A stretch of DNA of 60,049 nucleotides from Spirogloea muscicola (Eukaryota; Streptophyta; Zygnematophyceae; Spirogloeales; Spirogloeaceae). The stretch spans positions 75,567-135,615 of the forward strand of contig WELB01000194.1 of NCBI GenBank assembly GCA_009602725.1. The letters are read 5' to 3'. The first letter of the stretch is position 1, and each line of letters starts with the position of its first letter. The translations under genes and the position numbers were made by a program. Under the pieces are notes generated by a model that was not told where the DNA came from, made no database searches, and saw only the letters and a list, made by a program, of their open reading frames with translations. Below are positions 1-60,049 of this stretch, piece by piece.

Positions 1-215
1 CTCAGGCGTATGCTCTGCATCAGAAAGCTGGTCGAGCCTTAGCTGCTGGCACAAGAGCTAGTCAATTGCCGTCCGGTATTCGAGCGTCAGCTAGCGACCT
101 CTATGTGCTGACTCGTGGTTACTGAGCGGGTCAGCTTAGCAGCAGGTGACGTACATTTGTCCAATGTGCTTGCCTTTGTACTTGGCCACACATGGCCTCC
201 CCATCTCTTATCTTA
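1..215 (+). mobile_element. LINE-C 3' end (last about 41 codons plus 3' UTR)
   Basis: The first 125 bases encode the C-terminus seen in other LINE-C copies (HQKAGRAL ... SDLYVLTRGY, stop TGA at 123-125). The UTR that follows contains the block from 'gtgcttgcctttgtacttgg' to 'cccatctctt', which recurs near 32770, 52845 and 55895. The copy is cut by the window edge. It belongs to the subfamily whose stop-codon hairpin is GCTGACTCG/CGGGTCAGC (107-115 with 127-135). Confidence 0.8.
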
Positions 216-610
216 ATATACACGCATTTTCCTTTGGGAGAGCAACTCGTCTCTCCATTTCAAAGCTTGCCGCATCTTTAACATCAGCAGCACTACTCCT
301 CATTTCTTGGCTTGCCGTGCCGCAGGTGCGGCCAACAGCCCGCGGCGCCGCGCGCCAGGCAGGCACGGCACGGCCCTCCGCCGCCGCCAGCGCAGACCCG
401 TCGCCGCCTCCAACGCCGCGCCGGCGGACGAGGCCACGGCTCTGTCACTTTCCCTCGCCGCCGCCGCCGCCGCCGCCGCTCCGGCTCCAGGCATGAGCCG
501 CCGCGCAGGCTCCGGCGCTCAGAGACTGGCAGGTCCTTGGAGAAGAAGGAGAGCACCACCGCTCTGACGGCCGGCGGGGCCCCCGGCCTCGACCGCTGCC
601 GGCCCGCTCC

Positions 611-3600
611 ATGCACGCGGCTATGGCCATACCGGAGCCGGCGAAGGCCCGCGCCGCCGATGGCATAGGTTCGGCCCTCACCCCCGTGCCGGAGCCGCAG
701 CAGGCGCTGTCGCCGCCGCCACTTCCACCCACTGATGAGTCGCAGAAAGCGAAGGTCATCTCCTTAGCCATCGACGAGGACCCCATGGCTCCCTCCGTAG
801 CATTCGTCCGCATGGACTCCCTGAAGAAGATCGGCAGGTCCGCGAAGAAGAAGGAGACCGCCACTGGCCAGGTTGGTTCCGCAACAGGGGCCGTTGACAT
901 TGCCAGCGAGCGGGGCGAGCCGGTCGGAGCGACGTCTCCGCCCAAGGACAAGGCCTCTCCTGGTGGCAGTGCGGACACAGGGCTGCAGAGCAACAGCAAG
1001 AGTGGAGAGTCCTACAACAGCACGCACTCCCAGTCAAGCGACAGAGGTTCAAGTAGGGGATGGACCATGGCAAAGTCCTACAAAAGAGAAGACTCCTTTG
1101 GACCTGCCAGCGCGCTCATGAAGGTGATGATTCGTCGGACGGAGTACCTCGATCTTGTGCAAAATGCAGCGGTAATGTTGTTCAAGGGTGACATATCCGA
1201 GGTATCATCAACACTGTCATCAGCTCTTGCTGAAGAGATTTTCAAGGTTGGGCTTCTGTGCAGGGGCGGATTACTCTCTTTTCCACCACCGACTGCCCTC
1301 AGGGCCGAGCCATTTCGTCCATCTTGAAGAAGAAGGGTGCCACAATCATTGAGGTCAATGTGGATCACCATCCTGAGAGTATAGTCGAGCTCCAAAGGCG
1401 GTATGGAAAGATGAGCCTACCACAGGTGAAGACCACTCCTCTACTGCAAGAGAAGGATGGTGGCATGTCCTACTTTGGTCAGCACTGGTGATTGTCATGC
1501 TGGCCAATCACTTCATCCAGGATCAGTTGTACAAATGCTGGCACAGGCACCCCGCCTGCTTTGTTGCTGATCCGTTGTTGCTGGGTGCAGGTTTTCTTCA
1601 ATGATGACTTCATTGGTGGTTATGATGCCATACAAGCCTTGAAGGCCAGGAATGAGCTGGATGCCAAAATCAGCGCAGTCTTCAACACACCAGTGCCGCC
1701 GACGGCTCCCGCCATCCCCTTGCCAAGGACAGCCAGCCTGGATTCTGGGAGACAGGACGAATTTGCAGAGCTTGCCAGGGAGCTAAGGCACGAGGTTAAG
1801 ATCAAGGACAGATGGCACAAGTTCCGTCTTTACAGAAATTGCTTTCTTGGCTCTGACTGTGTGGAATGGTTATCTGCTTCACAAAAATGTAGTAGAGCAC
1901 AGGTACAGCTGACAACCCTGAGCTTGAGCACGCATCACATGTGTGTTTGGTGAAAATGTTACGTGTATTCGTTCTGTGGATTACATCCTGTACAATTAGG
2001 TTATGCAGACTCTGGCTTTTCAAACAAAGCTAAATGTTGGTGGACCAATTCATCTTGCAGGCTGTTGCAATGGGAAATGACATGATCTCTCGGCACTTCT
2101 TTCACCATGTGCAACGGTAAGCGTAGCTTGAAAACTTGTTGAACTTGGACAAGAGATAGATTTTGTTATGTTTGGATAAGGAATCGTACTTCTAGTCTGC
2201 AGAGCAAGGATCATGGAGGCATGTGTGCCACTATTCCACACAGTTGCGTGCCAAAATCTGCTTTAGATGCATGCAACATGTATCCGGCTTGACGTTTCTT
2301 TGGGCATGAGGACGACATCGGGTAGAAAAGAAATGGTCAGTGAGAGGTTGTGGTGCAAGATTTTAAATGTTGTAGTTGACTCTGCTGGGACAAAATTGTT
2401 CGGTGCAGGGAGCACGGTCTGAGGGATGGCAACTCACTTTATCGCTTTCTAGAGCACAATCTACCAGCTGGAAAACAGTGCATCAACTTCAATGGCTTGA
2501 TCAGCCCACTACAGTGTCGAACTGCAGAACAGCTGGGGTGTGGGCTGCGGCGCCTTATCTTGGCAATATATGACGAACACTCAAAAGGGGGACGAAGGGT
2601 GAACTACAATACCATGGCAGCTAGTGAGGCTTTCCGTCGGTAAGCGCAGGCTGTCTGGAAACAGTCACTGAATACACTTTGTGATAAGCTACTTGAGAGA
2701 CAGAACGTTTCCTTGAATTGCTGAAGGGTGTGGGTCCTGCAATATTTTTGAAGCCATACTTGCGAATACCTGCCTCTGAGCTGTTGTTTCTTAGGGGTGA
2801 ATCAGATTCGTGCGAAGTACAGAGGAGCTACAACGACTACCACTAGAGTCTTTGTCAAGAAATGAGAAGATGGCATTCTTCGTCAACATATATAACGTAC
2901 TTGCCATACATGCCACAGCTGTACTGGGAAGGTTTCCAGAGAATGCTGCAGAGCTGGAGGCATTTGAAACACAGTACTGTTACATCATTGGGGGTTCTGT
3001 ATATAGTCTCAATGACCTTGAGTATGGACTCCTTTTGGGCAATAAATGCTCCCCCTATGGAAGCACCAAACCATTTGGTTCCAAGGACCCACGGGTGGAG
3101 GTAAGTCCTACATAAAGCAGCTCAGCAATATCTGAGCAGCTGTGACCAGTTGCACATCTGTCCTCCTCGCTCTGCTTTGCAATTATGCAATTCATGTACA
3201 GCAGATTGATAGCATTCCATGAATGACCCGCGTACTGCTGTTATCCATTGTACTTTGATGTGTCTTCACTGTAGCTACCACTAGAATAATGACAATTTGT
3301 AACCTGGGTGTGACAGCTCATTCTTATTGATGAAGACCCGCTCATTCACTGTGCACTATTCTCGGGGGTCAAGTCAAGCCTCTCAACAAAGCCATTCAAG
3401 GCCGAAAGCGTTGATGAGCAGCTGCGATTAGCGGCAACATTGTACTTTGAGAATGGCGGCATCCTGATCACACCAAGGACCAAGACAGTATCTGTCTCGA
3501 GATTTTTCGACTGGTAATAACCATCTCTGTAACTGAGCTATGTACACCTAGAGATCACGCGCTTGCTCACATGAGCTGGCGTAATTGCTGTTTTCCTGTG

Positions 3601-3885
3601 TCATTACCATCTGCAGTATGACCTGCCGCACATTAGGAGAGTTGTAAGTTGCAGCATACTGCACTCAATTTCCTTGGAGTGGCTTGTCAGTGGTTAACCA
3701 CTTTTTGTTTGTCTGACTCTGTCCAAAACTCCGCTGCTTTTTTGCGCAGTGCCAATGTCGGAGCACCGGATCAAGTGAGTGTGCTGCGGTGGCTAGTGCA
3801 GTATCTTGAGGCTGGCCAGCAAAGGGAGCTTCTACAGCTGCTCAAAGAAGAACCAGCCAGACTTAAGCTGGAATTCTATGACTGA
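611..3885 (+). CDS. Glutaredoxin-DEP-DUF547 protein
   Basis: Exons: 611 to about 1246, 1264-1425, 1591-1902, 2061-2116, 2409-2639, 2806-3100, 3317-3513, 3617-3643 and 3750-3885, about 683 residues, all phases consistent. Order: a disordered Pro/Ser-rich N-terminus, a glutaredoxin domain (ITLFSTTDCPQG, cis-Pro in SLPQVFFN, GGYDAIQAL), a DEP domain (KDRWHKFRLYRNCFLGSDCV, then RHFFHHV), and DUF547 (EKMAFFVNIYNVLAIHA, RRFFD-like end). The glutaredoxin site is Cys-Pro-Gln-Gly, so it has one cysteine. This fusion is known from plants, and its role is not established; DEP domains often bind membranes. The first intron is ambiguous: donors at 1124, 1172, 1202 and 1247 all keep frame with the acceptor at 1263. 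Exon 8 is a 27-base microexon followed by a GTAAGT donor. The start at 611 is the first ATG of the open frame. Confidence 0.88.
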
Positions 3886-4950
3886 TGGCTGTTCTCCAAC
3901 ATGCATGGCATTGTGTGTCATAGTCTGTCAGAGGGAGTGTGATAGATTAGGCCCACACGGCATAGACATGTGCCCATTTTTATTGGACGGATCTGATGGT
4001 CCGCCATTTGCTGGTGCACACTTACAGAAAATAGCTGCTTCGAAGCGCTTCGTGGCAGTGGCTTTTGGCCGCCACCATGGCAAGAGAGCTGACAAGAGCA
4101 CCAAACCAGCTCTTTTTCAGCTGATCCTTTGCAATCCAATCTACTTTGCTCTTATATTCACTGCCAAGGGACGCTCTCCAACCCCTTCTCTCCTGAGTAT
4201 TGCAGACCCATTGCCATCAATTTGTAGACAGTCTGTCTTGGTGCTCTTGTGGGATGGTGGACCCTCCAGACGTACAGATGTGTGTGCTTCTTTCTCGCTC
4301 ACGTACGGCCAGGTCAATGGTAGAGCAGTTTGCTGAGGCTAACGTTGCAGCAAGCACACACTATGATGTTTTGCCGAGTACAAAGTTATGACCTATGGTC
4401 AGGTCTAAGAGACATCAAGTTGTGGTAGCAGGACCAGTGGGTTACTTGTAGAGCTTTCATGTTGCTGTGGCTGGTGGGTTGGCTGGTCTTATTAGTGACA
4501 AATACTGTTGGTGGAGATGCTCAGAGCCCAACCGCTGAGCTTCAGCACAGCAATCCAGGTGCTAATAGTGAGATGCAGTCCGCAATGCCTCACTCTGCAC
4601 AACGTGGGTGAGTCTCAGAGTAGGCATTGCGAGCGGTGACAATGAACATTGTGAGCATGTAAGCACCTGAAAATGAGGACATTAGTGAGATGGCAGCCTC
4701 TGCTAGGTCAAAGCCGTCGGGTGACCATCAAGAAGTAGCCCGAGAGGCGGAGTAGCAGCAGCTACTAAGGCGCGATTGTCGGCAAAAGTTTGCAAGGGTG
4801 AGCAAGGCGGCCAGCATAAGCAGCAAGCGGCGGATGGCTTGAGAGGCGGAGCTCAGCTGCTGGGCAAGGCCTCTCTTGGCCGGAGGCTTCGATGGTGTAT
4901 CACGAGCACCCGCCTCCTACCATGGTGCGCCTAGGCCGGCCTCCACAGCC
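3886..4950. other. 3' UTR and intergenic stretch
   Basis: I see no coding exon here on either strand. A TGTAA at 4659-4663 could end the upstream transcript. The final part is AG-rich with many stops and leads into a LINE-B tail. Confidence 0.5.
4659..4663 (+). promoter_or_regulatory. Candidate poly(A) signal TGTAA
   Basis: TGTAA lies 774 bases after the stop codon of the glutaredoxin-DEP-DUF547 gene. It is the usual poly(A) signal of chlorophyte algae, and I saw no closer copy. Confidence 0.4.
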
Positions 4951-4960
4951 GTGCTACCAG

Positions 4961-5165
4961 GCGGGGACCCACTTCCAGGACCCTAGCCTCTCTGATTTGC
5001 GGCTGCTTAGCAGGGATTACTGAGTGATTTGTAGCTGCTTTCTTTCTTTGTGTGCTTTGGTTTCTTAGCGCTTCCTCTGGCTTCCTCTGGCCCCCTTCTC
5101 GTTCTTTGTTCATTCTTTTTTGGGCTGGCTTGTCCAGCCCCTATCCTCAATGGGCGAGCCCTTTC
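4961..5165 (+). mobile_element. LINE-B 3' end fragment
   Basis: The sequence encodes the LINE-B terminus (GTHFQDPSLSDLRLLSRDY, stop at 5021-5023). It continues with the LINE-B UTR ('agcgcttcctctgg', 'ttcattcttttttgggctgg', then 'caatgggcgag'). Near-identical stretches end the copies at about 34010-34200, 38400-38590 and 54060-54205. Only about 60 bases of coding sequence remain. Confidence 0.75.
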
Positions 5166-5421
5166 CCTTTTTTACCAGGCGAGGGCACTGCGGCCCGGTT
5201 TTGCGAAGCGACTGTGAGGCTCCCCAGCTAGTTAAGCCGTCGTGGCTGGCAGCTCGCCAACCGCCGACGGGGTGGACGACGCGCCGTCCCACTGGGAGAG
5301 CGTCGCGCAAAGCCCGTCTATGCCCGTCTCGCTCAGTGGAGGCGTGTGTCGTCAACCGACGGCGCCAGGGAGCGGCAGTCCGACGCCGCGCCCGTCACTG
5401 CCATGGCCCGCGCCGCGCCCC

Positions 5422-8400
5422 ATGGCAGCCGCTGAGCTCGGCCGCCCGCTCCTCGCCGCCGCCGCCGCCGCCGNCTGCTGGTCGTCGGAGCCGGCCACCG
5501 GAACTGGCGCCGCGATCGCATCCTTGCCGCTGGCGCCGCCGCCGCCGCCGCCGCGCCCGACGGCAGGAAGGCGCCGTCACTGCAACCTACACTTCAGAGC
5601 CTTAAGATTTCTCTGCCACTTGCGGCCGGCGTTCGATTCCACCGGACAGCTCCGAGGCGGAGTTTCGTGCGGCAGGCTGCGCACGCCTCGGCAGCCACGG
5701 CCGCCCCTGCCGCAGTAACGCTGTCCCGAGACGGTGAGATAGAGTTCCTTTCAACTGCACAAGCCGCTGACTTCATTCGGTCTCATATGCCACTGCCAGC
5801 CACGCTGGCTGAGGCGGCCATTGGTGCTCAGCTTTCGCATGGAAAAGCACATTAGCTCAGGTCAGTCACTCGTCAAACTTTTGCTTGATTGCTTATCGGT
5901 CGCTAAGCTCAGTCAAATGCTTTGTCCATTGCGTATAGAGGTCGTGCGGGAGGAGGATCCTGCGAACAACGTCTCGGATACCATCTTCTCCAAGATAGGC
6001 ATGCAGCTGCACCAGCGGGAGGACCACCCGCTGGCCATCCTCAAGAATGAGATTTACCGGTACTTCGACGAGGCGTTCCCGGGCAAGTATCTCAAGTTTG
6101 ACAACCTCAGCCCGCTTGTCTCGGTCAAGGCGGTATGTAAGTTGCTGGACCCAACAGCAGCTTGGCAAAGTGCACTTAGCAGCATTGGCAAGCTCATTCT
6201 GTTTAGCACTGTGGGGCTCGTTGAACCGTTCTAGTTGATGAGCTTACTTGTAAATGGCAACACCTGCAATCTCTTGTTGCAGAATTTTGATGAGGTGCTT
6301 GTGCCTGAGGATCATGTCAGCAGGAGCTACAATGACACATACTATGTCAGCAAGGACACAGTCCTGCGCTGCCACACCAGTGCTCATCAGACCCAGATGC
6401 TTCGAGAAGGCCACACGAACTTCCTGATCACTGGAGACGTTTACCGCCGAGATGCAATTGATGCAACCCATTACCCTGTGTTTCATCAAGTCAGCCTCTG
6501 CTTTAAATCCCTCTCTGTAGGCTTCCGCAGCACTTGTGAGATACTTTCACATTCTAACAATCTGCTGTTAGGGATCAGCCTGTAGAAGTCATAGCTGATG
6601 GATTTGTCTATGCAGATGGAGGGTTTCCGTGTATGCAAATCAGAGGAGTGGATTGCAGAAGGTGGAGACGCGGTTGCAATGGCCTCGGCCGACCTCAAGC
6701 GGACCCTTGAGGGACTCGCTCTACATCTCTTTGGTATGCATATGTTGCCTTAGCATGCTTCTTCCTCATTGCTTATTACGTTCACATCAGATAGTTCTTG
6801 CTTGCTCTATGATTGATACATGTAATCAAGGCAATCAGGAACGTGGCTAAGGAGTGGAATAGCTTACAACGACGTACAACAATAGATGCAGCAATGTATT
6901 TGCAAGAAACTTGCCAGTGCTTTAGTGCAGAGTGTTGCCTGTCTGTGCAAGCCTAAGCCATTGAAGCTCAAATCCTTTGACGCTGTTTGGAGCATTTGCT
7001 GGTCTGGCTACTGGTCTGTCTAGTGAGCTGCATCAGGCAGCATGGATGACTTACCTTTTTATTACTTACCCATTGCAGGTAATTTGGAGCTTCGGTGGGT
7101 AGATTGTTACTTTCCATTCACAAATCCTTCGTATGAGCTTGAGATTTTTTTCCAGGTATGAGTAGGCGTCATGCTTTGACTTGCTTCCACAACAGCTTAG
7201 TTGCGTATCTGGGTCACTTGCAAAAGGAGGCAAATGGTCTTCTTTCACAGGAGGTTTGCCATTATGCTCGTGTCTAGGTCACTTGCAGAGGAGGCATATG
7301 GTCTTAGCATACAATGAAGGTCTGGCAAGATGCCCCTACAGTCACAAGTAGTCAATGTTCTGTGTGGGTATTGGTATTGCAGATCTCAAGCCTGGAAGTC
7401 TGGACATGTATACTCTCCGAATTCACGATACATGCAGATCTTATGTTCCTGGCTCGCTTATTTTGCTGACAGGGAGAGTGGCTGGAAGTTCTTGGATGTG
7501 GGGTCACAGAGCAGGCTATCATGGCCAACTGTGGCAGGAACGACGAGACCGCATGGGCGTTTGGGCTTGGCTTGGAGAGACTGGCCATGGTCCTTTTTGA
7601 CATTCCAGATATTCGTCTATTCTGGTCAAATGATAAGCGTTTCACAAGCCAGGTATGCATGTGCTAGTCATCTTGCATATCTACAGCTCAAAAGAAGTCA
7701 TGACATGAGAGTTCATGCAGTTTCGATTATCGATCTCTGCCCTTGCTTCTAAACTGGCTGCCTCATCTCCTTGCTTGCACAGTTCAAGGTTGGACAAGCG
7801 GTCTCCAAGTTCAAGCCTTTTTCCAAGGTTCGCTTCCCACTCCAAGAAGAAAAATGTTTAATGATGAAATATAGCAATTATCAAGTTGGTCAATACTCGG
7901 ATTGGCCAAGTCGCAGGTAGCATAAATCCTTGAAAGATCTTGCTCAGGAGATCAAATAATCATAAGGTATTACTTTCAGCCTCAGCAGAGGTCCATAAGC
8001 AGTTCTACCTCATCTACACATCGCCTCAGAGTTTGATAGGAGATATTTCGATTTCCTCCATCCCTAATGGCAACAGTCCCTCACAAATGGTCGTGAGGGA
8101 TATAGAGCAATTAGCAGGTCAATTGCTTAAATACGTGAAGTCAACGCAGTCAAGCAGACATGATGTCAATGATGCCGATAAGATAGCTATGCACCCCACC
8201 CTTGCGTGCGCTGCCATCTGAAGAATGTGGTCAGTGATTGCATCACAGAATGCAAGTGCCACTTGAAGTGGACATGGCAGCTCCTGATTTGTCCCGCTTG
8301 CTCTTTTGGACGCAGTACCCACCATGTTACAAAGATATGAGCTTCTGGATAAGTGATGCCTTTACTGAGAACAATCTCTGCGAGGTTGTCAGGGGTGTTG

Positions 8401-8891
8401 CTGGCGATCTTGTTGAGCAGGTGACTTCATCTGACGCTTGTGCTGCTGTCACACTGTCTCATTGTTGTTCTCCACATTCTGCTTTCAAGGTTATGGTATA
8501 TATTACCTGCAGCAAGTATTGGTGGCTCTATGGTGGGCTCATGTGTAGCAGGAAACCCCTTCTTGCAGGTGAAGCTGATTGATGACTTCACAAACAAGAA
8601 GGGCATGACAAGCCATTGCTACAGGATAACCTACAGATCTATGGAGCGCTCTCTCACTGATGAGGAGGTCAATGCAATGCAGGTGAGGGCTACCAGAAGC
8701 TTACTTTCAGGCAAAGATCAGGCCTTGTGGGAGCCCTCAACAAATGCCTGGGGCCACTTGCTTGGGTGCAATTTTCTCTCTTGACTACTTTGTGTGTTCA
8801 ATTTGCTTGCTTGTTGATGACCTGCTTTGATTGCTCGTAGGACAAAGTTCGAGAGGAGGCTGCAGAGAGATTGAAGATTTCCTTGAGGTAG
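5422..8891 (+). CDS. FARS2: Phenylalanyl-tRNA synthetase, organellar single-chain type
   Basis: This enzyme charges organellar tRNA-Phe with phenylalanine. Exons: about 5422-5733, 5939-6132, 6283-6489, 6616-6733, 7079-7155, 7473-7652, 7783-7827, 8316-8420, 8569-8682 and 8841-8891, phases all agreeing. The class II core shows [12 protein letters not shown], then [20 protein letters not shown], motif 2 ([26 protein letters not shown]), [18 protein letters not shown], and [10 protein letters not shown] with motif 3 (GLGLERLAM). The C-terminal FDX-ACB anticodon-binding domain follows ([23 protein letters not shown]). The N-terminus is Ala/Arg-rich, as expected of a transit peptide. The start is uncertain: ATG 5422 is open only to the N at 5474, beyond which the working frame is one base shifted. 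The N probably hides an indel in a GCC run. Plant homologues serve both organelles, so dual targeting is inferred. Confidence 0.93.
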
Positions 8892-9296
8892 TGCAGCTGT
8901 GCAGCTCAACTAGGCTAATCGCAAGGTCAAAGTGAAGGGTTATCTTTTCTCTCTGACGCTTGTGCATCTAAGCTTCTGCCACTGGTTCCCGCAGCCAGCT
9001 ACAGTGACTTCATGAGTAAACCGCCTGCATGCTACGACTTGCATGGAAGGCTCACTGAGGTCTTTAAGCTGGCAGTGCATGCAGTTTGACCCGATTGCCT
9101 CTCTTCTGCACATCTTTGATATGACATGAGTTATTGCTGCTTAAGGGAAGTGTCAGCTGACCTTCAAGCATGTTAAACAGGGAGCTCATTCTAGCACTGC
9201 CAACACTCGAGAATGAATTTAACAATTTGCTCATTCCCGCCGTTCTCTTACTGGCTGAATGATGAGGCTGATAGAAGGTCAACATCCCTGTACAAT

Positions 9297-9301
9297 TGTA
9301 A
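9297..9301 (+). promoter_or_regulatory. Candidate poly(A) signal TGTAA
   Basis: TGTAA lies 406 bases after the PheRS stop and just before the convergent VTA1 coding end at 9395. The two transcripts would nearly meet or overlap at their 3' ends. Confidence 0.4.
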
Positions 9302-9394
9302 CAAGCAGACACGTATTTGGTGTCCGCGTACTCGATGCTTTGCCAAGTAAAGACTTGAATGCTGCAGCAGCTGCTACTAGTCAAAGTACTGCTG

Positions 9395-11351
9395 CTATGT
9401 GGGCCTGGTGAGCAGCTCCAAGGACTGCTGCAAGTATGCAACAGCAGTGGGGATGTCATCAAAGGCGAGCGCGCTCACTGCAAACCTAGCAGCCTTGTGT
9501 GCATCCACGACCTTCTCTGGGGGCGGCTGATATGAGCTATCGTATGCTGCAATAGGCGGCAGGCCACCGGTGCCGCCATTGGCGTGCATCGTTGCTCCGG
9601 CGGTCACCCTTGCAGCCGTGTTTGGCATGGTGGCAGCCCGCAAGTGCCAAGGAGCCTCAGCAGGGGACGAGCTGCTCATCTGGCTTGCGGAGGTGCCTTG
9701 CGGGCTCTGGGCGAGGTAGGAGAACGACAACGAAGCTGACTCCGGATACCCCGGTGCTGAGGGCTGGAAGGCCGACGGTGGCGGTGGTGAAGGAGAGTGG
9801 GGAGACTGAGCAAAGCTCGGGTAGCTGCCCATGGGGAACCCCGAGGGAGGATAGAATGAGGTCGGTGGCGGGGAAACTGTCGACGATGGGCGTGCGTAGG
9901 ATGAGGGGTGCAACGATGACGCTGCCAGGGAAGGGCTTGTCTGTGGCTGCGAGGAAGGCTGTGTGGCGTGGTCCATGGAGCCCGGCGGCGGCTGCAGGTT
10001 GTGGCCGTATGGTGGAGGGTGCAGGGGTGCATGGCTAGGAGACTGTCGAGCAAACGTCGGCGCTGACGGCAGGTCGATGTCGTCGCCCCCCGGCGGCGTG
10101 CCAGGCCGCAGCATCGCCTGCGGTCTGGTCGCAGGCGGCTCGTCGACTGTCGGCGGCTGCGCCCGATTTGGGTCTGGTGCCCGCGTGTCAGCTGCTCGCT
10201 CAAGGCTGCCGCCTGGCGTCTGAACAGGCTGTGCAAGTGTATCTGGCGGCAGCCCCTGCGAACATCACTCAGCATCGCAAGCTCAGTCTTCAGCCGGCAG
10301 TGCTGCTGACAGAGGAGCGCGTGGCGAGGGCGAAGAGCATGCGGCTGACCAGCTCGGAGAGAAGCGTGGCATCGTCCATGCCGTCCGCCGGCGGTGGCGG
10401 CCCTGCGACTGGCCGCCGGCCCTCGCCAATGGCCTTGAAGATGTCCGCCGCCTTCCACACGGCGTACTTGCGCTTCTGCTCAATCTGCGGCAGAGTCACA
10501 AGCCCTCATCACTAAGTGCGGCTACTCTGGCCTTGGACGACAATGCCAAACGCGACAAGGAAGCGAGGGAGACAAACTTCGGGGGAGAGCGGCCCGAACT
10601 GTCGCAGCACTTCCATGAAGGTGCTGGCTGCCTTGAACGTCTTGGCGGTGGTCCTGCAACCAGATGCCAGCTAGCCAGCCGTATTCATTATCAGTTAAGC
10701 CACTGTTACTGGTTAGCTCTTATAGTCAGCAGAGCTGGCAGCTGGACTGTCAGTGAGGAGCATCGAGCGCTGGAGTCCATTGCCATAGTCCGGCAACTGA
10801 GCAGCAACACCATTGAAGCGAGGGCGGGGATGGGAGAGCCCCGCACAGGTCGGCGCGGCCGTCGCGATCCTGCTTGTCGGCCTTGGCAAAGACCTGCTCC
10901 GCAAAGCCCTGCATGTACTTACCGTCGTCGCCGCCCAGCTTCACCGCCTTCTTGTCCTGGCCGCCCGCACGCAGCACAAGAACACGCGGCAGGAGTCGCG
11001 CAGCCTCCATGAGTCGCTCCGGCATTGCCTCGACGGACATTGCCAGTCCTTGCCGGCGCTGCGCGGGGCGGCGAACTGGGCTGCCGCTGGCCGCTGAGCC
11101 ACGACCCCCGACAATCGCAGAGCCGCGGGCGCAGGCCCTCGCCGCGGCGTCGAGCGCAGCAGTCGTGGCGGGGCCTGCCGCGGCAGCCGTTGGTGGCGGC
11201 AGCCCACCTTCTCGAGCTGGGCGACGAGTGAGCGGAGGAGCGCGCCGGTGTCCTTGGTGCGCGCCCGCGGGTCGATGCGCATCCCCTCCTCCAGCGCGTA
11301 CAGCCGGCCTGCCCGCGCACCGCAGCACCCGGCGCCCGTCACGACGGCTCT

Positions 11352-11387
<36 letters not shown>

Positions 11388-11527
11388 TCACAGTAGTAGG
11401 CGACGAGCGGGTCGTGCTTCTGAAGCTCGTCGGCACGCTGCAGGTACGGCAGCAGCTGCCTGGCGGGCTCCGCGCCGCCGCCGCCTGCGCCGCCGCCACC
11501 GCCGCCGCCGACGGGGGATACGGCCAT
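9395..11527 (-). CDS. VTA1: VTA1/LIP5 homologue, ESCRT-III/VPS4 cofactor
   Basis: VTA1/LIP5 activates the AAA-ATPase VPS4 during ESCRT-III disassembly at multivesicular bodies. Exons (minus): 11527-11392, 11308-11208, 10956-10847, 10653-10578, 10484 to 10350 or 10311, and 10255-9395, giving 472 or 485 residues. The N-terminal tandem MIT-like region reads LPYLQRADELQKHDPLVAYY, LYALEEGMRID, GFAEQVFAKADKQDRDGRAD, TAKTFKAASTFMEVLRQFG and EQKRKYAVWKAADIF. A long Pro/Ser-rich linker follows. The C-terminal VTA1 helices read DAHKAARFAVSALAFDD and TAVAYLQQSLELL. Two phase-0 GTCAGC donors are possible for exon 5. The start codon is three bases from an 88-base T run, so no promoter or 5' UTR is readable. 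It is convergent with PheRS and divergent from the TBL gene. Confidence 0.93.
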
Positions 11528-11529
11528 GG

Positions 11530-13998
<2,469 letters not shown>

Positions 13999-14379
13999 AT
14001 TGTGATTGTGTCACAGACTACCTCCCAGCAGGACCACCTCCTTATATGCAGCTTGCCACCTCCAGAAATACTTTGTACAGGTCTGTTAACGACCAAAGCA
14101 ATTGGCTCCTTGCTGCTGGCTGCCACAATGCAGGCAATCAATTCATTCATATTGACATTTCCAAGACACGATTGGCGACATTATGCGCCGTCTTTCGGCA
14201 GAACAGTGAGTCCAACACATTCTTTAGGTGTTTTTCTAACTCAAAACACCGTCATCAGCAGAGACTTCAAAGTTCCCCTGTCATCTCCTCAACCCCGAGC
14301 AACTGCAGTCCCTGCAACTCAACTGTCGACAAGTGCTCTGCTAATAAGCAGCAGTATTCTGCGCGATGCACGCCGGCAT

Positions 14380-14384
14380 TGTAA
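14380..14384 (+). promoter_or_regulatory. Candidate poly(A) signal TGTAA
   Basis: TGTAA lies 382 bases after the TBL stop, in the 632-base space before the convergent RhoGDI coding end at 14631. Confidence 0.5.
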
Positions 14385-14630
14385 CAACAGCTTTGCGGGG
14401 CACCTGCTCTGCACCTGCTGACGGGCGAATTTGACAATGAAGCTGTCAGATAGCTACAGGCATTGATGATGACGCAAACAGAGGAGACAGAAGTGAGGGA
14501 GTCTTCTCAAGTGAGTGCCTGCACTCAAGATTCTCTATGGACTCTAAGATGCTGACACAGTGACAGTGCAAGGGAGCCTGACGCTGACGCAAGAAGGGGA
14601 AGCCGAATTGGGGCCTGGAAGCTAAGGAGA

Positions 14631-16413
14631 CTAAGAGGCAGGTGCGTCCTCGGGCCACTGCTTCTTGATCTTGAATGTGTAGGAGTACGACAGATAGCAC
14701 CGCCCATCGTCATCAGTAAACTGCACAAAGCAGCAAAATGTCGATAAGGCATCTGCATGTGCTTGCTGAAAACTGAGGACTTGATGCACAAAGATTTCTA
14801 CTTCTTAGGCTGACACAGTGACAATTAAGAGCCTAAGTCCACCCTCTTCAGCCAGATTGCTTGCAAAGACAAACAAGTATGCCACTCCAAGTGAGATAGG
14901 AGGTTATGCTGTCAGCACAAGAGGCAATGCAACTCATATCTCCTGTGGGTGCCCACTTGTTTTGCATCCCCGAAGTCGTTTCACACATCTGTATCTTACT
15001 CTCACGCACATGAGCACGACTCGCATGGTGCACGACAGCCCACAATGACTGCCCCATCCTGAGTGACACACAAAATCAGGAAGCAGTCATCATAGCTGCT
15101 GGCAGACGCACCTTGGTTTTGGCCGAGTAGGTGCCACGTGCAAGCAGCCCGTGGGGAGTCAGCTCCTCTTCTGTTACATGTGTGTATGGCGCCTCCTGCG
15201 GGCTGAATACGCCCAGCATCTCCTTGTGGCTGTCCACTGCAACAGCAACCCAACGTAGTCGCTCTAGCATGAGAGCTGCAACTGGGACTGAAGTGCGACG
15301 CTAGGCTCCCAAGAAGAAGCATCAGAAGCTGAGGAGCTCAATCAAGGTCAGCAAATTGGAGAAAGAAGCAAAACAAGCAAGGCATTATTTGGAGAACGGG
15401 TGGCGACCTCTCAGGCCCTTCTTCCAGACGGTGTTGTTATATGTGAGGCCGACAACGAGCTCCTTGCGCACATAGAAGTCGAACTGACTCCGGAACTTGG
15501 ACCGCTCCTTCAGCACGAATGACGCCTTGGCGGGTGCCTCCTTGGCTGCCTCAGGCACGCCTTTGCTCGGCAGGGGCAGCTCGATGTCTTTCCGGCCGTC
15601 GACAAGGATGCGCAACGTCCGGAAGTCCACCTCGGGCTCCACAGCGCCTGCAGGCCAGGCTGGGCAGGCTAGCTGTCACTGCTGGGCGACCAGCTGGAGC
15701 AGAAGCCGAGCAGCAGCCAAGCCATGGTAGCCCTTGGCGGCTGACGATCTGCCAGTGACCTGGCCGTGCTGCAGGGCAGCGTTGTGGTGTCTCTCTGACC
15801 TTCGGAGAGTGGCCCGACGCTGCCCAGGAGCTGCTCCTTCCATCGGCACAGGCTCTCGTCGTCCTGCGCAGGTGTGCGCCGCATGTTGTGCTGGTGAGCG
15901 CGACGCAACATCTTACCACTGAGCAGCAGCTCAGGTGCTGCTCGCCCGCAATAGTCAGATGACCAAGTGTGTCTAAGCCCAGCCAGAGTCTGCTTGCCAG
16001 CAACGGGGTGCTGGGAGCTCGTCCGTGGCCATTTGCCAAGAAGCCAGTCGCCGCTGCTGAAGCTCCTCCCAGCGAAAGCCGCAGGCGTTCACATGACAAA
16101 CCTTGGCAGGACTCGGCAGCGCCTGGCCAGCCATGCCGTGGAGAGCCCCAGGTGGCGCACCTTGTCGAGCTCGAGCTGCTCCTTGAGCGCGACGGCGGGC
16201 GTGACCTGGAAGCTGGGCGCCGGATGCCCGTCCTCCGCCTCGGCCTCGGCGTCCGGCTCGTCCTCGGCCGGGCCCTCCTCCCCCTCCTCCTCCTCCTCGT
16301 CCTCCTCGGACTCGCCGCCCTCCGGCGTCACCTGGCCGCTCCCCGCGGCGACGGCAGCGGCGGCAGCGGCGGCAGTGGCGGCGGCCTCGTCCTCGCCCGC
16401 CGACGCCGTCGCC
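14631..16413 (-). CDS. Rho GDP-dissociation inhibitor (RhoGDI)
   Basis: RhoGDI extracts prenylated Rho/Rac/ROP GTPases from membranes and holds them GDP-bound. Exons (minus): start unknown to 16161, 15863-15800, 15647-15408, 15236-15112 and 14720-14631. The acidic N-terminal arm has a long Glu/Asp run. It is followed by VALKEQLELDK, DDESLCRWKEQLLGSVG, LRILVDGRKDIELPLP, SFVLKERSKFRSQFDFYV, VVGLTYNNTVWKKGLRVDSH, MLGVFSPQEAPYTHV, LARGTYSAKTK and FTDDDGRCYL. That order covers the switch-binding arm and the whole immunoglobulin-like lipid-binding fold. The end given is only the last clearly open base before an N at 16414; no in-frame Met is seen close upstream, so the start lies beyond a likely frame error between 16415 and about 16800. 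The C-terminus KKQWPEDAPAS is close to plant forms. Confidence 0.92.
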
Positions 16414-16800
16414 NAGCCCTGGGCCCCGGCCTTCCGCCTCGGCCGCTTAGGCGGGAAGCTCGCGCGGCGGCGGCGGCGGCGGGGCGATGGCTGCAGGTAG
16501 GTAGTGTGGGTTGGGGAGTGGGCACCTCTGCCGTCTCGCTGGCCACCGAATAGATGGGAGGCTGAGCCGGCTCGCCCGTCGCGCCCCGACGTGCCTGTGG
16601 CGGGCGCCGAGCGCCGTTGCCGGCCCAGTGGTTCGGCGACTCGACACCCCGCCCCGGCTGTCGGCCGAGCCCCCAACTGGTGGCCGCCCGCCAGGAGGTG
16701 ATGGCCATTGAGCCGCTTCTTCTGTCGCGCTTCCCCCACTCTGGCGTGGCTGCGCGGCTTGCCGCTTTCCTGCACCCATACCGGACCTTGTTCCTTTCCT

Positions 16801-17255
16801 GTGGGTACTAATGTCATCTTAGGTACCTTAGATTAGGTCTCCGTATTATGTAGCATTGTTTAGTCTGCACTCGACTCTGCCTGAACAATGTATTGGCTTG
16901 AATTGGCCTCCCTTTCAATTCATGCGCCCCGCGCGCCTTCTCTCTCTCTCTTCCTGACTTCCTGCTGAAGATGCTCTGCCAATTGGAGCGAAGGCTGCCT
17001 ACTTCTCTTCTGCTTCTGCTTTTTGGCCTCCCTTTCAATTCATGCGCCCCGCGCGCCTTCTCTCTCTTCTGCTTCGAAGTTTGGACATTGTTCTTCTGGG
17101 CTGGCCAACCACAGCCATCGCCCTCTCTGGCAGAGTTGCTATCTCTCTTCTGCTGCTGCGAAGGGCCAGACCACCTAGTAATAACACAAGGTCCAGAACA
17201 GATGGTAAGCGGTCTGCGCTCAGGGTAATAAGGAGTCACTCACTGAGCATAGCCG
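16801..17255 (+). repeat. Non-coding dispersed repeat with internal duplication
   Basis: From 16801 to about 16945 the sequence is the reverse complement of 34860-35000. The 'ggcctccctttcaattcatg' block and the following 'cgccccgcgcgcc' recur at 17029-17062. A hairpin module (tgggctggccaaccacagcc) follows near 17097. Related blocks occur at about 32700, 35950 (minus) and 56275. I see no protein in it. Confidence 0.7.
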
Positions 17256-17256
17256 C

Positions 17257-17560
17257 TCAGTACTCCAACCTTAGCAGCCGCAAGTCGGAAGTACTAGCAT
17301 CCAAAAGGCAGTCCCCCTGCCAGTAGTCGGAGGTGGCAGCCAGGGCACGGCCTGCACGCAAATGCAAGGCGTGAGCCAAAAAGCGCTGCAGGGAGGTGGA
17401 AATCCACATGCAGTACACCAGGGCCAGAGAGCCTGTGGCGTTGACCTCAGCCTGCTCCCCATGCCGCCAGCGGGACACCGCTTGTTGCGCAAGCCTGTGC
17501 AATTGGTCGAGCCACCGAGCGAAAGGCCACATGGACGTCAATGACGAGGGCAACAAGTAC
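17257..17560 (-). mobile_element. LINE-A 3' terminal fragment
   Basis: On the minus strand this reads the LINE-A terminus: WPFARWLDQLHRLAQQAV, LQRFLAHALHLRAGRALAA, ending SDLRLL with a stop. Parallel copies are at 31975-32290, 36225-36545 (minus) and 56345-56495. It is only a C-terminal piece with no endonuclease motif. Confidence 0.7.
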
Positions 17561-18055
17561 CTCCTGCAAAGCATGATCAGCACACCTTGCTTCCTTTGCC
17601 TCCGGTAGCCCTGGCGACTGCATGTCCTGCCTCGAGGCCGAAAACACCTGGTTGGAGCGGTCGAGGAAGGCTGGCCTGGCAGAGCTGCTTTCACACCCAT
17701 CACCCCCTGTGGAAGAGCTTCTTCTCTAATCTGCAGCGAGGACCGAAGCGTTTCCCAATTGGCAGGCGGACCTGGCCTCCGGTGGCTGTGGGCAGGTAGT
17801 TGCGCTCATTCACCCCATTGATCCACTCCGTGTAGCCTCCTCCCATGCTGCCATTGACGGCCTCCACTTCTTCGTTCCATCCAATACCTACTGCCAGAAC
17901 TGGCGATCTAAGGCAGCCGTAGGGCTGGTCGCTTGCACCCTTCAGGCGGTCGCAGTCTCCCTCCTCCTAAATTCTCGTGCTGGCCAACAGTAGCTTTGCC
18001 TGTAAGCGACCTGTCTTCTTGAGCTCCTCTTAGCAATGTAATTCCGTGTACAAGA
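17561..18055. other. Unassigned stretch
   Basis: No exon, repeat unit or RNA gene could be supported here. It lies between two minus-strand LINE pieces and is probably degraded element sequence. Confidence 0.4.
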
Positions 18056-18059
18056 AACA

Positions 18060-18745
18060 AATGTAGGCCAAAAGGCCAAGTACAAAGGCAAGCACATCTA
18101 AAGATCTACATAACCTACAGCAGATTGACCCGCTCAATAACCACGGGTCAAAATATAAAGGTCACTAATCGATGCATGAATCTTAGATGCCAGAAATGGA
18201 GCCCCTCTGCCACCAACTAGAGCTCGCCCAGCTTTCTGGTGCAAGGCACTAGTCTGAGCACGCTGCAAACAGGCCGAAACTCGTCGTCGCAAGAGCGACA
18301 GATATGCAGCTGGCAAGCCCATCTCAGCCGGAAACACATCTGCACGTCGAGTGTAGCCTAGATTGGCAATGTTTTGAAGGAGCGTGTGGAAACGAGGACC
18401 CAGACAGCCATAGATGTCGATTGCCGCTGGCAGGAGCTGATCGCATTGGGGGTAATCGGAGTAGTGCCGCAGTTTCCTTTATTCTGCACCGCCCACTGCA
18501 TGCCCAGCGATGTGAGGTCGATGCTGGGCCCTTATATGCCTCCGTAACAACGTCGACCAGGGCCCGTGGTCCTTCACCAGGTTGCACGCCCACAATGTCA
18601 AGTGTGCGGCGATGATGACGTCCCTGGGCGTCCGTGGTAGTAGCAATGATATTGTTGACTTCCACGACCGCTCGGTAGCCGGCGTCGCGCGTCAAGCCCG
18701 CCAGGGCATCGCGAAGGAGGTTGTGAATGCCCATTACTTCTCTGA
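18060..18745 (-). mobile_element. LINE-C endonuclease-to-3' UTR fragment
   Basis: The minus strand encodes GIHNLLRDALAGLTRDAGYR, then RTLDIVGVQPGEGPRALVDV (D-x14-D, the endonuclease core), then frameshifted terminal modules and a UTR containing the stop-codon hairpin near 18130. The CxC...HxxxC knuckle is absent, so it is truncated just upstream. It abuts the SMC2 3' end, where a minus-strand TGTAA is at 18819-18815. Confidence 0.8.
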
Positions 18746-19344
18746 GCTCTTAGCGAGCTCATCGCCATGTCTGGATTTCTTGAAGGCTGGGCCCCCCATT
18801 GCGGCTCTCAACCCTTACAGTGCAAGCTTTGCCTCGACAGGCAGAGCCCCTTCTGAGGGACACATACGTTGCTACTGTGAGCAGATTGAGATTGAGAAGC
18901 CGCCTGGGTGCTTGACACGAAGAACTTCAAGGGCAGTTCTTCAAGAGGGGCATATGGCAGGAGTAGCTGTGATTGGACAGCGCAAGAAACTTTCCAATGT
19001 TTTGTTGTCATTAAAAGTATAGCCTCTTCTTTCGGAATGACAAGCTGACAGGACAAGGCAATGGTCCAATGATATTATTATACAAGAGGATGAGTATCTG
19101 CCAGTACCATTTACTGGAGCAGACTGAAGGTGAACTCGGGTCTAGAGAGATTCATGTTGCCGAGCTTCGCCTGCCTGTATATCTAGTATCAAAATGGCTG
19201 TCCTTTGCAATTTGCTCGGTCACTTGGCATCTCAGGCACCAATTGCAGGAAATGCTTGCGGTGACTCTTGCAGATGCGTTGCTACCCAAGATAAAGGCAG
19301 GCGATGCTAGGGACCATGAACACCTCCGTGAGAGTCTTACATAT

Positions 19345-22300
19345 TTATTGCGAATATATTGCCCTTCTGGAAGCGGCCTTGATTGGAATGTCATTTTCTG
19401 CCTCATGTCCTTCCAATTGTTGCTGCACTGTGCGCGTGACTGTGGATAAGCCATCCACAAACTTGGTCCGAAAGACCACATTGGCATTGTTGAACATACC
19501 TTCCTTCAGAGATACCACAATGAACTGCACCACATGCAATGGCAGCTCAATGTCAGGTTAACAGAATTGCAACTAATAAAATAAGCTCATGCTCCAACAT
19601 AGGACTTAAAATCACAATCTCCTTGTACCTGGGATTGAGGAAAGTACATCTTTATCATGCGGCCTATGTTTTGTGTATGGCTAAGGTCCAGAGCAGCATC
19701 AACCTGCATAAAGTCGTCGCAAGACGACATGTGCAATGAGTCAATTTTGACTGATTAATTTACGACTCATTCTGTATCGCATGACCTTCAAAGTTAAATA
19801 TTGCAGAGCAGGTGAATGAAGGTGAACCACTGGTTGATGCATATAGAAGAGAGCTCAAAGCCCTAAATCTAAACCCCAAATCGAATTTTCTCAGTACTAT
19901 ACATACCCTAGTTAATCATTGCTTGTGCATTATCTGCTTACCTCATCAAGTATGTAAAGGGGGGCCGGTTTGAAAAGGAGAAGGGAAAGAATGAGCGATA
20001 AGGCCAGCAGGGAACGTTGTCCACCCGAAAGCTCCGAAAGTGACTGCTTCCAGACACCACCAAATGCAACCTTCACTTCCAGGCCTTCAAGAAATGATGC
20101 TCCTGCAGGATCCAGCTTTGCAGATGTACCAGGCAGAAGAGTAGAAAAGATCGAGCCAAAGTCCCTGCATAAGGCCACCTCCAGCACATGTCAAGATAGG
20201 AGCAGCTACATGCTAGTTCAAGGAGCACTGTGTCAGCTTTACAGCTTGCCAGTTGCAGGCTGGACTCTAATCAAGATGAAAGAGCTGTCAATTGGCAACT
20301 GCAAATATGTGCCTTGGAAGTCCTTTCTTACTTGTTGACCTTCTGCCATGTGACAAGTAGGGCCTTCTTCTTCTTGTCATCCAGCTCTGCAATGACCTGC
20401 TGGATCTTTGTCTTATCTGTTTTTACAATCTCTCTTTTCTGAATCAGCTTGCTGTACTCTTCTTCTGCTTGCTTCATCATTACCATCACCTTCTTGTTGA
20501 TGGTTTTTTCAAGGCTGCAAACAAGTCTTAGCCCCTTTCAGAGCCAGAACAGGCATAGCAAGCTTTTTAAACCGGCAAGCTTTACAGGGGAAAATGGAAC
20601 ATTTGAAGTGGAGCACGAGCCTTCAAGACAACACAAAGGCAACAGGAGCATCGAGGCACAGGACAGGAGGAAGAAGTTTGGTTGGCGGTGAGCTTCAGCT
20701 GACTGGTTTTCCAGGTCCATTACCTTGATAACTGATTTTGCTGCAGCAGAAGTGCTCGATGCGCGTCCTCTGGATCTTGTGCCTCAAAGTCATATGCAGA
20801 GCCAGTCCGCCCGAACTGATCCATCTCGGCTCTGATCCACATGTGCTTCTCCAAGAGCACGTCAACCAACTTTGCAGCCTCATGCTGCTTTGCGTTAATG
20901 CGCTTTATCTGTAAAGTTGTTGCAGAGGGTATGACTTTCAGTCAAGTCAACACTTTTCAGTGATGCCTGCCTCTAAATGCAGTGGCACCACCATTGACGG
21001 GTACATTTACACTAATGTAGAGCAGAAGGCAAGTGAAGCTGGATGAAGGCATATATTGCCTGCACACTCTCGTCTGACCATAAATACCTGATGCTCTTCC
21101 ACTTTTAGTGAAAGGTTGGTTGATGTCAATTGCTCCCTATGTCTCTCTTGTTCCCTGCTCATTGTAGCAATTTCTAGGTCACATTCTTCGAGACGAGCTT
21201 TCTTCTCATCTAGGTTTGCTTGTGTATCGTCGTGCTCAGCCTTCTTTCGAGCAACCTGGCATTAAGCACACATGCTGATATGAGATGCTGGGATATCGTG
21301 TAGCTCAGTGTCCTGCTTCATCCTCTTCATCTTGCTGAGATGATCCACATGTAGGTGCTCTCCATCACACTTTGAAACATAAGGCAAGTATAGCAGATAA
21401 GATAACATGCTTGCATGCTTGCTTAGCACTGCAAGGCTGTGAAGGAGGAGTGATAGAGGGTTTGTCACCTGCGCTGCAAGAACGGCCACCTTTTCTGCAA
21501 GCTTGCTTGCTTGAAGCTGTGTGGAACAGATCTGGTCTTCAAGCACCTGTAGCTCTCTATTCAGTGCATCTGCTTCCAGCAGAAGCTCCTGTCTTGCTTG
21601 CTCCTTGGCCTGCAGCATGCAAGCGACTGGATAAGCTCACTGGCACACCATGCATCTATGGAGCTGCATGAACAGCCTCCAGCAAATTTGGCAGCTGTAT
21701 CAGGTCATGAAGAACATCTTCTAATGCAGGAATTGCAGCATCGAAAAGCCATCAATCACCACTCTCACAGCAAGAACCTGCTCTATTGCCCATGATCGCA
21801 TCCACGACAAGGATGTATGTGCTTTCCAAGACTGTGCCCCACCTTCGCTTCCCTTGTTGCATGTCCCAGCCTCTCGTTGGTGCTTTTCAAAAGAGCCTCA
21901 ATGTTTTGTAGGCGTTTCTCTCGGTGCTTGCCATGTTCCACAAGTTTCTTCTCCAAGCTCGTTACTTTATCCCGACAAGCGTCCCTGCGTTCCTCGGCCT
22001 CCTTCAACTCTTGCTTAACGAGTCTCAGCTGCACCTCCAAGCTTTTCACTTCCTCAAGCAGCTAGCAAGCCATGAAAATGTCAAAGGCAATTCGTCAAAT
22101 GCAAGTCCCAGCTTAGGAGACTGACCTGAGCAATCATCACTGGCTAACAAGGATATCTCTTCCGACTTGGAATGACGATCAGGATGTCAGATATATTGGC
22201 TGGTGTACCTGGTAATATCCACTCTGTGCAAGTCTTTGTTTCAAGAGCGATAGTTGGTGAACCTTCAGGCCAAGATCAGCCTCGAGTCGCTCGTGCTCCT

Positions 22301-25300
22301 TTATGATGCTCTCTAGTCGGTTAAGCTGCACAGACAACAAGAATCTGCTTATACTCAAAGTGTCCAATAAATGGCAGCAGGATATTAGCTGACAGTGTTC
22401 TTGTGCAGCTCAGTATAGCAGCAATGCACTTGAGGGGTTCACGTTGCAAAGGAGAGGAGATTTGAGAGCCAGACCCTTCTGTGCTTCTCCCTGTGGCTGC
22501 ATCTAAGACCACATAGAGATGACAATGAGTCAGCATCTATTGGAGAATAGTAAGAGGAGAGAATGATTCTACCTTGTATCCTGTTTGTTCCAGAACTTGG
22601 TGATGATCACAGAGATCTCTCTCGGCTTGTGAGAGTTCTGCCAGCTTCCTCAACTGTGAACCTCCTTTGCTGCAGTGAAAATTGCCAGGTCAAAGTCAAG
22701 ATCGTTCAGCACAAGTTGCAAAGGGGCAGAACATCATCTATGCAACAAATTTGTCACATGCTTGTGACACTTGTAGCCATCACTTTAGATGTTACAAGAA
22801 GCTACCAAATAGGATAATGCTGGAAGCTGACCTACGGGATCCACCAGTCAAGACACCTGACGGTTGCAGAATGTCTCCCTCGAGAGTAACACATGTTGCT
22901 CGTATATCTGGATGGAATGCCACCTTGGTAATTGACACCAGAACATTCAAATGTCAGATACTCTGAAGTTTAGCTCTTGATGATCTAAGCCGCCTCATCA
23001 GACAGAAAGACAACAAAGATGAGTTTGAAGCCCTTCCTTTTAGCAACTTGTAGGTGTTTTGCCATGAGACCACCATACAGCCAGATCAAGACAAAAGCAA
23101 ATTTCTGTTCACCTTATTGGCAGTGGCTAAGTCCTTGCAAATGAATGTGCTGCCAAAGACAAACTCCATGGCAGGCTGAAATTGCATCAAGCTCACATCG
23201 TATTAGATGTTAGTCAAACTATGGCAATGTCTTGCAATTGTCATCTGCAGCTGAAGCCACTTCGGCGAGTAGTCCGGGCTATGAACAAGTAGGCCATTCA
23301 TACCTTGACACGCGAGCTGCATTCAATCAGGGAAAGTGCAGGTCTTGCATTGTGCTCGCCTACCTGCCAGAGTGTCAACTACATTTCATTGTTATGGTGA
23401 TTGCAGCTCACTTGCTGAGAGAGCTCTCCTGAAGTAGCTACAGTCTTATTAGAGTGTCTATAGCAACTATGCGCAAGACAAGATATGAATAGCTGCAGTC
23501 TTACCACAGTTTTTGCTGCAGCAAGCTGGCGCTCGTTTAGTTGGTGGTGCTCAATCTTGTCAAGTGGTATTACAGTCACCCTCCTCTTGAGGGCAGCTGC
23601 TTTGCTGAACAGCAGCTTACCAGTCTCTGCAGTATCTGTGACAAGATTATGGATCTTACTCCCTGCAGCAACCTGCAATTAAGATGTCAGCGTGTCTACA
23701 TCTTGTACTTGCTTGCCATCGGTCTACTCAGTCCAATCATGGCTTATAAGTGCAATTCAGTCTCATATGGTGATTGACGGGTCAGCATTAGAACCACATG
23801 AAGGGATGCAGTACTACTATAAGGAGAAAGTGCATCTGGGTCGCAGTCTTTCAGAAAGGGATAGCAAGCAGAGACCTCCAGGGCAAGCATGGCGGAGGTT
23901 TCTTTCACGGAGAAGAGTCGGCCCACAGTCCCCTTAACTCGTGACCGGTCAAAGCCGGGCACAGGGTCACTGTATACCACTTCGGACTGAGTCTCAATGG
24001 TGACCGTATCCACAGTGGCCTTCAGCTTCTGCACTGTTTCAGTCTCCTCCTTCTTGACCTTCAAAGGCACATATAAAGAATAGCATTTCAACGCTAGCTG
24101 CTTGACAAGGTAGCTTGAGGAACCAATCTAGCACATGTATACACATGGTACAAACCCCTCCTTGCTTGCAAGGCATTACAAGGACAGAAAAGTCTCTTGG
24201 TAGCGGCACTGTAAGGCAGGCATGAGCTTTAGCCATAGGATAGGATGTGCACTTTCTGAAGTCGTTCAAGATGAGCAGGATCATAGTCGAGGGTGGAGAG
24301 CTCTGTCTGGTAGCTTTTGACAGCCGCTTCCATCACAGCAAGCTCCTGCTCAAGTTTGCTGGCCTCTTCCTGCTTTGAGCCAAGGGCCTCGGTCCTGGCC
24401 AGTAGCTCAACCTGGAGGTACTGCATCCGGACATTTGCCTGCTTGGCTACGGATGAGGCGCCCTCAACGGCCACCTTCAGCTCACGCAGAATGTCTGTCA
24501 TGCTCTTATCATCACCCTGTGCACCACTCTTGCCTGCCAGCACAGCCTGGTGCTCCTGCTCTGCCCTTGATAGCTCGTCTGAGAGAGTCTGCACCACTTG
24601 ACGGGTGGACTCCATCTCCTCTTCTGTCCTACAAACAGCAGCCCTCTTTGCCTTGACTGCAGTCTGCAGCTCTGCTTGCTGAGCCGTCATGCTTTCAAGG
24701 ACAGTCTGTTCGGCTGCCAGCGCTTCATTGGTGTTGCTCCACATGGATGTGTTCTTGACAAGGTCCTTGGAAAGGACGTCCACAATGTTGACCAGGCCTG
24801 CCAGCTCAGCCCCCATGCGTTTCTCCTTCTCTGCCATCAGGTTGGCAATGCGCTCTCGTAGGTCCGCCATGCCTTCCTCAGTGGCCACCTTCTCACTTTT
24901 CAGCAACTCTACCCTTTGGTGGAACTGCTCTGCCTCGTCGGCAGCTTGCATGCTGGCGCGCTCCGCCTCCACAAACTCGTGCGCTATGCAGAAGCGTTTG
25001 AGGTTTTCCAGACTTGCAACTCCATCACGCCACTGCATGTATGCAGACTTTTCCTTCCTCAGGGATTCCAGCTTTGGTACTATCTCTTCTCCTAGAACCT
25101 GTTGGGAAAGAACAGAGAGCTTTGAGATCCAAAGCTTCAGTGAAGCTCCAAAGCTCTATTACAGCTCGCCCAGACTCACACTTGATGCCAATAGCTGCTT
25201 CGTGTAATGTGCCCTACACAAGACCTTCAGCTAGCAGCATCATCGATGCTTTAGTGCTTGACCACATGCTTGCACCTTCTGGATCTCATCCACTTTGGCC

Positions 25301-26061
25301 TGTTTCTTCTCTAACATCTTCAATGCGCCCTCCTTCTTCATCTCGTACATCCTGGTGCCTGCTGCCTCCTCCAGCATTGACAGCGTCTCCATTGGCCGCA
25401 TGTTGAGCACCTTTGCCAAGCATTGGATGCTATCTCTTAGCACATACAGCAGCTACTTCAAGCTATTGACATGCCCGCAGTCACCAGGAGCAGTGGCGTA
25501 CCTTGGTTACCCGTCCTTGCATGATGAGGAAGTGAGGATTGTTGACATTCAGCTGCACGGAATGGAAGAGATTCTGGACACGGCTCGGCAGAGCTGCCGT
25601 GCCATTGATGGTGTACTTGTGTCTTCCGCCAAGCACAATCTGCACGTACCTTTGAAAGTAGTGAGCAGCCTTCCTTCAAGTTGTGTGAAGGTGTAGCATA
25701 CGGCACGTCGTCAGCAGCACAGGACGGCGATGAGAGAGCCCACCTGTCGCGTGACAATGACCTGCCGACAGTCCTCGTAGCCAACGGGGCTGCTGACACG
25801 ATCGGCATTGTTGAAGGTGATGGAGACAGTAGCCTTGGTCACGCCGGCCTGACCCTGCTTGTACACCAGCTCCTGCAGCGTCTGGGCTCGCACGTGCTGA
25901 AGGTTCGTAATGCCGAGGTTGAAGCAGATGGCGTCGAGGATGTTGGATTTGCCAGAGCCATTGAGGCCTGTGATGGCATTGAAGTGGGGGTCGAAGCCCG
26001 AGACCGTCGTGCGGCGCGCATACGACTTGAAGCCGTCGATGCTGATTTCCTCGAGGTACAT
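19345..26061 (-). CDS. SMC2: Condensin subunit SMC2
   Basis: SMC2 pairs with SMC4 as the ATPase arms of condensin, which compacts mitotic chromosomes. Nineteen exons: 26061-25744, 25639-25502, 25410-25276, 25098-24253, 24058-23876, 23672-23505, 23363-23304, 23175-23113, 22923-22832, 22669-22573, 22325-22209, 22061-21843, 21609-21469, 21255-21088, 20908-20724, 20514-20332, 20164-19942, 19703-19629 and 19524-19345. They join in phase to 1196 residues, full family length. The head has [17 protein letters not shown] and Walker [13 protein letters not shown]2 signatures include [19 protein letters not shown] and [20 protein letters not shown]. Coiled coils flank the hinge ([34 protein letters not shown]). 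The C-terminal head has [16 protein letters not shown], Walker B LYILDEVDAALD and [18 protein letters not shown]. All key ATPase residues are intact. It is divergent from the SWIB gene. Confidence 0.97.
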
Positions 26062-27112
<1,051 letters not shown>

Positions 27113-28993
27113 ATGGTCGCCGATGTGGACATCTCGCGGGGCCTCCGGAAGATACTGGCTGGCGCCGACCTCAACACCACCACCGAGCGATCTGTCAGGA
27201 TACAACTGGAGCAGTCGCTTGGCGGCGTTGACCTCTCGGACAAGAAGGCCTTCATCCGGCAGGAGGTCGAGAAGTACCTGAAGGCTCGCCAGGACGCCGA
27301 CGAGAACGACGACGATGATGACGACGAGTCGCAGCCCGCGAAGAAGAGGAGGAGGAAGATGAAGGAGGACAAGTGCGTGGCCTTCTTGGCCCTAGACACC
27401 ACTGTGTCAGCTGCTGACGGCCTGACACACTGACCCATTGGCAATCAGATGGGACTTTCCCCGTGCCGTCCCGCCTCTGACTCGCTACCACTCGGGCAAG
27501 CCGTGCAGGAAGGGAAAGAAGGTCCGGAAGAAGAGGGAGGGCGGTGGAGGGGGCGGTCTGACCAAGATTTGCAACCTCTCTCCGGAGCTGGCAGCCATTG
27601 TGGGCCACACGCAGCTGCCCCGAACTCAGGCAAGCAGACTGACGCACCATGCTCGTTGCCATTGGTCAGAAGAGCACTCCAGCCTTTCCAGCGGCAGTCA
27701 CTTCTGCCAGAGGCTCTTCATTAGCAGCACATGGTCGCATACATCATTAAGTGCCAAATTAAATGGTCAGAACAAGGCCTTGTCTGCTCCTGAGCTGCCA
27801 GTGGCTACCTGAGCAAGTTAGCGACCAGGGCGTTGCCTGCATGCCCTGCAACTATCCTGATAGGGACGGCTTCTGGTCGGCCATCAGGTGGTTAAAAGCG
27901 TCTGGGACTACATTAAGGCGAACAACCTCCAGAACCAGGAAAATAAGAGGCAGATTCTTTGTGATACGACGCTGAGGAGCTTATTTGGTGTCGAGCACAC
28001 CGATATGCTGCAGATGAACAAGCTCCTCTCTCAACACATTTTCACAATAGACGATGGTGCGAGCTGCTTTATCAAAATTGCATCTCGTCTAGCTGTGTGT
28101 CTCTGACTGTTGGGCTGTGTTTGACATTGCAAACATAGACTTGGAAGTGTTGGCCTTGCCGTTTGTGCGTTTAACAGAATGGAGAATGCCCCTTTGAGAT
28201 CCAGCATCATGTCTGTCCATGTGCAGGCAAGCCCAAGCCTAAGAAGCCTCTCAACCCTGGAGCCGGCAGAGGGTCAGCCTTCTCTGCTCCTCTGCAGCTC
28301 TCTGAGCCTCTTGTTGAGTTCATCGGCACTGGGGAGACACACCTCAGTCGCTCAGAGATTGTGAAGCGGCTGTGGGCGCACATCAAAGAGAACAATCTGC
28401 AGGTAATTGTATCCTCTTGCCCTTTCGCCTCTTGACATAGGCAAACTCCATAAGATTGCTTCCTATGCTTAAGAGTTTACAACCTTCCACCTTCTGTGGT
28501 CAGCAAGCCTTTTTGTCTGTTAGACAGTCATACTGGTCATCCCGCAAGTAGCGGGAGGCTCCATTCATTTGACTAGCGAGCACAGCGGCAAATGTGGTTT
28601 AAACGCTGATTAGGCTTGAAGCCAACCTGGAGATTGCAGGATCCTTCCGACAAGCGTAAGATACTGTCTGATGAGAAGTTGAAGAAGCTATTTGGCGTTA
28701 ATGAGTTCGTTGGCTTCAGCATGACCAAGCTCCTCGTTCCGCACTTCATAAAGGCCGAGCCAACAGAGGAGGAGGAGGTTGCCATTGCTCCTCTTGTAGA
28801 GGGCGGAATTGAGGGCGAAGGCGAAGGTGAGGCCGAGGGCGAGGGTGAGGTTGAAGGCGAACTTGAGGGCGAATTGGAGGGCGATGGTGAGGGCGAAGTG
28901 GGTGGGTTGGATGAGGAGGGGCAGGAAGACTTGAATGAGCATGAAGGTGGCATCGATCATGATGTTGGGGAGGAGGGTGCTGACGAGCTTTAG
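27113..28993 (+). CDS. DEK_C/SWIB/SWIB chromatin protein
   Basis: Exons 27113-27372, 27449-27629, 27888-28056, 28227-28402 and 28640-28993 join to 379 residues. The order is a DEK C-terminal domain (SRGLRKILAGADLNTTTERS, KAFIRQEVEKYL), an acidic then basic linker (KKRRRK), SWIB domain 1 (LSPELAAIVG, VVKSVWDYIKANNLQ, RQILCDTTLRSLFG), SWIB domain 2 (LSEPLVEFIGTGETHLSRSE, IVKRLWAHIKENNLQ, KLKKLFGVNEFVGFSMTKLL) and a Glu/Gly-rich acidic tail. Plant proteins with this order resemble yeast UAF30 and act in chromatin or rDNA transcription. A nuclear role is inferred. Intron 2 (27630-27887) has a GC donor, CAG|GCAAGC, forced by the continuity of SWIB domain 1. The start at 27113 begins the DEK domain, and GC-rich sequence upstream is open but unlike a protein. 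Confidence 0.92.
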
Positions 28994-29925
28994 AGAGCTC
29001 GCATAATTGCTTTTAGATAGGCATGCGGGGACTCTCTGCCCTCTGGGGGGTTGCTCCTCTGCGTGGAGCACCATGCCAGGGCAGCGACCGTCGTTCTGAG
29101 CTGTGGGCTGGCGCATCGTCGGCTCGTTTTTGGGCTGTCCCTCTCCTTCCCTTGCCGCCCCCACCCATTTCTCATCAGCATCCCTTTATGCACATTCTGG
29201 CTGCAGGTCTGTCTGAGCATCTGGTGGCAAGCTGAAGAGCTTGAACCCAAGATGCGATGACTGTGCAGTTACTTCCACTTTTGACATCCCTCATCTAGAC
29301 CCCTGCCTTAGGTAATTGCGCCACTGAATATGCAGTGATATTGTAGCAGAGAAAGGTTAGGAGCAGCCGCTTGCCAGATTTGGCATGGGAGAATAACCAT
29401 TTCTTTTGGGACAGCATGCTTGCAGGCTGCGTGACTTCCGATATGTGCAACTTTCTCAGCCTGTTGATCAGTTCAGAAGTATTGGGAATCACAACCGTGT
29501 CAAGCTCCATTGAGGGTGCCCTTGATGCTCTACGGATCACTTTGTGGGACTTTGCAGCTCGTCAACATCTGCAGCTTGGGATCAACAATCTGTTTTGCTG
29601 TTTATATTGTGATAGCATTTGTAAGTCTACTGGTCAGCAATACTTCAAGTGGACAGTGAAAAGAATGAGGTCTGTGTGCAATGAAATTCTGTAAGGACGA
29701 GGATCTCCAAGATCATCAGAAGCACCACCTGGTGCACAAGTAGTCCGCCATGATCGACAAGCTCAACGAAGGTCTGCCAGTTGCAGCTTGCTGCCTAGCA
29801 TGGCACGCTAGTTCAGATTGGCGGACGTTCCAAAGCCCCTCGGTGGAAAGATGGCTGCCCATCCTGCGTGCAAGACACTTTTAGGCCGGGACATAGGCGT
29901 GTCTTAAGTGGTGTAGTCGAAGTGG
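28994..29925. other. 3' UTR and intergenic stretch of the SWIB gene
   Basis: I see no second gene here. TGTAA occurs at 29620-29624 and 29690-29694, either of which could end the SWIB transcript. Confidence 0.5.
29690..29694 (+). promoter_or_regulatory. Candidate poly(A) signal TGTAA
   Basis: TGTAA lies about 700 bases after the SWIB stop codon; an alternative is at 29620-29624. Confidence 0.35.
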
Positions 29926-29929
29926 CCAA

Positions 29930-30015
29930 GTAACTTAGGCAAGCACATCCACAGACTTTCATCACCTGCTGCTAAGCCCGTCCCGCTCAGCATTGCTGAG
30001 CGGGACGGGCAAGAG
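29930..30015 (-). mobile_element. Diverged LINE-C-like terminus with a perfect 16-bp hairpin
   Basis: The flank ('ggccaagta', 'ggcaagcacatc', 'cacctgctgctaag') matches the minus-strand LINE-C UTR. Where LINE-C has its stop-codon stem, this copy has a perfect inverted repeat, 29976-29991 with 29995-30010, and a three-base loop. Coding sequence is not recognisable. Confidence 0.5.
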
Positions 30016-30222
30016 GTCAGCAAGTAGGGGTCAACATTCATTGTAGGGATACAGGACGGCAATGTGCAACGGAGAAAGTGTTGAATGTAGGACTATCGTG
30101 AACCAGTGGGCCGGGATAGTCACCCACCTCGCTCGTCCTGCTGGGCCGACGAGAGTCTCCCTAGATAAGGCAAGGGAGGCCCCGGCATACTGCATAATTG
30201 GCCCGAGCGATCTCGCTGGCTG

Positions 30223-30373
30223 TGTGTGCGGCTAGGCAGCGCTGTGTGCGCGACGGCTCTGTGTGCGGCTAGGCGGCGCTGTGTGCGCGGCGGCTCTGTG
30301 TGCGGCAAGGCGGCGTTGTGTGCTTCCCAGCTCTGCGTGCTGTCAGGTGGAGCTGAGTGCTCGCCGGCGCTGT
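30223..30373 (+). repeat. 37-bp tandem repeat, about four units
   Basis: Units begin 'tgtgtgcggctaggc' at about 30223, 30260 and 30297, and a diverged fourth begins at about 30334. Units 1 and 2 differ at few positions. A half-period near 18 bases is visible. A TCTGCG-type hexamer run follows at 30425-30458. Confidence 0.75.
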
Positions 30374-30416
30374 GTAAACAGGCAAGTCTTTGTGCTACTC
30401 TGAACTTTGTGTGACC

Positions 30417-30960
30417 ATGATTGGATCTGCGTCTGCGTCTGCTTCTGCATCTGCGCCAAGACGAGGACGGTCTGCTGGTCCTCCCATATCACGACAGGAA
30501 GTGATGGCTGTAGGACGTGAAAGACAGGTACAGACTGCAGAACGTGAACAGTAGGTACAGGTTGCTGAATGTGAAAGACGAGCAGGCAGAGCAAGAAAAC
30601 TTTCAGAAAGGAAACTCGCTTCAGGACACTTCAAGAACGGCAATGGTACGGCCAGCCTAGGAAAGAGGAATGAACAAAGCTCAAAGGGCCAGAAACGCAC
30701 AAAAACACACGGCGACTCAAATGACCACTAGGTTCTCAATATTCCCTGTTGAGCTGCCGCAGGTCAGAGGAACTGGTTATCGGTTAAGTAGTCCCCTGTC
30801 GATAGGGCAACGAGCAGCCAGTGCAACCTGTCGTGATTGCAGATTGTGGCCAGCTCGGCATGACTGAGCATTCAGAGGCTGCAGCTAAAGCGCGAACAGG
30901 AGGCCAAACAACACCAGTACACTGTTGTGGAAAGATCATCGAAAATTGTACTAGGGGCTA
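30417..30960 (+). pseudogene. Decayed Arg/Glu-rich ORF, possible mobile-element remnant
   Basis: From ATG 30417 the frame reads a Ser/Ala repeat, then RRGRSAGPPISRQE and GRERQVQTAEREQ before a stop. Similar Arg/Glu-rich text and a Cys pair (TCRDCRLWPARHD near 30830-30868) continue in shifted frames. Arg/Glu-rich N-termini followed by Cys motifs are seen in several transposon proteins, but I cannot name a family and may be over-reading. Confidence 0.25.
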
Positions 30961-31799
30961 AGGTAAACGATTGAAGAACACAACTGAAGAAATACATACC
31001 CATGAGTGAGCACAAATATATCCGACAGACTAATCGGAGAGCCTAAGTCCACCACGCACGCCAGTGGCCTGGCTCAGTGTGCGCCCAGCACTCAATGTAC
31101 GGCTAGAGCCTGGGGAAACGATGCAAAGCAAGCAACAGCCGCATACAGTAGCTCGCATCAATGCTTGCGGGACGCTATCATGCCCCAAGCCACCGGCCTG
31201 ACTACAACAACGTGCGTCTACCAGCTGGGTCAAGCAGTGGAGTAATGACTAGTTCATACTGTACCCGCCATCGATGTTCATATCGCATGAATGAAAGTTG
31301 TCTCCCAGGAGTTGATCCTTGCAGTGACGCTCTTTATGTTCACATGGATTGTCGCCAGCCAGCACAGTCGGTGGGAGTGCCCCTAATGCCATGAGATTTT
31401 CCAAATAGAAGAATGGAAAAGGGTGGGGGCTGTGAAAAGCCAGCCCAGAAAGGACAGGGTTTCCGCGATGAGTTACTGGGTTACTAAGCTCCCCTCCGCT
31501 GTAGTCTCGTGCATAGCTGTATGGTTTTGGCCCTTTTGGCTCTTTGGACCTTGTCCATTCTTCCTGGGCTGGCCTTTCCCAGCCACCGTCTTAAATTGGG
31601 CGAACTGCTTCCACTAAGAGAAAGACTCTCGGTATGCGTCCGAAGTGGAACGCGTCACATCTTTTGCACAGCTCTCGCCGCCTCCAGAAGAAAGACTCCT
31701 TCCTTCTTGACTGTGGGCTGGCCTCCCCCAGCCAATCCGGGGCTTTCTGCCTCGAGGGCTGGCCATGCAGCGGCCAACGCCGCTCGTTGCAAGGCGGCC

Positions 31800-31975
31800 A
31801 AATAGAAGAAAGTGCTCGCCTATTGAGAATAGGGGCTGGAACAACCAGCCCGAAAAAGAATGAACAGAGTACAAGAAGGGGGCCAGGGGAAGCGCTAAGT
31901 AACAGAAACAAAGCTGCTACGAGACACTCAGTAACCCCTGCTAAGCAGCCGCAGATCAGAGATGCTGGGCAGACC
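31800..31975 (-). mobile_element. Inverted LINE-B 3' UTR fragment
   Basis: The stretch from 'gaaagtgctcgcctattgag' through 'agcgctaagtaacag' to 'gcagatcagagatgctgggc' is the reverse complement of the LINE-B terminus. The same inverted unit occurs at about 33595, 34305 and 53280. Confidence 0.75.
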
Positions 31976-32290
31976 ACCCGGCTGGGGACGAGTTCGTACC
32001 CCTGCCCGTGGATGTGCACGGGGCTCTCGGGTCCCAGTGGCTCGACCTGCTGGCAAGCTTACGCGGCGCGCTGTGTCCCGCAGGCGAGGTGAGCCGGCTG
32101 ACTTCAACGCGCTGGCTCGTGGGCCCAGGTTTATCGCATGCATTTGTCAGTCTCCCTCCAGCGGTCCAGGCCCACGCCTTGCATCTGCGTGCTGGCCGTG
32201 CTCTCGCCGCAGCCTCTGGCTTTCGTCAGGGGGATAGTTTTCCGGCAGCTAGTCTGTCGGATTTGAGGCTCCTCACTCGTAGCTACTGAG
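31975..32290 (+). mobile_element. LINE-A 3' terminal fragment
   Basis: It encodes VDVHGALGSQWLDLLASL, then LHLRAGRALAAASGFRQ and SLSDLRLLTRSY with a stop near 32288. One internal frameshift precedes the 'HALHLRAGRAL' part. It is joined directly to the inverted LINE-B UTR on its left. Confidence 0.75.
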
Positions 32291-32439
32291 TGGTCCATCG
32301 TCCACCCGTTCTGACATAGCATTTTGAGGCCCCTCCCTCATTGTGGCCCTTTCGACCGTCTGTCGATTCTTTTCGGGCTGGCTTTTCACTGCCCTTGCCC
32401 ACAGTGAGAGAGCCACTTCTCTCCCGGCCAGCGCGCCCT

Positions 32440-33240
32440 AGAGCGGGCGGCAGCCGAAGTGGAGATCGGCCAGATGCCCTTCCAGGTTGCCCTCCGCTCT
32501 GCCCGCGACGGGCTCCTGGCTGTCCACCCCAACATGTCTGAGCAGGTCGTCCCTTTCACCCACCTCGCCCACACCCCTGACCTGCGTGCCAAGGCACGCT
32601 TCACGGCGCTGGTAGAAAAAGCGGCCTCTGACCTGGTGGTGGAGCTTCTCCCTCCGTCTGACCTTCGCGGCCGCGCCCGGCTCCTCTCAGCCTCTTCCTC
32701 AACAATGTATCGGCTTGAATTGGCCTCCATTTTGTTTCGTGCGCCCCGCGCGCCTTTCCCCTCTTCCCCTGTGCTTGCCTTTGTACTTGGCCACACATGG
32801 CCTCCCCATCTCTTAATATACACGCATTTTCCTGGGGCGGCGGCGTGGGTTTCGGCGCTCCTGCTACACGCGGCGCTTACCATGTCGGATGAAGTCTTCA
32901 GTACGGCGGTCCACCGACTTTTGGGCCTCGTCCCTCCCTGTCTCGTGGCGTCACTCAGTGCAAGTGCGGTGCCCGTCATGCCGACCCTGCGGAGCTAGCT
33001 GCGCATATGCTCCGTTGCGCGCACGGGGGCGAGCGGACCGCTTCCCACGATCTCCTGCGAGATGGTATGCAGGGGATTTCCATAGAGCCGGGCTTCAAGG
33101 TCGCTGTGGAGGACTCCTCGGTAATGCCCATCCATCTGGGCGCGGGCGGCCAGCCCCATACGGCGCGCCGACCTGGTCGCCATCCCGCCCGGCGGTGGTC
33201 CCCGCGTCATCGCCGATGTGGTGACAACTGACTGCTTCGA
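32440..33240 (+). mobile_element. LINE-A middle region, interrupted by a nested insert
   Basis: The first part reads QMPFQVALRSARDGLL, AHTPDLRAKARFTALV and DLRGRARLLSASS, parallel to LINE-B. At about 32700-32840 it is interrupted by the non-coding 'aacaatgtatcggcttg' repeat and a LINE-C UTR piece. It then resumes with DEVFSTAVHRLLGL and, in another frame, the CxC...HxxxC knuckle (QCKCGARH ... HMLRCAHGG). Later sequence is frame-scrambled. Confidence 0.7.
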
Positions 33241-33399
33241 CGCTCCCTCAGGCTCCCTCAGACCTTGTCCATTCCTTTGGGCTGGCCTTTCCCAGCCACC
33301 AGTCAATCTGGCCGCGCTTTCGACTCCACCAATCCCACCAGATCGGCGTCGTTTGCAGGGCGCGCGGTCGGCCAGGCGGCCCGGGGAAAGAAATACCGT

Positions 33400-33465
33400 G
33401 TGTTAGAAACAAACGCAGGCCAAATGGCCAAGTACAAAGGTAAGCACATCTAAAGATCTACTTCC
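33400..33465 (-). mobile_element. LINE-C 3' UTR scrap, inverted
   Basis: The block 'ggccaagtacaaaggtaagc' with 'acatctaaagatcta' matches the minus-strand LINE-C UTR at 18065-18110. Only about 65 bases are present. Confidence 0.55.
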
Positions 33466-33594
33466 GGGGGAAGGAGCGAAAGTTTGCCGATCACCCGGTT
33501 GGGGATGCATTCACCGCCCTGGCGATTGATGTGCACGGGGCCTTCGAAGAAAGTGCTCGCCCATTGAGAATAGGGGGCCTTCCGCTGCCGCTGG

Positions 33595-34690
33595 CTGAAA
33601 GAAAGTGCTCGCCCATTGAGAATAGGGGCTGGAACAACCAGCCCGAAAAAGAATGAACAGAGTACGAGAAGGGGGCCAGGGGAAGCGCTAAGTAACAGAA
33701 ACAAAGCTGCTACGAGACACTCAGTAACCCCTGCTAAGCAGCCGCAGATCAGAGATGCTGGGCTCCTGGAAGTTCTTCCCGTTGGCAATTGACATCCATG
33801 GGGCACTGGGCGCTCGGTGGCTTGAGCTACTTAACCAGCTCGCCCGCCACGCAATCGCCCGTCGCTTCCATGGTGAACCGGTAGACTTTCCTGCAGCCGG
33901 GTCGCTGGCGCAAGTGTATTGCATGCGCTTGGCCGTCTCGCTGCAGAGGTCCATGGCCCGTGCGCTGCACCTTCGTGCCGGGAGAGCCCTCGCTGCTGCC
34001 TCTGGCTCTGTCCAGGGGACCCACTTCCAGGACCCTAGCCTCTCTGATTTGCGGCTGCTTAGCAGGGGTTACTGAGTAATTTGTAGCTGCTTTCTTTCTT
34101 TGTGTGCTTCGGTTTCTTAGCGCTTCCTCTGGCTTCCTCTGGCCCCCTTCTCGTTCTTTGTTCATTCTTTTTTGGGCTGGCTTGTCCAGCCCCTATCCTC
34201 CTGGAAGTGGGTCCCCTGGCCATTGGCCCCTGGAATAGCTGGCTGGCTCTCCTCCAGCGGCTTGCCCGTCAGGCCATTGATCGGCGGCCGGGTCTGCCAG
34301 GAGAAGAAAGTGCTCGCCCATTGAGAATAGGGGCTGGAACAACCAGCCCGAAAAAGAATGAACAGAGTACGAGAAGGGGGCCAGGGGAAGCGCTAAGTAA
34401 CAGAAACAAAGCTGCTACGAGACACTCAGTAACCCCTGCTAAGCAGCCGCAGATCAGAGATGCTGGGCTCCTGGAAGTGGGTCCCCTGGCCAGAGCCAGA
34501 GGCAGCAGCGAGGGCTCTGCCGGCACGAAGGTGCAGCGCCCGGGCCATGGACCTCTGCAGCGAGACGGCCAGGCGCATTCGATACACTTGCGCCAGCGAC
34601 CCGGCTGCAGGGAAGTCAACCGGCTCCCCATGGAAGCGCCGGGCGATGGTGTGGCGGGCGAGCTGGGTGAGCAGCCAGATTGACTGGTAG
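33595..34690. mobile_element. LINE-B inverted cluster
   Basis: Three pieces lie end to end: an inverted UTR (33595-33765), a plus-strand C-terminus and UTR (33765-34200; AIDIHGALGARWLELL, SLSDLRLLSRGY), and a minus-strand UTR plus C-terminus (34305-34680). The plus and minus copies are tail to tail, with 'ggaagtgggtcccctgg' text and unrelated sequence between them. All copies are 3' fragments. Confidence 0.75.
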
Positions 34691-36200
34691 CTGGGAAAGG
34701 CCAGCCCAAAGGAATGGACAGGGTCTGAACGGGAGAGATTATAATCAAGAAAAAATGGACAAGAAAGAGAGAAGCGGCTCTTCTAAACTACGGCAATGGT
34801 CGTGAGAGGCCAGCCCAAAGTAATGTATTTCTTGGCTGGGACAAGGTCCAAGCCAGAGAGAAGGCGCGCGGGGCGCATGAATTGAAAGGGAGGCCAATTC
34901 AAGCCAATACATTGTTCAGGCAGAGTCGAGTGCAGACTAAACAATGCTACATAATACGGAGACCTAATCTAAGGTACCTAAGATGACATTAGTACCCACG
35001 GGTGAGCACAAACAAATCTGACAAGCTAACTTGGGGAGCTGGAGCGCCGCCACGAAAGCCGGAGGCCTGACTTAGAGCGCGCCAGAAAAAAAGAAGCGCG
35101 GCCAGATTGACTGCTGGCTGGGAAAAAAAGACTAGGCAGGAAGATCTGGAACTCCTCCTCTCAACGAATGCTCTTCCCATTCAAGGCAATAATTGTGAGA
35201 GGCCAGCCCAAAGGATGTACAAGGTCTGAAAGGGCCAAAAGGGAAAAATAAGAAAGACTCTTCCGGGTAGAGGGCGATGGCTGTGATTGGCCAGCCCAGA
35301 AAAAGGGCCGAACAAGGTTGAAAGGGGCCAGAAAAGCGCAAGAAATAGCTCAGTGAGAAAAAATAGCCCCTCTAATGTAAGGCAACAGCTGCGAGAGGCC
35401 AGCCGAAAGTAGGAAACCTCTTCCAGTACACAAACTTCGTGTACTTGACAGTACAGGGCGATGGCTGTGCCTGGCCAGCACAGAAATAGAATGAACAGCG
35501 TTATGTACAAGGTACCCTAAACCCTTGTGCATTCCTTTGGGCTGGCCTCTCTCAGCCACCACTTAATGGTCAAAAGAGTGGACAAGGTCCGATGAAAAAT
35601 TTCGTGTCTTTGAAACAAATGAAGGCTAAATGGCCAAGTATGGAGGCAAGCAGGTCTCAGGACCTACATAACCTCAGATTGACCCGCTCAGTAACCACGG
35701 GTCAAAACATAAAGGTCTCTAATCGATGCCTGAATACTAGATGGCAGATGGAGCCGGCATAGAAGAGACAGATCTTCCAGTATACGGCAATGGTTGTGAG
35801 AGGCCAGCCCAGAAGGAGAAGGACACTTCCAGCAGAGGGCGATGGGTATGATTGGCTAGCCCAGAAAGAATGAACAAATTCCGAAAAGGAGTCGACAAGG
35901 TATGGAAGGGCCGGAAGGCCCCAAAATGTGTGAACATAAAAGCGCTGGAGGAGAGAAGGTGCGCGGTGCGCATGAAATAAAGGGGGGTCAATTCAAGCCA
36001 ATACGTTGTTCAGGCAAAACAAATTGCAATGATAGGCTACATAAAACGAAGCCCTATGCTAAGATGGCTAAGGTAACAGTGCGACATCAGTATCCACAAG
36101 TGAAAGGAATGGTGCTCTCTTAATGGGGGCAAGGGCTGTAAAAAGCCAACCCGAAAAGAATTGACAAGGTTCGAAGGGGTCAAAAGCGCTGTCTAAGAAC
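34690..36200. repeat. Array of hairpin modules and non-coding repeats
   Basis: Variants of 'gaggccagcccaaag' followed by 'atggacaaggtctgaa' recur near 34695, 34815, 35200, 35290, 35395, 35470, 35800, 35855 and 36140. Each is the reverse complement of the GGGCTGG hairpin module found elsewhere. The inverted copy of the 16801-16945 repeat is at 34860-35000, an inverted LINE-C tail with its hairpin at 35600-35755, and another non-coding repeat at 35950-36020. No ORF here looks real. Confidence 0.65.
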
Positions 36201-36224
36201 TGGGGGAGGATGAACCACTCAATA

Positions 36225-36735
36225 CCCCCGAGTGAGGAGCCGCAGATCCGAAAGACTAGCTGCCGGAAAGCAATTCCCCTCAGAAAAGCCAGAGGCTGCA
36301 GCGAGAGCACGGCCAGCACGCAGGTGCAAGGCGTGGGCCATGGACCGCTGAAGGAAAATGGAAAAGACGCATGCATTAGACCTGAGCTAACGAGCCAGCG
36401 GCGCTGAAGTCAGCCTGCTTACCTTGCCTGCGGGACACAGCGCGCCGTGCAAGCCTGGCAAGCAGGTCGAGCCATTGGGACCCGAGAGCCCCGTGCACAT
36501 CCACGGCCAGGGGTACGAACTCGTCCCCAGCCGGGTGAATGGCCCTAGGGAGAAGCAGCTCTACTCTTACTGACTAGAGGTTATTGAGCGCCTCTGACGT
36601 CTTGGAGACTAATATCTCTCCTTCCGGCCCTTTATATATTGACCCGTGGTTACTGAGCGGGTCAATCTGCTGTAGGGTTTGTAGGTCTTTAGATGTGCTT
36701 GCCTTCGTACTTGGCCATTTGGCCTAACTTTGTTT
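36225..36735. mobile_element. Inverted LINE-A tail joined to a LINE-C tail
   Basis: 36225-36545 on the minus strand is a LINE-A terminus. At 36625-36735 the plus strand has the LINE-C end: hairpin ATTGACCCG (36638-36646) with CGGGTCAAT (36658-36666), then the 'gtgcttgcctt' UTR block. Confidence 0.65.
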
Positions 36736-36984
36736 CAGATACACGGAAGTCTCTTTCATGGAAGAGAAGCCAGAAGCCCAGAGAGAGAGAGAAGAGTACG
36801 CGCCCATAGAGAAGAGGGCTGGCAAGAAAAAGGCGCGCAGGTGCGCATGATATTGAAAGAGGCCAATGTTAGCTTTACACGAGAAGTTGACATGGTCGAA
36901 GGGAAAGTAAAGCTCTTCCAAAGGGGGCGAGGGCTGTAAAACGGATCGAGCTCTATTAAGGGGGTGAGGGCTGTGAAAAGAAGA

Positions 36985-38595
36985 AGGTGCTCGCCCATTG
37001 AGAAGAGGGGCTGGCAAAGCCAACCCAAAAAGAATGGACAATGTTCAAAGCCAAATGTGAAAAGCCCTCACCAAATGCAGCTGTCGTTGGCCATGTTGAC
37101 CAAGGCCATTGGGCAGCGGCCCCAGTACTTCACGCGGGCCACTCCGTCGTCCCCAGGGGCGTTGGTGGCGTACGCGGATTTCGACGCAGGCATGGTGGCG
37201 AGCTTGGCGGCCCTGGTCCGCCACCAGGGCTTCCTCCAGTCGCCAGCCGCTATCCACCAGGCGGCGCTACCCCTCAACCACGGTGGTCTCGGCTTGCGCC
37301 CGCTCGCCCATTCTTGCCGGGCTGCATACCTCGGCAGCTGGGCGCAGACTGCCGCCTCCGCGGCCCAGCGCTCCATGGTCCACGGCCGGCGTGCACTGGA
37401 GCAGGCGGTGGTGGAGGTCGACATGGGCGCGCTGCCGTTCCAGGTGTCGCTTCGCTCCGCCCACCAGGAGCTGCTCGCGGCGCACCCGGACCTGGCAGGC
37501 CAGGCGGTCTCCTTCGCGCACCTCGCGCACACCGCTGACCTGCGCGTCGAAGCGCGCTTCCGCGGCCGTGATCGACAAGGCCGCCTACACCACCGCCGTG
37601 CTGCAGCTCCCTGAGGCCGACTTGCGCGGGCGCGCGAGACTTCTATCGGCCTCCCCCCCGGGGGGCAGCGGCGTTGCTTCAGGCCCTCCCCATCATGCCG
37701 CCCTCACTCTCCCTGATGTGGTATTTCGCACCGCCGTCCACCGGCTCCTGGGACTGCCGCCTCCATGTCTCCAGGGCGTGCGTCAGTGTGTATGCGGCGA
37801 GCGAGGGGCCGACTCCGGGGAGCTGGCCGCTCATGTTCTGCGCTGCGCCCACAACGGCGAGCAGACAGCGGCCCACGACCGCCTCCTGCTATGCATGGCA
37901 AAATGGTGGAGGCTGGCTTCTCGGTGGCAGCGGAGTACTCCAGCGTCATGCCGCTCCAGGAAAGGGCCAACGGTCTCCACGCCCGTCGCGTAGACCTGGT
38001 GGCCACCCCACAGGCCGGCGGGCCACGTCTTCTCCTGGACGTGGTGACCACCGACGCATACGACCGCTCACACCCAGCCCAATGTGCCACCAAGGTTGGG
38101 TATGCGGTCGCCTGCGCCGCTCGGGCTAAAGAGCTCAAGTACGCCAACCATCCGCGGGAAGACGAGTTCTTCCCATTGGCAATTGACACCCATGGGGCGC
38201 TAGGCGCTCAGTGGCTCGAGCTGCTCACCCAGCTCGCCAGCCACACCATCGCCCGTCGCTTCTATAGGGAGCCGGTAAACTTTCCCTCAGCCGGGTCGCT
38301 GGCGCAAGTGTATCGTATGCGCCTGGCCGTCTCGCTGCAGAGGTCTATGGCCCGCGCGCTGCACCTTCGTGCCGGCAGAGCCCTCGCTGCTGCCTCTGGC
38401 TCTGCCAGGGGACCCACTTCCAGGAGCCTAGCATCTCTGATCTGCGGCTGCTTAGCAGGGATTACTGAGTGATTCGTAGATGCTTTGTTTCTGTGTGCTT
38501 GTTTTTCTTAGCGCTTCCCCTGGCCCCCTTCTCGTACTCTGTTCATTCTTTTTTGGGCTGGCTTTTCCAGCCCCTATCCTCAATGCGTGAGCACT
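36985..38595 (+). mobile_element. LINE-B, longest copy: RT C-terminus, knuckle, endonuclease and 3' UTR
   Basis: After a hairpin module (36985-37040) the text reads an RT thumb-like region (MLTKAIGQRPQYFTRATP; AALPLNHGGLGLRPLAH). Then come PFQVSLRSAHQELLAAHPDL, DVVFRTAVHRLLGLPPPCL, the knuckle CVCG ... HVLRC (37787-37846), and VDLVATPQAGGPRLLLDVV, a D-x14-D at 37993-38040. The end is EDEFFPLAIDTHGALGAQW and LHLRAGRALAAASG with the UTR. CxC-Hx3C followed by D-x14-D matches restriction-like endonuclease elements of the R2 type. Frameshifts occur near 37559 (an extra C relative to 52175) and again further on, so it is dead. The RT catalytic domain is absent. Confidence 0.85.
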
Positions 38596-38772
38596 TTCAG
38601 TTGTGAAAAGCCAGTGCGAAAAGAGAAGAAAGAAGAAAAAGGCCGGAAAGAAGTGGCGCTCCCAATGGGGGCAATGGCTGTAAAAAGCCAGCCCGAAAAG
38701 GATTGACAAAAGTTTCGAAGGGGCCAAATGACGGAGGGGTCGGAATGCACTATACCAGATTAAGCACGTACT

Positions 38773-40863
38773 ATGGGAAACATTTATGCCACAAATGTTA
38801 TGCCTCACCAAGGCGAACACACTCTTGCCGCGTCGGAGACGGCTGCTAGCTTTGGAAGGAGAAATGGAAGGGGAGCAGGGCTCGCCGTACCTGGTCCTCT
38901 TTCCACTACCTGCGTGACGCGTGCCCCAGCGCACGTTCAAGACGGAACCTTGCAGGCGATTCAACTAGATGTCCACTTGTCCAGGCGGCTAGGTTGCATA
39001 TATTCCCTCGTTGACCGCATCGCGCCGCCAGGGCCAGCTGACCCACCGCCTCCTCCTCCACTCTCTCCTCCCCCCCCCCNCTCGCCGCTGACGTGGGCAG
39101 AGTCCGTCGCCGCCGCTGTGGCGCTGGCGGCCCTCGCCGTCGCCGCCGCCCGCCTCATCGCGGGGTCGTGGGCAGCCGTCCACGTTTGGCTGCTGCCGGC
39201 GGTGCTTCCATGGCATGCCGAGGTATGCACGTTACCTGTCTCAGGCTGGGCGGTGCCAAAGGCTGGCAGCGCTGTTGGCCCCACCTCCCCTCCCGGCACC
39301 CTCTTGTGCCCTGCACGCAGCAGGGGAGCGTCGCCTGACACACCCAGAACCTGGCCATGGCCGCAGGATGGTGCCGAGGGCCGGCTGGTCAGCCCGCGGC
39401 GATTCCTACTGCCTGTGACAAGGGACAGTGGAAGCAACAAGTGCACGCCTGCTTCACTTTCCACAGCAGGTGAGCGTGGTGGCTAGACCCAAGCACATAA
39501 ATGGAATGACAATCAGAAATTTCAGACGGTTGCCGCTTTGCCGCCAGTATGCATTCGTAGTCAAGCACAAGCAGTGGCTGAAGGTGTTGCAGCCATTGCC
39601 CCTCATGCAGCGCCCCAGCAGAAACAGCTCTTGCGGAGTGTGATTGTTGCGGCCCCCAATGCGGGTGGCGCACCCATGTCCACCTCTGGTCACTGTACGC
39701 TGGCGCCTTTGGATGTTGTGGTGGCGACATCAACGTCGCTGCGGTCGCCCGCGACGATGCCGCTGGGTTTGCACCACTATGACAACGGCGATAGGTATGA
39801 GGGCGAGTACCAGGGCGGCCGTCCAGCTGGCGTCGGCGTCTACATATTTGCAGCTACCGGCGGGCGGTACGAGGGCGAGTGGCGCGATGGGAAGTACGAC
39901 GGTCACGGCATTGAGACCTGGACACGTGGCAGCCGTTACCGCGGACACTACAGCCAGGGCCTTCGCTCAGGATTTGGTGTCTACCGCTTCTACACGGGCG
40001 ATGTATATGCGGGGCAATGGCTGCGTGGCCAGAGCCATGGTGCCGGCGTACAGACGTGCACCGATGGCAGCCGGTACGCGGGCGAGTTCGCATGGGGCGC
40101 CAAGCACGGCTGCGGCAAGTACCTCTTCAGGTATGGCCCGCTGGCCTTCCTCTCGTACAACCCTCAGGCTCTTTGGAAAGGCAGAACTTAAGTTTGCCTT
40201 GATCAGCAGAAGCATTGGCATACGAATATCGTGTTGACATAGGTATGCTGTCACGACGTAGTTCTTCTGCTATTGCTTGTCCTGGGCTCTACTTGTACCT
40301 CCAAGTTCACTTCCATTCTGGGACTAACATTCTGTAATATGTGATTTGCAATCAGGAATGGGGACTCGTATGCAGGGGAGTACTTTGCAGACCGCATGCA
40401 TGGTTACGGCATATATCAGTTTGCCAATGGGCAACGCTACGAGGGTGCATGGCATGAGGGCCGCAAGCAGGGCCTCGGGCTGTACACGTTTCGCAATGGC
40501 GAGACGCGCGCCGGCTACTGGCACCGTGGGGTGCTTGAGCGCAGGAGCAGCTCCTCTCCACGGCTGCCGCAGTCTGCGCCACCATCGGACGGCTCCGCGC
40601 CCTCAACCCCTTCGTCAAGCGCCCAAGCTGCTTCTCCACCTCCTGTGAGCCATCAGCGCGTGCTCCATGCAGTACAGGAGGCTTGGCGGGCAGCCCGTCA
40701 CGCCGAGGAGGTGGTGCGGGTCGATGAGCAGGTCAGCCATTCTGTTGCCGCTGGTACGCGCGCTGCGCAGCTTGCGCGTGCGGCAGGCGGCCGCGCCGTG
40801 AAGCTTGAGGAGAGCCTGGGCAGCCGGCCTGTGCGTCGGGAGGCCCATGCCCAATCGCGATGA
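38773..40863 (+). CDS. Membrane-anchored MORN-repeat protein
   Basis: Exons: 38773(?)-39222, 39367-39469, 39548-40130 and 40356-40863, phases agreeing. A hydrophobic segment precedes the first splice site (SVAAAVALAALAVAAARLIA, then VHVWLLPAVLPWH). Seven MORN repeats and a partial eighth follow (NGDRYEGEYQGGRPAGVGVY; GRYEGEWRDGKYDGHGIE; SRYRGHYSQGLRSGFGVYRF; YAGEYFADRMHGYGIYQF; YEGAWHEGRKQGLGLYTF). A Ser/Pro linker and a helical Ala/Arg-rich tail (EEVVRVDEQVSHSVAAG) end it. The order and tail closely match the land-plant MORN family of AT1G77660 type, whose role is unclear. MORN repeats bind phospholipids or act as scaffolds. An N at 39080 makes the first exon and start uncertain, and intron 1 has a multiple-of-three length without a stop. 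Confidence 0.88.
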
Positions 40864-42480
40864 GAGGATGACAGGCCAATGACCGCGAGACACAGCGGCC
40901 CTCCACTCCGACTTTTCCAGTCCTCATCGGGCAAGGGAGCACACAATTGATGCGGAGGTGTGGTTGCACAGCCCTTGCCATAATGGCGCGAAGATGAGTG
41001 GTTTCCCAAAACTTGGAAAGCGTTCCTTCAAGATCGACTTTGGTGTGCTCCAAGTCATGGTAGGCGCAGCTGATAGCAGCCCAAGGCAGCCTCTTCCTCT
41101 CATCCCTGTCCAGCTCTGGCGACACAATACCCACTTCATACTTTGGCTTGTATTTGTGGCCACCTGCCACAACCTCCCGCAGCCGTTTCCCTCTCTTTTT
41201 CCTCTCGAGAAGGGAACACCTCGTTTCCAAGCCTCCTTGCGTTGCAGTGGCCAGCTTCCGACGGCTCCGCCCTTTGGCCTCAGCGCATCTTTAGCTTATG
41301 GGGTCCGCACATCATCTTCATTGTATGCATGTGGGATTGTATGGGTCTAGATGTGCCCTTTAATGAAACCTCGAATTTATGCTAGAGTTCACTGTTCTCT
41401 ATTCCAGCGCTGATCTGGAAGCAACAAGTGCCAACTTGACTTCCCATCAGTTGTTGTGGTGTAAATTGCTAGCTACTAGAGTTGCTACCAGTCACATCCA
41501 GAATAACGGCAATGTAACACATATTTTGGGACATATGCCTATATTCCATAATGTCAGCAAGTGGACATTCACGGTGTGCACTATGAATGCTGCCTAATTT
41601 AACACCTGGTACGCTTTGGAGGAGCCCTTTGATGAACAGTTTAGCTATGCTCTTCCGTGAGCATCTGATTCTCTCTGTTACGTGGCAGCTTTCCTCCTCG
41701 GCAGATATACATCGTGACATCTGAGACTGTGACAAGGTTGCTCCCGTAGGTTCCTTTGCTTTATCAGGTTGTGAGTGGCACGTTTCTTTCAAACTGGCCA
41801 CAGCTTAATTACGAGGAAACAACAATGCTCACGGAGCCCAGCACGCCACTCGTCTTCAGCCGGCAAGTCAGTCTGCTCATCAATCTAGCTGCTCGCAACC
41901 AAGGGCCCCCCTACAGTGAAGATTGCGCGCCAATTTGTTCCCTCAAGCACCCCTGCTCGGTTGCTCTTGTCAGTCACTTGTGAGAGCTGGAACAGTTTGC
42001 AGCCCTCCGCCGTGGCTGCTGCAGCACGCTGGTTCACCGACACTACCTTTCATAAACACCTACGTCCTGATTCGTTGTACCCACCAGTACGAGGAGAGAA
42101 GCTGCGCAGTACGCATGAAATGAAAGCGTGGCATATTCAATTCAATACGTTGCTCAGAGAGAATGGGTGGTGGGCTGGACAGCCAAGTCATTCCTTTCGG
42201 GAAGCTCAACATAGGGAAATGGTTTCTCTGACCTGCGGCTGCTCATCAAGGCAAATTGAGCACCCAGTGGTCCACTTGAGTCGCTCTGTGTTCCAGCGCC
42301 ATTTGGTTTTGTTCATTCTTTTTCTGGGCCAACCAAATCACAGCCATCTGGAAGAGTTCCTCGACTCCACATACAAACTGACATTGGGTTTTCCCAAGCT
42401 GGGCGCTAGATGGGCACCCCGCCTGGCTTCGCTGATGGCCGCGAGATACCACGTCAGCGTCAGTCCACGTCAGTAACACA
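40864..42480. other. 3' UTR, then degraded repeats
   Basis: TGTAA is at 41513-41517. An antisense frame at 40733-41230 is open but unrecognised. From about 42090 the text resembles the dispersed non-coding repeat (gcgcagtacgcatgaaatg) and the hairpin module (42310-42350), both decayed. Confidence 0.5.
41513..41517 (+). promoter_or_regulatory. Candidate poly(A) signal TGTAA
   Basis: TGTAA lies 650 bases after the MORN stop codon, before the repeat-derived sequence starts. Confidence 0.4.
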
Positions 42481-43173
42481 CGTGGCGCCCAGCCAAAGGG
42501 CCCTCCGGATAAGGGCGCGCAGAAAGAAACCAATGTCAGCTTGCCACGCCGCAAGCCTTGTGACACGTGGCCGGCACGCAGCGGAAGCATGCCGGGCGGG
42601 CCGCGCCAGCGCCCGCCACGTGGCCGTCCCCGGGCCCCCGCGCGCCCCCCTGCCCCTCCCCCCCTCCTCCCCCCCTCCAGAACCCCCCCCGCTCCCAATA
42701 CCCTCACGGGCCTCGCCACTTGTTCATCTCCTGATTTGCTGCTCCAAACACCTCCTACCACCGCCGCCTTCTCCGCCGCCGCCGCCGCCGCCACCGCCGC
42801 CGCCGCCGCCAAAAGCCTCTCTTCTGTCCAAGTATGCTGCCGCTTCTTACCCACCACGGACGGAGCTGCTGCCGTTCCTCTGACACGGCACTTGCTGGGC
42901 CTTGTTTCTCTTGTCACTCGCCCTGTGCTGCTCAGCATGGCACCTTTTGTGCGCACGTCGTCCGGTGGCCGTGTTGCTCTTTCTCACGCAGTTGACCCTT
43001 GTGCGAGACGTCACGCTTGTGCACTGTGTCTCCAGCTGCTTTGCTACTCCAAGTGGTGGACTGTTTTGAGGAGACTGTCAGGTGTATCCACATTGCGTGC
43101 ATGCACTTTTGTGGTTGACCGCTGCACGCTGCTTTTGTGTTGTTTCTCCTCCGGCTGGTCCAGGACCGCAGCC

Positions 43174-43617
43174 ATGGGTATCGAAATCAACAGGGACAAC
43201 CTGCTCACAGCTATTGGCATTGCTGCCATTGGCGGAGTCTTGTACTATGTCCTTGGAACCGACAAGGGCAACAGGGAGGCCCAGGTCAGTCAATGTGTCT
43301 TCTCGCCATCCTGTGGATGTCATGATTATTGTATGGTCGTTTCCTGTGCTGTTAATTAGAATGTGGACATGTATAATATCCTGGGCCCTTGGAGTTGCGA
43401 GGTGATCCTTAGGGGCGTGTAGATAGGTCTTTTGGCTAAACTGAGGCTTCTCTTGGTGAATGAGCAGGAAACCCTTGACAAGGGCCGCAACTGGGCTGAG
43501 GACACGAAGAACAAGGCCAGCGAGTACAAGGAGAGGGCAAAGGACACGGCAGAGGATGTGAAGAATGACTTCAAGGACTCTGCCAACCGGGCAGAAAACC
43601 GGGCGAAGAACTATTAG
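43174..43617 (+). CDS. 86-residue protein: one membrane segment plus LEA-like helix
   Basis: Two exons, 43174-43284 and 43468-43617, join in phase. Residues about 9-27 form a hydrophobic segment (LLTAIGIAAIGGVLYYVLG). The rest is highly charged and helical, with repeats of the NWAEDTKNKASEYKERAKD and AENRAKN kind, as in LEA group 3 or apolipoprotein-like proteins. Such proteins associate with membranes or protect against desiccation. That role is inferred from composition only. The ATG sits in a good context (gcagccATGG). A 690-base GC-rich upstream region with GCC runs is likely promoter and 5' UTR, and TGTAA is at 43793. Confidence 0.8.
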
Positions 43618-44952
43618 GTGTTGATCCCATCTTGAAATCGTTCAGAGGCGGGCAGGAATGGTTGCAGAGTTGACAGGAGCTGCTCAACCACTATTGATGT
43701 GCGACTCTGGAGTACCCAGGAGGATATGTATCAGCAGCCATAGATTCGAGATTGATAAGGATGCACGTGCCAATGTCCTCTTAGAGTACATATGTAATAT
43801 GGACCAATTTTGGGCTGCCACATTGCACTGCGCGAGCAATCAACAGTGCTTATTGGCAAGCTAAGCAAGTGGTGGTCACAGTCATTTACCAGGGGGTTTT
43901 GGGGTGCTCATGAATCTGTTGTCTGGTCGTAGTGCCAAGTCAAAAGTATTTCAGACTTCGCCGCATGTGGTGACAGCATTGTCTGCACAACTACGCTATT
44001 TTTACATGGGTTTGTTGTTCTGGCATATGGTAATGTTGGTGCACAAATCACAGCATGATATTGTTGTCTACGCATCAGTGCTGGGAATAGAGAGCAGTGT
44101 CGCTTTTTGTTGCACATGGATGCATAGTTTGCTGTCCATGATCGTTTTGGGCAGATGATTTGGAGTCACTAGTTCAACAAATGCATTCTGCAGCACATTG
44201 TATTGAATTACACTGATTGATCGAACTCAACCAGCTGCCTCAACACGGTTGTATCTAATTAGACATTTAGCTGCACAAAAGGGTTTTAGTGGTAAAAAAC
44301 TTATGTACGAATCAGTACAGATTTGCTACTGTCATCTTGAAGGTCAAGGTAGGCAATGTGATCTTTTCATTTTTATTCGTGGATGCACTTCGATGGTGAA
44401 CAACGACGAGAATGTCAATCTCAGCAACTCAAAACTACCACAATTAGATCATTCATTGAGAAGCCTGTGGCACCATCACTTGCACAAACACATGAAGCCT
44501 GTGCAGATCGCTTGCATACTGTGACAAGTGAGGAATGGTGAAAGGATCCACAGCTAATATGGAACAGTGAAAGGCAAAGAGACAAGCAACCTAGTTGCTG
44601 CAAGATGAACATAAACAAAAGCTAAATGCGGTGTTCAGCAAATGTTCATGGATATTTTACTTTCCGGTGAGGCCATAATAGCCACTAATTCTGAGCACAG
44701 TTTAATGTCAGAGATACAAAGTCGACCTGCATATGGCAGGAAGAGAAATTGCAACTGCTGCAGAGCAATTTCTAGGCTGGAGTGCAATAGCTCCTCCCGG
44801 CCTTCTCCAAGCTAAAGCTGGATCATATACAGCACAAGTGGAAGCAGCATGTGCTGCAGTCTGCTCTACCATTAAGGTATACAGTGGCGACACTGCTGTC
44901 ACCGACCCTGCCAATCGCAGGGAAGCTGACACCATGGTCAATTGCCTCGACG
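43618..44952. other. Convergent 3' regions
   Basis: This is the space between the small-protein stop and the GAUT stop. Plus-strand TGTAA is at 43793-43797, and minus-strand TGTAA (plus TTACA) is at 44002-44006. I see no coding exon. Confidence 0.5.
43793..43797 (+). promoter_or_regulatory. Candidate poly(A) signal TGTAA
   Basis: TGTAA lies 176 bases after the stop of the small membrane protein gene. Confidence 0.5.
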
Positions 44953-47900
44953 TCATTGGATGTCGAAGTTGCAGTCAGAGAGGATACGATCATCCTTGGC
45001 AACATGCTGGAGCCAGCGCTGGCGGAACTGTGGGATGGCGGTGTCCAGCCACGGCTTCCGGTTGCCGTTCCAATGTACCACAGCCGCCTGCTCGACCTCG
45101 GCTAGTGTCGTCTTGGACTCGTAGCCCAGACCCAGCACGTGCCATGAGGGGTCTAGACCTCTCGTGAGGTTGTAAAACGTCAACAAGCCAGGGGGTAGTG
45201 TACCTAGCCGCCACAGTTGACGATCAGCATTCTGCATAGTCCACAAGACAGAAAGACTCATCAGATTGAGCCTTTCCAAACTTGCACATACTCAGACAGG
45301 CTTAAGGAGAGACTGCATTCTAGTTGGATCACTCATTTGTCAACTGTAGCTTCATTGCACTGGAGCATGGAAGCATCTCGACCCTTCTTCTCCCTGTACC
45401 TGACTCTGCCATCTGTGGTACACAGCCGTCAGGCCCCTCTCCCGCCAGACCTTGAGGTCAAACACGTTCATGCCGTAAGCCCAGCCGCAGCCACTGGGGT
45501 CGACGTGATCAGATATCAATGGGTTTGAGAAGTTGAGGTACTGGTGAAGCCGATGGAATTTCCCAGTGCAGGTAAATACTGCTCCATTGACGTTGCCGTG
45601 CAGAGGTATGTCCCATAAGGGAGCCAAGTCTTTCTGGACCACAATGTCGTCATCCAGGAACACAATCTTGTCCAGACTAGGAAACATCTGCTCATCTCGC
45701 AGGAAGGAAGAGGGCTCAGATGAACATAGTGTTATTCCAATGGACACTAAGCAACTGCCAGTGTTGACCTTAAAGGCCATAACCCATAGGGAATACCAGA
45801 GAAGGAATGTCAGATTTTTGTGTGGGTGGTGTGTTTCTTCCTGACAACTCCACACTATGTCAGTGTCACTACCAAAAGTCAAGGACAAGCACCAGGTTTG
45901 GTAGTATGATAGTATACACTTCTGCAAAGTCTAATGGTTGCAGACACTGCTCTTTTAGATACTTTCTTTGTGCTGGGCAACTGCATCGCATCGGTGCCTT
46001 TTGGTGCCAATGCAGTGGGGCACATTGGCAAACACTTCACGACTGCAGGAGAAGCCTGACAGATGCATATGCGTAGACATGGTTGCATCTTACCTCCGGA
46101 AGGTAGAATCGCAGATGATTGAGCATTGACAGATACTTAGGGTTCCGATACTTGGGCTGCTTGGCGCCAGAGATATCAGAAGTATCAATATCAGTAATTG
46201 GAGATTGCGGCAATGTACCTGCCATCATCGAGCAATGAGCCATATGAACAGGCCTTCTCTGAAGACTATGGGAATACTCCTTGTGACATAACAGCAACAA
46301 GTAAGACCAGAAACAGTTGTAAGTACCAGCCACTGAAGTATGAGCCACTAAAGAGCTGAGACTTTCTGAGACCTGCATCTGCACTCTGTGGATTACAAAT
46401 GAAGGGTCACATGATTCACTCAGTAGCATGTCTACATCTGTGACTGCCTGCCTGCAGTATTCTTTGATGCAATCAGAGATGGAGGTTTAGTTCACTAACC
46501 CTCTGCAGACTGACTGAAATAGTAGCTCTTTGATGCAGCGGATGCCAGCTGTTGAAGGACTGGGCAGTAGCTGGAGTTCAGCCAGGGATAATCGCTCAGG
46601 GTCTGGATCTCCAGTGCAGCGGGTGCTGGTGGGTGTATGGCAAACCACGCCTCCATGGCGGGCCTGTTCACTTCGTCCGTGACAATGTGGATAATCTGTC
46701 TCTTGGGGTTCTTGGCTGCCCTCACGAGGGAGGCCACAACAACCGAGGCCGCAAGGACGTTGTCGGAGAAGAGCGCATAGTGATTGAGCTCGCCATCCTG
46801 CAGCCTATCCTTGTCTGCCTCAAGGCGGGCTGCTAAGCTCTGCAACATTCACCCAAGCTCTGCAATTTAGTATGCTCCTTTCAGTAGCCACGACCTCTAC
46901 AGCAACTTGCTTCACAAAGGCAACATCAACAAGCACGGATCAAGACAAGGCGCAACAACTTCTTTTGATGATATATATCTTGAGGAAATGCAACATGAGG
47001 CAGCGCAACATGACCGCAACAACAATCTCGGTCAATCTCAATCAAGAAAGATGCTGACATTGACAGAGAGCACAAAGCAGGACGAGCCTGTCCTGATCGA
47101 TTTTTGTCATGTGAAAGGCAAGAGATATCTTCTGGGCATGAGGCTGACAAGACTGTCTGCATGCGCACCTGCTTGAGTCGCTCATCCTTGTTGATCTCAA
47201 TGGTTAAGCGTAGGCTGACACAGTGCAAGGCCTTGGGTAATGCTTTGGCGGCAGCGAGGTCAAGCATGTTACGCTCCCGTCGCAGTCGCAACAATCGATC
47301 CTTTCCTTTGGCAATGCTTGCCTTCAGCTTCCTCATGTTGAGGAGATTGCCTTGCCATTCCTTAGCCCTATTCAACACCACCACAATAGCAGGAGAAAGG
47401 CTCACCTTAGATTGGCCTGTACAGGAAGGACATGCACCATCCTAGCCAAGAAGGACTATCACAGTGCCAATTTAACAAAACTTTCTGACAGGAGTCCAAA
47501 CAAGATATTGTTGAAGCCAGCTTATGCAGCAGAAGGGTTTGCAGGCTAATGCAGGAGCTGACCTGGCATTTGTTATTTCCAGCAGCTGTAAGGTGCTGGG
47601 GAACACATCTGCGTCACTCCAGACTGCCTGCTCGCCATCTAGTTGAGCCACAAGGTCCTCTGCCCTTGCAATCAACACGCTTAGGTGCCTTGACAGATGC
47701 TTGTTTTGAAACACATTCACATTTGTCGCATACTGCTTTGCAAGATTGAGTTGTCCTCGTAGGAGGCTCCTCATGGAAGCGATACGATCTGCCAGGTGAA
47801 AAGCAGAAATGTATCAGCATTCCTGACGTCTGCATGCAGTAGTACTTCAAGACTCCCCCAAGACCTTGACATGTGTGCTCTCATTTCTGAATGAGGGCAG

Positions 47901-49756
47901 GCTTGATGATGCAGTCAGATGATCGTGCTGTAGCACCCGGAGCTTATGCGTTCATATGAACATCAGACAGTACACTGCATGACCGCCTCAACTGCTCTAT
48001 GCACCCTCCTCCTGCCTGACTTGCCCCCTGGCAGCTAGCTATTGAAAAGGTCAAATATGAGTATGTTGCGCCGTGCATCTGCTAGCGCTGCAATATTCAC
48101 TAACTTTTGGACCTAGTCATAGTTGGTTCCGTTTGCCAGGGTTTTAGTCAGACAGGATGTTTGAAGGGCTTCTGGGCAATGCAACCTAAGCACAGCCTTA
48201 TTCTGCTTGATGATCAGTCTGTAACATCAGCTCAAGGCACAACGAGTTGCTGGGCCACTCAGCTAGAACACCGGAGACTGGCAGCTGCTTCATGACCATT
48301 CCGAAGCATGCTCAGGCTTATTGTTGAAGAACAGCAGTCTGATCAATCAAGTGAAGATACAGTGTACTGGTGGTGTAAGGCATTGCTTGCTACCTGCATT
48401 GTCAGTGCTGCCCCTGTCTTTCTCGCCATTGTCAGTGTCCTGCACGTGCGAAGTCAACCACGAGAGTGACATGTTAGTGAGGCCTGCTAGCAAAGTAGAG
48501 AGATAGAAGCCTCTGCTTACGAAGGCCAGCCTGCAAACCACATGTATAACGAAGAGCTGGGGAGCAGGAGTAGCATTGACATATCTCTACGAAAGCAATG
48601 ACACAACCCATCTTGACATTGTCCAGCTTTGACAGTTGCTTTTGGACAATGAGCCTGTGAACCTTATGGATGATCTGCGTAGTGCACCACTGGGATAAGA
48701 CAATCAGCCACCTTGACAGCCCGACTAGCTTGACGCAAGGCTGTGACCATGCCGGTATCTTAGGTACGGGAAATTCTTGTGCGATGAAAAGTACCTTTGA
48801 TGATGACGAGACGCTCTCCAGCCTTTCCCCACGGGCAACCTCCTCCCCACCAGGAGCAGTCTCATCACCAGGGCTTTCCTCCTCTTCTTCATCTAAGCTT
48901 GAAGTCTGGCTGCTCTGTCTTGACAGCCGCATGAGCCTACCCTTTCCTCCATAGACGCCATCCTCCACTTCGTCCTGTACGGTGCAAATACTGGTCAGCG
49001 CAACACAGCTGCCAAATGGCAGCTAGACCCCTTAGGTTCTAAGGGCGTGCGTAGTTGCCGTCAAGCTTTCACATAGGGTTGCTTGCTCAGGCTTAACCAC
49101 CATTGCACCTACTATAAGCCTGCTACTAAAGGTTTGTGGTGTGCGGTGTTGTTACTTGTGCTATGTTATGGATGTAATTCATGACCGAGTAGCTCCTGCC
49201 CTGTATCCTGAAGGGGACTGCAAAGAGAGCAGAACAACAGCAAGTTAGACAATAGCCAAGGAAGGGCCTGCAAGTGGCATACTGTACTACCTGCGATGAT
49301 GTGACAAGTTCTTGTGTGATTTGCCAGGGATCTAAGACGAGCAGGGAGACACTTACACCCTAACCAGCTCGTGTGTCAGTTTGAAGCTGCTGTTCGGCAT
49401 GATCATGTGAGACGGGAACACCCCAACTGAGGCGAGACAGAGAGGAGTCACTGCACTACGACGCCGTCTTGCAGTGCAAAGCTGGCATGAAGAGGGGGCC
49501 TGGCCAGCGTTAGGCAGCGAGGCAGTCTCAGCGCACCGTCCTTGGCGTCGGCTTCGCGGACGTAGATGTGCCAGCTGCTGGCCTTGATGGTCCAGAAGAT
49601 GGGCGTGGCGAGGGAAAGGACGGCGATGGCGGCGACGAGCAGGAGGCAGGCGGAGCAGTAGACGTCGCGCCCGGCGGTGGGCGCGGCGAAGCGGCGCGGC
49701 AGGAGCTGGTGCAGGGCGCCGACGGCGGCGGCGGCGGCGGCGGNGAGGCTCGCCAT
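44953..49756 (-). CDS. GAUT-type glycosyltransferase, GT8 family
   Basis: GAUTs are Golgi type II membrane enzymes; the best-known members build pectic homogalacturonan from UDP-galacturonate. Exons (minus): 49756-49537, 49426-49357, 49207-49156, 48974-48795, 48439-48394, 47788-47563, 47367-47169, 46839-46500, 46218-46094, 45687-45400 and 45231-44953, about 674 residues, typical of the family. A signal anchor (ACLLLVAAIAVLSLATPIFW) is followed by an acidic stem and a helical region (LAAAKALPKALHCVSLRLTI). The catalytic domain has HYALFSDNVLAASVVV, IIHIVTDEVNRPAMEAWF, YPWLNSSYCPVLQQL, YLSMLNHLRFYLPE, DxD in IVFLDDDIVVQKDL, GWAYGMNVFDLKVW and HWNGNRKPWLD. An N at 49744 affects residue 5. The junction of exons 2 and 3 could shift by a few bases. 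Whether this alga makes homogalacturonan is not shown. Confidence 0.93.
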
Positions 49757-50384
49757 GGCGGCCGCGGCGCGGCGCACGCCCTAGCTGCGGCGGGGCCCGA
49801 GCTCCGACTGGGTTCCCTCAAGCTCCTCCCCCCGGGGTGTCAGTGCTGCTGCCGGCTGCGCGTTCCCCCCCCTCCCCTTCTGCAATACAGTCGCTTACCG
49901 GGAGCCCTTCCGCGGGAGGAGGGAGGGGCGGCCAGTGTCGCTTTCCCGCCGCCCCGGCCCCGTGCTGGGCGCGGCGCCCCTCCTCTTACCTGTCGAGGGC
50001 CTGGCCCCGCTGACGGCGGCACAGACCGCCGGCGGCCCGGGCCACGGGCGCCGAGACGGCGTCCTCCGCAACCGATACCTCACCGCTAACTTCCAGGCAA
50101 GGCCGGCACGTGACGCGGCGCCGCCCGCCAAATGCCCGCATCTTGCGGCGTGCCGCGCGGCTGTCGCCACGTGTTGACTGCGTCGCGGCCGCTTTGGCGC
50201 GGGCTATTGCAGCCGTAGATGGCGATCGGTCGGTCCTGCTCGCCCGCCAAGGCAGCCGTTAACACCCCCGCGCCGCCGCCGTCGGCGCAGTGGTCGCCGT
50301 CGGCGCCTTGCCACGCGGCGCGGCCCTACCGCCCTCGGCAACCACTCCTGCCGTCTGTGTCGGAGCTGTTGGTTTCGGGGCTTC
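49757..50384. other. GC-rich upstream region of the GAUT gene
   Basis: This is very GC-rich sequence without a convincing exon. ORFs on both strands here are low-complexity Ala/Arg/Pro text. It probably contains the GAUT promoter and 5' UTR. Confidence 0.5.
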
Positions 50385-50820
50385 CCCTCGCTGCTGCCTC
50401 TGGCTCTGGCCAGGGGACCCACTTCCACGAGCCTAGCATCTCCAACCTGCGGCTGCTTAGCAGAGATTACTGAGTGATTCGTAGCTTCTTTGTTTCTCTG
50501 TGTGCTTGTTTTCCTTAGCGCTTCCCCTGCCCCATTCTCGTACTCTTTTTATTCTTTCTTGGGCTGGCTTTACAGCCCCTAATCTCAATGGGCGAGCACT
50601 TCCCTTTCCCCCTGGAATTCCAGCCCGATTTCTGTCTTCCCTTTACTGCAGTGTAGTCCTTCTCGTACTCTGTTCATTCTTCTTTGGGCTGGCTTTTCCA
50701 GCCCCTATCCTCAATGGGCGAGCACTTTCTTCTCTTTCGGCTCCTCTCTCTTTGGGTTCAGACATTGTCCATTCATTTTGGGCTGGCTTTGCCAGCCCTT
50801 CTTCTCTATGCCCAAGCTTC
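50385..50820 (+). mobile_element. LINE-B tail followed by three hairpin modules
   Basis: 50385-50600 is a LINE-B terminus (SNLRLLSRDY-like end, stop at 50471) with UTR. Hairpin modules follow near 50555, 50685 and 50780, each 'gggctggct...' paired with a CAGCCC arm. The second and third are preceded by 'ttcattctt' or 'gtccattcat'. Confidence 0.7.
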
Positions 50821-50824
50821 TGAT

Positions 50825-51830
50825 AGAGGGGCACAATCCAGACTGGTTACGGCAGTGGAAGACGAACGCCGCAGAAGGTTGAGGAGGCTGACAGAGATTC
50901 AGAACAAACCAAGGAGCTTGGCAAGACTTACTTCTCTGGCCACATCTGGTGCCACTGACTGGATCACCTCACCCCCCGTCGCCAACGCCTTCAGCATCAG
51001 CTCCGAGGCCTTTCGGACATGGCTTCAACTCTTCCTCGGCCTCCCACTGCCTGATTGGGGTGCGCCAGTGCGAGTGCGGCTTCCGTGCAGAGGGTGCTGT
51101 GCTCGCCACTCACATGCTGAGATGCCCCACTGGACCAGAAATGGTGGGCATTCACAACCTCCTTCGCGATGCCCTGGCGGGCTTGATGCGCGACGCCGGC
51201 TACCGTGCGGTCGTGGAAATCAACAATATCAAGCCTATCACCACGGACGCCCAGGGACGTTATCATTGCCGCACACTTGACATTGAGGGCGTGCAACCTG
51301 GTGGAGGACCACGGGCCCTGGTCGACGTTGTTGTTGCGGAGGCATATAAAGGCCCACCGTCAACACACATTGCTGGGCACGCAGTGGGCGGAGCAGAACA
51401 AAGAAAACTGCGGCATTACTCCGATTACCCCCAATGCGATCAACTCCTGCCAGCTGCAATTGACATCTTGGGCTGTCTGGGTCCTCGCTTCCACACTCTG
51501 CTTCAAAACATTGCCAATCTAGGCTACACTCGACGTGCAGATGTGTTTCCGGCTGAGATGGGCTTGCCAGCTGCATATCTGTCGCTCGTGCGACGACGAG
51601 TTTCGGCCTGTTTGCAGCGTGCTCAGGCTAGTGCCTTGCACCAGAAAGCTGGGCGAGCTCTAGTAGGTGGCAGAAGGGCTCCGTTCCTGGCATCTAGTAT
51701 TCATGCATCGAGTAGTGACCTTTATGTTTTGACCCGTGGTTGTTGAGCGGGTCAATCTGCTGTAGGTTATGCAGATCTTCAGATGTGCTTGCCTTTGTAC
51801 CTGGCCATTTGGCCTACATCTCTTTCTAAT
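50825..51830 (+). mobile_element. LINE-C, near-intact knuckle and endonuclease to 3' end
   Basis: The text begins AVEDERRRRLRRLTEIQNKP and RLTSLATSGATDW, then after one frame change near 51045 continues open to 51746. The knuckle is CECGFRAEGAVLATHMLRC (51069-51125), with IHNLLRDALAGLMRDAGYR and RTLDIEGVQPGGGPRALVDV (D-x14-D, 51279-51326). The C-terminal repeat region follows (HYSDYPQCDQLLPAAIDI; GLPAAYLSLVRRRVSACL; HQKAGRALVGGRR). A stop inside the hairpin loop and the UTR with 'gtgcttgcctttgtac' end it. It has no RT domain. It is the best template for describing the LINE-C 3' half. Confidence 0.85.
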
Positions 51831-51977
51831 ACACGGTTTCTATGGGCGAGCACCCCTTCTTTTATTGGGCTGGCCAATCCCAGCGATCGCTCTCTACTTT
51901 CGGGCCGTGAAAAGCGCCTTTCTGCCACTTATTCCTCCTGCCACTGCTGCTGCCCAACTCCTCCTGCGGCTCCATAA

Positions 51978-52805
51978 GTGGAAGCAGGACAGGTCGACAA
52001 GAAGAAAGAAAGAAAGTGCTCGCCCGTCGAGGATAGGGGCTGGAAAAGCAAGCCGTCCAGGTGTCGCTTCGCTCCGCCCACCAGGAGCTGCTCGCGGCGC
52101 ACCCGGACCTCAGGCCAGGCGGTCTCCTTTGCGCACCTCGCGCACACCGCTGACCTGCGCGTCCAAGCGCGCTTCGCGGCCGTGGTCGACAAGGCCGCCT
52201 ACACCACCGCCGTGCTGCAGCTCCCCGAGGCCGACCTGCGCGGGCGGGCGAGACTTCAATTGGCCTCCTCCCCTGGGGTAGCGGTGTGGCTTCAGGCCCT
52301 CTCCATCACTGATTCCCAGGGTCGCCATCACCGTCGCACCCTGGACATTGTGGGTGTACAACCTGGCGGAGGCCCACGAGCCTTGGTGGATGTGGTGGTG
52401 ACCGAGACATACAAGAGTTCCGCTTCCACACACATTGCTGGCCATGCAGTGGGAGGTGCTGAGCAGAGAAAGCTCCGACAGTACTCTGACTACCCCCGCA
52501 GCGACCACCTTCTCCCGGCCGCAATCGACACTTTCGACTGCTTGGGTCCTCGCTTCCATACCCTACTTGAGAACATAGCGAGTCTGGGATATGCACGATG
52601 CGAGGATATGCTTCCAGCCCAGATGGGTATGCCGGCTGCCTACCTGTCATTTTTGCGACGTCGAGCTTGTCTGCAGCGAGCTCAGGCTCATGCGTTGCAT
52701 CAGAAAGCTGGTCGAGCCTTGGCTGGTAGTTCGAGAGCTTGTCGATTGCCATCCGGTATTCGAGCATCAGTTAGCGACCTCTATGTGCTGACTCGTGGTT
52801 ACTGA
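51978..52805 (+). mobile_element. In-frame LINE-B/LINE-C chimera
   Basis: One 275-codon frame starts in a hairpin module, passes through LINE-B text (SFAHLAHTADLRVQARFAAV; AYTTAVLQLPEADLRGRARL), and switches at about 52305 to LINE-C text. The LINE-C part begins TDSQGRHHRRTLDIVGVQPG and runs to SDLYVLTRGY with its stop. The knuckle of both families is lost at the switch, while the endonuclease D-x14-D is kept. The LINE-C UTR extends to about 52890. Confidence 0.75.
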
Positions 52806-52904
52806 GCGGGTCGGCTTAGCAGCAGGTGACGTGCATTTGTCAATGTGCTTGCCTTTGTACTTGGCCACACATGGCCTCCCCATCTCTTGACACACGCCTT
52901 ATCT

Positions 52905-53280
52905 CCATCAATGACGCCCTCACTCTCCCCGATGAGGTATTTCGCACTGCCGTCCACCGGCTCCTGGGACTGCCGCCTCCATGTCTCCAGGGTGTGCGTC
53001 AGTGAGTATGCGGCGAGCGAGGGGCCGAGTCTGGGGAGCTGGCCGCTCATGTTCTGCGCTGCGCCCACAGCGGCGAGCGGACAGCGGCCCACGACCGCCT
53101 CCGCGCTGCGATGCATGGCATCCTGGTGGAGGCTGGCTTCTCGGTGGCAGCGGAGCACTCCGGCGTCATGCCGCTCCAGGAAAAGGCCGACGGTCTCCAC
53201 GCCCGTCCGGTAGACCTGGTGGCCCCCCCCACAGGCCGGCGGGCCGTCTTCTCCTGGACGTGGTGACCACCGACGCATAG
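52905..53280 (+). mobile_element. LINE-B knuckle and endonuclease fragment
   Basis: It reads INDALTLPDEVFRTAVHRLL, a knuckle with a stop just inside (QCVC of the long copy is broken by TGA near 53002), HVLRCAHSGERTAAHDRL, and a frameshifted VDLVAPP ... LLDVV region. It starts directly after a LINE-C UTR and ends against an inverted LINE-B UTR at 53281. Confidence 0.7.
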
Positions 53281-54205
53281 AAGAAAGTGCTCGCCCATTG
53301 AGAATAGGGGCTGGAACAACCAGCCCGAAAAAGAATGAAAAGAGTACGAGAAGGGGGCCAGGGGAAGCGCTAAGTAACAGAAACAAAGCTGCTACGAGAC
53401 ACTCAGTAACCCCTGCTAAGCAGCCGCAGATCAGAGATGCTGGGCTCCTGGAAGTGGGTCCCCTGGCCAGAGCCAGAGGCAGCAGCGAGGGCTCTGCCGG
53501 CACGAAGGTGCAGCGCCCGGGCCATGGACCTCTGCAGCGAGACGGCCAGGCGCATTCGATACACTTGCGCCAGCGACCCGGCTGCAGGGAAGTCAACCGG
53601 CTCCCCATGGAAGCGCCGGGCGATGGTGTGGCGGGCGAGCTGGGTGAGCAGCTCGAGCCACCGAGCGCCCAGCGCCCCATGTGTGTCGATGGCCAACGGG
53701 AAGAACTCGTCGACGCATACGACCGCTCACACCCAGCCCAATGTGCCACCAAGGCTGGGTATGCGGTCGCCTGCGCCGCTCGGGCTAAAGAGCTCAAGTA
53801 CGCCGACCATCCGCGGGAAGACGAATTCTTCCCGTTGGCAATTGACACCCATGGGGCGCTGTGCGCTCGGTGGCTCGAGCTGCTCACCCAGCTCGCCTGC
53901 CACACCATCGCCCGTCGCTTCCATGGGGAGCCGGTAGACTTTCCTGCAGCCAGGTCGCTGACGCAAGTGTACCGTATGCGCCTGGCCGTCGCGCTGCAGA
54001 GGTCTATGGCCCGTGCGCTGCACCTTCGTGCCGGCAGAGTCCTCGCTGCTGCCTCTGGCTCTGGCCAGGGGACCCACTTCCAGGAGCCTAGAATCTCTGA
54101 TCCACGGCTGCTTAGCAGGGGTTACTGAGTCATTTGTAGCTGCTTTGTTTCTTTGTGTGCTTGTTTTTTTTAGCGCTTCCCCTGGCCCCCTTCTCGTACT
54201 TTGTT
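53281..54205. repeat. LINE-B foldback: two C-termini tail-outward
   Basis: 53281-53700 is a minus-strand copy (UTR then C-terminus, coding end at 53403). 53707-54205 is a plus-strand copy (C-terminus then UTR, stop at 54128). Their last about 97 residues differ at only a handful of positions (IDTHGALGARWLELLTQLAR against IDTHGALCARWLELLTQLAC). The arms are about 400 bases with about 110 bases between them, so a transcript or single strand could fold back. Confidence 0.75.
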
Positions 54206-54339
54206 CAAGAAGAAAGCTTGGCCAGATTGACTGGTGGCTGTGATAGGCCAGCCCAGAGGAGTGAACAAAGCGTGAGAAGTCGACAAGGCCCCCATCGGCA
54301 CACCGGCCCTCCTCTTAATACACACTCCTTTCTTCTCAC

Positions 54340-55940
54340 CCAGTACTCAGAAATCGGTTAGCGACCTTCATGTATTGACCCGTGGTTACTGAGCGGGTCA
54401 ATCTGCTGTAGGTGATGTACGTCTTTAGATGTGCTTGCCCTTTGTACTTGGCCATTTGGCCTTTGTTTATTTCAAATACACGATACTTTCCTTCTCATAG
54501 CATCTTCAGGCCCCTTCGTAGCCCTAAAACGGTGAGCTTAGCGTCTTAGGCCCCTCCGTCAGTTGGCCCCTCCGAACCTTTGTCAATTCTTTTCGGGCTG
54601 GCCTTTCAGAGCCCTTGCCCCCAGTAGAAGTCACCTTCATCCTCCCTGCAGGCATCCCTTCCCACACGAATGGGCGGCCTGGGCTGCCGTTCACTTGCAC
54701 AGCAGGCAGCCTTTTTCGGTTGCTGGCACCAGGTTGCCTCCCTCCTCCCCTTGAGCTTATGGTGTCTGGTGGGCCCTGCAGCCGAGGTGGAGGAAGGCTC
54801 CTTCGTATTCCAAGTGCACTTGAGGAGCATCCGGGAGTCAGCTATCTGCTCCTTCCCCTCCCTGCAACCCCTCCTCACCCCCTTCTCAGCGCTGGCCTAA
54901 GCACTGGACAAAGCGGCACAGGCCAGACTCGTTGCTGCAGTTGAGGACGAGCGTCGCATGTCGCTGAGGACGATGCCAGATATCAGGACCAAGCCAAGGA
55001 GTCTGGCACGTTTCACATCACTCGCAACAACTGGGGCAACGGACTGGCTCACAACGCACGCCATCCACAACGCTTTCAGATCAGCCACGCGGCATTCCGG
55101 ACGCGGAACAGCTAAACAGCTGTCGCTTCTCCAGCTGTTCCTCGGCCTACCCCAGACCTGCCTGATTGGAGTAACTCAGTGTGAGTGCGGCTTCCGTGCT
55201 GATGGCGGCGACCTTGCCACCCCACATGCTGCGGTGTCCCACAGGCCCGGAGGTGGTGGGCGTCCATAACCTCATATGGGACACCCTGGCGGGCCTAAAG
55301 TGCGACGCTGGCTACCGCGCCAATGTGGAAGTGAGCAATGTAATGCCCATCATTACGGATTCCCAGGGACGCCATCACCGTCGCACCCTGGACATTGTGG
55401 GTATACAACCTGGCGGTAAGCCACGCGCCTTTGTGGATGTGGTGGTGACGGAGGAATACAAGAGTTCCGCTTCGACGCACACTGCTGGCCACGCAGTGGG
55501 AAGTGCTGAGCGGAAAAAGCTCCGACACTTTTCTGACTACCCCGCAGCGATCACCTCCTACCGGCGGCAATCGACACTTTCGGCTGCATGGCCCTCGCTT
55601 CCACACCTTACTGCAGAATATTGCAAGCTTGGGATACGCCGGACGTGAGGATATGCTTCCAGCTCAGATGAGCATACCGGCAGCATACTTGTCATTCTTG
55701 CGTCGTCAAGTGTCAGCTTGTCTGCAGCGAGCTCAGGCTCATGCGTTGCATCAGAAAGCTGGTCAAGCCTTAGCTGGTAGCCCAAGAGCTTGTTGATTGC
55801 CGTCCGGTATTCGGGTATCAATTAGCGACCTCTATGTGCTGACTCGTGGTTACTGAGCGGGTCAGCTTAGCAGCAGGTGATGCATATTTGTCAATGTGCT
55901 TGCCTTTGTACTTGGCCACACATGGCCCTCCATCTCTTAA
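54340..55940 (+). mobile_element. LINE-C tail scrap and a second long LINE-C copy
   Basis: 54340-54480 is a LINE-C end with the hairpin ATTGACCCG/CGGGTCAAT (54374-54402) and UTR. From about 54890 a longer copy begins. It shows RSLARFTSLATTGATDWLT, QCECGFRADGGDLAT, then in another frame HMLRCPTGPEVVGVHNL, RTLDIVGIQPGGKPRAFVDV, and frame-scrambled terminal modules to a stop near 55854 and UTR to 55940. At least three frameshifts make it a pseudogene. Confidence 0.75.
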
Positions 55941-56094
55941 TACACACACATTCTTCCAGTTTAAGAAATGGCACTCCCAATGGAAGCAAGGGCTGCGACG
56001 TGGGAGAGCCACTTTTTCTCACCCCTGCCAACTCTCCCTGCTACTGTAGCTGCCTCATTCCTCTGGCAGCTATGGAGAAAGAAGAAAGAAAAAG

Positions 56095-56720
56095 AAAGTG
56101 CTCGCCCTTAGAGAAGAGGGGCTGGCAAAGCCAGCCCAAAAAGACTGGACAGGGCTCACCCATTGAGGATAGGGGCTGGAAAAGCATGGGCGAGCCCTTC
56201 TTTCTGGCAGCTCCAGAAGTGGACGTAGGTCGGGTCGACAAGGCCCCCTTTTCGTTGCACTGGGTGTTTTGTCTGAACAATGTATCGGCTTGAGTTGGCC
56301 ACTGTTTAGATTATTAGCACCGCGCGCCTTCTCCTTTCGCACTTTCTCCATCGCACTCCAGTCCAGCGGTCCATGGCCCACGCCTTGCATCTGCGTGCTG
56401 GCCGTGCTCTAGCTGCAGCCTCTGGCTTTCGTCAGGGGAAATGCTTTCTGGCTGCTAGTCTTTCTGATTTGCGGCTCCTTACTCGTGACTACTAAGTGAG
56501 TCAACCTGCCGGCCAAGCTCTGAGACAGCGATTTTGGCCCTTTCGGACTGTCATTTTGTTGGGGCTGAGCTGGCTGGTCACAGCCCTTGCACCCTTTTTG
56601 GGGAGAGCTACACTCAATTCTCCTTCAGAGGAAAAGATGCTTCAGGAGAGGTCGGTGGCTGGGAGAGGCCAGCCCAGGAAAAAGAAGCACAGGAGGAGCT
56701 TTGGAGGAGCTTACTTCTTT
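56095..56720. mobile_element. Hairpin modules, non-coding repeat and LINE-A tail
   Basis: Two adjacent minus-oriented hairpin modules (56095-56180) include a perfect 'gggctggcaaagccagccc'. At 56270-56335 is the 'aacaatgtatcggcttg' repeat. A plus-strand LINE-A terminus (MAHALHLRAGRALAAASGF, SLSDLRLLTRDY) follows at 56345-56495. Further modules lie near 56560 and 56660. Confidence 0.65.
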
Positions 56721-56814
56721 CACTTCTCCTTATCTTTGCAGAACAAGCAGCTCTTCCGCCGGGAGGCGAGGGCTGCGACGAGCCAGCCCACAAAAGACCG
56801 GTACTGTTATGCAG

Positions 56815-57180
56815 TCGTGGCCCCTCGGCATCTTCGGCTGTTTAGGTTCTCGTTTCCTCAGCCTCCTTCAGAATATTGCCAATCTAGGCTACACACGACA
56901 TGCAGGTGTTCTCGGCTGAGATGGGCTTGCCAGCTGCATATCGGTCGTTCTTGCAACGACGAGTTTTGGCCTGTTTGCAGCGTGCTCAGGCTAATGCTTT
57001 GCACCAGAAAGCTGGGCGAGCTCTAGTTGGTGGCAGATGGGCTTCGTATCTGACATCTAGTATTCAGGCTTCGCTTAGCGACCTTCATGTTCTGACCCGT
57101 AGTTACTGAGCGGGTCAATCTGTAGGTTATGTAGGTCTTTAGATGTGCTTGCCTTTGTACTTGGCCAGTTGGCCTTCGTT
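56815..57180 (+). mobile_element. LINE-C 3' terminal fragment
   Basis: It encodes IFGCLGSRFLSLLQNIANLG, GLPAAYRSFLQRRVLACLQ and SDLHVLTRSY. The stop lies in a partly mismatched form of the usual hairpin (CTGACCCG with CGGGTCAA), and the UTR block follows. Confidence 0.75.
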
Positions 57181-58545
57181 TTGTTTCAAGTACGTAAATG
57201 ATGCTCCAGAAACTACGATTCAGGTACAGGGTCCAGGGTTCTCTCTGGACCTTGTCCAGTTTGGGGCTGACCTTCAGCAGCCGTCTCTGAAAGAGCCTTC
57301 TTTTCTTTACACACGTAAGTGTTTCTTCTTTTCATCTGTAAAAACCACCTCGAGGAAGAACTTCTGATGTGCACCTAAACATATGAAGTATACATCAATT
57401 GCAGCGCTCTCGAACTTTGATTAGTCACCAGCGTGCTGGGCGGCTCAAGCCAGGCCACTGGCTTCCGTGGCGGTGCTCCAGCTTCCCAAATTAGCGTGTC
57501 AGTAAGTGCTCACTCGTTTGGGCCCCCTTCACAAGGCTTTCAGACTGTTACCTAATCCCCTTCGCAAAGGGCTTCGGTTTGTTTGCCCACATCCTCGTAC
57601 TGCCCGAAAGACAAGTTGACATGGTTTTGGCGTCCCTCTCATTCCATGTGCAACTGCACGTGCCTTCTGTCTTCTTGTGCTTGCCCACTTCCTCCACCAG
57701 CTTCGGTGGCCATGCTCCGGCTTCCCAAGTCATAGCCTGCCCGACCTGTTATGCTCACTCCTGTGCTTACTGAAGAGTCCCAAAGTTCCCTTTAGCCGGT
57801 GCTTTCGCCATGCTTCCCTGGCCCCTCTTAGCCTAGGGATCCACTCTGTTCCCAGTTGATTGCACTTCCTGCACCTTTTGCATGGAAGTGAGTTGGCTCA
57901 GCTTGGCTTCACTTCCATTTCATGCGCGTGCCGAGCCTTCTCTCTGGGCTGGCCATCCCTGCCCGCCCTCATCACTGGCGCTCGCTTACTTCCACTATGG
58001 GCTGCTGGGAATTAATAGTGGTCTCAAAATCCCTCCTCCAAAGTTGGGCCCTCCTCTGCGATAGCCCAAATCTTGGTTTGCATCTGCACCGCACGTGGCA
58101 CCAAGAAACTCTGTTGTTGCCTGTTAAGACAGCCATGACTGCCATGTTGGTGCAGAGTGCTATGTCATGCGCATCTTACTTAGTATAGGTACTAGGGGCC
58201 AGTTTCCAACTGAACTCTTGCTCTTTCTTTAGTCAACCTACAAAGGCACCAGTCAACAGCTAATGCAACAGGGGACCACAACATCACGTGTCATTGAAGT
58301 GGACATGACATGGAGCTTCATTGGCTGAGAGTGCAACTTGCACCAGATCCTGAAGCAAACCACAGCAAAAAGCTTAGGACTTGAAAGTAAATGAATGACA
58401 CAGACATGGGCAAGGAGGCTGCGAAGTCAAAGACAACCTTGACTCAGGCAGTTAATAATTGGTCACTGAAATGCAGCTTCTTGCAGCAACATGTGGAACC
58501 TCGAGCTGCAGCTCGTGGTTTGTTGTTCAGGGCTAACAGACTAAA
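57181..58545. other. Degraded repeats and LSM8 3' flank
   Basis: 57420-57530 is a reverse-complement relative of the non-coding repeat near 34995-35100 ('gccactggcttccgtggcgg'). 57900-57970 has a decayed 'catttcatgcgcg' block and a hairpin module. I see no gene. Confidence 0.5.
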
Positions 58546-59550
58546 TCAGTGCGAGACAGGCTTCAGAGGCTGCGCTTTGACTTGAGCAAGTTCTAGATTG
58601 GAGTCCAATTCCTCGTCAAGCTCCCCCACAACCGCACTGTTTTTATTGTGAATGCACAAAATAGTATCAGTATGGCATACACACCTCTCGTGTGACCCGC
58701 CTGTGACAAATACAGGCACACTTCCAAAGCACGTTATGATGGACTAGAGACCCCCACGATCCATGGAAACAATGCCCTCAGCTACACAGCCTGCTGATTG
58801 GTCGATTGCTGACTCACATATTGTCTCCTCGAATGATATACAGACCAAGCACAAGTTGCTCCACTCCTTGCTGTACACAGATGGGAGATGCAGAGCATCA
58901 GTTGCCATTCTTAATCAAGAACATGATCCTTTGCAGTCAAGGAAAGTAACAACCAAATGAAGAGGCTGATCTTCAAAGTACCTTGGTAGAGTATACGCGC
59001 TCATGCGACTCATCAAGAATCAAATTCGTCGCTTGATCAAAACCCCGTAGGTAACCCTACATCGTGTGCAGAACCGTCCTTACTGTAAGCGTGGATCAAA
59101 CATGACTCCTTGCACAAGCCGCCATAACGAGGCCTTCACAAGAGTCTTCATACCATAGCAAAAGGAGAAAAACTCTAGATAATGACTTGTATAGCACTGC
59201 ATGCATACGACTTGCCGACTGCCTTACCACAATGTTTCGCCCGTCGTTTGTGATAACAGATATCATCTCTGCAATGCAGATAATAGCTAGCCATCAGCAT
59301 TTGACGCCACCTGCTTATCCAACCCGAGTAATAACATTGGTAACAGTCGAAGGTTTACCAACCCACACGACGTCGTGAAGCAGGCAGAGATAGTCGACAG
59401 GCCTGAATGACTACTGGCTGGACAATCACAGAGCTTTCTCAATAAGGCTGTGGCTAGGTTGGAATACCACAAGATGGTATAGCAGTGATAGAGAAAGTCG
59501 ACGGGCTTACGGTCAACAAGAGGCTCCAGTCCCGTCTCCTTGCCCGACAT
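58546..59550 (-). CDS. LSM8: U6 snRNA-associated Sm-like protein LSm8
   Basis: LSm8 defines the nuclear LSm2-8 ring, which binds the 3' oligo(U) tail of U6 snRNA and supports spliceosome assembly. Five small exons (minus): 59550-59511, 59268-59228, 59056-58982, 58870-58818 and 58636-58546. They join in phase to 99 residues, the family size. The Sm fold is complete: GLEPLVDQMISVITNDGRNI (Sm1 start), GYLRGFDQATNLILDESHER, then Sm2 VLGLYIIRGDNIAVVGELDE. The C-terminal tail AQVKAQPLKPVSH is typical of plant LSm8. ATG 59550 gives the expected N-terminus and lies just inside GC-rich sequence. No single exon is longer than 31 codons, so the gene is easily missed. Confidence 0.96.

Positions 59551-60049
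<499 letters not shown>

Follow-up and report, generated by a model that had tools for sequence, protein, structure and literature searches.

Why does the stop codon of a LINE lie in the loop of a hairpin, and is that hairpin maintained for its RNA structure? The question was raised by a 60,049-nt stretch of the Spirogloea muscicola genome (the window), in which the initial annotation described a 9-bp stem around the stop codon of the elements termed LINE-C. Scanning for both arms with up to two substitutions located nine copies whose loop contains the TGA stop (Table 1), which confirms the hairpin. The stop forms the final three bases of a 9-nt loop, with the inner T.G pair counted. The arm letters first given are correct for the copies at 36638 and 54374 (ATTGACCCG/CGGGTCAAT, A subfamily) and for those at 107 and near 55848 (GCTGACTCG/CGGGTCAGC, G subfamily), as is the inner G-T wobble. 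Two further copies had been misread: the one listed at 51729 as fully paired actually reads TTTGACCCG, with a T.T outer pair, and the 3' arm near 52793, thought to match that at 107, is CGGGTCGGC, with two wobbles. Among the nine copies, three have T.T in the outermost pair only and one (57091) is mismatched in both outer pairs. In two of the copies the hairpin stop is the exact end of an ORF 150 codons long or longer. The exact motif CGGGTCARY occurs at 11 sites in the window against 1.49 expected, a count reached in 0 of 100 shuffles; these sites are eight 3' arms, two 5' arms (the same letters on the opposite strand) and an unrelated site at 23778, and the 52787 copy is absent from them owing to its altered 3' arm.

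Table 1. Stop-codon hairpins and tail cores of LINE-C copies in the window.
Feature	Position	Strand	Details
Hairpin, G subfamily	107..135	+	arms 107-115 / 127-135; stop TGA 123-125
Tail core of the 107 copy, conserved, 24 nt (TGTGCTTGCCTTTGTACTTGGCCA)	165..188	+	sequence
Hairpin, A subfamily, outermost pair T.T	18124..18152	-	arm scan
Hairpin, A subfamily, outermost pair T.T	35678..35706	-	arm scan
Hairpin, A subfamily, all 9 pairs	36638..36666	+	copy truncated at its 5' end immediately ahead of the hairpin
Tail core of the 36638 copy, conserved	36694..36717	+	sequence
Hairpin, A subfamily, outermost pair T.T	51728..51756	+	stop TGA 51744-51746 terminates ORF 50949-51746
Hairpin, G subfamily, two wobbles	52787..52815	+	stop 52803-52805 terminates ORF 51978-52805 (...DLYVLTRGY*)
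Hairpin, A subfamily, all 9 pairs	54374..54402	+	arm scan
Hairpin, G subfamily	55838..55866	+	arm scan
Hairpin, A subfamily, 7 pairs (two outer pairs mismatched)	57091..57119	+	arm scan

Pairing was counted in 100 distinct genomic copies, obtained from 105 rows after L064, L131, L120:3028, L002:462 and L082 were dropped; L187, L188 and L195, with truncated or shifted 5' arms, had been excluded beforehand. The eight inner pairs are formed in 91 to 100 of these copies, a figure slightly biased in their favor because 10 of the 100 rows were retrieved by the exact CGGGTCA pattern. The outermost pair (pair 1) is formed in 42 copies and is T.T in 55 of the 65 copies of the A subfamily. Pair 2 is formed in 85 copies (T-A in 50, C-G in 35) and is broken in the sublineages A2 (CAT in the 3' arm) and A3 (CAC). 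The stable portion is only the inner stem TGAC(C/T)CG/CGGGTCA, closed by T.G. As read from the sequences, the 5' arm codes for ...LTRGY*, and the subfamily differences in it are synonymous.

The initial annotation had seen compensatory changes in both outer pairs and had named a lack of significant covariation in a full alignment, or a single chance ancestral change in each arm, as evidence against its claim. What stands is the alternation of T-A and C-G at pair 2, and this amounts to one subfamily split. Covariation across the 100 copies is weak. In a tree of 109 distinct copies, where an internal branch carries three or more leaves and changes were counted by hand, pair 1 passed from TT to GC on a single branch, and pair 2 showed two one-sided departures with an ambiguous root, a pattern close to that adverse outcome. 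Both-sided changes affected three pairs against 2.7 in shuffles, a level reached by 290 of 500 of them. The covariation score was 0.125 against 0.102 in shuffles, with 0 of 500 as high, and derives mainly from the one split. Because T.T predominates at pair 1 in the A subfamily and pair 2 reflects that split, with its pairing lost in A2 and A3, covariation is no proof of structural selection; a few paired differences between subfamilies of a repeat should not be taken as such evidence.

The tree carries a different signal in the noncoding 3' arm. Its seven inner columns underwent no change on internal branches, and the adjacent 28-column spacer underwent 24. The tail core changed once in 24 columns, although many copies had been chosen by that very core. 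In the genome, the core has 5,497 matches at up to three mismatches (control, 0), and exact CGGGTCA lies 20 to 34 nt ahead of TGTGCTTGCC in 2,630 matches (control, 0). In the A subfamily, the hairpin TTGACCCG...CGGGTCAA is located 28 nt ahead of the core. LINE-C thus has a conserved 3'-terminal sequence with a stem-loop, as LINEs of the stringent type do, and this putative part of a 3' tag may be required for its retrotransposition.

The tail core is common to a second, putative LINE lineage, H, which gave 182 matches to the junction. Its hairpin, TCTAGCAGCT-CCAGA-AGCTGCTAGA, lies 22 to 23 nt ahead of the core, has 9 to 10 bp and is unrelated to that of LINE-C; all nine scored pairs are kept in 24 of 38 copies. 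L068 is the only copy showing the family-H stop codon, and its hairpin lies 242 nt downstream of that stop. Five further upstream stretches, three of them partly masked and two readable throughout, showed no family-H stop. The connection between H and a LINE ORF, and with it the status of H as a LINE or a nonautonomous element, therefore depends on L068. The unchanged 3' arm of LINE-C and the hairpin of H together suggest a functional RNA element.

How unusual the stems are depends on the pairs admitted. By Watson–Crick pairs, equally long stems arose in 1, 8, and 2 per 1,000 shuffles of three A-type copies and in 1, 2, 34, and 4 per 1,000 of four H copies. With wobbles allowed, the counts per 1,000 were 193, 108, and 350 for the A type, 49 and 64 for the G type, and 22, 22, 120, and 26 for H. 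By Watson–Crick pairs alone the G-type stem has 4 bp. The stem of another H copy, L011, is 7 bp long and was equaled in 224 of 1,000 shuffles by Watson–Crick pairs and in 587 with wobbles; in H copy L164, the hairpin is absent from the minimum-energy fold. The whole 3'-end fold was unremarkable in three of the 10 copies folded (z −0.5 to −0.8). The fold of the stop region was assessed in 19 copies from families labeled C, D, E, F, G2, native H, J, K, and M. A clearly negative z was confined to C-A (−2.7; A2, −1.7), followed by C-G (−0.9), D (L138, −1.1), J (−1.3), and M (−1.2), and the remaining 13 ranged from −0.2 to +1.6. A stop hairpin spanning the whole LINE superfamily was therefore rejected: sister families with similar ...L(T/S)R(G/S)Y* ends have no strong fold there. 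Rfam returned no known RNA family up to E=1 for positions 54300-54560 of the window.

Structural selection for recognition by the reverse transcriptase (RT), as the initial annotation had proposed, is still the best reading, although the two-pair covariation offered for it, a single subfamily split, is not a valid ground. Its second proposal, an influence on translation termination or readthrough, draws on the TGA in the LINE-C loop. We consider it the least probable account, since the L068 hairpin lies far beyond its stop and no strong fold is seen in the other families whose C terminus is similar. The hairpin could also be an ancestral accident, with the 5' arm fixed by coding and the 3' flank inherited from a few recent masters. 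The synonymous differences in the 5' arm, the single split with pair 2 broken in A2 and A3, the sister families devoid of the fold, and stem lengths that are not rare once wobbles are allowed all agree with such an origin. The noncoding 3' arm, however, stayed constant on internal branches while its neighbors changed, and a strong hairpin of unrelated sequence occupies a comparable place in H; an accident is on the whole rather unlikely.

The letter-by-letter conservation of the 3' arm among lineages would be expected if GAGCGGGTCA were a linear motif, acting as a protein or transcript 3'-end signal with no structure, but the H tail lacks the motif and has a hairpin in its place, which makes this explanation quite improbable. 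A role in stabilizing or protecting the 3' part of the transcript would accord with 17 of 93 breakpoints falling between −39 and −15 relative to the stop, immediately 5' of the LINE-C hairpin; breakpoint density climbs toward the 3' end in general, however, and we regard this role as very unlikely. Within the 3' arm of LINE-C there are about four of the 93 breakpoints. About nine possible breaks of H fall within 32 nt: the 3' arm clearly has four, the loop or its border with the arm three, and the 5' arm and the 5' foot one each. RT stalling at the H hairpin was suggested by a first reading of seven of seven truncations in the 3' arm and was abandoned, as only four are clear against the closest other copies. 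In neither LINE-C nor H is the hairpin clearly marked by truncations.

Here, we propose how recognition by the RT might operate. The last codons of LINE-C and the first bases of its 3' UTR would fold into a hairpin of 7 to 8 bp, which an outer ACCT/AGGT helix may lengthen, about 28 to 30 nt upstream of the 24-nt core, which ends in a GGCC...GGCC mini-hairpin. The hairpin would be the 5' portion of a 3'-terminal RNA tag bound by the protein of the element, and binding would start target-primed reverse transcription. It may belong to this tag because next to the same tag the sister element H has a hairpin of unrelated sequence, and the stop codon would lie in the loop because the 3' UTR of LINE-C is short, not because termination needs it. 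We infer that the hairpin folds in the cell, is bound by protein and takes part in priming. The chances that it belongs to a 3' recognition module of the stringent, R2-like kind seem to us about even, slightly lower than they had looked before the clustering of H truncations proved weak. A modular tag, in which a fixed 24-nt core is combined with a hairpin some 22 to 30 nt upstream that counts by its position and not by its sequence, and which in LINE-C enters the ORF, is a more tentative idea and somewhat doubtful; under it, the last codons and the stop would serve both as protein code and as RNA structure. If recognition of this kind is right, coding sequence and priming tag overlap at the stop codon, and the thousands of copies with one core and two hairpins let one see, as a natural experiment, how the protein of a LINE recognizes its own RNA.

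By its predicted protein, LINE-C belongs to the non-LTR retrotransposons and has an R2-like RT. The ORF has an RT domain of LINE type (RVT_1, E=4e-17) and no other Pfam match above the cut-off in either half; an N-terminal segment of 586 aa (L157) from one copy gave no Pfam match to an apurinic-type endonuclease domain. By phmmer, R2 (9nl2, E=1.6e-4) outscores human L1 (0.025) among LINE RTs of solved structure, and the best matches overall are RTs of group II-intron type (7e-6). By eye, the N terminus has what we take to be a C2H2-like motif (best Pfam match zf-Di19, E=0.12, below the cut-off), and the C terminus has what are presumably CxC..H..C and LD...D motifs, with no Pfam match. Thousands of tail matches, with the listed sites on many contigs and varied 3' flanks, show LINE-C to be dispersed, from which it is probably not R2 proper, an element of the 28S rDNA.

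In titles and abstract openings of the open-licence literature, we found no description of the LINE-C stop hairpin. R2Bm needs a small structure in its own 3' UTR and binds its core of stems (P1/P2) and junction; stem size and sequence vary among R2s, the junction bases are conserved, and a tag of 43 nt is enough for reverse transcription, which gives small R2-like tags their interest (PMC10499050). The likeness lies in the R2-like RT of LINE-C and this small 3' structure. In contrast to dispersed LINE-C, R2 resides in 28S rDNA, and the numbering of its 3' UTR starts at the base after the stop; the LINE-C hairpin includes the last codons, and its binding is putative. In the stringent LINEs UnaL2, ZfL2-1, and ZfL2-2, a family-specific 3' stem-loop is required for retrotransposition, and a ZfL2-1 chimera with a foreign stem retained about half of the activity in one case (PMC4176376). 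The zebrafish elements of that study are L2-clade LINEs with an endonuclease domain ahead of the RT, unlike LINE-C, in which no such Pfam domain was detected, and the LINE-C hairpin differs from stringent tails in spanning the stop codon. The conserved 3' end of monocot L1-clade LINEs (LINE1-1_ZM) forms a hairpin with compensatory changes, and L1-1_CR and SINEX-3_CR have a tail common to a LINE and a SINE (PMC3747384). These plant and green-algal tails are of the L1 clade, whereas the LINE-C RT is nearer to R2 than to L1 by phmmer.

Both arms of the stop-codon hairpin are present in nine window copies of the dispersed non-LTR retrotransposon LINE-C, and two of the window ORFs end at the TGA inside its loop, where the initial annotation also places the stop codon. 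The 5′ arm is coding, because the end of the LINE-C protein, DLYVLTRGY (LTRGC in the ORF at 50949–51746), is read from it. In a sequence comparison, subfamilies A and G showed only synonymous differences in this arm (GTT/GTA TTG ACC versus GTG CTG ACT). Three overlapping loci (L020, L021, and L022; L-numbers denote individual genomic copies) hold three LINE-C ends of both subfamilies in opposite orientations within ~400 bases. The open frame of one copy (contig C87) spans 1,313 codons and contains a reverse transcriptase domain (RVT_1, E = 4e-17) within its C-terminal 733 residues. The top matches of this reverse transcriptase among solved structures were group II-intron-type enzymes (7e-6), and of the LINE reverse transcriptases of solved structure, R2 (1.6e-4) was closer than human L1 (0.025). 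Pfam found no endonuclease domain in the N-terminal 586 residues. By eye, the protein carries what we take to be C2H2-like, CxC..H..C, and LD...D motifs. PMR5N and DEK_C domains are present in other ORFs of the window and may, speculatively, point to a plant or green-algal host.

The genome (153 Mb, 471 contigs) contains 5,497 matches to the tail core, the conserved 24 nt at the 3′ end (TGTGCTTGCCTTYGTACTTGGCCA), at ≤3 mismatches, and none to the reversed control. Distinct copies of the hairpin region (109; 66 A and 43 G), drawn from listed places, protein matches, and flanks, were aligned. In subfamily G, the outermost pair (pair 1) and the next inward (pair 2) were each formed in 41 of 42 copies. 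In subfamily A, pair 2 was formed in 55/65 copies (T.T in 7/65) and pair 1 in 7/65 (T.T in 55/65). A second, separate alignment comprised 100 distinct copies, 10 of them retrieved via the exact CGGGTCA pattern; pair 1 was formed in 42, pair 2 in 85, and the eight inner pairs in 91–100. For a possible outer helix, ACCT/AGGT, each of its four pairs was formed in 84–93 of the 98–100 copies counted. The covariation score of the 100 copies was higher than in any of the 500 shuffles or slid versions. This excess came mainly from one pair and one subfamily split, and this control cannot discount a single split.

With the stem columns excluded from tree building, Fitch reconstruction yielded a single double change, TT to GC at pair 1 on the branch leading to subfamily G. 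For pair 2, the reconstructed root state was CA, with a change to CG in one of the two lineages and to TA in the other. In the A2 lineage (six copies on the branch), pair 2 changed from TA to TT and lost pairing, and the first loop T was replaced by C, turning the inner T.G pair into C-G. Four A3 copies (L183–L186) have CAC in the 3′ arm, a further broken pair 2, although three of them lie within ~2 kb and may be non-independent. Pairing was kept or gained in 5 of 6 stem changes on internal branches and 19 of 53 on terminal branches, which are small numbers. The paired changes of the outer two pairs, earlier taken as a sign of selection on RNA structure, perhaps for reverse transcriptase recognition or translation termination, are partly confirmed: they are seen at the subfamily level, but the number of pairs with changes on both sides in the 100 copies (3, against 2.7 in shuffles and reached in 290 of 500) and the prevailing T.T at pair 1 in A give little support to compensation. 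The compensatory argument for reverse transcriptase recognition is weak, and that reading survives through other, indirect evidence.

The seven inner columns of the non-coding 3′ arm had no internal-branch change, versus 24 in the 28 spacer columns behind; ~6 would be expected at the spacer rate (Poisson ~0.0025, our own calculation). This conservation may be a sign of function. The tail core had one internal-branch change in 24 columns, a value that is biased because many copies were selected by the core. In a fold test at the stop codons of 19 copies from nine families (labels our own), LINE-C A copies alone folded clearly (z −2.7 and −1.7); values for C-G (subfamily G), D (L138), J, and M were weaker. 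The hairpin thus accompanies the LINE-C tail and not the stop codon. A hairpin of another type, located in the 3′ UTRs of the related families D and E, is a candidate for a separate recognition tag of these LINEs.

Window stretches listed for the GGGCTGG..CCAGCCC-type hairpin of LINE families D and E (Start and End are those of the stretch)
Feature	Families	Start	End
GGGCTGG..CCAGCCC-type hairpin	D and E	34013	34164
GGGCTGG..CCAGCCC-type hairpin	D and E	38406	38545
GGGCTGG..CCAGCCC-type hairpin	D and E	50411	50544
GGGCTGG..CCAGCCC-type hairpin	D and E	32286	onwards

Three copies with the LINE-C tail have, by eye, a different upstream sequence common to them. The junction pattern of this second lineage, H, gave 182 genome matches (control 0), of which 20 were fetched and aligned with L011, L056, and L068; 14 further copies were fetched later. 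In place of the LINE-C hairpin, H has TCTAGCAGCT-CCAGA-AGCTGCTAGA or variants, except in copies truncated or changed there. In five copies measured, the hairpin lies 22–23 nt (26 in L011) upstream of the tail core, versus 28–30 nt in LINE-C. Per 1,000 shuffles, the Watson–Crick stem length was reached in 1 (L056), 2 (L068), 34 (L164), 4 (L170), and 224 (L011), and with wobbles allowed in 22, 22, 120, 26, and 587, respectively; the corresponding values with wobbles for three A-type LINE-C copies were 193, 108, and 350. The minimum-energy fold includes the H hairpin in L056, L068, and L170 but not in L164. All nine scored pairs were kept in 24 of 38 H copies. A family-H stop codon lies 242 nt upstream of the hairpin in L068, and none was found in five other H upstream stretches (three partly masked, two fully readable). 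In a count by eye, GCTTACC replaces GCTTGCC at approximately 45 of the 100 H places listed, suggesting independent multiplication of H. The H copies (L011, L024, L056, L068, L158–L177, and L196–L209) combine the LINE-C tail core with an unrelated upstream hairpin and tail variants of their own.

Here, we propose that the hairpin and the tail core form a 3′ RNA tag, which the protein of the element would bind before target-primed reverse transcription. This is the best-supported reading, and we give it an even chance of being correct; folding in the cell, protein binding, and priming are what we infer for LINE-C. The arrangement would be analogous to that of R2Bm, whose protein binds a small 3′-UTR core; stems vary among R2s and the junction bases are conserved (PMC10499050). 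In a stringent zebrafish LINE, replacement of the stem, with the loop retained, left about half the activity (PMC4176376), and hairpins and shared ends are described for green-plant L1 tails (PMC3747384).

Judged against the closest other copies, four H breaks lie clearly in the 3′ arm (L024, L167, L171, and L175) and three at the arm–loop border or in the loop (L200, L202, and L207), so that a first reading placing all seven in the 3′ arm was dropped. L011 diverges within the 5′ arm and L196 at the 5′ foot. This distribution at most hints at reverse transcriptase stalling and was given no weight as support; the comparison slightly reduced the odds that we assign to the tag reading. Approximately 4 of 93 LINE-C breakpoints fall in the 3′ arm and 17 in the interval −39 to −15 relative to the stop. 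Five LINE-C 5′ truncations (L009, L075, L078, L087, and L015) lie at −31/−30, close to the 5′ foot of the possible outer ACCT/AGGT helix, which may reflect chance or an RNA end.
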